Shown piece after piece: positions 1 to 64,000 of a DNA stretch of 64,000 nt. A program made the position numbers and the translations under genes. The DNA comes from Sphingobium amiense (GTDB lineage: Bacteria > Pseudomonadota > Alphaproteobacteria > Sphingomonadales > Sphingomonadaceae): assembly GCF_003967075.1 (NCBI RefSeq), contig NZ_AP018664.1, forward strand, positions 558,001 through 622,000, given 5' to 3'. How positions within the stretch are numbered: position 1 is the stretch's first letter; every line of letters starts with the position of its first letter. The notes beneath the pieces are model-generated. The model did not search any database and was not told where the DNA came from. It was given only the letters and a program-made list of their open reading frames with translations.

Positions 1-952
1 GGCGATTCTCGATTCCACGATGGGCCTCGGCGGCCTCAGACAAGGCGTAACGATGGTCGACATGCACCTTGAGCGCGCCACTCACCACCAGGTCGATCAG
101 TGCCTTCGTCGCTCCGCCGAGAAGACGAATGTGATCTGCATCGCGATAGCCCGGCAAATAAAAGCCCCGTAATGCCTGATTCTTCTCCACCAAAATGGTG
201 GGATCAAGGCTTTGCTTCTCGTCCACTCCGCGGCCGAACTTGACCAGCATGCCGAAGGGGCTGAGACATTTCAGTATCTCCCGGAAAGAGGCGCCGGACG
301 ATTCATAGGCCAGATCGATGCCCCGACCCGCAGTGCCCTCAAGAATCTGCTCTGCCCAACCGTCTTCCCGCGAATCGATCATCAAATCGGCGCCGCCCGC
401 GAGGGCAAATTCGCGCTTTGACGCGGAACTGGCCGAGCCGGCGATAAAAGTGGCGCCCCGTGCCCGTGCGAGTTGGATCACCTGCATGCCAACGCCGCCG
501 GCTGCCGACTCGATGAAGACGCTCTTGCCCTGCGGGTTTGCGACGTCGTGCGTCAGCAGATAGGCGGTTACCCCCTGCGCAAGCAGCGCCGTGGCTTCGC
601 CGAATTCGATGCTGTCCGGAAGCGCAATCGCACTCGTTGCCTCAGCTATCGCATAATGAGCGTAACCGCTCGAACCAACGAAGCAGACGACGCGCTCGCC
701 GATCGCCGGCGAAGTCACCCCGTTGCCCACATCTGCCACAACACCCGCGATCTCGGTTCCTGGCCTGTAGGGTAGGGGGGTGGGAAGGAGATAACGATCG
801 GTTCGCCGCATTACGTCGCCATAGAGGACGCCGGCTGCCTCGACGCGTACGAGGATCTGGCCTGGACCTGGCTTCGGTATCTCGACATCGACGAGCGTGA
901 GCACCTCTGGTCCGCCGAAACGGTCGACGATCACTTGTTGCATGGGCTTCAT
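1..952 (-). CDS. MDR-family quinone oxidoreductase / zinc-free alcohol dehydrogenase (3' end cut by window)
   Basis: Medium-chain dehydrogenase/reductase of the NAD(P)H:quinone oxidoreductase type, which reduces quinones or enones with NADPH in the cytoplasm. The N-terminus (MKPMQQVIVDRFGGPEVL) and the GroES-like part are typical, and the nucleotide-binding loop AAGGVGMQVIQLA sits near residue 150. The cysteine ligands of zinc-containing members are absent. About 317 residues are visible and only roughly ten are missing at the edge. The start at 952 is preferred over 943 because GGAAGG lies seven to nine bases upstream. It is a paralogue of the genes at 1799-2788 and 18712-19695. It precedes no other minus-strand gene in the window, so its operon partners lie outside. 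The family is secure, the substrate unknown. Confidence 0.9.
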   Translation of the reverse strand, partial: MKPMQQVIVDRFGGPEVLTLVDVEIPKPGPGQILVRVEAAGVLYGDVMRRTDRYLLPTPLPYRPGTEIAGVVADVGNGVTSPAIGERVVCFVGSSGYAHYAIAEATSAIALPDSIEFGEATALLAQGVTAYLLTHDVANPQGKSVFIESAAGGVGMQVIQLARARGATFIAGSASSASKREFALAGGADLMIDSREDGWAEQILEGTAGRGIDLAYESSGASFREILKCLSPFGMLVKFGRGVDEKQSLDPTILVEKNQALRGFYLPGYRDADHIRLLGGATKALIDLVVSGALKVHVDHRYALSEAAEAHRGIENR

Positions 953-1037
953 CACCAATCCTTCCCGGGCGATTGAGCGACATGGTTGCGTCCTGGCGAT
1001 GCGACGCGCTTGCCGCCGTTCATCCTCGCGAACGCCT

Positions 1038-1802
1038 CTATGACTGGCGAACGCCGTCCCGCTCTCCAGCGCGCATTACCGGATTGTTGCCGGTGAGCAG
1101 GTGGAGGTATGCGATCGAATATTCGGAGGCCGACTGCTGGTTCTGCCCCGACACCAGATTGCCGTCGACGACGACATGGATGCCCCAGGGATCGGTCGCG
1201 CTGAACCTGATTCCCGCAGCCTCCATGACTGGTTGCGGAAAGTTCGGAACGAAATCCTTCCCGTAGAGGTCCTCGACCTGCGCATCCTCGATCCGCGAAA
1301 AGCCCGTGGCCGCCCGGCCCGATACGCGTTCGGGCACATTCGCCAACGCGATAGAGCCATGGCAGATCGTGCCGACAACCTTGCCGTTGGCAAATGCCGC
1401 ATCGAGCAGGGCGGTCACATCGGCGTTGGGATAAAGGTCGACCGCCGCCCCGCCGCCACCGACGATATGCACGCCGTCAAAATTATCGATGCTCACATCC
1501 CTCAGCGCCACCGTGGCACTTAACCGCGCGACCAACGTGGGGTCGGAGAGGAAGCCTTTGCTCACAAGGTCGTTGGCCTCCCAGGAATTCTCGGAATACG
1601 GATCGCTGGTCCTGTCAGGCAGGATCGCGCCCCCGTCTGGACTTGCGAGCGTGATCTCGGCGCCCCGCTCCGAAAAGTGCCAGAAAGGATGAGTCAGTTC
1701 AGCCAGCCAGAACCCGATCTTGGCGCTACTGACGATGAAAAGTATCCTCGGCCCCGCTGGAAGGGCCTCAGGCGATGAGCTTGCGGAACTGGTCTGTGTC
1801 AT
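1038..1802 (-). CDS. Hsp31-like DJ-1/PfpI family protein (type 1 glutamine amidotransferase fold)
   Basis: DJ-1/PfpI superfamily protein of 254 residues. The nucleophile elbow GTICHGSIAL holds the conserved cysteine, a glutamate occurs in HFSERG, and the C-terminal VDGNLVSGQNQQSA resembles the TGQN signature of Hsp31-like glyoxalase III proteins. In that family the reaction is conversion of methylglyoxal to lactate or repair of glycated molecules; that role here is inference. The start codon overlaps the stop of the upstream quinone oxidoreductase (1799-2788) by four bases, so the two are co-transcribed and probably translationally coupled. It is closely similar along its whole length to the protein at 25688-26377. 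The N-terminus has about 16 extra Ser/Ala-rich residues compared with that copy. Confidence 0.88.
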   Translation of the reverse strand: MTQTSSASSSPEALPAGPRILFIVSSAKIGFWLAELTHPFWHFSERGAEITLASPDGGAILPDRTSDPYSENSWEANDLVSKGFLSDPTLVARLSATVALRDVSIDNFDGVHIVGGGGAAVDLYPNADVTALLDAAFANGKVVGTICHGSIALANVPERVSGRAATGFSRIEDAQVEDLYGKDFVPNFPQPVMEAAGIRFSATDPWGIHVVVDGNLVSGQNQQSASEYSIAYLHLLTGNNPVMRAGERDGVRQS

Positions 1803-2788
1803 GCGTCATCCCATGGCTTGAGGACAAGCTTTCCGGTCGACCCGCGGCCTTCGAGGAGGCGATGCGCGTCAGCAGCTCGCGAGAGCGGCATTACGCCGCC
1901 GATCTGAAGCTCGAGCCTCCCCGCCTGAACATGTGCGACGATCTCGGAGAGGCCGGTGGCGATACGGTCGGGATTGGCGAAGAAGCCTCCGATGTAGAAG
2001 CCGACCACTGACTGGTTGAGATTCATCAGGCGCTGCGGGTCGACTTCGACGCTTTCGCCGCTGGCCAAGCCGTAGACCACCATCCGGGCAAAGGGTGCCA
2101 TAGCGTCGAGGGCGCGGTGGACCGTATCGCCGCCCGTCATCTCGAGCACGACATCCACGCCTCGGCCGCCGGTCAGATTGCGCACCTGTTCGGCCCATGT
2201 TGGATCGGTGTAGTCAACCGCGGCGTCGGCGCCGAGCGATATCGCTTTCGCTCGTTTTGCCTCGCTGCTTGCGGCTGCGATCACCGTGCCGGCGCCGAGC
2301 AGTTTCGCAAGCTGGACCGCGAACGAACCGACGCCGCCCGCTGCGGCCTCGATCAGCACCGCCTCGCCTTCCGCGAGCCTGCCGGCGTTCCGCAATGCGA
2401 ATAGCGCCGTCAGGCCTTGAATCACGAGTGCGGTCGCCTGGACCGGCTTAATGCCGTCGGGCAGCGGAATCGCGCTCGAAGCCGCAACGACGACATACTG
2501 GGCATAACCACCGGTGCGGGCCGGCACGAAGACTGGCGTCCCGACGGCCGGTCCCTCGACGCCCGGTCCCAGAGCAGCCACGGTTCCGGCTACCTCGCTG
2601 CCTACGGTGAAGGGGAGTGGCGTCGGCTCCGGATACGCATCGCCACGCCGACGCAAGACGTCGGAGAAATTCATGCCAACAGCCTCGACCCGCACCAGGA
2701 TCTGACCGGCGCCGGGCTCCGGATCCGGAACCTCCTCGTACACCAGCACCTCTGGACCACCGGTCTTGTGGAAGCGGACAGACTTCAT
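1799..2788 (-). CDS. MDR-family NADPH:quinone oxidoreductase
   Basis: Zinc-independent medium-chain reductase of 329 residues, a full-length member of the quinone oxidoreductase (Qor) group. The N-terminal GroES-like domain covers about residues 1-120; the Rossmann part carries AAAGGVGSFAVQLAKLL at about 148-164. It reduces quinones or alpha,beta-unsaturated carbonyls using NADPH. It is the first gene of a two-gene operon with the Hsp31-like protein at 1038-1802 (four-base overlap). A box A operator (2854-2869) lies 66 nt upstream, shared with the divergent aldo/keto reductase at 2972. The pairing with a carbonyl-detoxifying PfpI protein suggests electrophile defence. Confidence 0.92.
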   Translation of the reverse strand: MKSVRFHKTGGPEVLVYEEVPDPEPGAGQILVRVEAVGMNFSDVLRRRGDAYPEPTPLPFTVGSEVAGTVAALGPGVEGPAVGTPVFVPARTGGYAQYVVVAASSAIPLPDGIKPVQATALVIQGLTALFALRNAGRLAEGEAVLIEAAAGGVGSFAVQLAKLLGAGTVIAAASSEAKRAKAISLGADAAVDYTDPTWAEQVRNLTGGRGVDVVLEMTGGDTVHRALDAMAPFARMVVYGLASGESVEVDPQRLMNLNQSVVGFYIGGFFANPDRIATGLSEIVAHVQAGRLELQIGGVMPLSRAADAHRLLEGRGSTGKLVLKPWDDA

Positions 2789-2853
2789 CGTTGGGTTCCA
2801 TTCCGGCTCCGCCGCGGCACTTCACCGGACGATCGAGCCTTGAGCGACCGAAA

Positions 2854-2869
2854 CATGATAACTATCAGG
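2854..2869. promoter_or_regulatory. Box A site 1 (putative operator)
   Basis: CATGATAACTATCAGG; on the other strand CCTGATAGTTATCATG. It is an imperfect dyad of the repeated box A family (consensus CCTGATANTTATCAGG). It lies between the divergent quinone oxidoreductase (start 2788) and aldo/keto reductase (start 2972). The operator role is inferred from recurrence and position. Confidence 0.6.
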
Positions 2870-2971
2870 CTTCAAGTCAATCGATGCCTATGGATAGGTT
2901 GACCACAGCGGGCCAAATCCGGCTGCTGGCGCGAACGAACTGTCCGATTTTCAACCGGAAGGAATTCCCAA

Positions 2972-4027
2972 ATGCTCTATCGTCGGCTTGGCCGTTCCGG
3001 CCTTCGCGTGCCGGTCCTAAGCTTCGGAACCGCAAGCTTCGGTGGCGGAAACGCCTTCTTCAGGGGCTTTGGGTCGACAGACGCCGGAGGTGCCGCGCGC
3101 ATCGTCGACATCTGCCTCGACCACGGTGTCTCGATGTTCGACAGCGCCGACGTCTATTCGGACGGCGGTGCGGAGACGATCCTCGGAGAGGCGATCAAGG
3201 GCAGACGCGACCGCGTGCTCATCTCGACGAAGGCGACGTTCCCGTTGGGCGAGGGGGCCAACGACTATGGCTCGTCGCGCCAGCATCTCATCGAAAGCGT
3301 GGAGAAGGCGCTGCGCCGGCTCGGCACGGATCGCATCGATCTCTTCCAGCTGCATGGACAGGACTTCAACACGCCGGTCGAAGAGACGCTGTCGACGCTC
3401 GATCAACTCGTCCGCGAGGGCAAGATCCGCTACGTAGGCGCGTCCAACTTCTCCTCCTGGCAGGTCATGAAGTCGGTCGCGATCTCGGATCGGCACGGCT
3501 ACCCGCGGTATGTGGCCCATCAGGTCTGTTACTCGCTGCTCAGCCGCGAATATGAGTTCGAACTCCAGCAGGTCGCAGAGGATCAGGGCGTCGGGGCGGT
3601 CGTCTGGAGCCCGCTGGGTTGGGGCAAACTGACCGGACGTATCCGCCGGGGTCAGCCGGCCGCTCCTGGCATGCGCGCCCACGACATTGCCGGCACCGGC
3701 CCGCAATATGAGGACGAGCGTCTCTTCCGTATCATCGACGCCATCGACCTGATCGCGGCTGAGACGGGGAAGTCGGTCACGCAAATCGCACTCAACTGGC
3801 TCCTCGGGCGCTCGACCGTGAGCACGCTGATCATCGGCGCGCGCGACGAAGACCAGCTCTTGCAGAACCTCGGCGCGATCGGCTGGGAATTGTCAGCCGA
3901 ACAGATCGCCCGGCTCGACGAGGCGAGTGCAGTGCCGGTGCCGTATCCGATCTGGCACCAGCGCGATTTCCCGATGCTTCACGAGCCGTCACGCTTTCCT
4001 CAAGCGAGGAGCGGAATGGCAGGCTGA
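2972..4027 (+). CDS. Aldo/keto reductase
   Basis: NADPH-dependent aldo/keto reductase with a TIM-barrel fold, 351 residues, close to the YajO/Tas-like bacterial group. The catalytic tetrad can be seen: Asp and Tyr in FDSADVYSDGG, Lys in LISTKATF and His in DLFQLHGQD. The cofactor-binding end has IIGARDEDQL. It reduces aldehydes and ketones to alcohols in the cytoplasm. GGAAGGA stands ten or so bases before the ATG. It is followed after 206 bases by an aldehyde dehydrogenase in the same direction, so the pair could process the same aldehydes reductively and oxidatively. Box A site 1 lies 103 nt upstream. Confidence 0.92.
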   Translation: MLYRRLGRSGLRVPVLSFGTASFGGGNAFFRGFGSTDAGGAARIVDICLDHGVSMFDSADVYSDGGAETILGEAIKGRRDRVLISTKATFPLGEGANDYGSSRQHLIESVEKALRRLGTDRIDLFQLHGQDFNTPVEETLSTLDQLVREGKIRYVGASNFSSWQVMKSVAISDRHGYPRYVAHQVCYSLLSREYEFELQQVAEDQGVGAVVWSPLGWGKLTGRIRRGQPAAPGMRAHDIAGTGPQYEDERLFRIIDAIDLIAAETGKSVTQIALNWLLGRSTVSTLIIGARDEDQLLQNLGAIGWELSAEQIARLDEASAVPVPYPIWHQRDFPMLHEPSRFPQARSGMAG

Positions 4028-4233
4028 TGCGCCCTCCGGTCGTGGCCCGTCCGTTCGTCCGCTCAGCTGACAAACGCTCGGTGCGGGTTCTGCCCGCAGC
4101 CGAGATGCAGCCGGTCGCGCCGATGCACGACCGTGCTCCTCGAGTCACGGTCCGGGAACGCGGTCCGCCGCTTCCGAGCCTTATCCGACCCGCCACCAAC
4201 CAATAATCCACCAACCGACTGAAAGAGCCCCCA

Positions 4234-5610
4234 ATGACTTACCAATCAAGAGATCCTTATACCGAACTCCTCGTTCAGAGTTTCGACGACCACACCGACG
4301 CGCAGCTGGAGGCGACTCTCGAGACGTCCCACACGGTCTTCCGCAACGACTGGCGATCCCGGAGCTACGCGAGCCGGGCCGAGATCGTGGGAAGGGCGGC
4401 CGCGCTGCTTGCCGAACGTTGCAGCGAATTCGCTGCACTCGCCACGCTCGAGATGGGCAAGCTGCGGCGCGAAGCCGAGGGCGAGGTCGACGTCTGCGTG
4501 AGCATCCTGAATTATTACGCCGAGAACGCCGAAAGCTTCCTCGGCTCCAGGACCATCGTGACCGACGGCGCCGAAGCCTATGTCGAAACCGCGCCGATCG
4601 GCGTCATCTTCTGCATCGAGCCGTGGAATTTCCCCTTCTACCAGCTCGCCCGCGTCGCCGGCCCGAATCTGATGGCGGGCAACGTCCTGATCGTGAAGCA
4701 CGCCCCCTCTGTTCCCCAATGCGCACTGGCGTTCGAGAAGCTTTTCCTCGATGCCGGGGCACCCGAAGGCGTCTATTCCAACGTCTTCCTTTCCAACGAT
4801 CAGGCCGCTGCCGCGATTGCAGATGCCCGCGTGGCCGGCGTGGCGCTCACCGGCAGCGAGCGGGCCGGTTCGGCGGTGGCCGCAGAGGCTGGGAAGGCGC
4901 TGAAGAAGAGCACCATGGAGCTTGGCGGCAGCGATGCCTTCATCGTGCTCGACGACGCCGATATCGGGCGCGCGGTGAGATTGGGCGTGCGTGGCCGCGT
5001 CGAGAATGCCGGCCAGGTCTGCAATGCGGCGAAGCGGTTCATTCTACAGGAGACGATCGCCGACGACTTCATCGCCGGGTTCAGTGCTGCAATCGCGGAA
5101 CTCATTCCCGGCGATCCTCGCGATGAAGCCACGACCCTGGCGCCGCTTTGCAGCGAGGCAGCGCTGAACCTGGTCTTGAAGCAGATCGACTCCGCGGTCG
5201 CCGGCGGCGCGCGCGTTCTGGTCGGCGGCAAGCGGATGGACCGGTCCGGATACTTCCTCGAGCCGACGCTTCTCGCCGACGTGTCCCCCGACAATCCTGT
5301 CTTCCACCAGGAATTTTTCGCTCCTGTGGCGATGCTGTTTCGCGTGCCCGACGTGGACGCGGCGGTTGCGCTCGCCAATGACTCCCCGTTCGGTCTCGGC
5401 GGCACGATCATGACGTCCGATATCGAACGCGCGAAAGAAATCGCGAGCCGCATCGAGACCGGCATGGTCTCGATCAACCAGGCTGGCGGGTCGGCGCCGG
5501 AGTTGCCTTTCGGTGGCGTCAAGAATTCTGGATACGGCCGCGAACTGTCCGATCTCGGGATCAATGAATTCGTCAACAAGAAGCTCATCCGCGTAGATTC
5601 GGAAAGCTGA
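4234..5610 (+). CDS. NAD(P)-dependent aldehyde dehydrogenase, succinate-semialdehyde dehydrogenase type
   Basis: Aldehyde dehydrogenase superfamily member of 458 residues, the length usual for the Sad/YneI-type succinate-semialdehyde dehydrogenases. The glutamate motif is MELGGSDAFIVLDDADI and the catalytic cysteine lies in ENAGQVCNAAKRF; the cofactor-binding segment has VIFCIEPWNFPFYQ. It oxidises an aldehyde to the acid with NAD(P)+. The FIVLDDADI and QVCNAAKRF wording fits the SSADH subgroup, but substrate assignment from sequence alone is uncertain. It follows the aldo/keto reductase and ends just before a strong hairpin at 5617-5644. Confidence 0.9.
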   Translation: MTYQSRDPYTELLVQSFDDHTDAQLEATLETSHTVFRNDWRSRSYASRAEIVGRAAALLAERCSEFAALATLEMGKLRREAEGEVDVCVSILNYYAENAESFLGSRTIVTDGAEAYVETAPIGVIFCIEPWNFPFYQLARVAGPNLMAGNVLIVKHAPSVPQCALAFEKLFLDAGAPEGVYSNVFLSNDQAAAAIADARVAGVALTGSERAGSAVAAEAGKALKKSTMELGGSDAFIVLDDADIGRAVRLGVRGRVENAGQVCNAAKRFILQETIADDFIAGFSAAIAELIPGDPRDEATTLAPLCSEAALNLVLKQIDSAVAGGARVLVGGKRMDRSGYFLEPTLLADVSPDNPVFHQEFFAPVAMLFRVPDVDAAVALANDSPFGLGGTIMTSDIERAKEIASRIETGMVSINQAGGSAPELPFGGVKNSGYGRELSDLGINEFVNKKLIRVDSES

Positions 5611-5616
5611 AGCAAA

Positions 5617-5644
5617 GCCCTCCATCGCGCTGGCGGTGGAGGGC
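5617..5644 (+). terminator. Terminator-like hairpin after aldehyde dehydrogenase
   Basis: Perfect 8-bp arms GCCCTCCA and TGGAGGGC with a further CGC/GCG pairing inside, six bases after the stop codon at 5610. The T-tract is weak (CCCTTC), so termination efficiency is uncertain. Confidence 0.6.
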
Positions 5645-5782
5645 CCTTCACACGGCCCGGACTCGACGTTGGCGCACGCCGGAGGCTGGCGACGTGCTTG
5701 CGTCGCCTATTCAGTTGCCGGCCGCAATCGACCATCGTGGCATCCCGCGCGCTCGCGCGGACTCCACAACGATTGCCTCAGG

Positions 5783-6154
5783 TCAGCCCAGGCCGAACGC
5801 TTCCGCCAGGCACCTGGCCAGCGCGTCTGCATGAAGCGGCTTGCGCAGGAGGCACATCGCGCCAGCCTCGATCGCCCGTCGCTCCAGATGCGCGTCGTCG
5901 CGCCCGGTCATCATGATGACCGGGGTATCCGAGCCCAGCTCATCAAGCCGGCGCTTCAGCGCGAAGCCATCGAGCTCCGGCATATGGATATCGGTCAGGA
6001 TGCAAGCGGCCGCCAGGACGTCGCCGCTGCGGAGCGCCGCCTCCGCAGAATGGTAGCCACAACCCCTGAAGCCCATCGACGCGATCAGGTTGACCAGCGC
6101 GTTTCGAACTGAGGGATCGTCATCGACTACGCAGACGGTCAGAATTCCGGACAA
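5783..6154 (-). CDS. Single-domain response regulator (FixJ-type receiver)
   Basis: Stand-alone receiver of 123 residues with no output domain. The acidic pocket is DDD at 11-13, the phosphoacceptor Asp55 lies in ILTDIHMPELDG, the switch Thr is in MMTG and the conserved Lys105 in LLRKP. It is 48 bases downstream of the LuxR-type regulator at 6203-7033 and in the same minus-strand run as the histidine kinase at 7154-9271. It may act as a phosphate sink or as a protein-interaction switch for that kinase. Its receiver resembles that of the neighbour (SVRNALVNLIAS against SVRSALVNLISA), suggesting origin by duplication and loss of the HTH domain. Confidence 0.9.
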   Translation of the reverse strand: MSGILTVCVVDDDPSVRNALVNLIASMGFRGCGYHSAEAALRSGDVLAAACILTDIHMPELDGFALKRRLDELGSDTPVIMMTGRDDAHLERRAIEAGAMCLLRKPLHADALARCLAEAFGLG

Positions 6155-6202
6155 GGCTGGTCCCTCGATTTAAGCACAAGATGGCTCGGGTGAAAGCTCG
6201 TC

Positions 6203-7033
6203 CTAGCTCTCGTTGGCAGCGAAGAGGTCAGGGGATTGGGTTGCCAGCTGTTCCGAAGCCTTCACCAGATCAGCGAGCGTTCGAACCGCCATCTTCCGCA
6301 TCACGGCGGCCCTGTAGACCTTCACCGTGATTTCGCTCAGCCCGAGAAGACCGGCGGTTTGCTTGTTCATTTTGCCCGCCGTGACAAGGGCCATGACCTG
6401 CCGCTCGCGACGGGTCAGGCTCTCGTAGCGCCCGACGATGTCCGAATGGCTCGCCTGCTCCTGGCGCCGTGCACGGTCGATCCCGAGTGCTTCCGCCACC
6501 GCCTCCAGCACCTCGCTCGGTTGGAAAGGCTTGGTGAGGAAATCGACCGCTCCGGCCTTCATTCCCTTGACCGTCATCGGTACGTCGCCGTGGCCGCTGA
6601 TCAAGATCACGGGAAGACAAAGGCCCAGCTCGGTCATTTGTGTCAGGAAATCGAGCCCGTTCAGCCCAGGCAATCGCACATCGAGAAGGAAGCAACCGGC
6701 AACCGCGATCTCGTTATCGGCGAGAAACGCATCCACGGAAACATACGCCTGGGCGCATAGGCCCGCGGCCGATATCAGGTTCACCAGAGCCGAACGGACA
6801 GAGGGGTCGTCGTCGATGATGTGGACGCACTCTGGCTCCTCGACCTCGCCGCCCGTCTGCGAACTGTGCGGCCCTTGCAGCCCCGCTCTGCCGTCATTGT
6901 GGTATCGGGGAGCCTGCCGGGTCGCCGCGTGGAAGTCGCCAGCCACCGGCCGAGGCCCGACGCTCGCTGGCCGGTCTCGGGTCCGAGCCGGATCCTCGCT
7001 ACCGAGAGCGATTCCGGCCTTATTGGTGATCAT
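6203..7033 (-). CDS. LuxR/FixJ-family two-component response regulator
   Basis: DNA-binding response regulator of 276 residues. A 65-residue N-terminal extension of no recognised type precedes the receiver (acidic DDD at about 74-76, phosphoacceptor Asp118 in CFLLDVRLPGLNG, Lys168 in FLTKPF). A LuxR-type helix-turn-helix follows at about 206-252 (LTRRERQVMALVTAGKMNKQ). The start at 7033 is supported by AAAGGAG upstream; no good internal start codon occurs before the receiver except a GTG at codon 30. It lies directly downstream of the PAS histidine kinase at 7154-9271, its likely partner. Box A site 2 is 21 nt before its start, so its promoter is shared with the box A set, either as target or by autoregulation. 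Confidence 0.9.
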   Translation of the reverse strand: MITNKAGIALGSEDPARTRDRPASVGPRPVAGDFHAATRQAPRYHNDGRAGLQGPHSSQTGGEVEEPECVHIIDDDPSVRSALVNLISAAGLCAQAYVSVDAFLADNEIAVAGCFLLDVRLPGLNGLDFLTQMTELGLCLPVILISGHGDVPMTVKGMKAGAVDFLTKPFQPSEVLEAVAEALGIDRARRQEQASHSDIVGRYESLTRRERQVMALVTAGKMNKQTAGLLGLSEITVKVYRAAVMRKMAVRTLADLVKASEQLATQSPDLFAANES

Positions 7034-7053
7034 CGCGACGATGCTCCTTTAAG

Positions 7054-7069
7054 CCTTATAAGGGTCAGG
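7054..7069. promoter_or_regulatory. Box A site 2, with adjoining palindromes
   Basis: Minus-strand CCTGACCCTTATAAGG, matching box A. It contains the perfect palindrome CCTTATAAGG (7054-7063), and GTCAGG at 7064-7069 is repeated as CCTGAC at 7079-7084. It is 21 nt before the regulator start at 7033. Downstream sequence TAAGGCTT-AAAGGAGC is nearly the same as at box A site 6 (16692-16707). Confidence 0.55.
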
Positions 7070-7153
7070 TATAATCTCCCTGACGGCGCGGGCAACTATG
7101 CGTTCGTTTAGTCGGCGGTGAATCGCGCCAAGTCCGTTCGGGCGCTCGCCGGC

Positions 7154-9271
7154 CTACCGATGTCCGGCGCGCGGGAGCCGAACAGTGAACCGGGCGCCGC
7201 CTGAAGGGATATTTGCTGCCGATATCTCGCCGCCATGAGCCTCGACGATCGTCCGGCAGATCGCCAGGCCAATTCCCATCCCATCTGCCTTGGTCGTAAA
7301 GAAGCTATCGAACAGCCTGCCCACGATTTCGGGCGGGATGCCCGTACCGTTATCCTCGACAGTAAGGACCACTACATCCTCGGACTCGGAAGTGCCCAGC
7401 ACAACACGCGCGCCCGGGCGCCCCCTCGCCGCGTGGAGCGCGTTCAAGATCAGGTTTACCAGGACTTGTTGAAGCTGGACGGCGTTGCCGAGAGTTACGG
7501 CTGGGCCCGGCTTCAATTCCAATACAGCGGCCACGCCGCACCGTTCGAGCTGTGACCCAACCAGCGTCAATGCTTCCCGAACGATGGAATTCACGCAAAC
7601 TTCCAGATGCTCGCCGCTCTGCGGGGAGGCGAGGGAGCGGATATGCGCCACCACGTCGGAGGCGCGGCGCGCGTCAGAGATCATTTCTTCGGTCAATTGC
7701 CGCAACTGCTCCAACGCGGGCGCGGGTTGCTGGAGTCGCAGCAGCGCGGCTTCGCCGTTCGCCGTGATCGCCGCGAGGGGCTGGTTCACTTCGTGAGCGA
7801 TGGATGCGGTCAGCTCTCCCAACGAGGAGATGCGCGCGGCATGGGCCAGCGTCGCCTGCATCTCCGCCAGCGCATTCTCGGCCTGAACCTTGTCGGTCAT
7901 GTCGACGATCGCCAGCAACAGCTGGCCTGCGCTGTGCAGAGCACTCGAGGCCGAGCGCGTGAAGAGCACGTCGATCTCTTTCCCCTTGAGCGTGCACATG
8001 CGCGTCAGGCTTTTGTAGATCGGCTGGTCGTTGAACGATGCCTCAAGGCTCCCGATCAGGGCATCGAGCCTGTCCGGCGGCCAGTAGCGCGTGATCGGTC
8101 CACCGACGATATCGCTATATTCGGATGCTTCGAACAATTGCAGCGTCGTGCAGTTAACATCGACCACCTTGATCGCCGCCATCAGGCGTTGAAGAGTTCC
8201 GGGGTGTTCGGCCAGATGCTCGCGCAGATCGACGACGCCGTTGGCCCGAAGTTCGGCATAGATCGGCTTCGTCTCCCGGGCGTCCAGATGCCAGGCCGAG
8301 AATGCCGAGGTATTGAACATGTCGGTGTAGAAGGCCTCGCTCTCGCGGACAGCCGCCTGGCTCGAGGTGATCTCCGAGCGGTCGACGATTGAAACGACGA
8401 GCCGGCCCTCCTCGACCGTCCCCGGCGCGAAGCTCGCCGTGAACAGCGCATCGAACTCCTGGCCGTCATATCGGCGCTGACGCGTCTCGCACGAGAAGAA
8501 CGGTTGGCCGTCGAGCGCCGAGACGAGCCAGGCCGTGAAGTCCCCGATGCTGTCGTCCGGCCAGTAGCGCTCGATCGAAACGAGAAGATCGTCGCGGGAG
8601 CGAGCCCCGAACAGCGACATCGCCTGCTCGTTGACGTCGCGTGCAAAGGTCGAACGCATCAGTTCGCGGACCTTGTCGGGGCGTGCGGAAAACCACGTCA
8701 AGGGTGGCTCGTCGACCCCGTCCAGCCACGCCAAGGCGGTTGCCCGCGCTTTCGAGAAGTCGATGTCCCAGACGGATGCCGGGATAGCGTGGAACACGTT
8801 GCGGTAGTGGCGTTGCTCCGCTTCCGCTGCCCAGGCGGCGCGGCGATGGCGAGTCACGTCGATTCCGCTCTCGACCCAACCGGTCGTCCTGCCCTCCGCG
8901 TCCAGTTGCTCGATGATTATCGTCTCTAAGATGACTTCCCTGCCGCAAGCAGTGGTGCGCCGTGCTTCGGTGCGGCCGGGTTCCACGCCCTCGTTGTCAC
9001 CCGCCTGCAGCCGCACCTGCTCGCCCATGATTTCTGAAAAAAGGCGGCCCAGGACGTCTCGACGGGACCATCCGTATATCCGCTCGGAGGCCCTGTTCCA
9101 CTCGGTGATCCGTCCGGACTCGTCGACAAGGACCAGGCTTTCCTGGACGGAGTTCCATAGGGCATCGACCAGAGTGCGGGCGCGTGCGCCCAGCACTGGC
9201 GCGTCCTCTGGCGTCGGTATGGAGCGCGTTTCCTCGCGCAGATCCGAATCAGACGGCAGCTGTCGAGCCAC
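7154..9271 (-). CDS. PAS-domain sensor histidine kinase
   Basis: Cytoplasmic-looking hybrid-free histidine kinase of 705 residues. A PAS domain at about 35-145 (LWNSVQESLVLVDESGRITEWN) is followed by two PAS-like segments, about 155-300 and 312-460, that resemble each other (DVNEQAMSLFGARS against DVNCTTLQLFEASE; RYWPDD against RYWPPD). The kinase core has phospho-His493 in SIAHEVNQPLA, the N box VLVNLILNALHA, and G boxes VEDNGTGIPPE and DGMGIGLAICRTIVEAHGG. The last resembles the FixL/NodV-type kinases. No membrane segment is evident. It should phosphorylate the regulator at 6203-7033, 120 bases downstream. Box A site 3 lies 30 nt before the start. Confidence 0.93.
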   Translation of the reverse strand: MARQLPSDSDLREETRSIPTPEDAPVLGARARTLVDALWNSVQESLVLVDESGRITEWNRASERIYGWSRRDVLGRLFSEIMGEQVRLQAGDNEGVEPGRTEARRTTACGREVILETIIIEQLDAEGRTTGWVESGIDVTRHRRAAWAAEAEQRHYRNVFHAIPASVWDIDFSKARATALAWLDGVDEPPLTWFSARPDKVRELMRSTFARDVNEQAMSLFGARSRDDLLVSIERYWPDDSIGDFTAWLVSALDGQPFFSCETRQRRYDGQEFDALFTASFAPGTVEEGRLVVSIVDRSEITSSQAAVRESEAFYTDMFNTSAFSAWHLDARETKPIYAELRANGVVDLREHLAEHPGTLQRLMAAIKVVDVNCTTLQLFEASEYSDIVGGPITRYWPPDRLDALIGSLEASFNDQPIYKSLTRMCTLKGKEIDVLFTRSASSALHSAGQLLLAIVDMTDKVQAENALAEMQATLAHAARISSLGELTASIAHEVNQPLAAITANGEAALLRLQQPAPALEQLRQLTEEMISDARRASDVVAHIRSLASPQSGEHLEVCVNSIVREALTLVGSQLERCGVAAVLELKPGPAVTLGNAVQLQQVLVNLILNALHAARGRPGARVVLGTSESEDVVVLTVEDNGTGIPPEIVGRLFDSFFTTKADGMGIGLAICRTIVEAHGGEISAANIPSGGARFTVRLPRAGHR

Positions 9272-9300
9272 TTGAGAGCGCCCTCCAGTGTGTTCCTATT

Positions 9301-9316
9301 CAAGATGATTATCAGG
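9301..9316. promoter_or_regulatory. Box A site 3
   Basis: Minus-strand CCTGATAATCATCTTG; the CCTGAT arm is perfect and the other arm degenerate. It lies 30 nt before the histidine kinase start at 9271. GATAAT within it could serve as a -10 in the kinase direction. Confidence 0.5.
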
Positions 9317-9387
9317 TATGGAATGGCGTGTCTATCTCGGGATACGCCGCACATACCCTCATGCCCGCAGGCTTACAGCTAAATCCG

Positions 9388-9403
9388 TATGATGAATATA
9401 AGG
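9388..9403. promoter_or_regulatory. Box A site 4 (weak)
   Basis: TATGATGAATATAAGG, reverse CCTTATATTCATCATA, related most closely to box A site 9 (CCTGATATTCATACGG). It lies 122 nt before the hydrolase start at 9525. This is the weakest member of the set. Confidence 0.35.
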
Positions 9404-9524
9404 CATGAATGTTGTTTTCTACACCTATGTATAGTGGGGACGGCCGGACAGGCGAGCATATGAGGGGCCATCAAATTTCACACGCCCCCGTCATCGACCG
9501 CGGTGCGGGATGAGGAGTCCGACC

Positions 9525-10319
9525 ATGAAGAAGTTGATCAGCGCTGCCGCTTCCATTGCCGCTGCCGCTACGCCCCTGCCTGCACTCGCGGGTCCGACCA
9601 AGCCGACGATCGTGCTCGTGCATGGCGCGTTCGAGACAGCCGAGGTCTGGGGCTATGTCGTCGCGAAGCTCGAGAAGGACGGATACAAGGTCAAGAATAT
9701 CGCGCTTCCCGGCCGGCCCGGCAACGAGCGAGCGGTGACCGAGATCTCGCTCGACCTCTACCAGCGGACCGTTGCGAGCGCGATTGCGGACGAAACCGGC
9801 CCGGTCGTCCTCGTCGGCCACAGCTTCGGGGGCTTTACGATCTCGGCCGAGGCGGAAGCGGAGCCGCAGAAGATCAAGACGCTGGTTTATGTCGCGGCCT
9901 ATATCCCGCGCAACGGGGACTCACTCCTGTCGCTGGCAACCGCTGATTCCGGAAGCAAGCTCGGTCCGGTTCTCGACATCGACAAGGAGCATGGTCTCGC
10001 GTCGGTCAAGCCGGGTGCCGGCGGCGGCGTGTTCGCCAGCGACGGCCCGCAGCAGGTTCAGGATGCGGTTTCGGGGGCGGTCGTCGCCGAACCGCTCGCC
10101 CCGCTCGCGACGCCCGTCACCCTGACCGCCGACCGCTTTGGCAAGGTCGACAAGGTGGCCATCCGCACGTTGCGCGATCAGGTGATCAGCACCGGCTACC
10201 AGGCCACGATGATCAAGGCCACGCCCGTCCGTCTGTCGCTCACTATCGACACCGGGCACGTCCCCTTCCTCACGCAGCCCGATGCGCTCGCGGCAGAAAT
10301 CGAAAAGGCCGCTGGCTGA
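9525..10319 (+). CDS. Exported serine alpha/beta hydrolase
   Basis: Alpha/beta hydrolase with an N-terminal signal peptide (MKKLISAAASIAAAATPLPALA, cleavage after ALA). After it comes the oxyanion motif IVLVHGAFE, the nucleophile elbow LVGHSFGGFT (Ser) and the catalytic His in IDTGHVPFL. Such EstA/salicylate-esterase-like proteins hydrolyse esters or amides; the substrate is not predictable. The start at 9525 is chosen over 9510 because GAGGAG lies eight bases upstream and the resulting N-terminus is a clean signal peptide. It is a clear paralogue of the protein at 58051-58848, sharing LEKDGYKVK, LTADRFGKVDKV and TLRDQV. A strong hairpin follows at 10339-10384. Confidence 0.9.
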   Translation: MKKLISAAASIAAAATPLPALAGPTKPTIVLVHGAFETAEVWGYVVAKLEKDGYKVKNIALPGRPGNERAVTEISLDLYQRTVASAIADETGPVVLVGHSFGGFTISAEAEAEPQKIKTLVYVAAYIPRNGDSLLSLATADSGSKLGPVLDIDKEHGLASVKPGAGGGVFASDGPQQVQDAVSGAVVAEPLAPLATPVTLTADRFGKVDKVAIRTLRDQVISTGYQATMIKATPVRLSLTIDTGHVPFLTQPDALAAEIEKAAG

Positions 10320-10338
10320 CGGCTCGCGGCTTTCCCGA

Positions 10339-10384
10339 ACGCTGGCCGCCAATCGCCCCCAAGCCCCCCAGCGGCGGCCAGCGT
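10339..10384 (+). terminator. Long hairpin after hydrolase
   Basis: Perfect 12-bp arms ACGCTGGCCGCC and GGCGGCCAGCGT around a 22-nt C-rich loop, 20 bases after the hydrolase stop and before osmC. No T-tract; it may attenuate transcription or stabilise the upstream message. Confidence 0.5.
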
Positions 10385-10409
10385 ACCCCCGAAGAAGCAG
10401 GAGAGACAT

Positions 10410-10838
10410 ATGAAAGCGATCGGATTGGCCAACTGGCAGGGCAACTGGAAGCAGGGAACCGGCACGCTCTCGACCCAGACGGATACGTTCAAGGACAAGC
10501 CGTACAGCTTCTCCAGCCGCTTCGAGGGGACGCCGGGCGCGAGCCCGGAGGAACTGCTCGCCGTCGCGCTTGCCGGCTGCTTCAATCAGGCGCTCGCAAA
10601 CAACTTCGGCATGATCGGCTTCGAGGCCGAGAGCATCGAGACCTCGGTCGCCGTCGAGCTAGGCTACGGCGAGAATGGCCACCCGGCGATCCTGAGCACC
10701 TTCGTCACGACGAGCGCGAAGGTGCCCGGCATCCCGCAGGATCGCTTCGACTACTGCGCGGAGCGTGCGCGCACCTTCTGCACGATCGCCATGCTGCTCA
10801 AGATCGAGATCGGCATGGAAGCGACGCTACTCGCCTGA
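10410..10838 (+). CDS. osmC: OsmC-family peroxiredoxin-like protein
   Basis: OsmC/Ohr family hydroperoxide reductase of 142 residues, the usual size for OsmC. The peroxidatic Cys57 lies in VALAGCFNQAL, and the resolving cysteine is Cys124 or Cys116 in DYCAERARTFCTIAM. The ASPEELLAVALAGC segment is the family signature. It reduces organic hydroperoxides using dithiol reductants such as lipoylated proteins. GGAGAGACAT before the ATG is a good ribosome binding site. It lies between the exported hydrolase and the enoyl-CoA hydratase relative in one plus-strand run that ends in the catalase gene, which supports an oxidative-stress role. Confidence 0.9.
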   Translation: MKAIGLANWQGNWKQGTGTLSTQTDTFKDKPYSFSSRFEGTPGASPEELLAVALAGCFNQALANNFGMIGFEAESIETSVAVELGYGENGHPAILSTFVTTSAKVPGIPQDRFDYCAERARTFCTIAMLLKIEIGMEATLLA

Positions 10839-10906
10839 TGACTGCCGAGGCAGCGCGGCGTTCGCGCCGCGCTGGTCTGGCCTCTTGCAACGGAACGGAG
10901 TCCATC

Positions 10907-11764
10907 ATGTTTGTCGACGACTTCAAGCCCACCGATTTCACGCTGACGGTCCAGACACCCCAGCTCTGGCGGGTCGCGTTCAACAATCCTCCGGTCAACG
11001 TGATCGGCACGGCGATGATCCGCGACCTCAAGCTGCTCCTGACCGAACTCGAAACCAACACGACCGTGAACGCCGTCGTGTTCGAGAGCGCCGATCCGGA
11101 CTTTTTCCTCGCGCATTGGGATCTGGCTGCGAACCCGGCTGAGACCGAGGCGCTCCCAAGCCCCACCGGTTATGCGGCCTGGGTCGATGTGCTCGTGCGT
11201 CTGAGCCACCTGCCTGCCGTCACGATCTCCGCCATTCGAGGCATCGCGCGCGGCGCCGGTAGCGAGTTCATTCTCGCAACGGACGTCCGCTTCGCCAGCT
11301 TTGAAAAGGCCATTCTCGGCCAGATGGAAGTCGGGTTCACCGCGCTGCCCGGCGGCGGCGCCGCGGGCCGGCTGCCCGCGCTCGTCGGGCGAGGGCGGTC
11401 GTTCGAGATTCTACTGAGCGGCGAGGACTACTCCGCCGAGCTCGCCGAAAAATACGGTTATGTGAACCGGGCAATCCCGGATGCCGAATTTTCGGCGTTC
11501 ATCGATGCGTGGGCGCTGCGCGTCTCCCGGTGGGATCGCCGGGTTATCGCGGACATCAAGCATTATGTGAACAAATACACGCTGCTCGCCGACGAGGAAT
11601 TCCCGCCGCAGTCGGATGCCTTCTGGGCGTCGGCCGGCCGGCCGGCGTTCCAGTCGATTAACGAGCAGCTTTTCGAGCGCGGCCTGCAGACCCGCGGTGC
11701 CCTCGAATATGATCTCGGCGCGCAGGTGGGTGCGATCTTCCCGCGCGACGTCACTGACGCCTGA
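10907..11764 (+). CDS. Enoyl-CoA hydratase/isomerase family protein
   Basis: Crotonase-fold protein of 285 residues. The oxyanion-hole segments are VNAVVFESADPDFFLAHWDL and AIRGIARGAGSEFILATDVRFAS; the usual catalytic glutamates of true hydratases are not obvious, so it could be an isomerase, hydrolase or a non-CoA member. ATG at 10907 is chosen because GGAACGGAG lies seven bases before it; an upstream ATG at 10838 overlaps the osmC stop but has no ribosome binding site and adds an Arg-rich stretch. It is in an operon-like run with osmC, and is closed by a GC-rich hairpin at 11774-11795. Confidence 0.85.
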   Translation: MFVDDFKPTDFTLTVQTPQLWRVAFNNPPVNVIGTAMIRDLKLLLTELETNTTVNAVVFESADPDFFLAHWDLAANPAETEALPSPTGYAAWVDVLVRLSHLPAVTISAIRGIARGAGSEFILATDVRFASFEKAILGQMEVGFTALPGGGAAGRLPALVGRGRSFEILLSGEDYSAELAEKYGYVNRAIPDAEFSAFIDAWALRVSRWDRRVIADIKHYVNKYTLLADEEFPPQSDAFWASAGRPAFQSINEQLFERGLQTRGALEYDLGAQVGAIFPRDVTDA

Positions 11765-11773
11765 GCCTCCAGG

Positions 11774-11795
11774 GCCCCGCCGCCACGGGCGGGGC
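11774..11795 (+). terminator. Rho-independent-like terminator
   Basis: Arms GCCCCGCC and GGCGGGGC around a 6-nt loop, ten bases after the enoyl-CoA hydratase stop. Only TTG follows, so the T-tract is poor. Confidence 0.55.
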
Positions 11796-11845
11796 TTGCC
11801 CATCAGGCGGCCGATCCCCCGCAGCGACCAAGGTCCAGCACACCC

Positions 11846-12850
11846 ATGCACATCCGGCTCACAAGCGCGACAGCCATAGTGGGGCTCGCCGTAACTGTCG
11901 GCACTGGCGTCCTCGCCAGGCCGGCGCACGCCCCCGAGGTGACGCGCGGGATTTCCGACAAGGATCTGGTCAGATCGCTTCCCGGCTTTGTGAACCGCTC
12001 GGCACCGGTCAACGGCTTTCGCCTCCACTATGTGGTCGGAGGGAAGGGGCCTGCGGTCTTCCTCCTGCCGGGCTGGCCCGAAACGTGGTGGTCCTACCAC
12101 AAAATCATGCCCGAGCTTGCGAAGACTCACCGCGTCTACGCGATCGACATCCGCGGAATGGGCAGTTCCGGCAAGCCCGCCGGCGGATATGACAAGAAGA
12201 CGATGGCGGGCGACCTTGCCGCTCTGGTCCGCCTCACGAGGAACGCCCGGGTTGACGTCGTAGGCCATGACATCGGCGCGATGGTGGCATTCAGCTTCGC
12301 CGAAAACTATCCCGAGCTGACGCGCCGGTTGGTCCTGCTGGACGTCGGACACCCATCTGCAGGCTACCGCGCGCTGAAGCTGCTGCCGGAACCCGGAACC
12401 TTCGGCGACACGATCGACGAGGATCATCCCTATTTGTGGTGGTTCGCCTTCCATCAGGTGAAGGGCATGCCGGAAAAATTGCTCGAGGGCCGCGCAGGTA
12501 TCGAGCAGGCATGGTTCTTCCGCTACATGGCCAAGGACGAGCGCGCGATCGACGCCCGGTCGCGCGCGGTCTATGCAGCAGCTTACTCCACTCGCGAGGG
12601 GACGCGAGCCGGCAATGCCTGGTACCAGGCGTTCGATCGGGACATCGCCGACGATGCAACATACGGCCAGCTCAAGATGCCGGTGCTTGGCTTGGCCGGA
12701 CCCGGCTACACCCGCCTGAAAGCATCGATCGACGCGCGTGCGCCGGGCGCGGCCACGATCCGCGTGGAGGGTTCAGGGCATTTCATCGCTGAAGAGAAGC
12801 CTTCAGCGCTTCTCGATTATCTGCGCGGCTTTCTGGATCGCTCGGACTGA
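11846..12850 (+). CDS. Exported epoxide-hydrolase-like alpha/beta hydrolase
   Basis: Alpha/beta hydrolase of 334 residues with an N-terminal signal sequence (MHIRLTSATAIVGLAVTVGTGVLARPAHA). The oxyanion motif LLPGWPETWWSYHKIMP is that of epoxide hydrolases and haloalkane dehalogenases, and the nucleophile elbow VVGHDIGAMVAF has Asp rather than Ser, which is diagnostic of that branch. A late His lies in VEGSGHFIAEEKP. The expected reaction is opening of epoxides through an ester intermediate, probably in the periplasm. It sits between the osmC-hydratase pair and katE. Confidence 0.88.
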   Translation: MHIRLTSATAIVGLAVTVGTGVLARPAHAPEVTRGISDKDLVRSLPGFVNRSAPVNGFRLHYVVGGKGPAVFLLPGWPETWWSYHKIMPELAKTHRVYAIDIRGMGSSGKPAGGYDKKTMAGDLAALVRLTRNARVDVVGHDIGAMVAFSFAENYPELTRRLVLLDVGHPSAGYRALKLLPEPGTFGDTIDEDHPYLWWFAFHQVKGMPEKLLEGRAGIEQAWFFRYMAKDERAIDARSRAVYAAAYSTREGTRAGNAWYQAFDRDIADDATYGQLKMPVLGLAGPGYTRLKASIDARAPGAATIRVEGSGHFIAEEKPSALLDYLRGFLDRSD

Positions 12851-13025
12851 GCGGGCTGACGATCGTGCGCCACCATGGACTGCACGACTTCGGTCGCCGA
12901 CCCAGGCGCCGCGGCGTTCCTCCGAGCGGCAGGGCCAGCTTGCGCGAACAGCCGCCACGAACGCTTGAGCGCGTTCAGACCGATCATCTGCGCGGCATCT
13001 GCTGCGCGCCTACCGGAGAACTCCC

Positions 13026-15104
13026 ATGACCACGAACAACGCCAGCCCCGGCCTCGGCAATGGCGGCGAGACCCATCAGCGCGCGGCTGGCAGCGGCGAC
13101 GTGCTCACCACCAATCATGGAGCGCCCGTCAGCGACAATCAGAATTCGCTGCGATCCGGTGGGCGCGGCCCCACGCTGATCGAAGACTTCGTGCTCCGCG
13201 AGAAGATCTTCCACTTCGACCACGAGCGCATCCCGGAGCGGATCGTGCACGCCCGCGGATCCGGCGCGCACGGTATATTCGAGGCGACAGCCGATATCTC
13301 GGACCTGTCGCGTGCAGCCGTCTTCACCAAGGGCGAGAAGACCGAAGTGTTCGTCCGCTTCTCGACGGTGGCCGGTGGCGCTGGCTCGGTCGACACGCCG
13401 CGCGACGTTCGTGGCTTTGCGGTGAAGTTCTACACGCGCGAAGGAAACTGGGACCTCGTCGGCAACAATATCCCTGTCTTCTTCATCCAGGACGCGATCA
13501 AGTTCCCGGACTTGGTCCACGCCGTGAAGATGGAGGCGGACCGAGGATACCCGCAGGCCGGAAGCGCCCATGACACTTTCTGGGACTGGGCGTCCCTGAT
13601 GCCCGAGACGACCCATATGTTGATGTGGGCGATGTCGGACCGCACGCTGCCGCGCAGCCTGCGCATGATGGAGGGATTTGGTGTCCACACGTTCAAGCTG
13701 GTCAATGCGGAAGGCGAGGCGCGGTTCGTGAAGTTCCACTGGAAGCCGCGCCTCGGCGTACAGTCGACGATCTGGGACGAGGCGCTGAAGCTGCAGGCTG
13801 CCGACAACGACTATCACCGGCGCGACCTGTTCGAAGCGATCGAGGCGGGTGCGTTTCCCCAGTGGGATCTTGGCATCCAGGTCTTTGACCGGGAGTTCGC
13901 CGACGCGCAGCCTTACGACGTCCTCGACGCGACCAAGCTGATTCCAGAAGAGGACGTGCCCGTGCGGCTTATCGGCACGCTCACGCTCAACCGTAACGTC
14001 GACAACTTCTTCGCCGAAACCGAGCAGGTCGCGTTTCTCCCGAGCAATGTTGTGCCCGGAATCGACTTCTCGAACGATCCGCTGCTCCAGGGCCGCCTCT
14101 TTAGCTATCTCGACACGCAGAAATCGCGTCTCGGCACGACCAATTTCCATCAGATCCCGATCAATGCCCCGCGCTGTCCGTTCGGCAACTTTCAGCGCGA
14201 CGGCATGATGCAGACCAAGGTTCCGAAGGGCCGCGCCAACTATGAGCCCAACAGCCTTGCCGAGCATGGTGAAGAGGGAGGCCCGCGCGAGAGTCCGGCC
14301 CGCGGCTTCGCAACGACCAATCTGTCGAGCGGCCCTGACGAGACGGGGGGCAAGCTGCGCATCCGCGCCGAGGCCTTCTCCGATCACTACAGCCAGGCGC
14401 GATTGTTCTATCGATCGCAGACGAAGAGCGAGCAGGCCCACATTGCTTCGTCATTCGTGTTTGAGCTTTCGAAGGTTGGCCATCTCGAGCAGGTTCCGCC
14501 GCGCATGCTCGCCAACCTGCGCAACGTCGACGAGGATCTGGCCCAACGTGTCGCAGATGGACTTGGCATCGAGCTGCCAGCCAAGGCGCGCGCGGCCAAG
14601 GAGCCGGTCGATATGGCGCCTTCCGACGCGCTTTCGATCCACAAGAACATGAAGCAGGTCCTTGAAGGGCGTGTCATCGGCGTGCTGATCGCCGACGGCA
14701 CTGAGGCCGATGAGCTGAAATCTCTGGTCGCCGCGATCATCAAGGCGAAAGCCAAGGCTGTTCTGGTCGCGCCCAAGATCGGCGGCGTCACCCTGTCCGA
14801 CGGCAGCCGGCAGAAGGCCGACGGGCAACTCGCAGGATCGCCGTCGCAGATCTTCGATGCAGTCGCGCTTGTCTTGTCGGCCGGAGGTTGTTCCGCTCTC
14901 GTGAACCAGAGCGCCGTGGTGCAGTGGGTCGTGGATGCGTTCGCGCATCTGAAGGCCGTGGGCGCGACCGCTGCTGCCTTGCCTCTGGCCGAAAAAGCCG
15001 GCCTCCGTGAGGAAGACGACATTGTCGGTCTTGGCAGCGACTTCATCGAGGCTGCCGCCAAGCGGTTCTATGATCGTGAGCCGGCCCTCAGAACGCTGGC
15101 GTGA
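13026..15104 (+). CDS. katE: Large-subunit (clade 2) heme catalase
   Basis: Monofunctional catalase of 692 residues, the size of HPII-type enzymes. The distal His lies in [15 protein letters not shown], the distal Asn in [13 protein letters not shown], and the proximal heme-ligand Tyr in [14 protein letters not shown]. After the core, residues from about 540 form the flavodoxin/DJ-1-like C-terminal domain seen only in large catalases ([18 protein letters not shown]). It disproportionates hydrogen peroxide. It closes the plus-strand stress run and is followed by a terminator-like hairpin at 15155-15185. A second, small-subunit catalase lies at 61721-63181. Confidence 0.95.
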
Positions 15105-15154
15105 CCGAGCCCGGAAGGCTCTCGTCTCTGTCGAAGGGCAGCGCAGCCTGAAGG

Positions 15155-15185
15155 GGGAGCGCCGGGATCAATCTCCCGGCCTCCC
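15155..15185 (+). terminator. Terminator hairpin after katE
   Basis: Nested arms GGGAG/CTCCC and CCGGGA/TCCCGG around TCAATC, 51 bases past the katE stop. It separates katE from the MFS gene at 15351. Confidence 0.6.
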
Positions 15186-15321
15186 ATCCTCCTATCTGCG
15201 GATCGCCGCGGAGGCCGACACCATGGCCGCACGACCGCGGACGTTGGGCCTGCGCCGATGCCTTCGCGCATCGAAGGCCTCTGGCACGATGCGGATATGC
15301 CTAACTTCCATTGACTCCAAG

Positions 15322-15337
15322 CATGAGCATTATCAGG
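15322..15337. promoter_or_regulatory. Box A site 5
   Basis: CATGAGCATTATCAGG, reverse CCTGATAATGCTCATG. It ends 13 nt before the first possible start of the MFS gene at 15351, so it must overlap the core promoter. Confidence 0.5.
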
Positions 15338-15350
15338 TTTCATTAATTCA

Positions 15351-16595
15351 ATGATCATCATGGCTTTGGAATGGGGCTATTCGAGAATGCTGCGAGACGA
15401 GCATGGGGATAGGCTTCAAGAAGGGGTGCAGCCCGGTGCGCCGGGCAATACGCACCATCCGCTCGGATCGCCCCGCTGGGCCGGCGTTGGCGCGCTGGCG
15501 CTCGGTGTGTTCGCCTTCGTAACGACCGAGTTTCTGCCTGTGGGCGTACTGCCCCAGATCGCTGCAGACCTTCGCGTTTCGCTGTCCACCGCCGGCCTGA
15601 TGCTCACCGCTCCGGGTATCGTGGCAGCCATGTCAGCGCCGGCAACTCTCCTTCTGGCTGGCGCGATCGACCGCCGCCGCCTGCTTATCGTCCTGACCGG
15701 ACTTCTCCTTCTGGCGGATCTCGGCTGCGCCTTCGCCCCCAACTTCCTGGTCGTCGTCCTCGGACGCGCGCTCCTTGGAGCAGGTCTGGGGGGGTTCTGG
15801 GCGGTGGCGCTCGCCGCGGGAGGGCGCCTCGTCCCCGCTAGGCTGATCGCGCGCGCCGTCTCGCTGATCGTCGCCGGCATCACCTGCGCCACTATCCTCG
15901 GCTTGCCCACCGGCAGCCTGATCGGAAGCGTCTGGGGCTGGCGCGCGTCGTTCGCGGCTGCGGCGATCCTCGCGGGGATCTCCATTCTCGGCCAAGCCGT
16001 GTTTCTGCCGTCCCTCCCGGTCGCCGAAAAGCTCGTTCGATCGGACTTTCTTCTGCTTCTGAGGCGCGGGAAGGTTCGACGGGCGCTCGCGCTCGTCCTT
16101 TGCCTGTTTGGCGGAAATCTGGCTGCCTATACCTATCTCTCCCCCTATCTTGAGGCCCAGCCCGGTCTTGGATCCCGCGCCGTCCCGGTCGTGCTGCTGG
16201 TGTTTGGTATCACCAGTTTTCTCGCCAACCTCGTGATACCGGGCGCCCTCGAGCGCCATCCCCGAGCCGTGGTGGCGGGCCAGGCGGCCGCCATCGCGAT
16301 CGGTCTTCTCGGCCTCGTGCTATCGGCAGGGACACTTCCCGTCACGCTCTTGCTGCTACTCCTCTGGGCAGTGCCGTTCGGGGCGGTGCCGCTCTGCCTG
16401 AACCACTGGGTTCAAGGCGCTTCAACCGAGGCACCGGAGGCCGGTTCGGCGCTCTATGTCAGTACCGTCCAGATCGCGATCGCGCTCGGCTCGGCGGCGG
16501 GTGCTCTAGCCGTGCAAGGGTTAGGACTCCCGGCGAATTTCGGACTCGGTGCCGGGCTTGCGCTGGTCGGCTGCCTACTGTTGCTCCAGGGGTAG
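15351..16595 (+). CDS. MFS transporter, DHA1-type exporter
   Basis: Twelve-segment major facilitator of up to 414 residues, like the AraJ/NepI/CmlR group of sugar or drug exporters. The first helix GALALGVFAFVTTEFLPVGVLPQIAADL is the group signature, and motif A is LLAGAIDRRRLLI. It is expected in the inner membrane as a proton-driven exporter. The start is uncertain: ATGs at 15351, 15360 and 15387 all lack a good ribosome binding site, and about 35 hydrophilic residues precede the first helix. Box A site 5 lies immediately upstream, placing it in that regulon. Confidence 0.85.
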   Translation: MIIMALEWGYSRMLRDEHGDRLQEGVQPGAPGNTHHPLGSPRWAGVGALALGVFAFVTTEFLPVGVLPQIAADLRVSLSTAGLMLTAPGIVAAMSAPATLLLAGAIDRRRLLIVLTGLLLLADLGCAFAPNFLVVVLGRALLGAGLGGFWAVALAAGGRLVPARLIARAVSLIVAGITCATILGLPTGSLIGSVWGWRASFAAAAILAGISILGQAVFLPSLPVAEKLVRSDFLLLLRRGKVRRALALVLCLFGGNLAAYTYLSPYLEAQPGLGSRAVPVVLLVFGITSFLANLVIPGALERHPRAVVAGQAAAIAIGLLGLVLSAGTLPVTLLLLLLWAVPFGAVPLCLNHWVQGASTEAPEAGSALYVSTVQIAIALGSAAGALAVQGLGLPANFGLGAGLALVGCLLLLQG

Positions 16596-16691
16596 GTCCG
16601 TCGATCGTTCCTAATCGGCCTGCCCGGCGCTCCGTGTGCTTACCTTAGTCCGGCCAGATAACCTTTTATTAAACGGTCGGGGCTATCCAAG

Positions 16692-16707
16692 CCTGATTAT
16701 AGTAAGG
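16692..16707. promoter_or_regulatory. Box A site 6 within a longer inverted repeat
   Basis: CCTGATTATAGTAAGG. It sits in a perfect 7-bp inverted repeat CAAGCCT/AGGCTTG (16688-16711). TATAGT could be the -10. The small gene starts only 18 nt further on, after AAAGGAG. Confidence 0.55.
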
Positions 16708-16724
16708 CTTGAAAGGAGCTGCCT

Positions 16725-17006
16725 GTGATCGGTCTTGCCTATAGTGCCGCAGGTACGGCCTATACCCGGCGGTGTATCGCCCTGGGCGTGATGCCGGGGA
16801 CGCTGCCCGGCGGACCGTCAGGGATCATCCCTGATAACAGCGAGGCCACTCGCTACGGTGGCGTGGGGCCGGTCAATCCCATCATCCCGAACGCGCCGAC
16901 GGTGGGAGGTGGCAGCACCGGCACGGCCGCGCTCCATCTGAAATCGACCAGCCACCAGAACGGCAGCGCCCAGTCGTTCAGCGATTTGATCGCCAAACTT
17001 GCCTAG
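16725..17006 (+). CDS. Small protein of unknown function, GTAY-C-PG type
   Basis: Protein of 93 residues with no recognised domain. The N-terminus (SAAGTAYTRRCIALGVMPGT) is shared with the 96-residue protein at 40283-40573 (SVSGTAYLQKCVAAGKLPGQ), so a small family defined by GTAY, a Cys, and PG-x-P is present twice. The rest is Gly/Pro/Asn-rich and looks disordered, ending in a short helix-like tail (SFSDLIAKLA). There is no signal peptide or membrane segment. The start may be GTG or ATG around 16725, with AAAGGAG seven to ten bases upstream. Box A site 6 is just before it and a 14-bp perfect hairpin follows, so it is probably an independently expressed unit. Confidence 0.7.
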   Translation: MIGLAYSAAGTAYTRRCIALGVMPGTLPGGPSGIIPDNSEATRYGGVGPVNPIIPNAPTVGGGSTGTAALHLKSTSHQNGSAQSFSDLIAKLA

Positions 17007-17014
17007 AATCGGCA

Positions 17015-17050
17015 GTATGTCGCGGCAGTCCGCACGCTGCCGCGACATAC
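17015..17050 (+). terminator. Perfect 14-bp hairpin downstream of small gene
   Basis: Arms GTATGTCGCGGCAG and CTGCCGCGACATAC around an 8-nt loop, beginning nine bases after the stop at 17006. It has no T-tract. It may be a terminator for both converging units or a stability element. Confidence 0.55.
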
Positions 17051-17127
17051 CGGCCGAAGCCAAGTCGTGCTCGCTTGATTTATGGCCGCGTGCAGGGTGC
17101 TGGGTTGCGCCCGGCCGGCTCCGGTTT

Positions 17128-17859
17128 TCATCGCGACGCGGACAGTTTCTCACCCACCGCTTGAACAAAGGGAGCGAGGTCGATCGGCGCACGCGAGGTG
17201 ACGATGTTGCCGTCAACGACCACCGACGTGTCGACATATGTCGCGCCGGCATTTTCGAGATCGGGTTGCGTCGACCACCACGCAGTCGCGCGTCTGCCCT
17301 TGAGCAGACCGGCATCGGATAGCACCCACGGTCCATGGCAAATCGCGGCGAGCAGCTTTCCCGCGGCCGCCGCCTCCTGGAGCAATTTCCGGACCTGAAG
17401 GTCGGACCGCAGCGTATCGGGATTCCAGGCGCCCCCGGGCACGATGAAAGCGTCGTAATCCGGGACCATTACCTCATCCACGGTTTTGTTGAACGCCGCC
17501 CAGCCCGCAGTCTCGATATAGTGGATTGTCAGGATATGCGTCTCACGCACCGCCGGAATCTGTATGCCGTGATAGGCGGGATATTTCGGTTTCTTCGGTG
17601 CAGCCAGATGAACCGTGGCGCCGCGGGTTTTGAAGAAATGAAGGATGGTGGTGAGCTCGATCTCCTCGACACCGTCCGTCGCTATGACGACGATGCGCTT
17701 GCCGGCATAAACGGCCGGATCTGCCGGGGCTTCGGTCCAGATCTGGCGCAGCGCTGCGTTGTCCGGCGCATCCAGCATTTGAGCGGCCGATATGCGTGGG
17801 TGCGCCGCCGACGTTTCGGCCGCGAGAAGAGCCCGGTAGGGGGAAGAGGCGGTGACCAT
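17128..17859 (-). CDS. DJ-1/PfpI family protein (protease I / glyoxalase-like)
   Basis: Type 1 glutamine amidotransferase-fold protein of 243 residues. The nucleophile elbow AAICHGPWVLSDAGLLKGR is that of PfpI/YhbO proteins, and a Glu lies in TDGVEEIELTTI. Members hydrolyse or repair glyoxal adducts; which applies here is unknown. An N-terminal extension of about 50 residues precedes the core and has no obvious signal peptide. The ATG at 17859 follows AGGA by nine bases; a longer frame to 17952 is unlikely. It is the last gene of the operon beginning with emrB at 24835 and belongs to a different subgroup from the two Hsp31-like copies. Confidence 0.85.
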   Translation of the reverse strand: MVTASSPYRALLAAETSAAHPRISAAQMLDAPDNAALRQIWTEAPADPAVYAGKRIVVIATDGVEEIELTTILHFFKTRGATVHLAAPKKPKYPAYHGIQIPAVRETHILTIHYIETAGWAAFNKTVDEVMVPDYDAFIVPGGAWNPDTLRSDLQVRKLLQEAAAAGKLLAAICHGPWVLSDAGLLKGRRATAWWSTQPDLENAGATYVDTSVVVDGNIVTSRAPIDLAPFVQAVGEKLSASR

Positions 17860-17991
17860 CAGCAACATTCCTATATTTGGGCTATGCCGGCTGGCAGGAC
17901 GCCAAGAGGCGCCGGTCTGCGCCGGCGGGCCAGGCTGGCGCGAGGGTGGCATGTTGCCATTCCCCGAGTCATGATTGGGCAGGCATTCTTC

Positions 17992-18016
17992 GGGGGCCGC
18001 CTTAGTGGCGGCCCCC
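17992..18016 (-). terminator. Strong GC hairpin after cysteine hydrolase
   Basis: Perfect 10-bp arms GGGGGCCGCC and GGCGGCCCCC around TTAGT, ten bases past the stop of the gene at 18026. No T-tract. It lies inside the operon, so it may reduce readthrough to the PfpI gene. Confidence 0.55.
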
Positions 18017-18025
18017 GCAGGATTG

Positions 18026-18655
18026 TTACGCCGCGACCGGCTCGATCGCCGCGAGGAACTCGTCGATTGTCAGAATTTCATGGCCGAACGTCGGATAGGA
18101 AAGGTCGATGGCCGCCCGGTGAGCCTCCTCGGTGAACTCCGCGACGGCATCGGTCAGGAAGGTGACATGGAACCCTTCCTCGAGCGCATGCCGGCCTGCG
18201 CTCTCGACGCAGGTGTGCGAGGTCAGGCCAGCCAGAACCACCTTCTCGATCCCGGCTGCCTTCAGCTTCTCCAGCATGTCGGTGTTGATGAAGCTGTCAA
18301 AGGCGCGGTGTCGGCTGATGATCGTATCGCCCGGTTGCGGCGCGAACGCCTCGTAGAAGTCGGCGCCCCATTCTCCCTTCCAGAAGATCTTGTTGGCCAT
18401 GGCCCACTGCCAGCGCGGATGGAGATGCTGAACCTCCTCGAAGCTGTGCTCGTCGAGCCCGTGGGGCACGTAGAATATCTTGATCCCTGCTGCCCGGGCG
18501 CCGGCGATCAGTCGCGCCAGATGGGTCTTCAGGTCGGTCTTTGCGAGCATCGGCCCGATGCGTTCCGAAAGCTTCCCCTTTTCATCGAGGAAGTCGTTGA
18601 GAAGATCGACCAGCAGGAGCGCCGTATCGCTGGTTGAATAAGTCTCGGCAACCAT
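18026..18655 (-). CDS. Isochorismatase-like cysteine hydrolase
   Basis: Cysteine hydrolase of 209 residues with the isochorismatase/nicotinamidase fold. The catalytic Asp is in LLLVDLLNDFLDE and the Cys in VLAGLTSHTCVESAGRHALE. Family members cleave amides or vinyl ethers; substrate is unknown. The ATG at 18655 is favoured because AAAGGA lies seven bases upstream; an in-frame ATG at 18682 has none. It is the sixth gene of the emrB operon. Two more relatives occur at 27061-27678 and 58952-59578, but this copy is the more divergent one. Confidence 0.9.
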   Translation of the reverse strand: MVAETYSTSDTALLLVDLLNDFLDEKGKLSERIGPMLAKTDLKTHLARLIAGARAAGIKIFYVPHGLDEHSFEEVQHLHPRWQWAMANKIFWKGEWGADFYEAFAPQPGDTIISRHRAFDSFINTDMLEKLKAAGIEKVVLAGLTSHTCVESAGRHALEEGFHVTFLTDAVAEFTEEAHRAAIDLSYPTFGHEILTIDEFLAAIEPVAA

Positions 18656-18711
18656 TTCATTGTCCTTTCTTGGCAGAAACAAATTGTGGAAATTCGTCGT
18701 GCATGCGTGCT

Positions 18712-19695
18712 TCAGGGCCGCATGCTGAAAAACCTCTTTCCTTCCTCCGGCCGATCAAGTGTTCCCTCGATCGCCTCCCGGAAGTTCTCGAGCGAGAAGA
18801 ACCCGGCGACCGGAACACGCAGGTCCAAAATCGTCGAGACAGCTAATAATTGCTGGAGATAGACCCGATCGTCTGTCGTAGGCGGCTCGAAGAAGTAGCG
18901 ATAAACATAGTTCACGATTTCGATCAGGTTCATGAGAATGTCGAAATGGTGAAGCTCGTATGGAGCGCTGCTCAGCACGCCATTCACCACGATCCTCGAT
19001 CCGAGAGCCGAACTGCGAACAAGTTCCGGGAAAAGAGGGCCGCCGACGTGATCGATGACCCCGTTCAAACCCTTGCCGCTCGTAATTTCGAGAACGGCAT
19101 CCCGAATCCCGATAGGGGATGACGTCTCGATCACATGCTCTGACCCGTAGGAGAGCAGATCGATATCGGGCGTCTTCCGGCGGACCACGCTGATCACCTT
19201 GATGCCCCTTGATGCCGCATATTGCGCGGTCAGGATGCTCACGGTCGAATGGCCGGCGGTCAGCGCGAGGAAATCACCCGGCTTGGCGCGCGAACGCTCG
19301 AGCAGGTCCCACGCTGTGATCAGGTTCACGAGCTGCGCGCCGAGCTCCGGGTTCATCCCGCGCGGCAAAGGGATCAGCCATTCCTCCGGGACGACCGCAA
19401 ATTCCGACCAGGTGTCGAAATAGCTGAAGCCGACCTCGGTGCCCGGCTTGATCGTCACACCAGCACCGACACGCTCGACGACGCCGGCGCCGTGATTCCC
19501 GGCGATCTGCCCAGGAAGCGCAGGTTTCTTCGGTTCCGGATAGAGCGCTTCGACGAAGAGGAAGTCGCCTGGATTGATCGATGCCGTCGTCATTCTCACA
19601 AGGACCTCGCCGGGTCCCGGCGTAGGCACCTCGATCTCTCTCAAGCGAAGAACGTCGAGCGGCTTGCCGATTTCGTCTTGTACGAGTGCCTTCAT
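18712..19695 (-). CDS. MDR-family reductase, trans-2-enoyl-CoA reductase-like
   Basis: Medium-chain reductase of 327 residues without zinc ligands. The N-terminal domain (MKALVQDEIGKPLDVLRLRE) and INPGDFLFVEALYPEPKKPALPGQIAGNHGAGVVERVG resemble the enoyl reductase (MECR/ETR) branch. The nucleotide-binding turn is LALTAGHSTVSILTAQYAAS, unusual in lacking a clear GxxG. It would reduce enoyl thioesters or enones with NADPH. ATG at 19695 follows GGAAG by seven bases. It is between the unknown protein at 19757 and the cysteine hydrolase at 18026 in the efflux operon. Confidence 0.87.
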   Translation of the reverse strand: MKALVQDEIGKPLDVLRLREIEVPTPGPGEVLVRMTTASINPGDFLFVEALYPEPKKPALPGQIAGNHGAGVVERVGAGVTIKPGTEVGFSYFDTWSEFAVVPEEWLIPLPRGMNPELGAQLVNLITAWDLLERSRAKPGDFLALTAGHSTVSILTAQYAASRGIKVISVVRRKTPDIDLLSYGSEHVIETSSPIGIRDAVLEITSGKGLNGVIDHVGGPLFPELVRSSALGSRIVVNGVLSSAPYELHHFDILMNLIEIVNYVYRYFFEPPTTDDRVYLQQLLAVSTILDLRVPVAGFFSLENFREAIEGTLDRPEEGKRFFSMRP

Positions 19696-19756
19696 GTTCA
19701 CTTCCATTCTGGGGTGACGATCTGCCGGGGTTATGGCCGCCGCGCCGAAGCGGGTT

Positions 19757-20644
19757 TCAGACCGGGGAGAGTCGTCCGGCGAGCCAGAGCGCCAGATTGC
19801 GGGCATAAGCGTGGGTCGCCGCCAACGCGGTCGGGTGCTCCAGGATGCTGCTGCCGGGCGGCTCGCTCACGAAATCCGGCGCGCCCGAAGCAGGGTCCCA
19901 GTTGTAATCGGCGAAATGGTGGAAGGTCGACTGCGCGACCGCCCGGCCACCATGGGACGATGCCTCGAACGCTACCGCGACATTGAAGCGGTTGCCCGTG
20001 GTCTTGCTCGTTCCCGTCGCGATCACGCGCGCCGATCTGTCACCCGCCGGCGAAGCCACGGCGCCCTCATGCGGATGGGCCGGGAGGTAGCGAATGATGT
20101 CGCTGTTCGCACGCCCCCCGGAAAGGATGGGATGCACGGGTTCGCTCGGTTCGATCTCCTGAAAGTCGCCATTGAGGCCCGAGTGGAAATTGGGCCACAG
20201 AATCTCGGGGGTGCCTTTGTCGTCGGGCTCGGCGACCGGCCTTCCCGGGTCGACATTGTGCGTGTGAAAGAGATGAGCTGCGCCGACGCCGGGCAACGCG
20301 CAGATCGAGCACCCCAGGTCCATGTGATCACGCGTCAGCATCAGCCCGCCGCCGCGGCGGCGAAACCGGTCGATCCCCGCTCGGTCCGCGTCATCGAGAC
20401 CCTCGCCCGTATCAACGGCGAACAGCCACAGCTCGTCGAATGGAGAAGTGTCGAGCGTCGACAGGACAGGGTCGGCCGAGCCCAGCGGGTCGCGATCGCG
20501 CGCCGCCACCAGAAAGACCGGATCGCCATTCCGGTCGCGCTCGCCGGCAAGCAGGTCCGCCAGCCTCGAAAAGCGGCCGATGTGCCAGTCGTTCTCGGTC
20601 GGCACGATCGATGTCTGTAGAAGGATCCGGATGGGAGCGCTCAT
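19757..20644 (-). CDS. Unknown cytoplasmic protein, possibly ThuA/GATase-like fold
   Basis: Protein of 295 residues that I do not recognise with confidence. Its layout, with an early beta strand (IRILLQTSIVPTENDWHIGRFS), a strand-turn segment FDELWLFAVDTGEGLDDADRAGIDRFRRRGGGLMLTRD, then a late histidine-rich segment STFHHFADYNWD, recalls the ThuA-like class I glutamine amidotransferase fold, in which a flexible GGG turn precedes the active site. HTHN and NFHSGL could be metal or active-site histidines. The ATG overlaps the stop of the upstream TolC-type gene (TGATG), so it is coupled to the efflux genes. There is no signal peptide. Confidence 0.75.
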   Translation of the reverse strand: MSAPIRILLQTSIVPTENDWHIGRFSRLADLLAGERDRNGDPVFLVAARDRDPLGSADPVLSTLDTSPFDELWLFAVDTGEGLDDADRAGIDRFRRRGGGLMLTRDHMDLGCSICALPGVGAAHLFHTHNVDPGRPVAEPDDKGTPEILWPNFHSGLNGDFQEIEPSEPVHPILSGGRANSDIIRYLPAHPHEGAVASPAGDRSARVIATGTSKTTGNRFNVAVAFEASSHGGRAVAQSTFHHFADYNWDPASGAPDFVSEPPGSSILEHPTALAATHAYARNLALWLAGRLSPV

Positions 20645-22068
20645 CACTGTGTCCGTTCATTTGTTGCGATAGGGAAGGGCGGCTCGTCGGCCGGGCGCCA
20701 CCCGCCGCCCATCGCCTGGTAGAGTGTGACGACCGCATTCAGCCGGTCGGTCTCGACCTGAATCGCCACCAGTTGAGCTGCGAGCAGATTCCGCTGGGCG
20801 TCGATCTGGTCGAGATAGGGCGCATAGCCCTCGCGGTAGCGGTTGGTGGCATAGCGCAACGTCTCGGTGAGCGCCGCGACCTGGTTGTCGACAAGCTTCC
20901 GCTGCGCATCGAGCCGATCGACTGCGGCAAGGCTGTCCTCGACTTCCCGGAAAGCCGTCAGCACCGTGCGGCGATAAGCAAAAGCCGCCTGGTCGCGCCG
21001 TGCCGCTGCGGCACCGGCCTGCGAGCGTAAGCGTCCGCCGTCGAACAGCGGCGACAGAACGCTCCCGCCGAACGCGAACAGGCTGATCGGATTGGATAGC
21101 GCGGTCGACAGCCCCACGCCGCCGCTACCGGTAAGCGACACGTTCGGCAGCATCGCCGCACGCGCGCTATCGAGCGAATGATCGCTTGCGACCAGCGTCT
21201 CCTCGGCCGCAGCGATGTCGGGACGCCGCCGCAGAACGTCCGAGGGGAGGTCGCCCGGCACCACGGGCGTCGTCAGACCTTCAAGGCGCGCGCTTCGCGC
21301 GATCGCGCCCGGCGCATCGCCCACCAGGATACTCAGGGCATTCTCCTGCCGCGCGATCGCAAGCTCCGCGACCGGCACGAGTTGGGCGGCTGCATCATAT
21401 TCGCTCTGGGCCTGGGCCAGTTCCAGCTTCGAGGTGTAGCCGGCCCCGGCGCGGCGTTGGGCAAGCCGCAGCGCGTCGGCACGGGACGCGAGCGTCGCGC
21501 GGGTCGTGGCCAGGCGCGCATCCAGCCCAAGCAGGGAGATGTACGAGGATGCCGCGGTGCTTGCCACGGCCAGCATCACGGACGCCTTGGTGTCCGATGC
21601 CGCCAAAAGCGAGGCGCGTGCGCTGGCGGTGGCCGAGGCGAGGCGGCGAAACAGATCGAGGTCGTAGGAGATCGACGCCTGGGGTGTGCCGGCGAAGGCG
21701 TCGACGCCCTTTCCAAGCACGACCGTTCGCGACTCTCCGGTCCCGGCGCCGATGGTCGCGTTGGGCGTCTGCTGCGCTTGCGCGAGGCGTGCCAGCGCGC
21801 GCGCCTCTTCGACGCGCGATGCGGCGATCGCGATGTCGGTGTTGCGGGCGAGCGCCTGCTCGACCAGCTCGGTCAGTCGCGGATCGCCGAATCCGCGCCA
21901 CCAATCCGCTTCGATCGGGCCCGCCGGAGCCGCGGCGAAGCGCCAACCGGGAGGTGTGGCTGTGCGAGCTGCCGCCGGAATGGCCGGTCGCGTCCCGACA
22001 CAGCCTTGCAGGGCGGGTAACGCCATCAGGGCGGCCATCAGCCAGATCCGGACCATCGGGTCTGTCAC
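20644..22068 (-). CDS. TolC/NodT-family outer membrane efflux lipoprotein
   Basis: Outer membrane factor of 474 residues. A lipobox (ALQGC, Cys23) follows a hydrophobic signal, as in OprM/NodT-type channels. Two repeated outer-membrane efflux domains follow, with the typical helical segments QALARNTDIAIAASRVEEARAL and LPSDVLRRRPDIAAAEETLVASDHSL. It forms the exit duct of the tripartite pump with the HlyD/EmrA protein encoded just upstream (22065-23183, four-base overlap) and the EmrB-type MFS protein. Its stop overlaps the start of the unknown gene at 19757-20644. Confidence 0.94.
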   Translation of the reverse strand: MTDPMVRIWLMAALMALPALQGCVGTRPAIPAAARTATPPGWRFAAAPAGPIEADWWRGFGDPRLTELVEQALARNTDIAIAASRVEEARALARLAQAQQTPNATIGAGTGESRTVVLGKGVDAFAGTPQASISYDLDLFRRLASATASARASLLAASDTKASVMLAVASTAASSYISLLGLDARLATTRATLASRADALRLAQRRAGAGYTSKLELAQAQSEYDAAAQLVPVAELAIARQENALSILVGDAPGAIARSARLEGLTTPVVPGDLPSDVLRRRPDIAAAEETLVASDHSLDSARAAMLPNVSLTGSGGVGLSTALSNPISLFAFGGSVLSPLFDGGRLRSQAGAAAARRDQAAFAYRRTVLTAFREVEDSLAAVDRLDAQRKLVDNQVAALTETLRYATNRYREGYAPYLDQIDAQRNLLAAQLVAIQVETDRLNAVVTLYQAMGGGWRPADEPPFPIATNERTQ

Positions 22069-23183
22069 GGCCGGCGCGCGCCGGTGGTGTCGACATGGGC
22101 CTCGACAGACATGCCGGGCCGCAGCTTCTCGCCAAGAGGCTGACCGGGATCGACCGAGATTCTGACCGAGATGCGCTGCGCGACCTTGGTGAAGTTACCC
22201 GTCGCGTTGTCGGGCTTGAGAACCGTGAACTCGGAGCCCGCCGCCGGAGCGATGCGCTCGACATGGCCCCGCACCTTCGCGTCCTCCAGCGCATCGACGG
22301 TGAACCAGGCGGGCTGGCCCGGCGCCATGCGCGCCGTCTGCGCCTCCTTGAAGTTGGCCGTGACCCAGAGTCGGCGAGGCACCAGGAAGACAAGCTGCGT
22401 GCCGTTCGTCACATATTGACCTGCCCGCACGCCGACATCGCCGAGCCTTCCATCCTGCGGCGCACGGACCACAGTGTTCTCGAGATCGATTTCGGCCGCA
22501 TGGAGCGCGGCCATGGCCCCTTCGACGGCCGCCTTCAGGCTGCCCCGGTTTACATCGACCGACAACACGTCCTGGGTCGCGCTGTCGCGCGCGGCGATCG
22601 ATTGCGCCACGCCAGCCTCGGCCTGACGAAGCGCCGCGCGCGTCTGATCCACTTCGCGCACCGAAAGCGATCCGTCCCTGACCAGATCGTCCGCGCGCCG
22701 CTGATCGGCCTGGCCACGCAGTAGCTGCGCCTGCGCGTTGCGGACCGAGGCTTCGGCCGAGGCAAGCGCTGCCTTCTTCGATGCAAGGCTTTGCACGTTG
22801 TTCGCGAGGTTGGCGCGGGCGGCGTCGAGCGCTGCGCGCGCCTGCTCGACGTGCTGGCGATAGATACGATCGTCGATTTTGACGAGAATCTGGCCGCGCC
22901 GGACCACCTCATAGTCCTGCACGTAAACATGCCAGACATATCCGCTGACCTGCGGACTGATCACAGTCGTCTGTCCGCGCACATAGGCGTTGTCGGTACG
23001 CTGTACCGCGCTGTCGAACGGCGGCAGTCGCCAGGCTGCAAGGATCGCAAGCACGCCCACCAGCACGGCCGCGATCGATATCACGACGACCGTGCGGCTG
23101 TTCCGCACCGGCTGCCAGCCGGATGGGGCCGGCGGCGCGGGCGTCTGCGGCGAGGCCGTCTTGGCGAGGGCAGGAGTGGTCAT
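22065..23183 (-). CDS. emrA: HlyD-family membrane fusion protein, EmrA type
   Basis: Periplasmic adaptor of 372 residues. One N-terminal membrane anchor (VVVISIAAVLVGVLAILAAW, about 31-50) precedes a biotinyl-lipoyl-like half-domain (YVRGQTTVISPQVSGYVWHV), a long coiled-coil hairpin of about 110 residues rich in Ala and Gln, and the returning half (TVVRAPQDGRLGDVGVRAGQYV). It links the inner-membrane EmrB-like exporter (23180-24835) to the outer membrane channel (20644-22068). All three genes overlap by four bases, so the complete tripartite pump is in one translationally coupled set. Confidence 0.94.
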   Translation of the reverse strand: MTTPALAKTASPQTPAPPAPSGWQPVRNSRTVVVISIAAVLVGVLAILAAWRLPPFDSAVQRTDNAYVRGQTTVISPQVSGYVWHVYVQDYEVVRRGQILVKIDDRIYRQHVEQARAALDAARANLANNVQSLASKKAALASAEASVRNAQAQLLRGQADQRRADDLVRDGSLSVREVDQTRAALRQAEAGVAQSIAARDSATQDVLSVDVNRGSLKAAVEGAMAALHAAEIDLENTVVRAPQDGRLGDVGVRAGQYVTNGTQLVFLVPRRLWVTANFKEAQTARMAPGQPAWFTVDALEDAKVRGHVERIAPAAGSEFTVLKPDNATGNFTKVAQRISVRISVDPGQPLGEKLRPGMSVEAHVDTTGARRP

Positions 23184-24835
23184 GAGGAAAGTCCGGCAAG
23201 GGCCATCCGAGCCTGGCGGCGAGCGATCCGATGTCGCTGGTGCACAACAAGCATGAGGAAGACGGTTGTACCCGCCGCCATGATCGCGATCAGGCGGAAG
23301 ACGTCGTTATAGGCAAGCACGTTGGCCTCGATGGCGACCCGCTGCGAAAGCGCGGCAGCGCCTTCGGCGGTGCGCAGCGCCGGGTCGCTCAGCATCGGCG
23401 AATAGCGGGCGGCACCCTGCTGGATTGCGAGGGCTACCTGCGGGTCGGTCATCGTCAGATGCTCGACGATGTCGAACGAGTGCTGTTTCTCGGCATAGGA
23501 CTGGTAAGTGCTCAGCAGCGCCGTGCCGATCAGGCCACCCAGCGACTGCGTCGTCGCGAACAGGATGATGAAGCTGGTGAGCTTCTTGCCGCCATCCGCG
23601 ATAACCTGCGTCAACCCGACCAGGATCGCCGGACCGATGTACATGGTGGTCGAGAACGCGATCACCATCTGCGTGACGTAGAGTTGGGGCGGGCGCGTAA
23701 GGTTCGTCGCATGCGAGTCGATGAAGGCGGCCACCGCGACGAGACCGATCGCGAACGCGACCGGCTGGCTCAACCGGTCGGGACCGACGGCGAGGGCGCC
23801 GACGATGATGCCCGCGATCGCTGCGACGACGGTCAGCGCCGAGAAAAGGAAGAGCTGGTCGTTGGTGTAGCCGAGCGCGTAGAGCAGCCCGACCGTTCCA
23901 TAGGTCTGCTCCGAAAGGACGATCCGCGCCATGGTCCCGACCAGCAGGAGCCTTATGAAATAGGCACGGCCGAGCCAGCGCATGTCGATCATCGGATTGG
24001 CGCGATGATATTCGAGCAGAAACACCGCGCCAAAGAGCGGGATGCTCGCGGCCAGCGCCCAACCGATCCAGGCGCTGTCCATCCACCATTCGTACCGGCC
24101 CTGCGCCAGCACCGCGCTGATCAGGCCAACGAACAGCGTGAACAGGATCACCGTCGGAAGGTCGAGCCACTCGAAAGCCTGCTCGCGGGTCGCGGGCGGC
24201 AGGCGAACAAGGCCAATCAGCGCGAGCGAGACCAGCGATAGGCCGAACTCAAACAGATAGAGGGTCCGCCATTGGTCGAACCCAAGCAATTCGACCGAGA
24301 AAAGCCGTGCGATCGGGAATGCCAGCTGCGGGACCGACAGGCCGAGCGTGATCGCGCCGAGCCGGCGCGCCGCCGGGAGCGCCTGGACGAAATAGTTGAG
24401 GCTCAGCGTGGTCAGCGCGGACCCGGCGATCCCGCTGGCCGCGCGCACGGCGACCGCCGCCCAGAAGCCGCTCGAGAACAGATGAGCGAAGGCAAGCAGG
24501 CAGTAGAGCCCGAGGAAGATGAGCGTGAACGAGCGAAGGCCGAACTGTTGCCGGTACTTGATCAACACCATCCCGGTCGGCACGTTGGTCATCACATAGA
24601 CCGCAGGAAGCCAGGAAATTTCATCCTGATAGAGGCCGAGCGTCCCCTGGAGGTAGGTGAGGTTGACCGCGATCAGCGCCGTGCCGAAACCGCCGGTTAC
24701 CGCAATCAGGACGCCTATCAGGCCATAGAGCAATCTTCGCGCCGCGGGATGGTCGGGCGTCGCAGGCGCGCCGGGAAGGGGCGAGCGCTCATGGGGCGCG
24801 AACTCCCATTGCTGCTCCTGAAAGAAGCCGATCAC
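23180..24835 (-). CDS. emrB: MFS drug exporter, DHA2/EmrB type
   Basis: Fourteen-segment major facilitator of 551 residues, somewhat longer than E. coli EmrB because of a 35-residue hydrophilic N-terminus (MIGFFQEQQWEFAPHERS). Helix signatures include NLTYLQGTLGLYQDEISWLPAVYVMTNVP split over segments 1 and 2, and the late loop between segments 13 and 14 is large (about residues 425-500), as in this family. It is a proton-driven exporter of hydrophobic toxicants, working with EmrA and the TolC-type channel. It is the first gene of a seven-gene operon ending at 17128. Box A site 7 lies 117 nt upstream and a divergent TetR gene is beyond. Confidence 0.93.
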   Translation of the reverse strand: MIGFFQEQQWEFAPHERSPLPGAPATPDHPAARRLLYGLIGVLIAVTGGFGTALIAVNLTYLQGTLGLYQDEISWLPAVYVMTNVPTGMVLIKYRQQFGLRSFTLIFLGLYCLLAFAHLFSSGFWAAVAVRAASGIAGSALTTLSLNYFVQALPAARRLGAITLGLSVPQLAFPIARLFSVELLGFDQWRTLYLFEFGLSLVSLALIGLVRLPPATREQAFEWLDLPTVILFTLFVGLISAVLAQGRYEWWMDSAWIGWALAASIPLFGAVFLLEYHRANPMIDMRWLGRAYFIRLLLVGTMARIVLSEQTYGTVGLLYALGYTNDQLFLFSALTVVAAIAGIIVGALAVGPDRLSQPVAFAIGLVAVAAFIDSHATNLTRPPQLYVTQMVIAFSTTMYIGPAILVGLTQVIADGGKKLTSFIILFATTQSLGGLIGTALLSTYQSYAEKQHSFDIVEHLTMTDPQVALAIQQGAARYSPMLSDPALRTAEGAAALSQRVAIEANVLAYNDVFRLIAIMAAGTTVFLMLVVHQRHRIARRQARMALAGLSS

Positions 24836-24951
24836 GGCAGCACCACGGCACCAAGGGAATCAGCACGACCATCGGCCCCTAGGCCGGCTTTCGCCTGTAT
24901 GGGCGATATAGCGATCGTCTGCGATTCCATCACGCCACCATGTTTCATATT

Positions 24952-24967
24952 CCTGATGTTTATCAGG
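24952..24967. promoter_or_regulatory. Box A site 7, best palindrome of the set
   Basis: CCTGATGTTTATCAGG with perfect 6-bp arms CCTGAT/ATCAGG. It lies between the divergent emrB (start 24835) and tetR (start 25041), the classical place for a TetR operator. It is the basis for proposing this TetR as the box A regulator. Confidence 0.65.
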
Positions 24968-25040
24968 TATGACCTTGCATAATTGACCCTTACGGCGTAG
25001 GAGGTCACGGTAGCGATGAGCCTTGAGGAGATCGAAGTCA

Positions 25041-25613
25041 GTGCGTTACCCGGCTGCCGAAACCGCCGAGAAGCATCAACGCATACTGGATGAGGCGACC
25101 CGCCTGTTCCGTGACCGGGGCTTCGACGGCGTCAATATCTCCGAGATCATGAAGTCCGCCGGGCTGACCCACGGCTCCTTCTACAATCACTTCGAATCCA
25201 AGAACGATCTGGTCAGCGCCTGCATCGTGCATGGTGCGACGGCGTCGCTCGCCAACATGGATCTCGAACAGCCGACCGCCGCCGGCAAGAAGGCTTATGT
25301 CGACGAGTATCTGAGCGTCTCCCACAGGGACGATCCAGGCAGTGGATGCCTGATGTCCGCCCTCGCGTCCGAAGTGCGCCGCGAACCCTATGCCCAAGGG
25401 GCGATGACCCGTTTCGTGCACGCCTTCGTCGACAAGCTCTCGACGCGCTTTCCGTGGCAGAAGCCGCGTTCGGCCCGGCGCGACGCCATACGCGCAACTG
25501 CCGCGATGGTCGGCGGCCTGCTGCTCGCCCGAGCGGTTAACGACGAGGAATTTTCGCTCGAGATCCTGCGCGAAGTCGCGGATGGTCTGAAAGACGGGTT
25601 TCGCGAGTCCTGA
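25041..25613 (+). CDS. TetR-family repressor with NemR-like cysteine
   Basis: TetR regulator of 190 residues. The N-terminal HTH spans about 16-55 (FRDRGFDGVNISEIMKSAGL, THGSFYNHFESKNDLV). The ligand domain contains Cys103 in SGCLMSALASEV, which aligns with SGCLTVKLSAEV around Cys106 of E. coli NemR, a known sensor of electrophiles and hypochlorite. This suggests redox control, by inference. The start is a GTG at 25041 with GAGGAG ten bases before it; a TTG at 25023 is less likely. A 25-codon frame starting at 25016 after AGGAGG overlaps this start in another frame. It is divergent from the emrB operon and probably represses it. Confidence 0.88.
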   Translation: MRYPAAETAEKHQRILDEATRLFRDRGFDGVNISEIMKSAGLTHGSFYNHFESKNDLVSACIVHGATASLANMDLEQPTAAGKKAYVDEYLSVSHRDDPGSGCLMSALASEVRREPYAQGAMTRFVHAFVDKLSTRFPWQKPRSARRDAIRATAAMVGGLLLARAVNDEEFSLEILREVADGLKDGFRES

Positions 25614-25687
25614 TCTGCTGGCGATGCCCTGCGGCAAACGCAGACCGCCTCCGGCCTGCGTCGCCTCGGACAGGGCAACCCGATTCT

Positions 25688-26377
25688 TCATGCCACCGTC
25701 GTCACGGGTGTCCCGCCCGTAAGCAGATGCTGGAATTGTAGCGAATATTCGGAAGCCGACTGCTGGTTCTGGCCCGTGATCAATTGGCCATCGACCACTA
25801 CCTTGACGCCCTGGGGCTCGACGTGGACGAACTCGATGCCGGCCTGCTCCATGACAGGCTGCGGGAAGTTCGGGATGAAGCCAGGCCCGTAGATCGCCTC
25901 CGCCTCGATATCCTCCGCCAGGGTGAAGCCTGTCGCCGCCTTGCCAGCGACCCGGCTCACATTGTTGGCGAGCGCGATCGAGCCGTGGCAGATGGCGCCA
26001 ACGACCTTTCCGGCAGCCCAGAAATGCTCGAGAATCCGCTCGACGTCGGAGTTCGGGTAGAGATCGACCGCCGCGCCCGTGCCACCGGCCACATGGACAC
26101 CGTCGAATTCCTCGGGATCGACATCGGCGAGTGGCACCGTCTCGGTGAGACGCTTGCGCAGGGCCACACTGGACAGGAATCCCAGGCTGACCAGATCGTT
26201 CGCTTCGAACGAGCCGTCGAGGGTCGGATCGCTCAGTTTGTCCCAGACGATCGCGCCACCCTGCGGACTGGCGAAGGTCACCTCGTGGCCGCGCTCGCTG
26301 AAATGCCAGTAGGGACGGGTCACCTCGGCAAGCCAGGTGCCGAGTGGCGAACTCGTTATGATCATCAGGATCTTCAT
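25688..26377 (-). CDS. Hsp31-like DJ-1/PfpI family protein
   Basis: Protein of 229 residues closely similar to that at 1038-1802. The nucleophile cysteine lies in GAICHGSIALANN, HFSERGHEVTFASPQGG gives the conserved Glu region, and VDGQLITGQNQQSASEYS is the Hsp31-type C-terminal signature. The likely activity is glyoxalase III or protein deglycase. It is the last gene of a minus-strand operon: GST (28456), SDR (27714), cysteine hydrolase (27061), DUF4126 (26525), then this. The gap of 147 bases to DUF4126 may hold its own promoter, but no box A was seen there. Confidence 0.9.
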   Translation of the reverse strand: MKILMIITSSPLGTWLAEVTRPYWHFSERGHEVTFASPQGGAIVWDKLSDPTLDGSFEANDLVSLGFLSSVALRKRLTETVPLADVDPEEFDGVHVAGGTGAAVDLYPNSDVERILEHFWAAGKVVGAICHGSIALANNVSRVAGKAATGFTLAEDIEAEAIYGPGFIPNFPQPVMEQAGIEFVHVEPQGVKVVVDGQLITGQNQQSASEYSLQFQHLLTGGTPVTTVA

Positions 26378-26524
26378 GTCGGCTCTGCTTTCTAATCGGC
26401 TGTGCTGCCGGTCCCGCCCGAAGGAGTAGAGCGCGGCAGGTATTGACTGAAATTCGAAGTTATTGGTCGAGCCATCACCCGGATGGATTGCTGCTCGAAA
26501 GCTATGCTCGTTTCGTCCCGCGAT

Positions 26525-26998
26525 TTAGCTGCTGGCGCCCGCCACGCTTGCCACAATCGCGACGCCGGCGACGATCGCGATCACGTCCTCCACCAGCGCC
26601 GCCGGGAGATCCCGTCCGAAAGCTGCGGCAAGCACGCGCCGCGCCTGGGCACCGCCAACCGTGCCGATCGCTGCACCCACGATCCCGAGCACGCCGCCGA
26701 AAATCCAGTTTCCAGCACCGGCCGCCACGGCCGCGCCGCTGAGCGCGCCCGTGACGATACGCACGCCGAACTGGGGCGGAATCAGTCGGGACGGGGTCGC
26801 GGGAAGCTTGTCGTTTACGAGCTCCCCGACGGAAGCGATGCTGAACAGCCATGGGGTCCAGCGGTAGCCGAGGAACGCGAGCCAGTGGCCGGACAGCGTA
26901 ATCGCGCCGCGCGATGCAGCCCAGCTCACGATCGCCGGGGCGAGCACGGCCCTCAGGCCGGCAACGATTCCGATCAGGGTGGCTAGTAGGTAGATCAT
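26525..26998 (-). CDS. DUF4126 family membrane protein
   Basis: Hydrophobic protein of 157 residues with three or four membrane segments (LLATLIGIVAGLRAVLAPAIV, then IVTGALSGAAVAAGAGNWIFGG, then a C-terminal IIAIVAGVAIVASVAGA-like helix). The arrangement GLRA near the N-terminus, RWTPWLFSIASVGELVNDKLP and a Gly/Ala-rich glycine-zipper region is that of DUF4126. The function is unknown. It lies between the cysteine hydrolase at 27061 and the Hsp31-like gene at 25688 in the GST operon, so it may have a role in the same stress response. Confidence 0.8.
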   Translation of the reverse strand: MIYLLATLIGIVAGLRAVLAPAIVSWAASRGAITLSGHWLAFLGYRWTPWLFSIASVGELVNDKLPATPSRLIPPQFGVRIVTGALSGAAVAAGAGNWIFGGVLGIVGAAIGTVGGAQARRVLAAAFGRDLPAALVEDVIAIVAGVAIVASVAGASS

Positions 26999-27060
26999 CG
27001 AGCTATTCCCGAATTGTGCGTTGAGCCGAAAGGAGGAGGAGCGAAGACGCAGCGATGAGG

Positions 27061-27678
27061 TCAGCCGAGCTGGCCCAGCAGCTCCTCGGTCTTGAGAATG
27101 GCATGCGCGTACATCGGCGCATTCGTTGCCGCGGCGACCATCCCCTCGTGGCTGAACGCAGCGGTGGCGTCAGGGACGATCGTGACGTGGTAGCCGAGCT
27201 CCATGCCGAAGCGGGCCGTCGATTCGATGCAGCTGTTGGCGATCAGACCGACGAGCACGAGCTTGCGCGCGCCGTGCTGCTTGAGCAGGAAGTCGAGATC
27301 GGTGTTGGCGAATCCGCTCTGAGCCCAATGCTCCTTGACGACGATATCCCCTTCCTGGGGACCGAACTCGGGATTGAATTCGCCGCCCCAGGTGCCCTCG
27401 CCAAACGCCTGGCTCGGGATATTTGCCTTCTGGAACATGTTGAGATGATCCCATTTGGCATAATCATCGGCGCGCGACCGATGATGCGGCACGATGAACA
27501 CCTTCACCCCGGCCGCGCGAAATGCCGGCAGGATCTTGCGAAGGTTATCGAACAGGCCGGACGCCTCGGCCGTCGGCCGGATCGCCTCGTAGAGCTTGCC
27601 GCCCTCGCTCATGAAATCGTTATAAGGGTCAACCACCAGGAGGGCGGTATCGGCGGCGGTGTAGGTTGCGGTGGTCAT
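27061..27678 (-). CDS. Isochorismatase-like cysteine hydrolase
   Basis: Cysteine hydrolase of 205 residues. The catalytic Asp lies in LLVVDPYNDFMSEGGK and the Cys in VGLIANSCIESTARFGMELG. The region HHRSRADDYAKWDHLNMFQ is shared in pattern with the protein at 58952-59578 (HHRWEPGDYVNWKYPSPYQ), and the ANxCxExTxRxGMELGxHVT block is almost the same, so the two are close paralogues. The substrate is unknown. It is the third gene in the GST-led operon. Confidence 0.9.
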   Translation of the reverse strand: MTTATYTAADTALLVVDPYNDFMSEGGKLYEAIRPTAEASGLFDNLRKILPAFRAAGVKVFIVPHHRSRADDYAKWDHLNMFQKANIPSQAFGEGTWGGEFNPEFGPQEGDIVVKEHWAQSGFANTDLDFLLKQHGARKLVLVGLIANSCIESTARFGMELGYHVTIVPDATAAFSHEGMVAAATNAPMYAHAILKTEELLGQLG

Positions 27679-27713
27679 CTCGATCTCTCCGTATTGGGGT
27701 GTCCGATTGGGAA

Positions 27714-28403
27714 TCAGAAAGCCTCGGCCCAGGGCCTCAGGTCGATTTCCTGGGTCCAGGCGTCACGCGGCTGGCGCAGCACATCCAGAAAGACGCGCGC
27801 GATGCTTTCGGAGCTTAGCTGGGCGGCATCCGGGTCCGACCCAACCTTGCTCACCGCTCCATCGATGATGAAATGGGCCACATGCACGCCTCGCGGCCCC
27901 AGTTCGCGCGCAGCACTCTGCGCAAGGCCGCGCAGCGCGAACTTGCCCATCGCGAAGGCTGCTGAGAGCGGATATCCCTTGATGCTCGCGGTGGCTCCCG
28001 TCAGCAGGATGGCGCCGTACCCCTTCGGCACCATGCGCCGCGCAGCCTGCTGTATCGCCAGGAACCCGCCGAACGCGCATATTTCGATCGCAGTGCGGAC
28101 GTCTTCGGGATCGATATCGGCAAGCGGGCCGTGTGCCCGGGCGCCCGGATTGTAGAGAACGACCTCCGGGGATCCGATCGACCCGTCGACCTGATCGAAC
28201 AGCGAGCGCACTCCCGCGGGATCCGCGGCATCCACGGCGAAGACCGCGGCCCCAGTCTCGGCGGCGAGCCCATCGAGCTTTCGCGCGTCCCGGGCCGCCA
28301 GGGCGACCTTCATGCCCGACGCCGTGAAGGCCCGGGCCGCAGCCGCGCTGATCCCGCTGCCTGCTCCGATGATTAGCGCTGTTTTGTAGTGTGTGGGTTC
28401 CAT
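27714..28403 (-). CDS. SDR-family protein with Phe in place of the catalytic Tyr
   Basis: Short-chain dehydrogenase/reductase fold of 229 residues. The cofactor motif is IIGAGSGISAAAARAF and the NAG-like strand is LYNPGA. In place of YxxxK it has FAMGK (SAAFAMGKFALRGLAQ), so the usual proton-donating Tyr is Phe. A subgroup of SDRs with this change and the ARELGPRGVHVAHFIIDG ending is known; its chemistry is not settled. It lies between the GST (28456) and the cysteine hydrolase (27061) of the operon, with 53- and 36-base gaps. Confidence 0.88.
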   Translation of the reverse strand: MEPTHYKTALIIGAGSGISAAAARAFTASGMKVALAARDARKLDGLAAETGAAVFAVDAADPAGVRSLFDQVDGSIGSPEVVLYNPGARAHGPLADIDPEDVRTAIEICAFGGFLAIQQAARRMVPKGYGAILLTGATASIKGYPLSAAFAMGKFALRGLAQSAARELGPRGVHVAHFIIDGAVSKVGSDPDAAQLSSESIARVFLDVLRQPRDAWTQEIDLRPWAEAF

Positions 28404-28455
28404 GTCGGCTGATTCCGGGGTTTGATTGATGGAGCGCGGCAGGGGCGGGCGCTGA

Positions 28456-29073
28456 TCAGGCCGGCGGCGTCATTGGGCCGCCGACGCTCACCGCCTTCTT
28501 GAATGCGTCACGTTCCTTGAGCCGCCCGAGATATGCGGTTGCGCTGGGATAGTCGGACAGGAGCCCGAGGTAACTTGCCAGGTCGAGCAGGTAGCCGAGC
28601 TGGACGTCGGCGAGGGTCAGTCCGTCGCCCTGGAAATAGGGCTCACTGATCTGCGTCTCCACATGCCCGAGCGCCGCACCCGTGTCCCGCTCGATGATGG
28701 CCGCGAACGTGCCGGTCAGTCCTCCGGTGAGACGCCCATAGAGATTGGTCCTCAGGGAGCTGCCGATCGCAGCCTCGGCAAAGTGCATCATCTCCGAATG
28801 GCGAAGCCGAGCCGCGCCGTCCCGGGGCGTGAACCTGCCATCCGCATAGGTCCGGTCAAGGTAGTCGAGGATGACCGCAGACTCGGCGATGAGATGGCCG
28901 CCGTCCTCGATCACCGGCGCCTTGCCCAGGGGATGGACGGCGCGAAGCTCCGCCGGTGCGCGAAACCCCGGCTCTCTTACATACCCGACGATCTCGTAAG
29001 GCATGCCGATCTCTTCGAGCAGCCAGAGGATACGTGTCGATCTCGAGAAATTCAGATGGTGGACTGTGACCAT
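28456..29073 (-). CDS. Glutathione S-transferase
   Basis: GST of 205 residues. The N-terminal thioredoxin-like domain has HHLNFSRSTRILWLLEEIG, with Ser at the position that activates glutathione in beta/theta-type enzymes, then KAPVIEDGG and AESAVILDYLD for glutathione binding. The helical C-terminal domain begins near residue 85. It conjugates glutathione to electrophiles. ATG at 29073 is chosen over 29109 since the core starts there. It is the first gene of the minus operon ending at 25688. Box A site 8 lies 215 nt upstream, beyond a non-coding leader. Confidence 0.9.
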   Translation of the reverse strand: MVTVHHLNFSRSTRILWLLEEIGMPYEIVGYVREPGFRAPAELRAVHPLGKAPVIEDGGHLIAESAVILDYLDRTYADGRFTPRDGAARLRHSEMMHFAEAAIGSSLRTNLYGRLTGGLTGTFAAIIERDTGAALGHVETQISEPYFQGDGLTLADVQLGYLLDLASYLGLLSDYPSATAYLGRLKERDAFKKAVSVGGPMTPPA

Positions 29074-29287
29074 CGCGTCAGTCCCGCACCCATTGTCTGG
29101 CGACCACAAGCGGGCGCACCGTCAACGGTTCCAGGAGGCCGGTGGCGTCACCGTCCGTCGGTCGCTCGCCTGCGAGCGGGCGCAGGAAAGGCCCCGCACT
29201 CGCCCCAGGCGCCAACGCGGACGACCCACCTGGGAATGGCGCCCGTTTCGAATGCCGTGTCGCGAATGCGCAAATTCCGCTCATATC

Positions 29288-29303
29288 CATGATAACTGTC
29301 ATG
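29288..29303. promoter_or_regulatory. Box A site 8
   Basis: CATGATAACTGTCATG. It matches site 1 (CATGATAACTATCAGG) in 14 of 16 positions and lies in the GST/SDR divergent intergenic region, on the GST side. Confidence 0.5.
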
Positions 29304-29400
29304 TTTGATTGTCGATTGCCAGCATTACCCGCAATTCCCCAACAAGCCGACCTATACCTAGATATAGCGAGGGATCACCGGACCCTGGCTTGACTCTATG

Positions 29401-29416
29401 CCGTATGAATATCAGG
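29401..29416. promoter_or_regulatory. Box A site 9
   Basis: CCGTATGAATATCAGG, reverse CCTGATATTCATACGG. It lies 68 nt before the SDR start at 29484 and 97 nt from site 8, so each divergent gene has its own box. Confidence 0.5.
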
Positions 29417-29483
29417 TAACATGCCCAAGCAGGTCCAGCGTCGGATGCCGCCGCATCGGCCTCAAGATAGACGGGATAGATCG

Positions 29484-30302
29484 ATGGCGAACGACAGGAA
29501 CGGTGATCGGCACGGGACGGCTGTGGTGACAGGAGCATCCGCGGGGATCGGCGCGGCCTATGCCGAGTGCCTTGCCGCGCGCGGCTTCGATCTTGTGCTC
29601 GCCGCCCGCCGAACCGACCGTCTCGAGGCGCTGGCCGAAACCTTGCGCAACAAGTTCGGCGTGGCCGTGCGCGCCGCCACCGCCGATCTGGCCGACGCCG
29701 ATCAGCTGGAAGCGTTTGCGGCCGAGATCGGGGCCGACGATACGGTCACGCTTCTCGTCAATAATGCCGGCACTTCCACCCTGGCACCCGTCGCCGATAC
29801 TTCGGTCGCGGCGGCTCAGGCGATGACTGACCTCAACATCCGCGCGCTTGTCCGGCTCACCATGGCAGTGCTTCCGGGCATGAAGGATCGTGACCGGGGG
29901 GCGATCGTGAACATCGGTTCGGTGCTGGGTTTCCGGTCGCTTCCAGTCAGCACGATCTACAGCGCCACCAAGGCCTATGTGATGCTCTTCACCAGAGGGC
30001 TGATCGATGAGCTTGCCGGCACCAATGTGTCCGTCCAGCTGGTCGCGCCAGCTGCCACGGCGACGGACCTGTGGGACATATCCGGCGTCCCGCTTTCCGC
30101 GCTCGATCCCGCGATCGTGATGACCGTGGAGGCGATGGTCGATGCAGCGCTCGCCGGGCTCGACGCCGGCGAAACCATCACCATGCCGTCGGTCGAGGAA
30201 GCCGATCGGCTCATTGCGGATTTTGATGCCTCGACCCTGGCGCTGCTGGGGGCGTCCCAGAAGAGCGCTCCGGCGTCGCGATACCTGAATGTGACAGCAT
30301 GA
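29484..30302 (+). CDS. SDR-family NAD(P)-dependent oxidoreductase
   Basis: Classical-type short-chain dehydrogenase of 272 residues. The cofactor motif is VVTGASAGIGAAYAECL, followed by NNAGTS, the catalytic Ser in NIGSVLGF and Tyr/Lys in YSATKAYVMLF. It belongs to the DltE/YdfG-like group often annotated as ketoreductase. The start at 29484 has GGGAT upstream; a frame from 29421 adds an Arg/Pro-rich run with no support. It is similar to the SDR at 34842-35630 in the ASAGIG, RRTDRLEALA and VPL segments. It is followed after 103 bases by the Na+/H+ antiporter. Confidence 0.9.
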   Translation: MANDRNGDRHGTAVVTGASAGIGAAYAECLAARGFDLVLAARRTDRLEALAETLRNKFGVAVRAATADLADADQLEAFAAEIGADDTVTLLVNNAGTSTLAPVADTSVAAAQAMTDLNIRALVRLTMAVLPGMKDRDRGAIVNIGSVLGFRSLPVSTIYSATKAYVMLFTRGLIDELAGTNVSVQLVAPAATATDLWDISGVPLSALDPAIVMTVEAMVDAALAGLDAGETITMPSVEEADRLIADFDASTLALLGASQKSAPASRYLNVTA

Positions 30303-30405
30303 TTTTCGACATCCCCGCGCTCGGTTCGCGAAAACGGACAGGCGCGCGGGGTGTCCCGTGCGGCGCGGCGCTTCGACCGCGCGGCTGGCGGCCGGCCTCT
30401 AGCGT

Positions 30406-32019
30406 ATGAGTATTACGCACCGCTTCGAGATCGTCTTGCTGCTGATATCGGCCTCCCTGGTGCTGACCCTCGCGGCAAGACGGTGGCGGTTGCCGCAGGC
30501 CGGCGCACTCATCTTTGGCGGCCTCGTCCTTGCCCTGATGCCCGGGATGCCCTCGCTCGAACTGGACCCGGACCTTGTGCTGGTGCTGTTCCTTCCGCCG
30601 CTGCTGCTGCTCAGTGCATACCTGACCGACTGGCGCGCTTTTCGGGCCGACCTCCGGATCATCCTGCAGCTCGCGGTCGGCGCGGTGCTGTTCACTACGC
30701 TCACCGTAGGTTGGGTAACGCACTGGCTCTTGCCCCAGCTCCCGTGGGCAGCCTGCTTTGCACTCGGCGCCATCGTCTCGCCGCCGGATGCGATAGCCGC
30801 GAAGGCGATACTCAAGGGCATGCCGTTGCCATCGCGCACCGTGACCCTCCTCGAAGGCGAAAGCCTGCTCAACGATGCGACCGGTCTGGTTCTCTATCGC
30901 TTCGCCGTCGTCGCCGCGCTGACGGGAACCTTCAGCGGCTCGGGGGCGGCCGGCAGCTTCCTCTATCTTGTCTTCGGCGGCCTTGGGATCGGTCTGGCCT
31001 GTGGTCTCCTTGCGAGCTTCGCCACGGGTCGGGTGTTCGCCGGGGAATTGGGCGTTACCGCGAGCTTTCTCGTTTCATGGGGTTCCTACATCCTCGGAGA
31101 CGCTCTCGGAGCTTCCGGCGTGCTCGCAACCGTCGTCTGCGGCATCATCATGGGGTGGCGTCAGCACGAGCTTCTCGACGCCGAGCAGCGCTTCCAGTCG
31201 CAGGCGGTCTGGGAGGTGATCGGATTCATCCTGGAGAGCTTCATCTTCATCCTGATCGGCCTGTCGTTGCGCAGTGTTCTAAGCCGGATGTCGCTGGGCG
31301 CGATCGCCTCGCAGCAGATACTGTTTCAACTGGCCGCCGTCGTGGCCACCGTAGTGATCGCCCGCTTCATCTGGATTGTGTCGATGTCATACGGCGTGCG
31401 GGCGATGTTCCCGGCGCTGCGGCGCCGAGATCCCTATCCTGCATTCCGCATCCCTCTCGTCATGAGCTGGGCGGGCATGCGCGGCGTGGTCAGCCTCGCC
31501 GCCGCGCTTTCCTTGCCTGACGGGTTTCCAGGACGCGACTTCATCCTTCTCGCGTCGTTCACAGTCATCCTGGTGACGGTTGTTGTCCAGGGAGCGACCT
31601 TGGCGCCGCTCGTGCGATGGCTCGGCTTCGATCGCGCATTCCTCGACGATGACCGGCTGATCGAAAGCATCGCTCGCAGGCATGTGGTGGCAGCCGAGCT
31701 CGCCGCGCTTGAAAGGCTTTCCGCTGACGATGCCGGCGTCCACCGTCATCCGCGAATGGTCGAGCAGCTGCGCTTCCGGCTGGCGGCGATCACGCGCGCG
31801 ATCGACGCTGATGGCGCCCTCGATTCGGTTAGAACCGACCATTTCGACACGCTGCTGGCCTCCCTTGGGGCCGGGCGCACCGAATTGATCAGGATGTTCC
31901 GCGCCGGCGAGATCGGTATCGACGTATTCCGAGTCCTCGAACGCGAACTGGACGCCGACGAGATCCGCGCGCGTCACCTGCTTTCGCCCGCTCGCAGCAC
32001 GGCCGGCGCAAGACGATGA
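30406..32019 (+). CDS. Na+/H+ antiporter, CPA1 family
   Basis: Cation:proton antiporter of 537 residues. About twelve membrane segments occupy residues 5-400; the conserved ion-binding motifs are ALGAIVSPPDAIAAKAIL and LLEGESLLNDATGLVLYRF, diagnostic of bacterial NhaP/YjcE-like CPA1 proteins. A hydrophilic C-terminal tail from about 405 to 537 is probably regulatory. It exchanges Na+ or K+ for protons across the inner membrane. It lies between an SDR and an MFS transporter in a plus-strand run of four to five genes, without a box A of its own. Confidence 0.93.
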   Translation: MSITHRFEIVLLLISASLVLTLAARRWRLPQAGALIFGGLVLALMPGMPSLELDPDLVLVLFLPPLLLLSAYLTDWRAFRADLRIILQLAVGAVLFTTLTVGWVTHWLLPQLPWAACFALGAIVSPPDAIAAKAILKGMPLPSRTVTLLEGESLLNDATGLVLYRFAVVAALTGTFSGSGAAGSFLYLVFGGLGIGLACGLLASFATGRVFAGELGVTASFLVSWGSYILGDALGASGVLATVVCGIIMGWRQHELLDAEQRFQSQAVWEVIGFILESFIFILIGLSLRSVLSRMSLGAIASQQILFQLAAVVATVVIARFIWIVSMSYGVRAMFPALRRRDPYPAFRIPLVMSWAGMRGVVSLAAALSLPDGFPGRDFILLASFTVILVTVVVQGATLAPLVRWLGFDRAFLDDDRLIESIARRHVVAAELAALERLSADDAGVHRHPRMVEQLRFRLAAITRAIDADGALDSVRTDHFDTLLASLGAGRTELIRMFRAGEIGIDVFRVLERELDADEIRARHLLSPARSTAGARR

Positions 32020-32077
32020 CCACTGTCCTGCCCTCGATGACACCGACCGGGGACGTCATCCACCGTGGAGATCGGCC

Positions 32078-33361
32078 ATGATCTTTCGCTTCCGGCAGAG
32101 GGCTGCATACGCCTGGATCGTGGTCGCGGTGACCTTTCTCGCACTCCTCGTCTCCGCTGGCATTCGCTCGACGCCAGGCGTGCTGATCGTGCCGCTCGAG
32201 GCGTACTTCGGCTGGGATCGGGCGACGATATCCTTCGCGGCAGCCGTGGGGATCTTCCTCTACGGGCTGGTCGGCCCGTTTTCGGCGGCGCTGATGATCG
32301 CCTATGGCATCAAGCGCACAATGCTTGCCGGGCTCGCGCTCATGTCGTTCGCGACTCTGTCCAGTCTCTGGATGACCGAACCGTGGCACTATGTCCTGAC
32401 CTGGGGCCTCTTCTCGGGCATCGGCACAGGCGCCGTGGCGTCGGTGCTCGGCGCCGCTGTCGTGAACCGATGGTTCGCCACCCAGCAGGGGCTCGTGATG
32501 GGCATGTTGAGCGCGAGCACAGCGACCGGATCGCTTGTTTTCCTGCCATTCCTGGCGTGGCTGGCCGAGGGCGGCGCGTGGCGTCCGGTGGTGATCGCAG
32601 TGAGCGCCGCCAGCGCCCTCCTGATCCCGCTGGTCGCCCTGTTCGTGGCGGAACATCCCGATGACGTCGGCGCGCGACGTCACGGCGAAACCGACCAAAG
32701 CGCGCCGCCACCTCCGCTCAAACAGGCTGCGACACCATGGCTCGCGTTCGAGGCTCTGTTTCGCGCTGCGCACCATCCGATGTTCTGGCTGCTCTTTGGC
32801 ACCTTCTTCGTTTGCGGCCTAACAACCAACGGCCTCGTGGGCACCCACATGATCGCCTATTGCGGTGACCACGGCGTCGCGCCGGTTGCGGCCGCCGGCT
32901 TGCTGTCCCTGATCGGATTCTTTGATCTGTTCGGGACCACCGGCTCGGGCTGGCTCACCGACCGCTACGACCCGCGCCGCCTTCTCGCCGTCTATTACGG
33001 CCTGCGCGGTTTGTCGCTGGTGGCGCTCCCCTTCATCGACTTCGGTCCGGTGAGCCTGGGCATTTTTGCGGTGTTCTTCGGCCTGGACTGGATTGCGACG
33101 ATTCCGCCGACCGTGAAACTCGCCAATCAAGCCTTCGGTGCCCGCGACGCCCCGATCGTTTTCGGCTGGATCGCGGTTGGGCATCAGGCCGGTGCGGCAG
33201 CTGCGGCGTTCGGCGCGGGCGTCGTTCGCGAAGCGTTGGGCACCTATACGCCCGCTTTCTTGACCTCTGGCATGCTCGCGCTGGTGGCGTCCGTCGTGGT
33301 CGTCGCGGTTTCGGCGCGCGGCAACCAACTGGGTCGCGCCCAAGGGGATGCGACCGCATGA
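32078..33361 (+). CDS. MFS transporter, monocarboxylate/oxalate-type
   Basis: Twelve-segment major facilitator of 427 residues. The opening AYAWIVVAVTFLALLVSAGIRSTPGVLIVPLEAYFGWDRATISFA (split over helix 1 and the first loop) and the central AEHPDDVGARRHGE loop resemble the OFA/MCT group that moves organic acids, though direction and substrate cannot be told. The conserved motif A-type loop is GWLTDRYDPRRLLAV, in the second half. GGAGATCGGCC lies just before the ATG. The stop at 33361 overlaps the reading region of the next MFS gene start region by no more than a few bases' spacing, so the two are co-transcribed. Confidence 0.9.
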   Translation: MIFRFRQRAAYAWIVVAVTFLALLVSAGIRSTPGVLIVPLEAYFGWDRATISFAAAVGIFLYGLVGPFSAALMIAYGIKRTMLAGLALMSFATLSSLWMTEPWHYVLTWGLFSGIGTGAVASVLGAAVVNRWFATQQGLVMGMLSASTATGSLVFLPFLAWLAEGGAWRPVVIAVSAASALLIPLVALFVAEHPDDVGARRHGETDQSAPPPPLKQAATPWLAFEALFRAAHHPMFWLLFGTFFVCGLTTNGLVGTHMIAYCGDHGVAPVAAAGLLSLIGFFDLFGTTGSGWLTDRYDPRRLLAVYYGLRGLSLVALPFIDFGPVSLGIFAVFFGLDWIATIPPTVKLANQAFGARDAPIVFGWIAVGHQAGAAAAAFGAGVVREALGTYTPAFLTSGMLALVASVVVVAVSARGNQLGRAQGDATA

Positions 33362-33377
33362 CGCGCGACCGCCTCCT

Positions 33378-34804
33378 ATGAGCGTCTCGTTGCCAACCGC
33401 CGGCGATCACGCCCTTGCGTCGGCGACTGACAGCGACGGCGGCGCACGGCACCCAGGCTGGATATTGGTAGCCACTATCGCCGCGTCGAGTCTCGCATTC
33501 ATCGACGGTTCGGTCGTCAACGTCGCGCTTCCCTCCATCGGTCGAAGCCTGGGCGCGAGCCCGTCCGACCTGCAATGGACGATCAACGCATACCTCCTGC
33601 CGCTCTCCGCGTTGCTGCTACTGGGCGGGGCTGCCGGCGACCGGTTCGGACGCCGGTCACTTCTCATCGTCGGGACGACGTTGTTCGCCTTTTCCTCGGT
33701 GCTCTGCGCGCTCGCGCCCCGTTCCGGGCTGCTTCTCGCCGGGCGTGGTTTTCAGGGGATTGGCGCCGCTCTGCTTATGCCCAACAGCCTGGCAGTGCTT
33801 GGCGATGCCTTTGCGGGAGAGGCGCGAGGCCGCGCCATCGGAACCTGGGCGTCCATTGGCGCGATCGCCAGCGCGGTGGGGCCGCCGCTCGGAGGCTGGC
33901 TGGTGGGCTCGATCGGGTGGCGCGCGATCTTCCTGTTGAACCTGCCGGTCGCTGCTCTCGCAATCATCGCAACCTCGTGTTTCGTCCGGGAAAGCGGTGA
34001 GCGAGATCGCCCGATCGACTGGCTCGGCGCTCTGCTCGCGACGCTGGCGCTCGGTCTGGTGACCCTTAGCCTGACGACATTGTCGGAGCAGCGCGAGTTG
34101 ACCGCATTGCCGATGCTCACCGGGACTGCCGGCGCCGTGCTCCTCGTCATCCTGGTGCTGCACGAGCGGCGCGCGGGGGAGCGCGCGATGATGCCGGTCC
34201 GCATGTTCGCGTCGACCCCTTCGTCGGCCTGACGGTCACCACCTTTCTGCTCTACGGCGCGCTCGGCGGGATGCTGGTCCTCCTGCCTTACATCCTCATC
34301 ACCGGGGGCTATGCACCCGTCGAGGCCGGGATTGCGCTGCTCCCGCTTCCGCTGGGGATTGGCACCGCATCGCGGTTGCTGGGCCGGATCAGCGAACGCA
34401 TCGGTCCGCGCCTTCCGCTTTCGGCCGGGCCTATACTCGCGGCGCTCGGATTTGCGTTGCTCGCGCGGGTTGACCCGCGTGCGGGATACTGGACGAGCAT
34501 ATTCCCCGGCATCGCCGTTATCGCTTTGGGAATGGCGATCTGCGTGGCGCCGTTGACCGCGGCCGTGCTGTCTTCGGTCGACAGCCACCATACCGGCACA
34601 GCATCGGGCTTCAACAATGCCATCGCGCGTACCGGCGGTCTGTTGGCGACCGCCTTTTCGGGGGCGGTGATTGCCCGGACAAGCACCGCGCTCCTTCCCG
34701 CATTCCATGTCGCGACGCTCATTTTCGCCGCATTGGCAGGCGCCTCTGGGATCGTCGCCTTTGCAACCCTTGGAGCCTTGCCGCGCGGGCCGTCTGCCAC
34801 GTGA
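33378..34804 (+). pseudogene. MFS drug exporter (DHA2-type) interrupted by a frameshift
   Basis: Residues up to about codon 285 read in one frame (helix 1 WILVATIAASSLAFIDGSVVNVALPSIG, motif C-like VGPPLGGWLVG) and stop at TGA 34230-34232. Homology continues at once in another frame from about 34220 (FVGLTVTTFLLYGALGGMLV) to 34804. The second frame needs one base more than present near 34207-34219 (GTCGACCCC), so the change behaves as a one-base deletion or two-base insertion. It could be a true mutation or an assembly error. Without it the product would be a 14-segment exporter of about 475 residues. Its neighbours, an MFS gene and an SDR gene, are intact. Confidence 0.8.
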
Positions 34805-34841
34805 CGCGCGACCATTCGCCATTCGAACCAGGAGAATCATA

Positions 34842-35630
34842 ATGTCTTCGCATCGCCCCCGCGCCCTTGTCACCGGCGCTTCCGCCGGTATCGGGCTCAG
34901 CTTCGCCGAGCACCTTGCCCGGACCGGCCACGATCTCATTCTCGCCGCGCGCCGCGGTGATCGGCTGGCGGAAATCGCGGATCGGCTGCAATCGGACCAC
35001 GGGATTGAGGCCGAGGTGCTGGTGGCCGATCTCGAGACGTCCGCCGGAGTGACCGCGGTCGCACAGCGGATCGCCTCGGGCGACCGGGTTGACCTCCTGG
35101 TGAACAGTGCCGGCTTTTCGTCGCGCGGCAAGGTCGCTGAACTCGACCCGGACGCACTCGAGCGCATGATCCTGGTGAACGTCGTGGCGCTCAGCCGCCT
35201 GTCACACATCGCGATGAAACGGATGATGGCCGAGGGGCGGGGAAGCATCATCAACATCTCGTCTGGCACCGCATTCCTCCAGTTCCCCACCAACGCCGGC
35301 TATGGGGCGTCGAAGAACTACGTCATGGCGTTCACCCGTCATATGCAGGTGGAAGCCGCCGGGACCGACCTGAGGATCCAACTCCTGATGCCGGGCGTGG
35401 TCGACACGGGCTTCCACGAAGTCGCCGGCGGTCGCGTATCAGATTTCCCCAAGGAGCGGGTGATGCGGGCAGACGATGTCGTCGTCGCCTCGCTGCGAGC
35501 ACTCGAGATGGGAGAGCCGGTCTGCATCCCTTCGCTACCGGATATCGCCGACTGGCGGGCTTACGCGGATGCCGAGCGCGTGGTCGGCGTCAATGTGTCC
35601 CACAACCATATCGCGCCACGATATCACTGA
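34842..35630 (+). CDS. SDR-family NAD(P)-dependent oxidoreductase
   Basis: Short-chain dehydrogenase of 262 residues. The cofactor motif is LVTGASAGIGLSFAEHLA, the strand NSAGFS replaces the usual NNAG, the catalytic Ser is in NISSGTAF and the Tyr/Lys in YGASKNYVMAF. The start at 34842 has CAGGAGAATCATA upstream, a good ribosome binding site; an open frame from 34671 lies inside the preceding MFS gene and is not used. The substrate is unknown. It is the last plus-strand gene before the convergent LysR gene. Confidence 0.9.
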   Translation: MSSHRPRALVTGASAGIGLSFAEHLARTGHDLILAARRGDRLAEIADRLQSDHGIEAEVLVADLETSAGVTAVAQRIASGDRVDLLVNSAGFSSRGKVAELDPDALERMILVNVVALSRLSHIAMKRMMAEGRGSIINISSGTAFLQFPTNAGYGASKNYVMAFTRHMQVEAAGTDLRIQLLMPGVVDTGFHEVAGGRVSDFPKERVMRADDVVVASLRALEMGEPVCIPSLPDIADWRAYADAERVVGVNVSHNHIAPRYH

Positions 35631-35654
35631 TGGAAACCGTTCAATCTCTCGCCG

Positions 35655-36557
35655 TCAGTGTCGCGCGCAGAATGCCTCGAACTCGCTCCGGAGCCATTGA
35701 TAGCCGGGGTGGTCGTGGGTCCGGTCATGCCACAGCATCTTGAGCTCGATGCCCGGGACGGCGACGGGCGGCTCGAACGTGTCGATCCGGTCAACATACC
35801 GCGTGGTCAGCCGTTGTGGGACCAACGCGATCAGATCGCATCGCGACACCGATTCGATCAGGAACACGAACGAGGAAACCGCGAACGCGACGTTCCGCTT
35901 CAGGCCGATCGCGGCGAGCGCGATGTCCGTGGGACCAGCGAAGCCATCCCAGTTCAGCGACACAATGATGTGGCGAGCGTCGAGAAATCGATCGATACTC
36001 ATGCCGTCCGCTCCAAGCGAACCCCTTCGGATGATGCCGATATAACGATCGCGCAGAACCGTGGTGCTGCGCAGACCGGGACCCTCGGCATCGATCGGCT
36101 GAACGAATGCGATGTCGATTACACCGCGCTCCAGCTCGGAGGCGACCGAGGGAATGTCGAGGATCCGCACCATCAGTCGCAGTCCGGGTGCGTTGGTGTT
36201 CAACTTCACCAGGAATGGCAGCAACACCGCGACCTGCATATAGTCGCTTGCCGCAATGGTGAAGGTGATCTCGGCACTAGCCGGATCGAAGGCCTGCGCC
36301 CGGGATACGACCGCCCGGGCCTGATCGAGCGCTTCGCGGAGCGGGGCCTGGAGTTCGAGCGCCATCGCGGTCGGATTCACCCCTCTCGACGTGGGGATCA
36401 TCAGCTGGTCGCCGAAAATGTCCCTGAGCCTTGTCAGCTGCGCGCTGAGGGCCGGCTGACTGAGATTCAGTCGCCGTGCCGCGCGGGTCACATTCCGCTC
36501 GGCGAGCAGCGCCTCAAGGGCGAGCAGCAGGTTCAGATCGAGCTTCTTGCCATCCAT
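35655..36557 (-). CDS. LysR-family transcriptional regulator
   Basis: LysR regulator of 300 residues. The N-terminal winged HTH (LNLLLALEALLAERNVTRAARRLNLSQPALSAQLTRLRD, about 7-44) is followed by a substrate-binding domain with conserved DIAFVQP and a typical C-terminal end. The group resembles NodD/LinR-like regulators with SQPALSAQ. ATG at 36557 is preferred; an upstream TTG at 36593 adds a non-conserved run. It is divergent from the flavodoxin-like gene at 36683 (126-bp gap), so it probably controls that quinone-reductase operon. ATTGAAATTGG at about 36580-36590 may be part of its binding site. Confidence 0.9.
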   Translation of the reverse strand: MDGKKLDLNLLLALEALLAERNVTRAARRLNLSQPALSAQLTRLRDIFGDQLMIPTSRGVNPTAMALELQAPLREALDQARAVVSRAQAFDPASAEITFTIAASDYMQVAVLLPFLVKLNTNAPGLRLMVRILDIPSVASELERGVIDIAFVQPIDAEGPGLRSTTVLRDRYIGIIRRGSLGADGMSIDRFLDARHIIVSLNWDGFAGPTDIALAAIGLKRNVAFAVSSFVFLIESVSRCDLIALVPQRLTTRYVDRIDTFEPPVAVPGIELKMLWHDRTHDHPGYQWLRSEFEAFCARH

Positions 36558-36682
36558 GCTGGCGATACCAGCACCATAAAGTTCCAATTTCAATCGATAG
36601 CTCGCTGGCGGCTAGGTGCGGTCCGTTTTCAGGGTTTCCGTCGCTCGCCGGCTGCACTTGAACCGAAGGATTAAGACTAGAA

Positions 36683-37372
36683 ATGGCCAATATTGCGATC
36701 GTCTATTCATCCGGGCGGGGGCATACCGGCACTGTGGCGCAGCGTATCCGCGACGGCGCAACGGCGTTTCCCGGCACACAAGTTGAGTTGATCGAGATCA
36801 CTGCACGTCAGATCGGCCAGGACGGCCGCTGGCACGACGGCAACGTCCTGACGCGGCTGGCCGCGGCCGACGCCATCGTGTTCGGCGCTCCGACTTACAT
36901 GGGCTCGGCGCATGGCCTCTTCAAATTGTTCCTCGAGGCCGCGTTCACGCCGTGGCTGGACCAGGTCTGGAAGGACAAGATCGCGGCCGGGTTCACCAAC
37001 TCGGCATCTCGCTCTGGCGACAAGCTGATCGCCCTGGAACAGATGGCCGTCTTCGCAGCGCAGATGGCGATGGTGTGGGTCGGCGTCGGTGACCAGCCCG
37101 GTGGCAATACGACCGACAGCGCACCGACCGACGTCAACGTCACCGGATCGTGGCTCGGCCTGATGACCCAGAGCGTCGCCGACGGAGATGCCGACACCGC
37201 ACCCCATCCGGGAGACCTGCTCACCGCCGAGCGGTTCGGGCGCCGCATCGCGCGCGTCACCGCGCGCTGGATGGCGGCGGCAGCGGACTTCCCGCCGCGA
37301 CCGGTCAGCGAGCGCGAATCCTATCGGCGCAATCGGGCAGGGCACCAGGAATGGCGCGCCTTCGACGACTGA
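36683..37372 (+). CDS. WrbA-like flavodoxin-fold NAD(P)H:quinone oxidoreductase
   Basis: Flavodoxin-fold FMN protein of 229 residues. The FMN phosphate loop is VYSSGRGHTGTVAQ, followed by VFGAPTYMGSAHGLFKLFLEA for the second FMN contact. This layout fits the WrbA/NAD(P)H-dependent FMN reductase group, two-electron reducers of quinones. The protein is slightly longer than WrbA (about 200), with an Arg-rich C-terminal tail. It is the first gene of a four-gene run (36683, 37422, 38291, 38630) divergent from LysR, which points to control by the quinone-like ligand of that regulator. Confidence 0.87.
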   Translation: MANIAIVYSSGRGHTGTVAQRIRDGATAFPGTQVELIEITARQIGQDGRWHDGNVLTRLAAADAIVFGAPTYMGSAHGLFKLFLEAAFTPWLDQVWKDKIAAGFTNSASRSGDKLIALEQMAVFAAQMAMVWVGVGDQPGGNTTDSAPTDVNVTGSWLGLMTQSVADGDADTAPHPGDLLTAERFGRRIARVTARWMAAAADFPPRPVSERESYRRNRAGHQEWRAFDD

Positions 37373-37421
37373 ACGTCGGCAACGACCAACCCTCTCTCCT
37401 TGTTTCCGGAGCCGTGATCCA

Positions 37422-38288
37422 ATGAAATACCTGATCGTCTACGCCCATCCCGAGCCCGCCTCGCTCTCCGGACACCTTCGCGATCGTGCGGTCGAAGCGC
37501 TGACGGAGGCCGGCCATGAGGTTATCGTGTCGGACCTCTATGCGATGAAATGGAAGGCGGTTGCGGATCGCGACGACTTCCTTGGAGGCCAGGCGGTCGA
37601 GGGGCCGCTCGACTACACCCGCGCTTCGCGCGACGCCTTCGTCGAAGGCATGCAGGCGCCCGACGTCGTCGAGGAACAACGCAAGCTGCTCTGGGCAGAT
37701 GTGGTCGTGCTGCAGTTTCCGCTCTGGTGGTATGGCATGCCGGCCATCCTCAAGGGCTGGGTCGATCGTGTCTACGCCTATGGATTTGCTTATGGGATCG
37801 GCCCCCACGGTGGCGGATTCTGGGGCAAGCGTTTCGGCGAAGGGACGCTCGAAGGACGACGAGGAATGGTCGCCATGACGGTCGGCGGCCGGATGGCGCA
37901 CTATGGGCCGCGCGGCGTCAACGGGACGATGGACGACCTGCTGTGGCCGGTCCAGCACGGAGTTCTCTTCTATCCCGGTTTCGCCGTTGTACCGCCGGCG
38001 GTCTATTACGAGGTAGGCCGCGCCGACGCAGCGGCTGTCGAGACGATGGCTCAGGACTATGTGCGGCGTCTCCTGACGGTCCAGGAGGTCGACCCTATCC
38101 CGCTGCGAGCGCAGAACGGCGGTGACTATAATGACGTGCAGGTGCTGAGAGCCGAGCACGGGGAGGCGGCGGGACACGCACTGCACCAGCGTGACCCAGT
38201 CTACGTCTCCAACACCTGGCTGGGCATTGAAGGCGACTACACACCGCGGCACATCGCCCCGACCTCGCGCGACGCCCTGGAGGAATGA
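37422..38288 (+). CDS. NQO1-type NAD(P)H dehydrogenase (quinone)
   Basis: Flavodoxin-fold quinone reductase of 288 residues in the NQO1/MdaB/KefF family. Signatures are YAHPEPASLSGHLRDRA for the FAD/FMN phosphates and LQFPLWWYGMPAILKGWVDRVYAYGFAYG for the isoalloxazine site. It performs two-electron reduction of quinones with NAD(P)H. The C-terminal 70 residues (after about 215) are longer than in MdaB. ATG at 37422 follows a weak GGAGCC. It follows the WrbA-like gene by 49 bases and its stop overlaps the next gene's ribosome binding region. Confidence 0.9.
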   Translation: MKYLIVYAHPEPASLSGHLRDRAVEALTEAGHEVIVSDLYAMKWKAVADRDDFLGGQAVEGPLDYTRASRDAFVEGMQAPDVVEEQRKLLWADVVVLQFPLWWYGMPAILKGWVDRVYAYGFAYGIGPHGGGFWGKRFGEGTLEGRRGMVAMTVGGRMAHYGPRGVNGTMDDLLWPVQHGVLFYPGFAVVPPAVYYEVGRADAAAVETMAQDYVRRLLTVQEVDPIPLRAQNGGDYNDVQVLRAEHGEAAGHALHQRDPVYVSNTWLGIEGDYTPRHIAPTSRDALEE

Positions 38289-38290
38289 CG

Positions 38291-38569
38291 ATGGCAGCCT
38301 TTGTCGTTTTCTATTCCACGCCGATCGACGAAGCCAAGCTGGCCGAATATTCGGCGAAGGCGCTCGCGACGGTCGCCGATCACGGGGGATCGCCCGTGAT
38401 CCTCGGGCCGCTGCATCCGCTCCACGATGGCACCCCATACCAGCGCGGGGCGATTTTCTCCTTTCCCGACCGCGCAGCTGCGATCGATTGGCATGAGAGC
38501 GAGGCCTATCGCAGCCTGGCCGAACTGCGCGGTGAGGCCATGCAATGCTCCATACACATCGTCGGATGA
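38291..38569 (+). CDS. DUF1330 family protein
   Basis: Small ferredoxin-like-fold protein of 92 residues. The segments FVVFYSTPIDEAKLAEYS, GGSPVILGPLHPLHD, IFSFPDRAAAIDWHESEAYRSL are the DUF1330 pattern (dimeric alpha/beta barrel). The function is unknown; family members often accompany oxidoreductases. The ATG at 38291 has GGAGG seven bases upstream; an ATG at 38285 that overlaps the previous stop is too close to it. It is part of the quinone-reductase operon. Confidence 0.85.
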   Translation: MAAFVVFYSTPIDEAKLAEYSAKALATVADHGGSPVILGPLHPLHDGTPYQRGAIFSFPDRAAAIDWHESEAYRSLAELRGEAMQCSIHIVG

Positions 38570-38629
38570 GCGACCGGACGTCAAAGCCAGGCGCACAAGC
38601 CTCGACACCGACCAGTCTGGAGACCACAT

Positions 38630-39082
38630 ATGGCTGAGCACACCTCGAACACGATCGACGTCGCTGTGGTCACATGTACGGTCGACATCGCCATGTCTGT
38701 CGAAGATTGCTGGAGATGCATCCGCAATTTCGGCGATGCCGGAAGGTTCCTGAACGTTCCCAGCCAGCTGATCTCGGGTGATGGTGGCATCGGGAGCGTA
38801 AGGGAGATTGGCGATACGATCCTTGAGGCTATGGTCGGGCAAAGCGACGCTTCATACACATACGTGCAGACCGAGGGGCCGATGGCGGCCTACCTCTATC
38901 ACGGCTGCGTCGCTCTATCGAAGAGGGGGCCGGCAAGCTGCAGGCTGATCTACACCATCACCTACAATCAGGCGTCGATGAGCGCGGCAACCAAAGAAGC
39001 CGAGCGGAGGCGACTCAGCGGCCGGTTCCAGGGAGCCGCCGAGGCGATGAAGCGCGCTGTCGAGAACGATCAACGACAGTAG
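38630..39082 (+). CDS. SRPBCC-fold protein (polyketide cyclase/dehydrase-like)
   Basis: START/Bet v1-like protein of 150 residues. SVEDCWRCIRNFGDAGRFLNVP is the first helix-turn, and EMVGQS, PMAAYLYHGCVALSKRG and ITYNQAS are the antiparallel strands. Such proteins bind hydrophobic ligands or act as cyclases; a role for a bound quinone or aromatic is inferred only from the operon context. It follows DUF1330 after 60 bases and is the last gene of the quinone-reductase run. About 290 non-coding bases follow. Confidence 0.8.
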   Translation: MAEHTSNTIDVAVVTCTVDIAMSVEDCWRCIRNFGDAGRFLNVPSQLISGDGGIGSVREIGDTILEAMVGQSDASYTYVQTEGPMAAYLYHGCVALSKRGPASCRLIYTITYNQASMSAATKEAERRRLSGRFQGAAEAMKRAVENDQRQ

Positions 39083-39373
39083 CATCGCTTTCCTTGATCC
39101 GGCGCGTGGGCACCGACATTAGCCGGACGAGAGTATCTCGAGGGCGGGACCGGAAGAATTCGGAGGATCGCAGCCGGCTCAACCCATAGGCGGCGCGAAT
39201 GACCAACAGTCAGGCGCTGTCGTTGACACGATTTGGCTCAGGCGAGGCGGACGGAGAGATCAGTATGAAGCCGCCTATCGAGTGCTTTCCGAGCCGCCAT
39301 GTGGCTCCGAGTTTACCAAATACATTGCGTCGGACGCCTGGGCGAGCGGGTCGCCGCCAGAACCCGGAAGGCA

Positions 39374-39946
39374 ATGACTGACGACTCAAAACCAATCCGG
39401 TCCACGCAGGCAAGCGAACTCCATACCTCCAACTCAGCGACCACCCAAGGCCCGGTTCAACAGCTTCTTGCCCTGCTCGAGGTCGAATACGAGCCGCTAC
39501 TGACGCGCCTCTCGGCACATCTCCGCTCGCCGGAGGCCGCGGCGGACGCGCTCCACGATGTCTATCTCAAGCTGCGGGCGCAGCCAGATATCGGCGAGCT
39601 CCGCAGCCCGCGCTCCTATCTTTATCGAATGGCCGTCAATGTCGCCTTGAACAAGCGTCGAGGAGATTGGCGCACGGTGAACATGGACACGGGAGAGCTG
39701 CCCGAATTTGCGGATAACGCCCCGGACCAGGAGTCGGCCGCCCTCGCCGCAGACGAGATGGACCGAGCCTTATTGGCGCTTCATGCGCTCCCGCGCAGGC
39801 GGCAGGCGATCTTCCTGGCCAGGTGGCGTGATGAGAAATCGCAGGCAGACATCGCCGTCGAGTTCGGCCTGCACAAGCGCTCGGTTCAAAAGGAGCTCGC
39901 CCGGGCGGAAAGCCATCTCAGAAAGGTCCTGCGTCGTCCCAGGTGA
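39374..39946 (+). CDS. ECF sigma factor, FecI-like, orphan
   Basis: Sigma-70 family ECF factor of 190 residues. Region 2 is EYEPLLTRLSAHLRSPEAAADALHDVYLKL and region 4 is LPRRRQAIFLARWRDEKSQADIAVEFGLHKRSVQKELARAE. The size and wording fit the iron-starvation FecI-like group. ATG at 39374 has GGAAGG upstream; a longer frame from 39299 adds a non-conserved run. No FecR or TonB-receptor gene is adjacent, which is unusual. It lies alone between two non-coding stretches. Confidence 0.88.
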   Translation: MTDDSKPIRSTQASELHTSNSATTQGPVQQLLALLEVEYEPLLTRLSAHLRSPEAAADALHDVYLKLRAQPDIGELRSPRSYLYRMAVNVALNKRRGDWRTVNMDTGELPEFADNAPDQESAALAADEMDRALLALHALPRRRQAIFLARWRDEKSQADIAVEFGLHKRSVQKELARAESHLRKVLRRPR

Positions 39947-40282
39947 CCAATTCGATTGTCGCACGTTGCGCGAAGCGTTGGTCATCGGCGATTTTGGAAA
40001 GCCCTGTACCAGCGGCAAGAAAAAATGGGGCGCCTTTCGGCCCGCCCCGGTGTCCTCCCCTTGGGAATAGTAGGGCTTCCTCCTTCGAACGCGCCTCGGC
40101 CTGCGCCTTGACGTCTTGTGGTGGTGGCCGCGCTCGACCCTTCGACGCGGCCTACCGTCTAGCGGGGTCCGTAGCGCTTTGGCGAGATAGCGTGAGATCG
40201 CCCGAGAGAATGGCCTTGAACAGCGGAAACGGGGCGGCAGTGACCAATCTTTCAGTGGGTAGCTGCCGTCAGATTTCGACCA
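39947..40282. other. Non-coding region between sigma factor and small gene
   Basis: No gene with codon-like character was seen. It contains the hairpin at 40018-40048. An open frame of about 118 codons exists but is Arg/Ser-rich with no recognisable motif and was not called. Confidence 0.6.
40018..40048 (-). terminator. Rho-independent terminator (minus strand)
   Basis: On the minus strand GGGGCG and CGCCCC arms with an inner CC-GAAA-GG hairpin are followed by ATTTTTTC. It would end transcripts of the small gene at 40283, 230 bases downstream of its stop. The T-tract is the best in the window. Confidence 0.65.
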
Positions 40283-40573
40283 CTATGCTACGATGTTGAT
40301 GCTATTGCCCACCGCATCGAAGAAATTTGTCCCATCTTGGTAGCCGACAATCGATGCCTTGGGATCATACAGTTTCAGGCCGCCCAAGATCGCTGCCTTG
40401 ACCGAGGGCGCCGCGAGCGCCAGCGCTTCCGCGCCCGAAGGCTTCCCGCTTTTTGGGTCGGTCGTCGTCGGCTTCGCGCCGCCATCGTAGGGAATTTGCC
40501 CCGGCAGTTTGCCCGCCGCCACGCACTTTTGAAGGTAGGCTGTTCCAGAGACACTGATAGAAAGGGAAGTCAT
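40283..40573 (-). CDS. Small protein of unknown function, GTAY-C-PG type
   Basis: Protein of 96 residues sharing the N-terminal block of the protein at 16725-17006: GTAYLQKCVAAGKLPGQIP here, GTAYTRRCIALGVMPGTLP there. The middle is Gly/Lys/Asp-rich (KPTTTDPKSGKPSG), and the C-terminal part SVKAAILGGLKLYDPKASIVGYQDGTNFF differs from the other copy. No signal peptide or membrane segment. It has its own terminator and stands divergent to the MarR gene at 40729 with a 30-bp palindrome between them; whether that operator acts on it is unknown. Confidence 0.7.
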   Translation of the reverse strand: MTSLSISVSGTAYLQKCVAAGKLPGQIPYDGGAKPTTTDPKSGKPSGAEALALAAPSVKAAILGGLKLYDPKASIVGYQDGTNFFDAVGNSINIVA

Positions 40574-40677
40574 TTTCTCGCCTCGGTTTCCGGCCTGTCT
40601 CTATGAACGACCGCGCGCGCGCCGGCTTTAATCATTTTGAACTCGGGCACATTGAGACGCTACGCAATGAAGATATT

Positions 40678-40707
40678 GACAATATGGTGTATATGCACCA
40701 TATTGTC
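40678..40707. promoter_or_regulatory. Perfect 30-bp palindromic operator
   Basis: Arms GACAATATGGTG and CACCATATTGTC (12 bp, perfect) around TATATG, 21 nt before the marR start. The half-site ATGGTGTAT recurs at 41185, in the marR-nitrilase gap, 33 nt before the nitrilase start. It is probably the MarR operator and overlaps its own promoter. Confidence 0.75.
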
Positions 40708-40728
40708 TGCGAAGGGATCGAGTCGTAG

Positions 40729-41172
40729 ATGTCCGAGGCGCTGATCGATGAAATGGCCGCAGGGTGCATAGTTACTCGCTCGCGGCTGATCTCCAGAGTG
40801 GTCACTGGTATCTACGACACTGCGCTCCGTCCGTTCGGGATGAACAGCCCTCAGTTCATCCTTCTCGTCATTATCGCGAAATTCGGTCCAATGACTCGAT
40901 CGGCTCTGGGGCGGTTCCACAAGCAGGATCGTTCGACGCTCAGCCGGAACCTGCAGATCATGCTCGACAACGGATGGATCGCGGAGAGCACTGAAGGGAA
41001 AGGCCGCAGTCGTCCAATCGCCTTGACGTCGGCCGGCCTCGCCGCGCTGGAGGATCTCGAGCCTGCCTGGCGAGCGAGTCAGGCACGATCGGCTAAACTT
41101 CTCGGGGCGGCGGCGGTGCGAGAGATGTTCGCGGTCGGGGACGACCTGCTTGACAGGAGCGGCCTCGGCTGA
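40729..41172 (+). CDS. MarR-family transcriptional regulator
   Basis: MarR regulator of 147 residues. The winged HTH spans about 45-105 (SPQFILLVIIAKFGPMTRSALGRFHKQDRSTLSRNLQIMLDNGWI, in pieces) with the wing at KGRSRPIALTSAG. MarR proteins are dimers that release DNA on binding phenolic or other ligands. A perfect palindrome is 21 nt upstream, so it is autoregulated, and the nitrilase gene follows after 45 bases. It controls the nitrilase-methyltransferase cluster by inference. Confidence 0.9.
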   Translation: MSEALIDEMAAGCIVTRSRLISRVVTGIYDTALRPFGMNSPQFILLVIIAKFGPMTRSALGRFHKQDRSTLSRNLQIMLDNGWIAESTEGKGRSRPIALTSAGLAALEDLEPAWRASQARSAKLLGAAAVREMFAVGDDLLDRSGLG

Positions 41173-41217
41173 ACTGCCTCTCACATGGTGTATCTACAAC
41201 AACATAGGATGGCGACG

Positions 41218-42213
41218 ATGAAGAAAGTGAGGGCCGCAGCGGTCCAGATCAGCCCCGTCCTCTACAGTCGGGAAGGCACCGTCGAGAAGGTGGTCGGCAA
41301 GATCGGCGAGCTCGGCCGCCAAGGTGTGCAGTTCGCGACATTCCCAGAGACGATAGTGCCGTACTATCCCTACTTCGCGTTTCTGGAATCGCCGCACATG
41401 ATGGGCCGCGAACATTACAAGCTCATTCACGAGGCCGTCGTCATTCCGTCAGATGCAACTCGCGCGATTGGCGAAGCCGCCCGCCAGGCCGGCATGGTGG
41501 TGTCGATCGGAGTCAACGAACGAGACGGCCAGAGCCTCTACAACGCACAGCTCCTGTTCGACGCGGACGGCACGCTGGCGCAGCGCCGCCGCAAGATTTC
41601 GCCCACCTATCACGAGCGCCTGGTCTGGGGGATGGGCGACGGTTCAGGCCTGCACGCCATCGATACGACTGTCGGGCGGGTTGGCCAGCTCGCGTGCTGG
41701 GAACATTACAATCCGCTCGCTCGCTACGCGCTGATCGCCGATGGCGAGGAAATCCATTCGGCAATGTACCCGGGATCGATCGCCGGCGACCTCTTTTCTG
41801 ATCAGATCTCGGTCAACATCCGGCAGCACGCGCTCGAAGCTGGCTGCTTCGTGCTGAGCGCCACCGCCTGGCTCGCCCCCGAACAACAGGCCCAGATCCT
41901 TAAGGACACCGAGACCACATCAGTCGAACCAATTTCCAGCGGATGCTTTACCGCGATCGTCTCGCCGCAAGGCGAATATCTGGGTGGCGCGCCGCTCCGC
42001 GAAGGTGAGGGCGAGATCATCGCCGAACTCGACTTCTGGCAGATTGAGAAGCGAAAGCGGATGATGGACTCGCGCGGTCACTACAGCCGCCCCGAACTGC
42101 TCAGTTTGATGATCGACCGCACGCCATACCAGCAAGTCTACGAGCGGAATCGCAACCCGCCCTCCGATGCCAGCGCACCTACCGGCACGTCTCGCGACAT
42201 CGAAATCGTTTGA
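41218..42213 (+). CDS. Nitrilase (carbon-nitrogen hydrolase)
   Basis: Nitrilase of 331 residues. The catalytic triad is Glu44 ([10 protein letters not shown]), Lys126 ([20 protein letters not shown]) and Cys160 ([17 protein letters not shown]); the CWEHYNP block is typical of nitrilases proper rather than amidases. It converts a nitrile to the carboxylic acid and ammonia. The ATG at 41218 has AGGA eight bases upstream; an upstream ATG at 41185 is part of the MarR half-site (ATGGTGTAT). A class I methyltransferase follows after 60 bases. Substrate type (aryl or aliphatic) cannot be told. Confidence 0.93.
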
Positions 42214-42273
42214 GGGCCCAGACCGTACATTTCCCCCGGCATAGTGCCGACACGCACCAGATCGGAAATACCC

Positions 42274-43098
42274 ATGCCTAACACCACCGAAATTGTCCGC
42301 GACCACTATCAATCAGGCACGGCAAGCGCCGACCCAGTCGGCGATGTGATGCTTTCGCTTGATCGGAGCCGCGCCGTCTCGCGTGCGATTGACCTCGCAC
42401 CGCTTGACCAATTCCACGCAGGCGGTGCGGCCGCAACGATTGAGCTGGCCGACCTGCTCGCGCCAGCCAAGGGCGCGCGCCTTCTTGACGCGGGAGCGGG
42501 CCTCGGCGGTCCGGCGCGGCTCATCGCGGAGCGCTTCGGCGTCCATGTCACCGGAATCGATCTCACGCCTTCCTATGTCGACCTTGCAAACAGGCTGGCG
42601 AGCCGCACCGATCTCGCAGACCAGGTGACCTATCAGGTGGGCGACCTCCTCGACATGCCGTTTCACGGGGCTTCCTTCGACGGCGCCTACACCCAGCATG
42701 TGGTGATGAATATCAAGGATCGCTCGAGGCTATATACCGAAATCCGCCGAGTTCTAAAGCCCGGCGCCGCCTTTGCGTTCCATGACGTGATCGCGTCGGG
42801 TACGGGCGAGCACCCGATCTATCCCACGCCTTGGGCAGACAGCCAGATGTCGAGCTTTCTGCTCGACGAAGGTGAGACGACCGCAGTCCTGCTAGGCGCC
42901 AATCTCCGCCTCGAAATTTGGGAAGACGTGACCAAGTCTTCGATCGAAGCTATCGGCGCGGTGATCGCATCGAAGCCAGTCGGACCTTCGCTCGCGTCGG
43001 TGATGGGTCCGCGCTTTCCCTTGATGGCGCAGAACTATGCCCGCAATCTGCGCGAGGGCCGCCTGCGGGTCGTGATGGGGCGTGCTCGGGCATTCTGA
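42274..43098 (+). CDS. Class I SAM-dependent methyltransferase
   Basis: Methyltransferase of 274 residues. Motif I is LLDAGAGLGGPARLIAERFG (about 71-90), followed by VTGIDLTPSYVDLAN and the acidic YQVGDLLDMPF; the post-motif region AYTQHVVMNIKDRSRLYTEIRRVLKPGAAFAFHD is that of glycine/sarcosine and sterol-type methyltransferases. Acceptor substrate is unknown. ATG at 42274 is chosen over 42244 from the conserved start. It is the last gene of the MarR cluster and ends in a hairpin shared with the convergent lpd-like gene. Confidence 0.9.
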   Translation: MPNTTEIVRDHYQSGTASADPVGDVMLSLDRSRAVSRAIDLAPLDQFHAGGAAATIELADLLAPAKGARLLDAGAGLGGPARLIAERFGVHVTGIDLTPSYVDLANRLASRTDLADQVTYQVGDLLDMPFHGASFDGAYTQHVVMNIKDRSRLYTEIRRVLKPGAAFAFHDVIASGTGEHPIYPTPWADSQMSSFLLDEGETTAVLLGANLRLEIWEDVTKSSIEAIGAVIASKPVGPSLASVMGPRFPLMAQNYARNLREGRLRVVMGRARAF

Positions 43099-43100
43099 GC

Positions 43101-43128
43101 GCCCCGGCAGGGGGGGAGGGGCCGGGGC
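43101..43128. terminator. Bidirectional terminator hairpin
   Basis: Arms GCCCCGGC and GCCGGGGC (8 bp) around a G-rich loop, between the convergent methyltransferase (stop 43098) and dihydrolipoamide dehydrogenase (stop 43133). No T-tract. Confidence 0.5.
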
Positions 43129-43132
43129 CCTG

Positions 43133-44524
43133 TCACGCCTGCATCGCCCAGCCCGTCACGTCCATCGAGGCTTGCCGGAAGGCTTCCGAACGGGTCGGGT
43201 GGGGATGGGCAGTGTAGGCGACATCCTCGGACGTAGCGCCCATCGCCATCGCGACAGCCGCTTCGGCGATGAACTCGCTAACCGATGGTCCAACCATGTG
43301 CACGCCTAGGATTCGGTCAGTTTTCTCGTCGGTGAGCACCTTCACGAGGCCGGCCGTCTCATGGTTGATACGCGCGCGGCTGTTTGCCATGAACTGGAAG
43401 CGCCCGGCGCGATAAGCCACGCCCGTCGCCTTGAGATGGTCCTCGGTCGCGCCGATCGTGGCGATCTCCGGCTTCGTATAAACAACATTGGGAATGATCT
43501 GGTGATCGGTTCCGTCTACCATGCCGGCGATAGACTCGATGCATGCGATCGCGTCGTCCTCGGCCCGGTGCGCAAGCATCGGGCCGTTCGTGACGTCGCC
43601 TATCACCCAGACATTCGGAATTCCGGTCCGATAGGCGTCGTTTTGAATGAAGCCGCGAGGACCTGTCTTGAGGCCAATCGTCTCTAGCTTCAAACCGTTG
43701 GTGAACGGCCGGCGCCCAACCGCGACGAGCACCTTGTCGCATTCCAGCTGCTCGACCGCACTGCCATCACGCGGTCCGAACTCGACCGTCGCACCGTTCG
43801 CCGTCGTCACCGCACCAGACACTCGTACCCCGAGCCTGAGTTGCACTCCCTGTCTGGCGATGAGCTTTCCAAAGGTTGTCGCGATTTCTGAATCCACCTC
43901 AGGCAGAACCCTGTCCTGGTATTCTAGGACAATCACCTCGCTGCCGAGCCGGCGCCAGACGGAACCGAGCTCAAGGCCTATCACGCCGGCGCCGATGATC
44001 GCGAGGCGGCGCGGAACTTCGCTGAACGATAACGCCTCGGTCGAGGTGACGATGGTCTTATGGTCGACGCAGACGCCAGGAATGTCGACTGGAACCGAGC
44101 CCGTCGCAATAACTACGTGACGCGCCTCCAGCCGGCCAGTGGTGCCGTCGAGGTGGCGGATGTCGAGCTGCCCGGGGGCGGCGAAGCTTGCCCATCCCTT
44201 TATCCACTCCACGTGGTTCTTCCGGAACAGGAACTCAACGCCTTTGATGAGCTTGGAAACGGAATCGGCCTTTTGAGCCATCATCTGTTCGAGATTGAGC
44301 TTCGGCTGGACGTCAATGCCAAGATTCGCGAACTCAAGGCGCGCATCTTCATAGAGTTCCGATGCGTGAAGCAACGCCTTGGACGGCATGCACCCAATGT
44401 TGAGGCATGTACCGCCAAGGTGCGGGCTTCCCTCGATGCACGCGACCTTCATGCCTAATTGTCCGGCTCTGATCGCGGCACTGTACCCGCCCGAGCCGGC
44501 ACCAATGATCGCGACGTCGTACAT
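43133..44524 (-). CDS. lpdA: Dihydrolipoyl dehydrogenase
   Basis: FAD flavoprotein of 463 residues, full length. FAD motif IIGAGSGGYSAAIRAGQLG, the redox-active Cys40 and Cys45 in GGTCLNIGCMPSKALL, NAD motif AIIGAGVIGLELGSVWRRLG, the central WVIGDVT and the C-terminal His-Glu in HPHPTRSEAFRQA. It oxidises lipoyl groups in the 2-oxoacid dehydrogenase or glycine cleavage complexes. ATG at 44524 has GGAGGG five bases upstream; the longer frame to 44692 is not used. No E1 or E2 genes are adjacent, so the copy is orphan and may support stress reduction. Box B site 1 is 112 nt upstream. Confidence 0.95.
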   Translation of the reverse strand: MYDVAIIGAGSGGYSAAIRAGQLGMKVACIEGSPHLGGTCLNIGCMPSKALLHASELYEDARLEFANLGIDVQPKLNLEQMMAQKADSVSKLIKGVEFLFRKNHVEWIKGWASFAAPGQLDIRHLDGTTGRLEARHVVIATGSVPVDIPGVCVDHKTIVTSTEALSFSEVPRRLAIIGAGVIGLELGSVWRRLGSEVIVLEYQDRVLPEVDSEIATTFGKLIARQGVQLRLGVRVSGAVTTANGATVEFGPRDGSAVEQLECDKVLVAVGRRPFTNGLKLETIGLKTGPRGFIQNDAYRTGIPNVWVIGDVTNGPMLAHRAEDDAIACIESIAGMVDGTDHQIIPNVVYTKPEIATIGATEDHLKATGVAYRAGRFQFMANSRARINHETAGLVKVLTDEKTDRILGVHMVGPSVSEFIAEAAVAMAMGATSEDVAYTAHPHPTRSEAFRQASMDVTGWAMQA

Positions 44525-44636
44525 GAACCCTCCGAATGATCTCTCGATCGATGGTTGGATCCGGAAGGCCAGAGGTGTCTGGTCGTTCATCCGTACCCAC
44601 AGTCGGGGGGAACCTAGCATCGCAATGACCCGCGAA

Positions 44637-44654
44637 GGATTATACGGGCGTATC
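44637..44654 (-). promoter_or_regulatory. Box B site 1
   Basis: Minus strand GATACGCCCGTATAATCC, with perfect arms ATACG-CC-CGTAT and TATAAT. It points to lpdA, 112 nt away. The core GATACGCCCGTATAAT is identical to box B site 9. Confidence 0.7.
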
Positions 44655-44772
44655 GCGGCGGCGGCATTCGATGTTGTCTTCTGTGGCGCCAACCGTCAAA
44701 ATCGGGTGTACGTTCGATGCGTCTCACGTTCCCTATCGGAAAAGCGACGGCGGCAGCACAAAGGAGTCCGCG

Positions 44773-45165
44773 TTGCGAGAGACGCCCCTGATCGCGATCG
44801 TTGACGATGATGAGCCATTACGCCTCGCGCTCGGCAATCTGTTGCGCTCGGCTGGCTATGACGTCGAGCTTTTCGAAGACGCGGAACACATAATGGATGG
44901 CATTTCCCCAGGGCAATACGACCTTGTGCTCACCGACTATCGAATGCCCGGTGCCAATGGTGCGGAGCTGACCTCGTCGATACGCGCTAGTGGCTGTGTC
45001 GCGCCGGTTATTATCATGACCGCTCAATCCCTCGCCGAAGTCGAGATCGAAGCGCGCGCCGCCGGCGCCGTCACTTGCATCAGGAAGCCCTTTGATGAAG
45101 ATGGGTTCCTCGACATCATCAAGGAATCTCTCTCGCGCGCGCCGGACGGCAACAGGAAAGCGTGA
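44773..45165 (+). CDS. Single-domain response regulator (orphan receiver)
   Basis: Receiver-only protein of 131 residues. Acidic DDDE at 11-14, phosphoacceptor Asp55 in LVLTDYRMPG, Thr in IMTA and Lys in CIRKPF. No output domain or neighbouring kinase. The TTG start at 44773 has AAAGGAG six bases upstream. It is similar to the receivers at 5783-6154 and 53392-53784, which also lack outputs, suggesting small cross-talk or sink proteins. It is divergent from lpdA, with box B site 1 between. Confidence 0.87.
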   Translation: MRETPLIAIVDDDEPLRLALGNLLRSAGYDVELFEDAEHIMDGISPGQYDLVLTDYRMPGANGAELTSSIRASGCVAPVIIMTAQSLAEVEIEARAAGAVTCIRKPFDEDGFLDIIKESLSRAPDGNRKA

Positions 45166-45374
45166 GGAAAATTATTCCGGCAGCCTGAATCTGTTTGGAC
45201 CATTCGCTCGGAGCGACTGCTCCTCGAGTCCCCCATGCACTTCGGCAGATTGACAATAGGTGCCGCGGCCGGACCTGGCGACCGGGGCGGGTGCGCCAGT
45301 ATCCCGTAGGCTGGGCTGGGAGTGGCCCGGCCGCGACACCATCGACGATCACGAGGGGGGGCGGGGGAGTGATC

Positions 45375-45392
45375 GCCGAAGCCGTACAATTT
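45375..45392 (+). promoter_or_regulatory. Box B site 2 (weak)
   Basis: GCCGAAGCCGTACAATTT: a degenerate left half and TACAAT. Weak member; no gene start is nearby. Confidence 0.3.
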
Positions 45393-45532
45393 CGGAGAGC
45401 AACGCAGACAAAGAGCAGGCCAGGTCGACCCGGCCAAACCAACGCTGCTGACCTCCAGCCGCCTCGATCCATTTCTTGTTGAACGGTGCCGGAGCGAGCT
45501 TGGCCAACTATGGTCCCGGCCCGCACTCTCAA

Positions 45533-45550
45533 CAATTATACGTGCGTGTA
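45533..45550 (-). promoter_or_regulatory. Box B site 3
   Basis: Minus strand TACACGCACGTATAATTG, matching 17 of 18 bases of box B site 15 (TACACCCACGTATAATTG). It points to lower coordinates, where no clear gene was seen. Confidence 0.6.
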
Positions 45551-45620
45551 CGGGGAATCACTGGCTAGCTCAGACAATTCTGCTGTGTATCGCAGGAAAG
45601 CGCACGGAGCGCGTTTGGGC

Positions 45621-45638
45621 GATATTACCGTATAATTG
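45621..45638 (+). promoter_or_regulatory. Box B site 4
   Basis: GATATTACCGTATAATTG. It lies 97 nt before the hypothetical gene start at 45736. Confidence 0.65.
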
Positions 45639-45735
45639 CGTCTTCCAGCAAATTTATCCCAAGTTGGCCCCGGTTACTTTCTGTCCCTGCGCGCGCCTTT
45701 GTCGCAGCGGTTGTGAGCAATTGCGGGAGAGAGAC

Positions 45736-46227
45736 ATGTTCCTCGACGGAGATACATGCTTCGTGGCGCCAGCCGCCAAATGCCGCGCGCCGCAGATTTC
45801 CGCCGAATTTACCGGTTTGTTCAATGCGCTCGAGCGGCAAGTGATCGCACTTGGGCAACACGATGACCGCTTCAGTATCATGCCGCGCGAAGGTTGGTTC
45901 TGGACTGTCTCATCGCTCTTCACGAAGCCAGCTCCGGGCCTCGCCAATGCGCGACTCGAGGCACTCCGGCGGCTAGTGGTCTCGTTGCGCTTTGCCCCCG
46001 CCGAGGCAATGGGGGAGACCCTCGCAAAGGCGGCCGAGGCGGGGCTCTCACCTGAACAAATTTCGGCAATCATCGTCCTGATGGATGCAGCGCGTCCTGA
46101 TCGCTATCGCTGGGTGCCGGCCTGGATTCGAGGCGCCGGAACAAGCAGTCGCGTGCGGAAGACCCTAGCTGCTGAACTTTGCGATAGCTGTCGCCGACTT
46201 CCGGAGGCCGACAACATTCGTCTCTAG
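45736..46227 (+). CDS. Hypothetical protein
   Basis: Protein of 163 residues that I do not recognise. It has no signal peptide or membrane segment. The first half is mixed (MFLDGDTCFVAPAAKCRAPQ, then ISAEFTGLFNALERQVIALGQHDDRF), and the middle is helical (LANARLEALRRLVVSLRFAPAEAMGETLAKAAEAGLSPEQ, in pieces), with an aromatic EGWFWTVSSLF and RYRWVPAWIRG. The ATG at 45736 has GGGAGAGAG upstream. Box B site 4 lies 97 nt upstream, which supports it as a real gene in the same control set. Confidence 0.65.
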   Translation: MFLDGDTCFVAPAAKCRAPQISAEFTGLFNALERQVIALGQHDDRFSIMPREGWFWTVSSLFTKPAPGLANARLEALRRLVVSLRFAPAEAMGETLAKAAEAGLSPEQISAIIVLMDAARPDRYRWVPAWIRGAGTSSRVRKTLAAELCDSCRRLPEADNIRL

Positions 46228-46318
46228 CTGACGCCAGTCGACGCCTGTCAATCATTGGCTCGCGGCGCAATTCGATTAAAACGGTCGATCGCCACTCAAC
46301 GTCGCCCGCCTCCCAAAT

Positions 46319-46336
46319 TACACCTTCGTATAATGG
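46319..46336 (+). promoter_or_regulatory. Box B site 5
   Basis: TACACCTTCGTATAATGG. It points toward the LytTR remnant at 46740-47036, but the coding stretch between is on the opposite strand; it may be the promoter of an ancestral intact gene. Confidence 0.6.
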
Positions 46337-46426
46337 TGAAGAAACGCCAACGCGGCAAACCGTAACCGCTTGCCCTATTAGCCCCATGACGGCCGACGGT
46401 TGGCGAGCTTGGTCGCGAGACGCCGT

Positions 46427-46753
46427 TCAGACGCCGGCAGGACTATCGATCAGGAGAGCGATTTTGCCCTTAAGGTCGCTGAGCTTGCGCTCGATTTTGG
46501 CCGCCGACATCGTTCCAAGGCTGTCTGAACCTTTACGCTCTCGGCCGGTAGGTTCTCCTTCGATCAGATCGGCGCACCGGCCCGAAGCAAGATTGGCGAT
46601 CGCGGAGAGGCTGCGCAGCGATCGCATGGCTTCGTGCAGGTTTTCCAAAGCGAGCCACTTCGTGCAGGCCGCTGCATGCAGTCGGCCGATCCAGGCCAGC
46701 CTGCCGGCGTCTCGCTGGACCGGGACGAGCGCGACTGGCCTGCCCCACGACAT
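46427..46753 (-). CDS. Small protein of unknown function, WI-LH-AAC-WL type
   Basis: Protein of 108 residues. The block LAWIGRLHAAACTKWLAL matches RTWITSLHLAACRRWLSH in the protein at 50451-50819 (W-I-x-x-L-H-x-A-A-C-x-x-W-L), so the two are distant paralogues. The pattern suggests a helical bundle; Cys is conserved. The ATG at 46753 has GAGGG eight bases upstream. It overlaps in antisense the weak N-terminal part of a plus-strand frame whose only recognisable piece is the LytTR remnant further on. The conserved block makes this strand the likelier coding one. Confidence 0.6.
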   Translation of the reverse strand: MSWGRPVALVPVQRDAGRLAWIGRLHAAACTKWLALENLHEAMRSLRSLSAIANLASGRCADLIEGEPTGRERKGSDSLGTMSAAKIERKLSDLKGKIALLIDSPAGV

Positions 46754-47036
46754 CGGCGCGGCCCTCGAGGCAGAGCGGGACTATATGCGGCTGCATATCG
46801 GTCGCCGCAGCTACATGCTCCACCAGACCATAACCGCGCTGGAGAAGGCGCTGGACCCCGCTCATTTCATCCGGTTGCGCCGCTCGACGATCGTTCGGCG
46901 CGACTTCATCAGGCGGCTCGGCCATAACGGCCTGGGCGCCTGGCAAGCGACGCTCGCCGACGACACAGCAATTCGGATTGGCCGATCCTATCTCGCTGCC
47001 GCCAAGCTATTGTTTCAGTCGCCTGATCGGTTGTGA
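46740..47036 (+). pseudogene. LytTR DNA-binding domain remnant
   Basis: The last 98 codons of a longer plus-strand frame read as the central and C-terminal part of a LytTR domain (EAERDYMRLHIGRRSYMLHQTI, LDPAHFIRLRRSTIVRRDFIRR, DDTAIRIGRSYLAAA in pieces). The first strand of the domain and any sensor part are missing, and the upstream codons are Arg/Ser-rich and antisense to the small gene at 46427. It is either truncated or starts inside that region. Box B site 5 lies upstream at the distance expected of a promoter for the original gene. Confidence 0.5.
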
Positions 47037-47083
47037 CAACTACGCCAGGCGGGATCCGGCAGATCCCAAGCGTCGCAAGCGGG

Positions 47084-47587
47084 TCAGACGATTGCCTTGA
47101 TTACCGTCTCGATCTTGGCGTCAAGGCCTTGGCCGATCTTGTCGATCTCCGCATTGCCGAGGCTGGCCAGAGCCGAAGACGGCCGATTATAGGAGATCAT
47201 TGCGTTCCCGCCGTCCGAATAGATCTGCACGCCGAAGGGCACGAGCAGACCAGCGCGGATGTCATGGGCGACGATCTGGGTCGCGATCAACGGATTGCCG
47301 ATCAGGTAGAGTGTGCATTCGCGTCGCTGGCCCTTGAGCGACGCCGTCGGCCCAAGATCGATTCGGAAGAAGATCATCATCCCGTGAGGTCCCTGCATCC
47401 GGCCGATTGTCGCTTCCGCATCGGACCATGTGGCTTGGTCGCGCACCAGCTGTTCCCCGATCGGGTGATCATAACGCCCGAGTTGGGCCTCGAACGCGGG
47501 CACCAGTTCCCGATAGGGTAGATCGCTCGTGAAGATCACTCGATCAAGCGACGAAGACATCGAAGTCGGTTGTGGGTCGATGTGCAT
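47084..47587 (-). CDS. DUF302 family protein
   Basis: Cytoplasmic protein of 167 residues with DUF302-like segments (SLDRVIFTSDLPYRELVPAFEAQLG, IGEQLVRDQATWSDAEATI, MIFFRIDLGPTASLKG, LYLIGNPLIATQIVAHDIRAGLLVPFGVQIYSD). The function of the family is unknown. ATG at 47587 has GGAG eleven bases upstream; longer frames have no support. Box B site 6 lies 95 nt upstream on the minus strand. It is divergent from the hydrolase at 47841, which has its own box B. Confidence 0.8.
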   Translation of the reverse strand: MHIDPQPTSMSSSLDRVIFTSDLPYRELVPAFEAQLGRYDHPIGEQLVRDQATWSDAEATIGRMQGPHGMMIFFRIDLGPTASLKGQRRECTLYLIGNPLIATQIVAHDIRAGLLVPFGVQIYSDGGNAMISYNRPSSALASLGNAEIDKIGQGLDAKIETVIKAIV

Positions 47588-47682
47588 CGCTACCGGTGCT
47601 CCGCAAAGGGGCCGCGGCCGCACAGGGGCCGGGACCAAGGTTGATGAACGCCCACCTGTTGAATTCCTGGTAAGCGCTCGCG

Positions 47683-47700
47683 CAATTATATCTGGGTGTA
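47683..47700 (-). promoter_or_regulatory. Box B site 6
   Basis: Minus strand TACACCCAGATATAATTG, 16 of 18 identical to site 15. It lies 95 nt before the DUF302 gene start. Confidence 0.65.
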
Positions 47701-47741
47701 ATCGGGCAATCCGGCCCCCGCGAGGTAGGCCAAAATACTTC

Positions 47742-47759
47742 GATACGCGCGTATAATTG
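47742..47759 (+). promoter_or_regulatory. Box B site 7
   Basis: GATACGCGCGTATAATTG with the perfect palindrome ATACGCGCGTAT. It lies 81 nt before the hydrolase at 47841 and 41 nt from site 6 on the other strand. Confidence 0.7.
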
Positions 47760-47840
47760 AGCGAACCGAACCGGGCGGCGATCTTGCGGGTACGGCGGCG
47801 GTTCGTTGCCCGTCCATCCTGAAAGGCGCGAGCAGCAGCC

Positions 47841-48710
47841 ATGACCGATACCCAAGCATTCACCGAGCACCTGATCACGCGAGAACAGGGCAAGCTCTAT
47901 GCGCGCGACTATGCCGGCGCTGGTCCGGCTTTCGTCATGATGCACGGCTTCCCTGACCACCTCGGCATCTATGATGCTCTAGTGCCTCACCTTGTGGCCG
48001 CCGGCCGCCGGGTCGTGACGTTCGACTTCCTAGGGTTCGGCAAGTCCGACAAGCCCGCTGGCGCAACTTACACGTTTGCCGACCAAAGCGACGATCTCGA
48101 GGCCGTCATATCCCAGCTCGACCTCGGGGCGATCGTCCCCGTCGCGCATGATTCCTCGGGGCCGACCGGCATCAACTTCGCGCTCGACAATCCCGACAAG
48201 GTCGCGGAACTCGTCATCCTCAATTCCGGCTATGACGATGCCAAGCCTATCCTCTGGCCGGAGCTTATTACGCTCTTTGCGACCGAGAGCCTGTCTGCGC
48301 TGGCGATGGCGTTTGCAACGGACCCGGCGCAGTTCGGCTGGCTGCTTGGCTGGCAGCAGACCAGGTTCACCGTCCTCCAGCCGCCGGAGCAGGCAGCCGG
48401 ATTCAGGCGTGAGATCGGCCAGCTGATCGCCGACAACTTTATTCAGCAACCGAGCAGCGGTCCGGCCTTCGTGCAACTCGTCGCGCAGTTTTTCCCTGAA
48501 CTGGCCCGCAACACCGAGAGGCTTCCCGAACTTGGCGGCCTGACAATGCCAGTGAAGGTCATCTGGGGCGAATTCGACCCCTACATCACGACTGAGGTCG
48601 GCCGCGACCGGGCGTCACATTTCAAGAACGCGAGGCTGACGCTGCTCCCGGCGGGCCACTGGCTGCAGTCCGACATGCCCGAAGCCGTCGCCAAGGAGAT
48701 GCTGGCATGA
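47841..48710 (+). CDS. Alpha/beta hydrolase with Asp nucleophile (haloalkane dehalogenase/epoxide hydrolase-like)
   Basis: Cytoplasmic alpha/beta hydrolase of 289 residues. The oxyanion loop is MMHGFPDHLGIYDALV, the nucleophile elbow VPVAHDSSGPTGINFAL has Asp, and the late acid-His region is VIWGEFDPYI...LLPAGHW. This resembles haloalkane dehalogenase- or fluoroacetate dehalogenase-type enzymes; the unusual HDSSGP elbow is noted. It has a relative at 56487-57386. It overlaps the small exported protein gene at 48707 by four bases and both precede a thiolase gene. Confidence 0.87.
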   Translation: MTDTQAFTEHLITREQGKLYARDYAGAGPAFVMMHGFPDHLGIYDALVPHLVAAGRRVVTFDFLGFGKSDKPAGATYTFADQSDDLEAVISQLDLGAIVPVAHDSSGPTGINFALDNPDKVAELVILNSGYDDAKPILWPELITLFATESLSALAMAFATDPAQFGWLLGWQQTRFTVLQPPEQAAGFRREIGQLIADNFIQQPSSGPAFVQLVAQFFPELARNTERLPELGGLTMPVKVIWGEFDPYITTEVGRDRASHFKNARLTLLPAGHWLQSDMPEAVAKEMLA

Positions 48711-49132
48711 GCCGACGAAACATCCTCGCGTTCGCGGCCGTGGCCTTGCTCACCGCTTGCGCCGCCGCGCCGGCACTTGCTCAGGCGGCGCCGGCAGCCC
48801 AGCCGCAGGATGCCGCCAAACCGCAGTTGATCACCCGAATCCTCGCGGTCGGAAAGCTGACAGAGAAGGCCACACCGGACAAGCTACCGGCGGTTTTGGC
48901 CCATGAGGTGCCCGCGACGCTCCAACTCTACCTTAACGGCAAGATCGCCGACTGGTATGCCAAGCCGGACCAGACGGGCGTCGTGTTCCTGCTCAACGTG
49001 ACGAGCGTCGAAGAAGCCCACGCGCTGCTCGAGGCTCTGCCGCTCGGTCAGGCCGGAATGATGACCTTCGAGCTGACGCCGCTCGGTCCGCTCCTGCCGC
49101 TCGGACGCCTGTTGCCGCTTTCAGCGAAGTAG
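48707..49132 (+). CDS. Exported muconolactone-isomerase-like small protein
   Basis: Protein of 141 residues with an N-terminal signal (MSRRNILAFAAVALLTACAAAPALA). LLTAC could be a lipobox, or cleavage may follow ALA; this cannot be settled. The mature part (LITRILAVGKLTEKA..., ADWYAKPDQTGVVFLLNVTSVEEAHALLEALP) resembles the ferredoxin-like fold of muconolactone isomerase or YciI-type proteins. The function is unknown. The ATG overlaps the stop of the hydrolase gene by four bases, so the two are coupled. Box B site 7 heads this transcription unit. Confidence 0.75.
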   Translation: MSRRNILAFAAVALLTACAAAPALAQAAPAAQPQDAAKPQLITRILAVGKLTEKATPDKLPAVLAHEVPATLQLYLNGKIADWYAKPDQTGVVFLLNVTSVEEAHALLEALPLGQAGMMTFELTPLGPLLPLGRLLPLSAK

Positions 49133-49180
49133 CGTTTGAAGGAGGACAGGGGCCAATCCACCCTCTGAAGGAGAGACGTC

Positions 49181-50374
49181 TTGCCCGCTCACGATCCCAT
49201 CGTCATCGCCGCAGCGGTCCGCACGCCACTAGGCCAGTTTCTGGGTGACCTCTCCCCGATCGCATCGCCCCAGCTCGGCGCTCAGGTCATCAAGGCGGCA
49301 GTCGAGCGTGCCGGTGTCGCGGCAGGCCAGATCAGCGAGGTGCTTATGGGATGTGTGCTGCCGGCAGGGCAGGGGCAGGCTCCGGCCCGCCAGGCTGCCC
49401 GGGCGGCCGGATTGCCCGACGGCACCGGCGCCACCACGATCAACAAGGTCTGTGGGTCGGGCATGAAGGCGACGATGCTGGGTCACGATCTTCTCGTCGC
49501 CGGGGCCGCCGAGATCGTCGTCACCGGTGGCATGGAGTCGATGTCGAACGCGCCCTATATGCTGGCCAAGGCCCGCACTGGGTACCGTGCCGGATCCGGT
49601 GAACTGCTCGATCACATGATGCTCGACGGGCTTGAGGACGCCTATGACAAGGGTCGCCCAATGGGCGACTTTGGCGAGGCGGCAGCCGCCGCCTATAGCC
49701 TCACGCGCGCAGACCAGGATGCTTATGCAATCGAGACTCTGAACCGCGCTCGCGCGGCAATCGACAAAGGATCCTTCCGCCCCGAGATCGTTTCTGTCGA
49801 GGTGCCCGTCAAAGGCGGATCGCGGCTGGTCGAGAATGACGAGCATCCGCTCAAGGTGTCACCCGAGAAGATTCCGCTGCTCAAGCCGGCGTTTCGACCA
49901 GACGGGACGATTACCGCCGCAAGCGCGTCTGCGAACGCAGATGGTGCGGCGGCGCTGGTGTTGATGCGTCGGTCGACGGCAGAACAGGCGGGTTTCCCAA
50001 TCCTGGCCGCGATAATCGGCCACGCCACGCACAGCCAAGCCCCCGAGTGGTACACCACCGCTCCCGCACCTGCGATCCGCAAGCTTCTCGCGAAAATTGG
50101 CTGGGGCATTGCCGATGTCGACCTGTTCGAGATCAACGAGGCCTTTGCGGTCGTACCAATGGTGGCAGCGATAGAGCTCGGCATCACCACCGAAATCATC
50201 AACATTCACGGCGGAGCCTGCGCGGTCGGCCACCCAATTGGTGCGACCGGCGCAAGGCTGATCGTGACTCTAGTTCACGGTCTCCGCGGCGCCGGCCTCA
50301 AACGCGGGATTGCATCGCTGTGCATAGGAGGCGGCGAGGCCACCGCGATTGCGATCGAAGTATCTGGCGCCTGA
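49181..50374 (+). CDS. Acetyl-CoA C-acetyltransferase (thiolase)
   Basis: Thiolase of 397 residues, full length. Nucleophile Cys91 in TTINKVCGSGMKA, base His in GGACAVGHPIGATGARL and second Cys in ASLCIGGGEATA. It condenses two acetyl-CoA or cleaves 3-ketoacyl-CoA. The TTG start at 49181 has AAGGAG nine bases upstream and gives the expected N-terminus. It follows the hydrolase pair after 48 bases and is probably in the same transcript. A role in degrading the acid or CoA products of those hydrolases is inference. Confidence 0.94.
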   Translation: MPAHDPIVIAAAVRTPLGQFLGDLSPIASPQLGAQVIKAAVERAGVAAGQISEVLMGCVLPAGQGQAPARQAARAAGLPDGTGATTINKVCGSGMKATMLGHDLLVAGAAEIVVTGGMESMSNAPYMLAKARTGYRAGSGELLDHMMLDGLEDAYDKGRPMGDFGEAAAAAYSLTRADQDAYAIETLNRARAAIDKGSFRPEIVSVEVPVKGGSRLVENDEHPLKVSPEKIPLLKPAFRPDGTITAASASANADGAAALVLMRRSTAEQAGFPILAAIIGHATHSQAPEWYTTAPAPAIRKLLAKIGWGIADVDLFEINEAFAVVPMVAAIELGITTEIINIHGGACAVGHPIGATGARLIVTLVHGLRGAGLKRGIASLCIGGGEATAIAIEVSGA

Positions 50375-50450
50375 GCATCTCATAGCTAGGGACGGGCCAA
50401 GACTTACGGACACTTTCCCCGGGGCCGTGCACATCTTGCGGTCCGCACGG

Positions 50451-50819
50451 TCATCTCTCCGCGTTGTTAATCCTGGTGGTAAGCGACCGTTCCAGTGATT
50501 CCATGAGCCGCCACATTATCGGTGACGTCTCCTCGGGCCGGATCACGGGCAGAGGACAGTCCGCCAAGCCTGCAGCCCCGTCCTCGTCTGACGAGGCGTC
50601 CTCCAGTGAAGCTACGATTCCGTGAAGCAGGTGCAACGTTGCCTCCGCTTCCACCAGACGCGGCGGTTCATGAGACAGCCACCTTCTGCAAGCGGCCAGA
50701 TGAAGCGAGGTGATCCAGGTCCGCGACGCTGGATCACCGGCAATTTTCAGCGCCTCCATTTCCGCTGTCGATCGCCGCTGAAGGTTCGCGATCAACGAAA
50801 GGCTGGAAGGTTGCATCAT
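50451..50819 (-). CDS. Small protein of unknown function, WI-LH-AAC-WL type
   Basis: Protein of 122 residues. The block RTWITSLHLAACRRWLSH is shared with the protein at 46427-46753. It is followed by a helical region (RLVEAEATLHLLHGIVASLEDASSDED) and an acidic middle. No signal peptide or membrane segment. ATG at 50819 has GGGAGGAACC six bases upstream. It is downstream of FecR (60-base gap) in the sigma-FecR unit, the place where a TonB receptor or effector would normally lie, which makes it a candidate partner of that system. Confidence 0.65.
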   Translation of the reverse strand: MMQPSSLSLIANLQRRSTAEMEALKIAGDPASRTWITSLHLAACRRWLSHEPPRLVEAEATLHLLHGIVASLEDASSDEDGAAGLADCPLPVIRPEETSPIMWRLMESLERSLTTRINNAER

Positions 50820-50879
50820 AGGTTCCTCCCTTTCTGTGGCCGACCGGCTGGCCGATGAAGATGCTGACAGCATCCTTCA

Positions 50880-51890
50880 TTAAACGCCACGATTCCGTGA
50901 CGAAACTATTTCGAGACCACCGCGCGCATTACGGCGGACCCGAACGGGATAGAGTTCGGCAATCGTGTCTACGAAACGACCGGGATCGTCAGTCCGGAAC
51001 TGTCCAGAGACGCGCAGCGCGCCAGCCTGGGCGTCACCGACGGTTACCGGCCTTTCGACATAGTGATTCATTCGCTCGACCGCCTCCGCGATCGTCATGT
51101 TGTGCAGTTCAAGATAGCCCGATCGCCAGGCCAGCGCCGTATCGACGTCTGCGCTCGCGACTTTCTCTTCGCCACTAGCCGAAACGGTGAAAGCTTGCCC
51201 GGGCGAAAGAGCATGGCTCGTGCCGTTCGCCAGCGATGAAACGACCACCGAACCTTCTTCGAGCACGACGGAGAGCCTACTCGCTATCAAAGACACTCCA
51301 AATGCGGTTCCCGTAGCCGTCACGGTGTGACCCTCTGTCGAAACAACGAACGGACGGGTCACATCATGCGCCACCTGGAAATAGGCCTGGCCGTCAAGAA
51401 GGGCGACCTCGCGGCGGCTGCCCACTTGCGCGAAGGAAATCTTTGACCGGGCGTCGAGCATGACGCGGCTGCCGTCTGGCAGCATCACCTCCCGACGCTG
51501 GGTGTCCGAGGAATATCGCGTCACTTGGGGCGCCGCGGTGATATTTGGCCCATTGTTGGGAGCGATCGTACCAATCTGCCCCCAAAGGAGAAAACTGATA
51601 CAGAGGATGATGCTCGCAGCCACGGCAACTCCTTGAAACGACAGGGATCGCCAGACAGGCCGGCCCAGGGATCGCGCCTCGTCTCGAATTGAGGAGAGCA
51701 GTGGGTCGGGCGCGCGGTCGAAATCCGCCCACATCGCCTGCCCGCGAGCCCAGCCTTCGCGATTGGCGACGGAATCGGCGATCCATTCCCTGAAACGCGC
51801 ATCCTCGTCAGCGTTCAGCCCGCGATCATGCGCGACAAGCCATTCGGCCACCTCGGCGTCGATGCCAGCGCAGGGACGCTCGGCGCTCAT
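50880..51890 (-). CDS. FecR-family anti-sigma/signal transducer
   Basis: FecR-like regulator of 336 residues. An N-terminal DUF4880-type cytoplasmic part (EVAEWLVAHDRGLNADEDARFREWIADS) is followed by a single membrane segment at about 88-106 (GVAVAASIILCISFLLWG), a periplasmic FecR domain (DGSRVMLDARSKISFA, DGQAYFQVAHD) and a short C-terminal domain resembling DUF4974/STN. It senses an outer-membrane signal and controls the sigma factor encoded upstream, whose stop overlaps this start by four bases. No TonB receptor gene is adjacent. Confidence 0.9.
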   Translation of the reverse strand: MSAERPCAGIDAEVAEWLVAHDRGLNADEDARFREWIADSVANREGWARGQAMWADFDRAPDPLLSSIRDEARSLGRPVWRSLSFQGVAVAASIILCISFLLWGQIGTIAPNNGPNITAAPQVTRYSSDTQRREVMLPDGSRVMLDARSKISFAQVGSRREVALLDGQAYFQVAHDVTRPFVVSTEGHTVTATGTAFGVSLIASRLSVVLEEGSVVVSSLANGTSHALSPGQAFTVSASGEEKVASADVDTALAWRSGYLELHNMTIAEAVERMNHYVERPVTVGDAQAGALRVSGQFRTDDPGRFVDTIAELYPVRVRRNARGGLEIVSSRNRGV

Positions 51891-52405
51891 GAAGCGTCTC
51901 GGGTCGCGGCCATGAGATGTCGGGTTGCGCGGAGCATATGTTTCTCAGCGGCACTTACCGATATGCCGAGGCGCTGTGATATTTCGGCGAAGGATAGGCC
52001 GTCGAGCCGCCGGAGCGAGAAGACAGACCGAGTCCGCTCGGGCAATTGGGCCAGCGCCACGCTGGTCGAGCGAAGCTCGTCCCGCGACAAGAGTTCCCGC
52101 TCGAGCCCAGGCAACTCTCCTCCGTGGACCTCTGGATCGAACGAGACGTGTTGCGCGAAGAGGCGAACGACCCGCCTCCGGTTCCTGTCCTTGAGGGCGC
52201 TGGCCGCGGCCTGTAGCGCATAGCTGGCAAACCCGGCATAGGTGTCGAACGAACCACGCCGCACGATCCGGAGGAAAACCTCCTGCACCAGATCCTCGAC
52301 ATCTGCGTGATTCTTTACCGAGCGCATGAAGAACCGCGTCAGCGCAGGCCGAAGCGCGGCCATCCGAATGCCGAGTTCCTCGTCCGCTCCCCGGTCATCG
52401 GTCAC
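51887..52405 (-). CDS. ECF sigma factor, FecI-like
   Basis: FecI-type sigma factor of about 172 residues. Region 2 is MRSVKNHADVEDLVQEVFLRIVRRG and region 4 LPERTRSVFSLRRLDGLSFAEISQRLGISVSAAEKHML, in pieces. The GTG at 52405 is a proposed start that gives the length usual for the family; the frame continues upstream to 52753 (288 residues), with no ribosome binding site and no conserved content there, and an ATG at 52504 is an alternative. It pairs with FecR at 50880. No promoter was recognised. Confidence 0.85.
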   Translation of the reverse strand: MTDDRGADEELGIRMAALRPALTRFFMRSVKNHADVEDLVQEVFLRIVRRGSFDTYAGFASYALQAAASALKDRNRRRVVRLFAQHVSFDPEVHGGELPGLERELLSRDELRSTSVALAQLPERTRSVFSLRRLDGLSFAEISQRLGISVSAAEKHMLRATRHLMAATRDAS

Positions 52406-52800
52406 AAGCAGAGAATCTTCGGTCTGGTCAGTCCAACGGCAATCATTCTCTATGGCTCCACGGAGCTCGATCCATGAATTGGAGCGAGCGACGGGGCATA
52501 GCATGAAGCTTCTATTCAGGCTTTCCGAGATCAGGCCCAGGCCAAGAGTAGGACGCCGAATCGGTATTGTCGATCCCAGCGCGCCGGCAAACGCAAGGAG
52601 CGGCCCGGAGCAGCGGAGGGGCCCACCAAGCGACGCCACGACTAGCGCACCACCCGTGCTGGACACCGTCGCGACGCGCGCTCGCGCGGATGAATCCCGG
52701 TAGAAGCCCGGCATGGGCCTGCCCCCGACGCGTCCGTCAGCGCAGTGACACACCCACGGTCCGTCCCCATTTCAAGCGGCCTCCAAATTGGACTGGGACA

Positions 52801-52832
52801 CACCAGGCCTCCTCGACACCAGGCCTCCTCGA
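52801..52832. repeat. Two tandem 16-bp repeats
   Basis: CACCAGGCCTCCTCGA occurs twice in a row, with a partial third copy (CACCCAG) after it. It lies in a non-coding stretch. No function can be given. Confidence 0.8.
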
Positions 52833-53154
52833 CACCCAGAAACGCAACTCCGGACCAAACCCACACTTTCGATTTCAAAAAATCTTCGAAGGCAGCCGAC
52901 CGTGATCGTTCGAGTGTTCTACGGAGGGAGGGGGCATCGAATCGCGGCCGATCGAGTGATGTGCCATCGACACGCTCCACCGCCGGGATGGCTCGCCTCG
53001 GTCCGAACTGAAGCTAATTGGGTTGGAAGAGCGTCAGCGAACATCGGACAGCCGCACTCGCGGATCCTGCTAAAGGGCTAAATCGGCGCCCCCATTCCGG
53101 ACGCAATCTTGCCGCGAGCTACCGCCCAACATCCATCCTGCGCCTCCAACCGAC

Positions 53155-53172
53155 TATACAGCCGTATCGTGG
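53155..53172 (+). promoter_or_regulatory. Box B site 8 (weak)
   Basis: TATACAGCCGTATCGTGG. The dyad half CGTAT is present but TATAAT is replaced by TATCGT. It lies 219 nt before the receiver gene at 53392. Confidence 0.35.
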
Positions 53173-53391
53173 CGTGAGCCCCGAAATTCTGAATAGAAGC
53201 GCAAAAAGAACGCGGGAGATGTGGGTGTCCGACAGTTTGAAGGGACTGTGCTTTGCGTTCGGCGACCTACAGCTGCCCTCTCTCTTTAGCGCCGCGCAGC
53301 TGTATCGAGCGCCAGTCGTGGAGGCCGGCCCCTCTCCAGCGCGCGGCTCCGGCAATTTATTCCGGCTCACTCTCACGCGATCGGAATTGTC

Positions 53392-53784
53392 TTGAGCCAA
53401 AAAAGCATAGCAATCGTCGATGACGACGATTATCTGCGGAACGCATTGGACAATCTTGTCCGCTCCGCCGGATATTTGGTCGTACAATTCTCGTCCGCCG
53501 AGGCATTCCTGGCCCGCACTTGCGAGGCCCCTCCTGATCTTTTGCTTACGGATTACAACCTGGGCGGGATCGATGGAATCGAGCTGATTCGAATACTCCG
53601 TAATTCCGGTGATTTGATTCCAGCGCTGGTCATGAGCGCCCACGACGGTGAAATCTTGCGAGAACGGGCGCTTGCTGCGGGCGCTCTTGGATTTCTCGAA
53701 AAGCCATTCGTTGCCGACCATCTACTCGAGATGATTGAGCAGGGCCTCAAGCCGAAGCCTTCAGACCTCAACGGTTCTTTCTGA
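53392..53784 (+). CDS. Single-domain response regulator (orphan receiver)
   Basis: Receiver-only protein of 130 residues. Acidic DDDD at 10-13, phosphoacceptor Asp54 in LLLTDYNLGG, Ser in VMSAHD as the switch residue and Lys in FLEKPF. It has no kinase gene nearby. The TTG start at 53392 has only a weak GGAA upstream, and no better start is available because the frame is open only from there. It is one of three such output-less receivers in the window (5783, 44773, 53392). Confidence 0.85.
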   Translation: MSQKSIAIVDDDDYLRNALDNLVRSAGYLVVQFSSAEAFLARTCEAPPDLLLTDYNLGGIDGIELIRILRNSGDLIPALVMSAHDGEILRERALAAGALGFLEKPFVADHLLEMIEQGLKPKPSDLNGSF

Positions 53785-53826
53785 CCTCGAAAAGTCATCT
53801 GCAAGGCATCGGCGACGCTCGATTTT

Positions 53827-53844
53827 GATACGCCCGTATAATGG
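53827..53844 (+). promoter_or_regulatory. Box B site 9
   Basis: GATACGCCCGTATAATGG, perfect dyad ATACG-CC-CGTAT plus TATAAT. It is 376 nt before the carbonic anhydrase start. Confidence 0.7.
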
Positions 53845-53954
53845 CCTGTCCCACACCTGATGGACCACAATAGGCGCGGTGTTTCCTCCGGCTAGCGACA
53901 ATCACGAAACTGGACGGGCTTTTGTGGCGAAGGATTAACGATGATAGGAGATAT

Positions 53955-53972
53955 TGCGCCGACAAAGGCGCA
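53955..53972. other. Short hairpin in leader
   Basis: Perfect arms TGCGCC and GGCGCA with loop GACAAA, in the leader of the carbonic anhydrase gene. It may be an RNA element or chance. Confidence 0.3.
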
Positions 53973-54220
53973 TCCCCGTTCGCGCAGGGGCCGTCCAGGT
54001 GAAGGGTGCGGCCTGCGGCCCAACCCTGCTGTGATGGCAACCTCGCTACCGCTGCCTGCGTCCGCCCAAACCCGACCTCGCATTTTCCTCGTAGTGCGGT
54101 CACGTCGAACGGGCTGAACGAAGCAGGCCTAAGCCCGCCCGCGCCTGCAATTCGACGGCTCGACGTCCGACATTACCCGCCACACACCATCTGCCAGTGC
54201 CTGAAAACATGGAGACTCAA

Positions 54221-54769
54221 ATGGACTTTCTTGAAACGATCACCGGACGGAACGAGGGATTTGCCTCGAGCGGCTTCGTCGAAGGGCTCAAGATGCTTCC
54301 CTATGAGAAGACGGTCATCATTGGCTGCGTCGATCCGCGCGTCGACCCGGCCGACCTGTTCGATCTCAAGACGGGTGAGGCTGTCGTTATCCGTAACGTC
54401 GGCGGACGCATCAACACGGCGCTGTTGGAGACAATGGCGATCCTCAGGACCGTCGCTGGCGTCGCCGGCAAGCCGATCGGCGATGGCTGGAATCTGATCG
54501 TGCTGCACCACACCGATTGCGGCATAATCCCGGCCCACAAGCACGCGCCTGAACTTCTCGCGAAGCACCTCAACGTGACTACGCAGGAACTCGAGCAGAT
54601 GGCGATCGACGACCCGTATGAAGCAGTCCGCCTGGATGTTGCGGCGCTGAAGGCCAACCCCAACCTTCCCGCGGGCTTCATGGTCTCGGGAGTGGTCTAT
54701 GACGTCGCAGATGGCAAGGTCGAGACCATCGTACCACCGACCCGTCTCCGTGAAGAGGCGGCGGCCTGA
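54221..54769 (+). CDS. Beta-class carbonic anhydrase
   Basis: Small beta carbonic anhydrase of 182 residues. Zinc ligands Cys36 (IIGCVDPRVDP), His97 and Cys100 (LHHTDCGI), with Asp38 and Arg40 forming the catalytic dyad, are all visible. It interconverts carbon dioxide and bicarbonate. ATG at 54221 has GGAG six bases upstream; in-frame starts at 54197 (GTG) and 54209 are alternatives. It is followed at once by an MFS exporter whose start overlaps its last codons' surroundings by only 20 bases of spacing, so the two form an operon. Confidence 0.9.
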   Translation: MDFLETITGRNEGFASSGFVEGLKMLPYEKTVIIGCVDPRVDPADLFDLKTGEAVVIRNVGGRINTALLETMAILRTVAGVAGKPIGDGWNLIVLHHTDCGIIPAHKHAPELLAKHLNVTTQELEQMAIDDPYEAVRLDVAALKANPNLPAGFMVSGVVYDVADGKVETIVPPTRLREEAAA

Positions 54770-54788
54770 CCAAACTGCGAGGTCGGTG

Positions 54789-56330
54789 GTGGCAAATGCA
54801 AGCTTGAGCCGCGAGAAGCTGCTGGTGCTTCTGTGTGTCTCCGTTCCGTCCTTCATGATCAACCTGGACGGCAACATCGTCGCGGTTTCGCTGCCATCGA
54901 TCGCGCACAAGCTGAATGCGAGCTTCGCCGCGGTCGAATGGGTTATCAGTTCCTACACGCTGACCTTCGCCGCGCTCGTGATGCCGGCGGGTGCTCTTGC
55001 CGATCGCTACGGCCGAAAACGCATCCTGCTTATCGGTCTCGCGCTTTTCACTTTGGCCTCGTTCTTCTGCGGGGCGGCGCCGACATCGACGGCGCTCAAT
55101 GTGGCGCGCGCATTTCAAGGCATCGGGGCGGCGCTCCTCCTGAGCGCCGCGCTGGCATTGCTCTCGAAAGAGTTCCAGGGAGCCGAGCGCGCGCCCGCCT
55201 TCGCCTTCTGGGGCTCCGTCATCGGCATCGCGATCACGCTAGGACCACTCATCGGCGGCGTCATCACTCAGAAGCTCGGCTGGGTGTGGGCGTTCTTCGT
55301 GAACGTGCCGGTTGGCATCGTGATGATCGTGCTGACCGCCTACACTGTCGAGGAGTCGCGGGATCCGGACAGCTCCTCGATCGACTGGGCTGGCTTTGTC
55401 AGCTTCGCGTCATCACTGTTCCTCCTGACTTTCGCGCTCATCTCCGGAAATCGCCGAGGCTGGTCCGACCCACAGATCGTCGCGGCGTTGATCGCCTCGG
55501 CGGTGCTTTTCGCGGCTTTCATCATCGCCGAGAAGCGGCAAAGACGTCCGATGCTGGATCTCAGCTTCTTTCGGCGGCCAACCTATATCGGGGCCAACCT
55601 CGCCGGGCTTGCCTACGCCGCGGCCCTGCTGACGATGCTGACCTATATCCCACTTTATTTCCAGGGCGGTTTCGGGCTGTCGCCATCGACCGCCGGTATA
55701 TTGATGGTGCCGATGGCGCTCCCCCTGTTCATCGTCCCGAGGATCGTCGGCAAATATCTTGTCCATAAGTTTTCGGGCCGTGGCCTGTTGACCACCGGCC
55801 TAATTCTGGTGAGCAGTGGCATGTTCGCGCTCGCCGCACTTGTGCCAGGCCATCGCTTCGAGCCTATGCTCGTTGCGATGCTCATTGCCGGAGTCGGTGC
55901 CGGAGTCCTGAACGGCGAGACCGCCAAGGTCGGCTTAAGCGTCATCCCCCCCGAACGGGCAGGGATGGCCGCCGGCGTTGGCGGCACCGTCCGATTTGCC
56001 GGGATCGTGGTCGGCTTTGCCGCGCTCGGCGCCGTACTTTATGAAAGGGTCGCGTTCTCGATCAGCCGATCCATTCCCGGGCTGTCGGCGGCTAGCGTTC
56101 ACCAGATCAGCGGGTTCATCGCTTCCGGCAACATTGCGGCTGCAAATCGTCTCCAGCCCGGTGTGCAGGCAACCTTACTCGCCGGTTTCGGGGAAGGTTA
56201 CCAGGTCGTGTTTTTCGCGGCAGGCGTGATTGCGGCGTTAGGCGCGGTGGCGAGCTGGACGTTAGTGGCCTATGTCAAGCCATCGACCTCGCTCTCCAAC
56301 GTCGAAGTCCCGATCGCGGAAATCGACTGA
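54789..56330 (+). CDS. MFS drug exporter, DHA2 type
   Basis: Fourteen-segment major facilitator of about 513 residues. Helix 1 is VSVPSFMINLDGNIVAVSLPSIAHKL, motif A is ALADRYGRKRILLIG, and motif C-like GITLGPLIGGVIT follows. It exports hydrophobic drugs or toxic acids by proton antiport. The start is uncertain: GTGs at 54786 and 54789 follow GAGG, while the frame is open to 54699 inside the carbonic anhydrase gene. It is downstream of that gene by about 20 bases. Confidence 0.9.
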   Translation: MANASLSREKLLVLLCVSVPSFMINLDGNIVAVSLPSIAHKLNASFAAVEWVISSYTLTFAALVMPAGALADRYGRKRILLIGLALFTLASFFCGAAPTSTALNVARAFQGIGAALLLSAALALLSKEFQGAERAPAFAFWGSVIGIAITLGPLIGGVITQKLGWVWAFFVNVPVGIVMIVLTAYTVEESRDPDSSSIDWAGFVSFASSLFLLTFALISGNRRGWSDPQIVAALIASAVLFAAFIIAEKRQRRPMLDLSFFRRPTYIGANLAGLAYAAALLTMLTYIPLYFQGGFGLSPSTAGILMVPMALPLFIVPRIVGKYLVHKFSGRGLLTTGLILVSSGMFALAALVPGHRFEPMLVAMLIAGVGAGVLNGETAKVGLSVIPPERAGMAAGVGGTVRFAGIVVGFAALGAVLYERVAFSISRSIPGLSAASVHQISGFIASGNIAAANRLQPGVQATLLAGFGEGYQVVFFAAGVIAALGAVASWTLVAYVKPSTSLSNVEVPIAEID

Positions 56331-56391
56331 GCGACTGCTCGAAACGTCACGTCTTGTCGAAACGTCATCTGGCTCGTTGCACGGTGCGAGT

Positions 56392-56409
56392 TATACTGCC
56401 GTACAATTT
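56392..56409 (+). promoter_or_regulatory. Box B site 10
   Basis: TATACTGCCGTACAATTT. It lies 77 nt before the hydrolase at 56487. The -10 would be TACAAT. Confidence 0.5.
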
Positions 56410-56486
56410 TCCCGACCGACCCCAACGGATACAAATTCGCGGTCAATTCGAAGCTTCTCAGGGAAAATGCGCTTTGGGGTCGGGCA

Positions 56487-57386
56487 ATGAACATGGATGT
56501 GGTTGGCGCGAAATCGGAACCTGTGACCGAGATCGGGATGATCGCCCTCGCGGATGGAATTTCAGTCCGCCGCATGGTCGCCCAGCCGGAATCACCCAAG
56601 GGCACGGTGATCCTGCTCCACGGCTTTCCCGAGACTCTTTACGCGTGGCGAGGCATCGCGCGCGCCCTGGCGGACGAATATGAGGTCCATACGTTCGATT
56701 GGCCGGGATACGGGCTTTCGACGCGGCCGTCGCCTGATGCCTTCTCTTATGCGCCGAGCAACTACGCCAACCTTCTCCGTCAATATATCTCCGCGGCGGG
56801 AATCGATCGGTCGAACCTCACCATCTATGCGACCGACATCAGCGGACTGCCGACCTTGCTTCTGGCGTTGCAAGAGCCGGATATCGCCCGCAAGATCATC
56901 GTCGGCGATTTTGCTCCGTTCAACCGGCCCGACCTTATGCATCCGGACCTGCGGGACCTGAAGGTAAAGCCGCTGTCGGAGCAGATCCGGGAAACATGGA
57001 ACGCCGCCTGGAATGACCTGGTTGAGGCCCGGGGCTTCGGCGCCGGGCTGCCGCCGGAAGCGCAATTCGATGTCGCTCGTGAGTTCAAGGACGACATGGC
57101 GCAGTCCTGGAAGCACAGCGATCTGACCACGATGGACGCCTTCTACCACTATTATTCCTATTTCACCCGCGACGAGGACTATTTCGAGCAGCGGGTCGGA
57201 GGCTTCTCGGCCCCGGTCAAGGTCGTCTGGGGCGAACTCGATCCCTACATTGACAAGGCAATGGGCGTGGAACTCGCGGAGCGACTGGGTGCCGAGTTCA
57301 AGCTTCTGCCGGGAATCGGTCACTATCCTCACAATCAGGCACCGGAGCAGGTCGTCGCGGAAATCCGCGACTCCTTCCTGCCGTGA
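56487..57386 (+). CDS. Alpha/beta hydrolase with Asp nucleophile (haloalkane dehalogenase-like)
   Basis: Alpha/beta hydrolase of 299 residues. The oxyanion loop is LLHGFPETLYAWRGIAR, the elbow LTIYATDISGLPTLLLAL has Asp, and VVWGELDPYID with GIGHYPHNQAP provide the acid and His. It is related to the protein at 47841-48710 in the elbow context and WGE-DPYI block. It is expected to act on halogenated or epoxide substrates, without direct proof. It overlaps or abuts the SnoaL-like gene (57401), 14 bases downstream. Box B site 10 heads the pair. Confidence 0.87.
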   Translation: MNMDVVGAKSEPVTEIGMIALADGISVRRMVAQPESPKGTVILLHGFPETLYAWRGIARALADEYEVHTFDWPGYGLSTRPSPDAFSYAPSNYANLLRQYISAAGIDRSNLTIYATDISGLPTLLLALQEPDIARKIIVGDFAPFNRPDLMHPDLRDLKVKPLSEQIRETWNAAWNDLVEARGFGAGLPPEAQFDVAREFKDDMAQSWKHSDLTTMDAFYHYYSYFTRDEDYFEQRVGGFSAPVKVVWGELDPYIDKAMGVELAERLGAEFKLLPGIGHYPHNQAPEQVVAEIRDSFLP

Positions 57387-57400
57387 CTACAGGGGTAACC

Positions 57401-57805
57401 ATGGGAGATACTTTTGTGAGCGCAGACAACAAGGCGATCGTCATCCGAGCTCTGACAGGCGTTTTTGTCGACAAGGATGCGGGCGTGGTCGACGAGATTT
57501 TTTCGCCGGACTACAAGCAGCATAACCCCGCGATCCCAAATGGGCGCGAGGCGATCAAGGCTGTCATTGGTTCTCTCGGCCCCGACTTCAAATACGAGAT
57601 CGGCATGGTCGCGGCAGAAGGCGAATATGTGATGGTGCACGGTCGATATACCGGCTGGGCACCTAACCCGATGATCGCAGTCGATGTCTTCCGTGTCGTT
57701 GACGGCAAACTCGCAGAGCATTGGGACGTCATGCAAGAAGAGGTCGTAGCCGCAGCCACCGCCTCGGGAAACGCGATGTTCACCAATCCTCAAGCGCTTT
57801 CATAA
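57401..57805 (+). CDS. SnoaL-like (NTF2 fold) protein
   Basis: Small NTF2-fold protein of 134 residues. NKAIVIRALTGVFVDKDAGVVDEIFSPDYKQHNP is the conserved helix and pocket start of SnoaL-like polyketide cyclases and ester cyclases, and EHWDVMQEEV the end. The substrate is unknown. ATG at 57401 has AGGGG seven bases upstream; a GTG at 57383 overlapping the previous stop is an alternative. It is the second gene of the hydrolase pair. Confidence 0.85.
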   Translation: MGDTFVSADNKAIVIRALTGVFVDKDAGVVDEIFSPDYKQHNPAIPNGREAIKAVIGSLGPDFKYEIGMVAAEGEYVMVHGRYTGWAPNPMIAVDVFRVVDGKLAEHWDVMQEEVVAAATASGNAMFTNPQALS

Positions 57806-57940
57806 TAACCAAAGCGCGCAAGTGACTTGATTTGCTATAACCTGGCCACGACTTGGCGTCCCGCCAGCGCGCGCTACCGCCTGTTGAAGCGCTTATTTTA
57901 TCCGGGGCGCCGAATTATCACGAGCAACCGGCAAGACTAT

Positions 57941-57958
57941 TGCACCAGCGTATAATGG
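57941..57958 (+). promoter_or_regulatory. Box B site 11
   Basis: TGCACCAGCGTATAATGG. It lies 92 nt before the hydrolase at 58051. Confidence 0.6.
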
Positions 57959-58050
57959 GACCAGCGAGCAAGATCGAATAGCGGTGCAGACACGGATTGA
58001 AGTCCGTCGCCCGGACTTTGTTATCCGGTTCCTGCACTAAAGGATTAGCT

Positions 58051-58848
58051 ATGAAATCTCTTCTCACCATTGCGGCAATGGCATTGGCCGCAACCTCCGC
58101 CACTCCCGCTCTGGCGAAGAGCAACGACAAACCGACCATCGTCCTTGTGCACGGCGCCTGGGAGACCGCCGGCGTCTGGGCCGAGGTGGAATCCGGCCTC
58201 GAGAAGGACGGATACAAGGTCAAGACGGTCAACCTCCCTGGTCGCGAAGGCAACCCGATGCCCGCAGGCGAGGTCACCCTCGACGCGTATCAGAAGGCGG
58301 TCGCGCAGGTGATCGCGGGCGAGACCAAGCCGGTGATCCTGGTCGGGCACAGCTTCGGTGGCTTCGTGATTTCGGCGGAGGGCGAGGCAGAGCCCGAGAA
58401 GATCAAGACGCTCGTCTACGTCGCCGCTTATCTTCCGCTCGACGGCCAGTCGTTGCTCGGCCTCGCGACCACCGATGCCGGCAGCAAGGCAGGCGAAGCC
58501 CTCATCATCGACAAGGACAAGGGTATCGCCGGCATCAAATATGAGGCGCGCGCCGGGCTCTTCGCGAACGGCGCGCCGGCTCCGGTCGGTGATGCCGTTG
58601 CCAAGGGTATCGTCGACGAACCCCTCCCGCCATTGACCATGCCCGTTCATCTGACTGCCGACCGCTTCGGTAAGGTCGACAAGGTCTATATCCACACGCT
58701 GCGCGACCAGGTGGTGAGCCCCCCCTTCCAGGCTCAGATGGTTGCGGCGACGCCCGTCCGGTCCGAACTCAGCATCGACACCGGCCATATTCCGTTCATC
58801 GTCAACCCCCCGGGCTTGGTGAAGCTGATCGAGGACGCCGCCAAGTAG
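58051..58848 (+). CDS. Exported serine alpha/beta hydrolase
   Basis: Alpha/beta hydrolase of 265 residues with a signal peptide (MKSLLTIAAMALAATSATPALA). Oxyanion motif VLVHGAWE, nucleophile elbow LVGHSFGGFV (Ser) and catalytic His in IDTGHIPFI. It is a clear paralogue of the protein at 9525-10319. ATG at 58051 has AAAGGA eight bases upstream; the frame is open to 57997 with no support. Box B site 11 lies upstream, whereas the paralogue is on the box A side, so duplicates are under different boxes. A terminator-like hairpin follows. Confidence 0.9.
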   Translation: MKSLLTIAAMALAATSATPALAKSNDKPTIVLVHGAWETAGVWAEVESGLEKDGYKVKTVNLPGREGNPMPAGEVTLDAYQKAVAQVIAGETKPVILVGHSFGGFVISAEGEAEPEKIKTLVYVAAYLPLDGQSLLGLATTDAGSKAGEALIIDKDKGIAGIKYEARAGLFANGAPAPVGDAVAKGIVDEPLPPLTMPVHLTADRFGKVDKVYIHTLRDQVVSPPFQAQMVAATPVRSELSIDTGHIPFIVNPPGLVKLIEDAAK

Positions 58849-58858
58849 GCGGCATTCC

Positions 58859-58887
58859 GTGGGCCGCTGGCTTTGCGAGCGGCCCAC
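58859..58887. terminator. Bidirectional terminator hairpin
   Basis: Perfect 10-bp arms GTGGGCCGCT and AGCGGCCCAC around a 9-nt loop, between the hydrolase stop (58848) and the convergent cysteine hydrolase (58952). AACCTTTC follows on the plus side. Confidence 0.6.
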
Positions 58888-58951
58888 AACCTTTCAACCA
58901 ACAATGAGCGGTCCGCGTCGAACGGCGTCCACACATCGGCGTCATTGGCGC

Positions 58952-59578
58952 TCAGACGGTTGCCTTGATCGCCCGCACCAATTCGTCGGTCGTCAGGACT
59001 TCATGTGCGTAGGTCGGCGCATCGATGTCCAGGGCAGCATGTAATGCTTCGGGCGAGCGGGCGGCCGTTCCATCCCGAACCAACGTCACGTGAAAGCCGA
59101 GTTCCATGCCGTACCGACCCGTCGCCTCGAGGCATGTGTTCGCGAGCAGGCCCACACAGATGATCTTTTCCCGGCCATAGGCCTTGAGCTGATGTTCGAG
59201 GTCCGTGTTGGGAAAGCCGCTCGACCCCCAGTGCTCCTTCACAAGAATGTCGCCTTCGAGCACCGGGAAATCAGGATGGAAAGTGCCGCCCCAAGTGTCC
59301 TTTGCGAACGCTTGCCGCTGTGCTGCGCCGAGCTGGTAGGGTGAAGGATACTTCCAGTTCACATAGTCGCCGGGTTCCCAGCGATGATGCGGGACATGGT
59401 AGATTTTGATCCCGGCCGCGCGAGCGGTGCTGACGATGGTCCGCAGATTGTCGAGAAGGTGATTTTCCGTGGCGATCTCCTCGACCCATGGCCAGAGTTT
59501 GCCGTCCTCCGAGAGGAAGTCGTTGTAGAAATCGATGCAGAGCAGGGCCGTGATCGACGGGTCATAGGTGGTGGTCAT
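58952..59578 (-). CDS. Isochorismatase-like cysteine hydrolase
   Basis: Cysteine hydrolase of 208 residues. Catalytic Asp in LCIDFYNDFLSEDGK and Cys in VGLLANTCLEATGRYGMELG. It is a close paralogue of the protein at 27061-27678 and a more distant one of that at 18026. GGTTCGACCATG precedes the start with only a weak ribosome binding site. It is divergent from the TetR gene at 59698, with a near-perfect 26-bp palindrome between, so it is the likely target of that regulator. Confidence 0.9.
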   Translation of the reverse strand: MTTTYDPSITALLCIDFYNDFLSEDGKLWPWVEEIATENHLLDNLRTIVSTARAAGIKIYHVPHHRWEPGDYVNWKYPSPYQLGAAQRQAFAKDTWGGTFHPDFPVLEGDILVKEHWGSSGFPNTDLEHQLKAYGREKIICVGLLANTCLEATGRYGMELGFHVTLVRDGTAARSPEALHAALDIDAPTYAHEVLTTDELVRAIKATV

Positions 59579-59626
59579 GGTCGAACCTCATGCGCTGGCA
59601 AGCGGCCTTATCCGTTCGCCTTGCAA

Positions 59627-59652
59627 AAATAGATAATAGCTATAATCTATTT
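59627..59652. promoter_or_regulatory. 26-bp near-perfect palindrome (putative TetR operator)
   Basis: Outer arms AAATAGAT and ATCTATTT (perfect) and inner ATAG/CTAT, broken only by one A on each side. It lies between divergent cysteine hydrolase (start 59578) and tetR (start 59698). It is AT-rich against GC-rich surroundings. Confidence 0.7.
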
Positions 59653-59697
59653 GAACAGCCCCCTTACGAGGGGAGGGCAGAAACCGAGGGTTTGAAG

Positions 59698-60243
59698 ATG
59701 GGACGCTCGTCCAATGAGCAGGCAACGAGAAACCGCGCGAAGATCGTAGACCGGGCCAGCGCGCTGTTTCGTCGCTCTGGCGTAGAGCCGATTTCGGTCG
59801 CCGGCGTCATGGCGGCGACCGGTATGACGGTCGGAGGCTTCTACAAGCATTTTGGGTCGAAAGATGATCTTGTCGCAGAATCCATGAAACTGGCATTTGA
59901 CGGATCTCTGCGTTCCTGGCGGGCGGCCTCATCGATAGTAGCCCACTATTTCGCTAAGAAGCCTGCGGACCAGACGTGCCCGATACAGGCGTTTGCGCCG
60001 TATGTTGCCGATGACGCGGCATCGCCCACATCGCGTGAGGCTTATGCCGAGGGGGCAAGAGCGCTGCTTGAGCAATTCCTGCGGCACGAGTGCGCTCCGA
60101 GCGCCGCGGATGAAGATCAAGGTGATCGCGGAAGGTTGCTATTTTCTGCGATGGTTGGAGCCGAATTTCTCGCGCGCGCTACCTATGGCGCCGACTGGGC
60201 GAAGGAGCTCCAGTCGGTTGTCGAAAGAGCTAGCAAAAACTAA
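59698..60243 (+). CDS. TetR-family repressor with conserved cysteine
   Basis: TetR regulator of 181 residues. HTH at about 14-58 (SVAGVMAATGMTVGGFYKHF). In the ligand domain Cys94 (QTCPIQAFAPYV) occupies the position corresponding to Cys103 in the TetR at 25041 and to NemR Cys106, so redox sensing is possible (inference). ATG at 59698 has GAGGG upstream; a frame from 59590 is open but unsupported. The adjoining 26-bp palindrome is probably its operator, controlling itself and the divergent cysteine hydrolase. Confidence 0.88.
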   Translation: MGRSSNEQATRNRAKIVDRASALFRRSGVEPISVAGVMAATGMTVGGFYKHFGSKDDLVAESMKLAFDGSLRSWRAASSIVAHYFAKKPADQTCPIQAFAPYVADDAASPTSREAYAEGARALLEQFLRHECAPSAADEDQGDRGRLLFSAMVGAEFLARATYGADWAKELQSVVERASKN

Positions 60244-60609
60244 AGAATTTCGAGGAGCCGGACCGTTTCTTCGTCTGGCCGTTTCATACCCAGCGCTCGA
60301 GAGAACTTGGCTGGTTCCGCCCCTTAAGCGGTTCGTGTGCCAATAGGCGTGCGATACACGAATATAATGTCCGGCTTTCGCCGTTCCCTGTAGCTCTTGA
60401 GTAGCCGTAGCGACACGAAGAATGAAGTGAAAACAATGTCTCGCCAAACCCGCCGCTCCACGCATGCCAGCCGGCCGAAAGCCGCCATGGCTCTTCGAAA
60501 GGGAGGTAAAATCACCAACCTGCCTTTCTTCAGTTGCGGGAACGGTTGGATCAGGGAAGCCTTCAATCGTGCGACTGCGAAAGCGATTCCCCATTCTGGA
60601 ACTGCGCTG
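60244..60609. other. Non-coding region upstream of retropepsin-like gene
   Basis: 366 bases holding box B site 12. An in-frame extension of the next gene back to 60397 is possible, but the codons there are Arg/Lys-rich and the signal peptide begins at 60610. Confidence 0.5.
60353..60370 (+). promoter_or_regulatory. Box B site 12
   Basis: GATACACGAATATAATGT. It is 239 nt before the start chosen for the next gene, 26 nt before the alternative start at 60397. Confidence 0.5.
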
Positions 60610-61539
60610 ATGCCGCGCTTCGTGACGGGCATGCTCGCCGGCGCCGCGTGCCTCCTGGGCGCTTCGCCGGTCTCTGCCCGCATGTCGTATGTCCCGGTCA
60701 AGCTGCGTGTCGTCTCGGGCGTCAGGCCGTTCGCTCCTGTCCGCGTGAACGGGAAGCCGTTCCTGTTCATGCTTCATTCGAACGCCAGATTCACCGTCAT
60801 GACGACCCACAAGAACGCCGCATTGGCCGGCGTCACCAACCTCATATTCAAGGACCATTATGGTATCAGTACGCCGGGCCAAGTGAGCAATCTCGGGCGG
60901 GCGAGCGCGACGCTGGAAAGGCTCCAGGTCGGCGATCGGACCTATTCGAAGGTGCCAGCGCTGATATTCGAAGTGCCCCAGGATCCGCCGATGGATGGAA
61001 TGCTGGGCATTACCTGGCTTCGGGAGCAGCATGTGATGCTGGACTATGGCCGCAAACGGCTGGGTCTTCCCCAGTCAGAAGAGGACACCGAAGCGGCCGA
61101 CCATAAGTTGTTGGCCGCAGGCTACAAGGCGCACAAGATGATCTTCGATAGCGCAGACAAGTCCTATTTTGTCGAAGGAACCATCAACGGCGTCGCAGTC
61201 AGGATCGGCGTCAACACCGTCGCCGAGAACGTCCTCGACGTGACGCTCGCGCGCACGGCCGGCGTCGAGCTGGGTCCGGTCGCCGACCATTATGGCGGCC
61301 CCGACGGCGCGCAGGGCGACGTCTATTTCCCAAAGCGCGATGTCGAAATCGCTATCGACGGCCAGGAAGCCGCCCCGATCCGACCCCAGATATTCGACAC
61401 CTATGCCTACGATTCCGCCCCGCGCCCGGCGACCAGCGACGCGGCCCATACGGCGAGACTTGGTGCTGACTTCATGATCGCGAACCGGGTTGTGATCGAT
61501 TTCGGTAGCGAAACGATATTTATCGGGCCTCAGCGGTGA
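60610..61539 (+). CDS. Exported retropepsin-like protein with lost catalytic residues
   Basis: Exported protein of 309 residues with a signal peptide (MPRFVTGMLAGAACLLGASPVSA). Two aspartic-protease-like half domains are visible: residues about 35-155 with VRVNGKPFLFMLHSNARFTV, where the catalytic D-T/S-G is replaced by His-Ser-Asn (56-58), and about 185-309 with INGVAVRIGVNTVAENV, where it is replaced by Asn-Thr-Val (202-204). The late motifs MLGITWLREQHVMLDY and LGADFMIANRVVIDFGS are well kept. Both sites lack the Asp, so it is unlikely to be an active protease; a binding role is inferred. The upstream extension to 60397 is not supported. Confidence 0.75.
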   Translation: MPRFVTGMLAGAACLLGASPVSARMSYVPVKLRVVSGVRPFAPVRVNGKPFLFMLHSNARFTVMTTHKNAALAGVTNLIFKDHYGISTPGQVSNLGRASATLERLQVGDRTYSKVPALIFEVPQDPPMDGMLGITWLREQHVMLDYGRKRLGLPQSEEDTEAADHKLLAAGYKAHKMIFDSADKSYFVEGTINGVAVRIGVNTVAENVLDVTLARTAGVELGPVADHYGGPDGAQGDVYFPKRDVEIAIDGQEAAPIRPQIFDTYAYDSAPRPATSDAAHTARLGADFMIANRVVIDFGSETIFIGPQR

Positions 61540-61720
61540 GCATGGTCAGCGGCTGCGGGGAAGGAATGGCTGCGGCGTGAATCTTGCGCTTGATCAGGTT
61601 GGCCGCGATTGCGCCGCCGGCCATGCATCCATGAAATGGTAGGAGCGGTCTTGCCGCATGGTCGGCAGGCGGCGCCACGGGCCGGTGGCCCGTCGCGCCG
61701 CGCGACTTATTAGGGACGCC

Positions 61721-63181
61721 TCAGAGTTCCAGAGCCTTCGCCACTCCCTCGCCATACGCGGGATCCGCCCGGTGGCAATTGCTGACATGCCGCTCTTTCA
61801 CAGCGCGCGAAACACCCTCCATCGCGCGCGCGGTGTTCTCGAACAGCACTTGCTGCTGGACGGGGGTCATCTTGCGGAAGAGGTTGCCGGGCTGGAGATA
61901 ATGATCGTCATCGAGCCGATGATCGTAATGCGTGGCCGCGCCACTCAAGGGTAGCGGCGGATTGGCGAAGGCCGGCTGTTCCTCCCACTCGCCGCGCGAG
62001 TTGGGCACATAGGCGAGCGTGCCGCCGTGATTGCCGTCCACCCGCATCAGCCCGTCGCGATGATAGGAATGCGCGGGACACCGCGGGGCGTTGACCGGAA
62101 TCTGGTGATGGTTCACGCCCAGACGATAACGCGCGGCATCATTGTACGCGAAGAGGCGCGCCTGCAGCATCCGATCCGGCGAGAAGCTGATGCCTGGCAC
62201 GATCGTCGACGGCGCGAACGAGGCCTGCTCGACATCGGCGTAGACATTCTCCGGGTTGCGATTGAGCTCGAACACGCCAACCTCGATGAGCGGAAACTCG
62301 CCATGCGGCCAGACCTTGGTCAGGTCGAAGGGGTTGACCGGATGCTCGGCGGCCTGGGCTTCGGTCATGACCTGGACGTACATCGTCCAGCGCGGAAACT
62401 CGCCCTTCTCGATGCTGGTATAGAGGTCGCGATGATTGCTCTCGCGGTCCAGCCCGACCAGCTGAACCGCCTCCTCGTCTGAGAGATTGGCGATGCCCTG
62501 CTGCGTCTTGAAGGTGAATTTCACCCACACGCGTTCGTTAGCTGCGTTGATGAAGCTGTAGGTATGGCTGCCGAAACCATGCATGTGGCGGAAGCTCCTG
62601 GGGATGCCCCGCTCGCTCATGACGATCGTCACCTGGTGTAGCGCCTCCGGCAGCATGGTCCAGAAATCCCAGTTGCTCTCCGCGCTGCGCAGCCCGGTGC
62701 GCGGATCGCGTTTGATCGCATGGTTGAGGTCGGGAAAGCGCAGAGGATCGCGGAAGAAGAACACCGGGGTGTTGTTGCCGACCAGATCCCAATTGCCCTC
62801 GTCCGTGTAGAATTTGAGCGCGAAGCCGCGGATGTCGCGCTCCGCATCCGCTGCGCCGCGCTCGCCCGCTACGCTCGAAAAGCGCGCGAACATCTCGGTC
62901 TTCTTGCCGACCTCGGCAAAGATGCTGGCCTTGGTGAAGCGGGTGATGTCGTGCGTCACCGTGAACGTGCCGAACGCGCCGGCCCCCTTGGCGTGCATCC
63001 GGCGCTCGGGGATGACCTCGCGATGGAAATGCGCCAGCTTCTCGATCAGCCAGACATCCTCGAGCAGGGCTGGGCCGCGCGGGCCCGCGGTCTCGATATT
63101 GAAATTGTCGGGAACCGGAGCGCCAGCGGCGGTGGTAAGCCTTTTGTCGGCTGCGATTGGATCATTCTCGGACATAGTCAT
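61721..63181 (-). CDS. katA: Small-subunit (clade 3) heme catalase
   Basis: Monofunctional catalase of 486 residues, the size of KatA-type enzymes. The distal His lies in [15 protein letters not shown], the distal Asn in [13 protein letters not shown], and the heme-ligand Tyr in [15 protein letters not shown]. It breaks down hydrogen peroxide and binds NADPH. GGGGAATG stands just before the ATG. It is alone on the minus strand, with box B site 13 lying 57 nt upstream, the distance expected of a promoter. The window holds a second, large catalase at 13026 that is on the box A side. Confidence 0.95.
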
Positions 63182-63238
63182 TCCCCGATCGTTGGACGAA
63201 GCATTCGCACCGAGGATGATCCTGCGTCGACGGGAATG

Positions 63239-63256
63239 GAATTATACGATGGCATC
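63239..63256 (-). promoter_or_regulatory. Box B site 13 (katA promoter)
   Basis: Minus strand GATGCCATCGTATAATTC, 57 nt before katA. Its extended context GACGATGCC...TCGTATAATT recurs at site 14. Confidence 0.65.
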
Positions 63257-63581
63257 GTCTTGCGGGGGAGCGCCGCAATTTTCCGATCGATCCGCAGTTC
63301 TTTATCGGGCCGATTACCGCCCATCGAACATCCGGATTTTAAACGCTCGGCCGGGAACGGCCTGGTAGTGTGGATTCAGCTGTTCTCGGACGGGTAGGGG
63401 AGGGCCGAGGTGACCTGCCAACCTAGGCTCTACTCAAACTCGTTGGACGCGACCGGGTCGCTTGCCGGGAACGTATCTTCAAGCGCTCGATCCAGTCTCC
63501 GATCCACAGCATCGCCTTGCTTCGGCTGCCTCACGCTTCTTGGCGTCGACCGCCGCCCGGGAGAGACTCGCGGCACTTTCT

Positions 63582-63770
63582 TCATCCCTTGTCTCCTGCC
63601 TTGGCCCTACGAACAGAGGCGGTTCCCCCTTTCGATCGCTGCCGATATGTCGCGAGAGAGCGAACATCCTGAACGCTTTCGGGCCGCAAGCGGGCAGCTT
63701 GCCAGTATTGCGCAACCGCCTTGGCCGCCGCTTTCACGTCGTCGAACGGATGAAAACATTGGCAGGACAA
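63582..63770 (-). CDS. Possible small protein
   Basis: Frame of 62 codons with a TTG start and no clear ribosome binding site. FDDVKAAAKAVAQYWQAARL and ESVQDVRSLATYRQRSKGG have a protein-like amphipathic pattern, unlike nearby frames. Box B site 14 is only 12 nt before the start, so a message would be nearly leaderless. It may equally be chance. Confidence 0.25.
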   Translation of the reverse strand: MSCQCFHPFDDVKAAAKAVAQYWQAARLRPESVQDVRSLATYRQRSKGGTASVRRAKAGDKG

Positions 63771-63781
63771 AGAATTGATGG

Positions 63782-63799
63782 AAATTATACGAAGGCATC
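63782..63799 (-). promoter_or_regulatory. Box B site 14
   Basis: Minus strand GATGCCTTCGTATAATTT, nearly the same as site 13, in a region without a secure gene. Confidence 0.55.
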
Positions 63800-63963
63800 G
63801 TCAGCCGTGCAGATTTCGAGGCCGTCAGGCTTGCCATGCCCGTCCGTCTCGACCTCGGAACCTCACCCGCGTCAACACCAGCACGGCGCGCCGTCATATC
63901 CCGTCAATTACAGTGATTGCCGGGCGGGCCGCAGATGCTGAGGTGCCCAGCGACGTTGTTCGC

Positions 63964-63981
63964 TACACCCACGTATAATTG
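63964..63981 (+). promoter_or_regulatory. Box B site 15
   Basis: TACACCCACGTATAATTG, the best-preserved member of the TACAC-type sites. It points out of the window; the gene it serves lies beyond 64000. Confidence 0.65.
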
Positions 63982-64000
63982 AGCGCGCAACCTAGAGGCG

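Follow-up and report, generated by a model that had tools for sequence, protein, structure and literature searches.

What is the short repeat, here called Box B, that recurs along a 64,000-nt stretch of Sphingobium amiense DNA (the window), and which protein reads it? As a first step, we scanned the whole window with KATACNCNCGTATAATKG, allowing at most three mismatches, and found 14 places, every one inside 44637–63981, in comparison to a mean of 0.39 and a maximum of 2 in 100 dinucleotide shuffles. The 4.77-Mb genome contained 29 matches, 16 of them within 23 kb (C1:602637–625405), including two past the window end (at 67175 and 67388, numbered as in the window). The 13 matches outside this cluster look like background, because the reversed pattern itself gave 27 matches over the whole genome. 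The repeated element claimed in a sequence-only reading of this DNA, which proposed a genome scan with shuffled comparison as a check, is thus real: its count in the window is far above chance, and its genome matches are clustered. We therefore rejected, on the window count and the genome clustering, the reading as a chance or mobile-repeat artefact with no regulatory role, which we regard as next to impossible; the flanks also differ from copy to copy, and the same dyad occurs in like positions in other genera.

Box B sites and the genes that they precede

Box B is a dyad, TAYAC-N4-GTRTA, in which TATAAT is almost invariant among the island sites. Almost all copies had been said to be intergenic: ten of the 14 are, and four (44637, 47683, 47742, and 53155) lie inside early-start parts of called reading frames, the first three of which are likely intergenic once the likely true starts are used. 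We called the genes ourselves from codon-position G+C, taking the earliest start each time, and distances to starts are thus rough.

The site at 44637..44654 (minus strand) points at an lpdA-like gene, whose start, counting from the translation, is likely 44524, and a receiver-only response regulator (44671..45165, plus) lies between this site and the following ones. The site at 45533..45550 (minus), with no obvious downstream gene, is divergent from 45621..45638 (plus), which points at an unknown gene (45664–46227); 46319..46336 (plus) points at a LytTR-domain gene (46386–47036), and 47683..47700 (minus) at a DUF302 gene (likely start about 47587, again counted from the translation). Three alpha/beta hydrolase genes are preceded by sites on the plus strand: 47841–48710 (site 47742..47759, 82 nt before), 56487–57386 (a weaker site, 56392..56409, 78 nt before), and 57997–58848 (site 57941..57958). 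The site at 53827..53844 (plus) lies 353 nt upstream of a carbonic-anhydrase-like gene (54197–54769), 63239..63256 (minus) lies 58 nt before the catalase gene (61721–63181), and 63782..63799 (minus), with no obvious downstream gene, is divergent from 63964..63981 (plus), which points at 64318–64890 (extended numbering, past the window end), 337 nt away. Weak Box B-like sites are found at 53155..53172 (plus) and at 60353..60370 (plus), the latter before an aspartyl-protease-like gene (60397–61539).

The absence of sites from 1–44 kb, as previously described, held at the KATACNCNCGTATAATKG stringency but failed for two variants. With TAHACSNNNGTATARTKG at zero or one mismatch we obtained 11 genome matches, all in C1:565093–625405, including these variants; at two mismatches the pattern did no better than its control genome-wide (31 matches in all versus 35). 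The variant TACACCTATGTATAGTGG at 9420..9437 (plus) lies 73 nt before an alpha/beta hydrolase gene (9510–10319), whose product is a paralogue of hydrolase 57997–58848 (61% identity). The variant TAAACGAACGCATAGTTG at 7093..7110 (minus) lies 60 nt ahead of the start called for a FixJ-type response regulator gene, indicating possible autoregulation. A weak and uncertain site at 24968..24985 (plus) is found 38 nt before a TetR-type gene, and a similarly weak and uncertain palindrome at 29349..29366 (minus) is flanked by genes for a GST and an SDR.

Association of Box B with relatives of one response regulator

The gene at 6203..7033 (minus) codes for a FixJ/StyR-type response regulator (hereafter RR), with a receiver and a GerE/LuxR-type helix-turn-helix (Pfam Response_reg and GerE), which we propose as the Box B-binding protein. 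A sensor histidine kinase (7154..9271, minus; 705 aa), in which a single HisKA and a single HATPase domain come after a PAS region, is its proposed partner, and a single-domain receiver (5783..6154, minus) adjoins the RR gene. The RR was absent from the earlier list of candidates.

We compared 20-kb loci at 20 of the best RR places with 20 control loci from the same genomes (385 versus 383 kb), using a fixed 13-site matrix in place of an iterated one, which drifted to any palindrome. The RR loci contained 43 sites of at least 10 bits and the control loci 10 (Mann-Whitney p = 1.4e-4), whereas the reversed matrix gave 1 and 3, and Markov shuffles 10.4 and 9.8, respectively. At 10 bits, 17 of the 20 RR loci had a site and three had none, compared to nine of the 20 control loci with one. 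In 80 named RR-relative loci, 86 merged sites at 11 bits stood against 17 for the reversed matrix and 25.8 for Markov shuffles, and 52 of the 86 fell in five 1-kb bins (7–11) around the RR (reversed matrix: 4 of 17); single-base composition shuffles, a poorer control than Markov shuffles, gave about 45 (summed) versus 98 unmerged sites. No site was found within 3.5 kb in 29 of the 76 loci with a recognised RR. Twenty further loci (19 RRs, mostly 39–48% identical, and one hydrolase locus) yielded 14 sites at 11 bits versus 2 reversed and 6.8 shuffled; the first 20 loci gave 29.

An unseeded dyad count in the 5–13 kb part of the 80 loci found TATAC-N4-GTATA 9 times (0.02 expected) and CATAC-N4-GTATG 12 times (0.08 expected). 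What set the dyad apart here was how far it exceeded expectation rather than its rank: the count was topped by coding-type repeats, plus N runs in the whole-locus set, and related loci inflate the numbers; in the family loci, the Box B dyad stayed outside the top ten of the unseeded count. The relatives' sites precede catalase genes in two loci (L074 and L080), as well as receiver, RR, and kinase genes, and the dyad also occurs near RR relatives in other genera and phyla. Within the family, TAHACCNNSGTATRRTKG was present in four of 397 genomes, all four among the 21 with an RR at E ≤ 1e-50, whereas its reversed control hit four genomes, none among the 55 with an RR at E ≤ 1e-40 (co-occurrence: p = 6e-6 at the 1e-50 cut, which was set afterwards; p = 3e-4 if the 55 genomes at the 1e-40 cut are used). 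One of the four is our own genome and two have their sites in already-read loci (L086 and L089), leaving G150 alone as independent. Some other routes led nowhere: a one-mismatch genus-wide search matched in 49 of 94 genomes, but in the 29 loci that we inspected by eye the matches lay mostly within reading frames (exception: L025, with a site before a receiver gene); hydrolase 57997 was useless as an island marker, with hits at E ≤ 1e-60 in only two of 397 genomes, our own included; and printed helices read by eye gave no residue-to-base code between RR and half-site.

The sigma-FecR pair and the LytTR protein had been named as candidate regulators, and they share the window with two TetR proteins, a MarR and a LysR; moreover, Box B precedes the LytTR gene. 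Among the 20 RR loci, 17 of which have sites, near-relatives (phmmer E ≤ 1e-8, among our own gene calls) of LytTR, FecR, and each of two ECF sigma factors were found in only one locus each, and those of the TetR, MarR, and LysR proteins in none, in contrast to kinases in 16 and RR relatives in 19 (two of them weak). Another island regulator is thus very improbable. Since the sites track relatives of the RR and those of LytTR and sigma/FecR are nearly absent, the regulator of Box B is most likely the RR together with kinase 7154–9271.

Probable position of the -10 and proposed mode of action

Box B had been read as a -10 embedded in an operator, that is, as a regulator-dependent promoter class. 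The short dyad and the regulator dependence stand, but TATAAT is probably not the -10. Outside the dyad, the strongest -10-like signal begins 38 nt from the first base of the element, in island, family, and distant sets alike (z = 3.9, 3.6, and 5.6; 18, 28, and 70 sites, respectively), as the best of about 160 offsets with overlapping rank windows. Before this count we dropped overlapping palindromic duplicates, sites with near-identical downstream sequences (family and distant sets), sites whose context was cut, locus L113 (which shares its genome with L074), and site 80631, which is outside the island. A..T at +39/+43 occurred in 27 of 116 sites versus 4.3% elsewhere, although +38 first stood out in an A+T profile of sites that overlap with these, and this count is not an independent test. 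In all three sets the signal sits 17 nt after TTG/TGG and is accompanied by T-K-G at +15, the +15 signal being partly built into the matrix. A second, lower -10 peak was seen at +52, in 7% of the 106 gene-oriented dyads compared to 8% at +38.

In view of the signal at +38, we read TATAATKG as the half-site on the promoter side, which merges into a weak -35 (TTG/TGG), and we infer that the dyad would centre near -43.5, as in a class II activator site. The arrangement matches the class II layout (a site overlapping the -35, with the -10 about 17 nt on), with seven of the 18 island sites scoring below 0 at +38 (46319, 47683, 57941, 60353, 63964, 67175, and 67388).

TATAAT could instead be the -10 itself, with the activator sitting on the -10 of a promoter that has no -35. 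TATAAT hardly varies among the island sites, more constraint than a plain half-site would need; TAnnnT is found on the gene-proximal side in 42 of the 106 gene-oriented dyads versus 24 on the distal side (7 versus 8 of 22 in the family set alone); and the reported lack of a -35 16–18 nt upstream of TATAAT was borne out, that position ranking 120 of 123 offset windows for 116 pooled sites and 90 of 123 for the island alone. Set against this are the separate signal at +38, which is outside the search matrix and 17 nt past TTG/TGG in three sets, and eight related Bradyrhizobium promoters in which CTAG/ATAG is fixed at +37/+38 despite varying flanks; we consider the embedded -10 unlikely. Repression by the same RR, which would block RNA polymerase at some or all sites, is less likely still: StyR does repress from STY1 and STY3, to which it has low affinity (PMC2442086), but activation is the better fit for sites that lie uniformly at about -43.5 and have a weak -35 and a weak -10.

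What computation shows is that the element recurs and clusters, that it is linked to the RR clade, and where the downstream -10 signal lies; binding, phosphorylation, and activation rather than repression are what the model adds to these. We think it probable overall that Box B is the operator of RR 6203–7033, acting under PAS kinase 7154–9271 by class II activation. The kinase would control the RR, and the phosphorylated RR dimer would bind the dyad centred at about -43.5, where the promoter-proximal half GTATAAT would run into the weak -35 at element positions 16–18. The bound RR would then contact RNA polymerase there, and transcription would proceed from the weak -10 at +38, which places the predicted start about 32 nt past the element end. 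In this way the RR may switch on together a putative stress and detoxification regulon made up of the genes for catalase and several alpha/beta hydrolases, the lpdA-like, carbonic anhydrase, DUF302, and LytTR genes, and the RR gene itself.

Comparison with StyR/TodT and FixJ, and wider meaning

The best PDB relative of the RR by sequence is 1yio (PDB name "response regulatory protein"), which we take to be StyR, followed by FixJ. Like StyR/TodT, the RR consists of a receiver and a LuxR-type helix-turn-helix. The StyR/TodT operator ATAAACN4GTTTAT and Box B have the same AC-N4-GT core and spacing, but one base is changed per half (TAAAC versus TAYAC), which sets Box B apart from the StyR/TodT operator; TAAAC half-sites do occur among relatives of the RR. 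TodS-like kinases have two transmitters, whereas kinase 7154–9271, with one of each domain in 705 aa, is not of the long TodS/StyS form. TodS-like kinases are longer according to PMC5874301, which also gives the StyR recognition residues as Lys175, Val176, and His179; in the 1yio alignment, the first two are kept in the RR and the third is Ala, so that the three-residue set is incomplete. The activating StyR site STY2 lies at about -40 (PMC2442086), compared to -43.5 inferred for Box B from the -10 signal, and StyR serves one catabolic operon, whereas a large stress-type regulon is predicted here. The likeness to FixLJ extends to membership of the same NarL/FixJ superfamily. However, the FixJ sites given in PMC4999443 are GTAMGTAG or GTAGTTTCCC, the former unlike the Box B consensus; the recognition helix reads TIE in FixJ and TVK in the RR; and the NCBIfam FixJ model scores the RR at 191.3 bits, below its equivalog cut-off of 255. 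Among the matches listed in the open-licence literature, we found no description of a Box B-type site, the operator spellings retrieving the TodT consensus only, and topic searches listing no title or abstract start that describes one.

By record title, the FixJ-type clade spans three bacterial phyla, of which two are represented by metagenome-assembled genomes, and its recognition helix reads TVKxxR, with Gly, Ala, or Ser as the usual next residue. We suggest, tentatively, that this large clade may share the operator code TATACC-TA-GGTATA, spread here to about 18 sites on an island that, with a sensor, a regulator, and target genes of its own, would form a self-contained, transferable stress regulon. 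Finding TATAAT in an operator does not by itself make it a -10, an easy mistake when promoters are read by eye. If our model is true, an orphan-looking repeat is paired with a specific regulator, and a widespread FixJ-type subfamily gains a testable operator code.

Box B in the window and on the chromosome

Searching the window with the pattern of the sequence-only reading (≤3 mismatches) yielded 14 matches, all at 44637–63981, when compared to 0.39 expected from shuffles, reaffirming that Box B is a repeated 18-bp element. The same pattern gave 29 matches in the whole genome, of which 16 lie inside one 23-kb stretch extending 3.4 kb past the window end; its reversed control gave 27. A slightly different pattern, TAHACSNNNGTATARTKG, had 11 genome matches at 0–1 mismatch, and all 11 fell within C1:565093–C1:625405 of the chromosome contig (7093 to 67405 in window numbering), indicating that Box B sites reach into 1–44 kb too, in weaker form; at 2 mismatches it did no better than its control in this genome (31 in all vs. 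35). The earlier statement that 1–44 kb holds no such sites is thus correct for the full pattern and needs amending for two weaker variants, at 7093 (-), before the gene of a FixJ/StyR-type response regulator (6203–7033, minus strand; hereafter RR), and at 9420 (+), before the gene for a hydrolase 61% identical to the hydrolase at 57997.

Box B consists of a dyad, TAYAC-N4-GTRTA, with ATKG appended on the gene side. Divergent pairs are found at 45533 (-)/45621 (+), 47683 (-)/47742 (+), 63782 (-)/63964 (+), and 67175 (-)/67388 (+). Two strong sites, 45533–45550 and 63782–63799, face no recognisable gene, and small RNAs or short proteins possibly lie downstream. We also observed, just past the window end (L011:12137–16887), a second PAS histidine kinase together with an IS21 pair and the frame of a phage-type integrase in which no catalytic domain was matched; this is a possible island border.

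A candidate regulator and its relatives in the family

Among the proteins scanned for domains (10 from 1–44 kb, one more added later, plus those from 41 kb onwards), RR, with a receiver plus GerE, is the sole response regulator with its own DNA-binding output domain, and it adjoins a PAS histidine kinase and a single receiver. The domain scan revealed no output domain in the receiver at 44671–45165. We predict that RR, a FixJ/StyR-type protein encoded on the island itself, is very probably the regulator acting at Box B.

RR relatives are present in 55 of 397 family genomes at E ≤ 1e-40; in the own genome, one match passed this threshold among the 6 of 63 candidates scored. Twenty of the best RR places, each taken with its surrounding 20 kb, were compared with 20 control stretches from the same genomes, and gave 43 vs. 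10 sites of ≥10 bits (Markov shuffles: 10.4 and 9.8; reversed matrix: 1 and 3), with at least one site in 17/20 RR stretches vs. 9/20 controls. The proposal of a regulator-dependent promoter class is supported: the repeat is real and its dependence on a regulator probable. Box B-like sites lie 72 nt (L074) and 76 nt (L080) upstream of catalase genes, between a hydrolase gene and RR in L073, and, in several RR stretches, upstream of receiver or kinase genes. Shared between the window and the 20 RR stretches are kinases (16/20), RR relatives (19/20, two of them weak), the hydrolase of 67592 (10/20), and catalase (4/20); LytTR and sigma/FecR each occur in 1/20.

A genome-wide search for TAHACCNNSGTATRRTKG gave 6 matches in 4 of the 397 family genomes. 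All four are among the 21 with RR at E ≤ 1e-50 (hypergeometric 6e-6, the cut being set afterwards); against the 55 at E ≤ 1e-40 the value is 3e-4. One of the four is the own genome and two have sites in loci already read, leaving only G150 as independent.

Three further arrangements were seen. Two inverted Box B-like sites (L086:7317–7371) lie upstream of a gene with cNMP-binding and Pyr_redox_2 domains, and in another genome of the genus (L025, about 1501–1518) a TATACCACCGTATAATTT site lies 78 nt upstream of a receiver-type gene. Three genomes of the genus (L016, L018, L037; about 1501–1518) carry a palindrome like TATACG-N2-CGTATAA before genes labelled by eye as Rieske-dioxygenase-like, perhaps the similar site of another regulator.

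Position of the -10 element

The sequence-only reading took TATAAT for a -10 element, in which case a -35 would be expected to begin some 13 nt upstream of Box B. The -35 score at that place was worse than at almost all others (rank 120/123 pooled, 90/123 in the island alone). If Box B is instead bound by a class II activator, the expected -10 lies roughly 17 nt downstream of the TKG at its gene-side end. The mean -10 score outside the matrix peaked at +38, counted from the first base of Box B, in all three site sets (island: z 3.9, 18 sites; family: z 3.6, 28 sites; distant: z 5.6, 70 sites); in the pooled sets, only +38 (6.7) and +39 (2.4) exceeded 1.9 beyond the dyad, with smaller bumps in single sets, e.g., +76 in the island (2.8). 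A at +39 together with T at +43 occurred in 27/116 sites (23%; elsewhere mean 4.3%, maximum 11%; binomial p 5e-13) and in 0/12 control-locus sites. Gene-oriented dyads picked by a symmetric matrix gave 8% at +38 over a baseline of 1.5%, and a second, unexplained peak of 7% at +52. CTAG or ATAG is kept at +37/+38 in eight related Bradyrhizobium promoters, and the -35 score ranks first at +15, a rank to which the matrix itself contributes. Two observations count against a -10 at +38: 7/18 island sites have a poor hexamer there, and TATAAT is kept more strictly in the island than in the distant sets. We regard TATAAT as probably a half-site rather than the -10.

Wider reach and likeness to StyR

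A profile search of genome contigs with the RR alignment confirmed at least 586 places, of which the best 80 were studied; these include Bradyrhizobium, Rhizobium, Azospirillum, Duganella, and MAGs labelled Acidobacteria and Eremiobacterota. At ≥11 bits these loci held 98 unmerged hits vs. 17 with the reversed matrix; merging left 86 sites, vs. 17 for the reversed matrix and 25.8 for Markov shuffles. Most of the 80 loci have the RR start near 10 kb, and 52/86 merged sites fall in 1-kb bins 7–11 (reversed: 4/17). Some distant sites are nearly perfect, e.g., TATACCAACGTATAATTG in an Acidobacteria MAG (L126), where it adjoins the RR. In 20 further loci (19 RRs, mostly 39–48% identical) we found 14 sites vs. 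2 reversed and 6.8 in shuffles, indicating that the link between Box B and RR weakens with distance. Eight Bradyrhizobium loci (L125:7405, L129:7341, L147:7341, L151:7684, L162:7657, L181:7665, L186:7292, and L191:7328) share a conserved double-site promoter in which two dyads stand in tandem with some 42 nt between them, the upstream one matching AAACCTAGGTATAG and the downstream one TTTACCTCCGTACAATTG, each exactly or nearly so.

Among proteins of solved structure, sequence comparison ranks 1yio, which we take to be StyR, closest to RR, with FixJ second. StyR is reported to activate from STY2 at about -40 and to repress from other sites (PMC2442086), and StyR-like regulators may recognise ATAAACN4GTTTAT through putative contacts of Lys175, Val176, and His179 (PMC5874301). 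Compared to that operator, Box B retains the spacing and the core and differs by one base in each half, and RR keeps the Lys and Val while His is replaced by Ala; FixJ boxes (PMC4999443) differ from Box B. Judged from sequence, Box B would work like a StyR-type class II site. We do not file RR as a StyR or FixJ member, given its divergent operator and the change at one recognition residue.

Box B is a real, probably regulator-dependent promoter class, and its inducing signal may be oxidative or xenobiotic stress, judging by the catalase, hydrolase, and redox genes.
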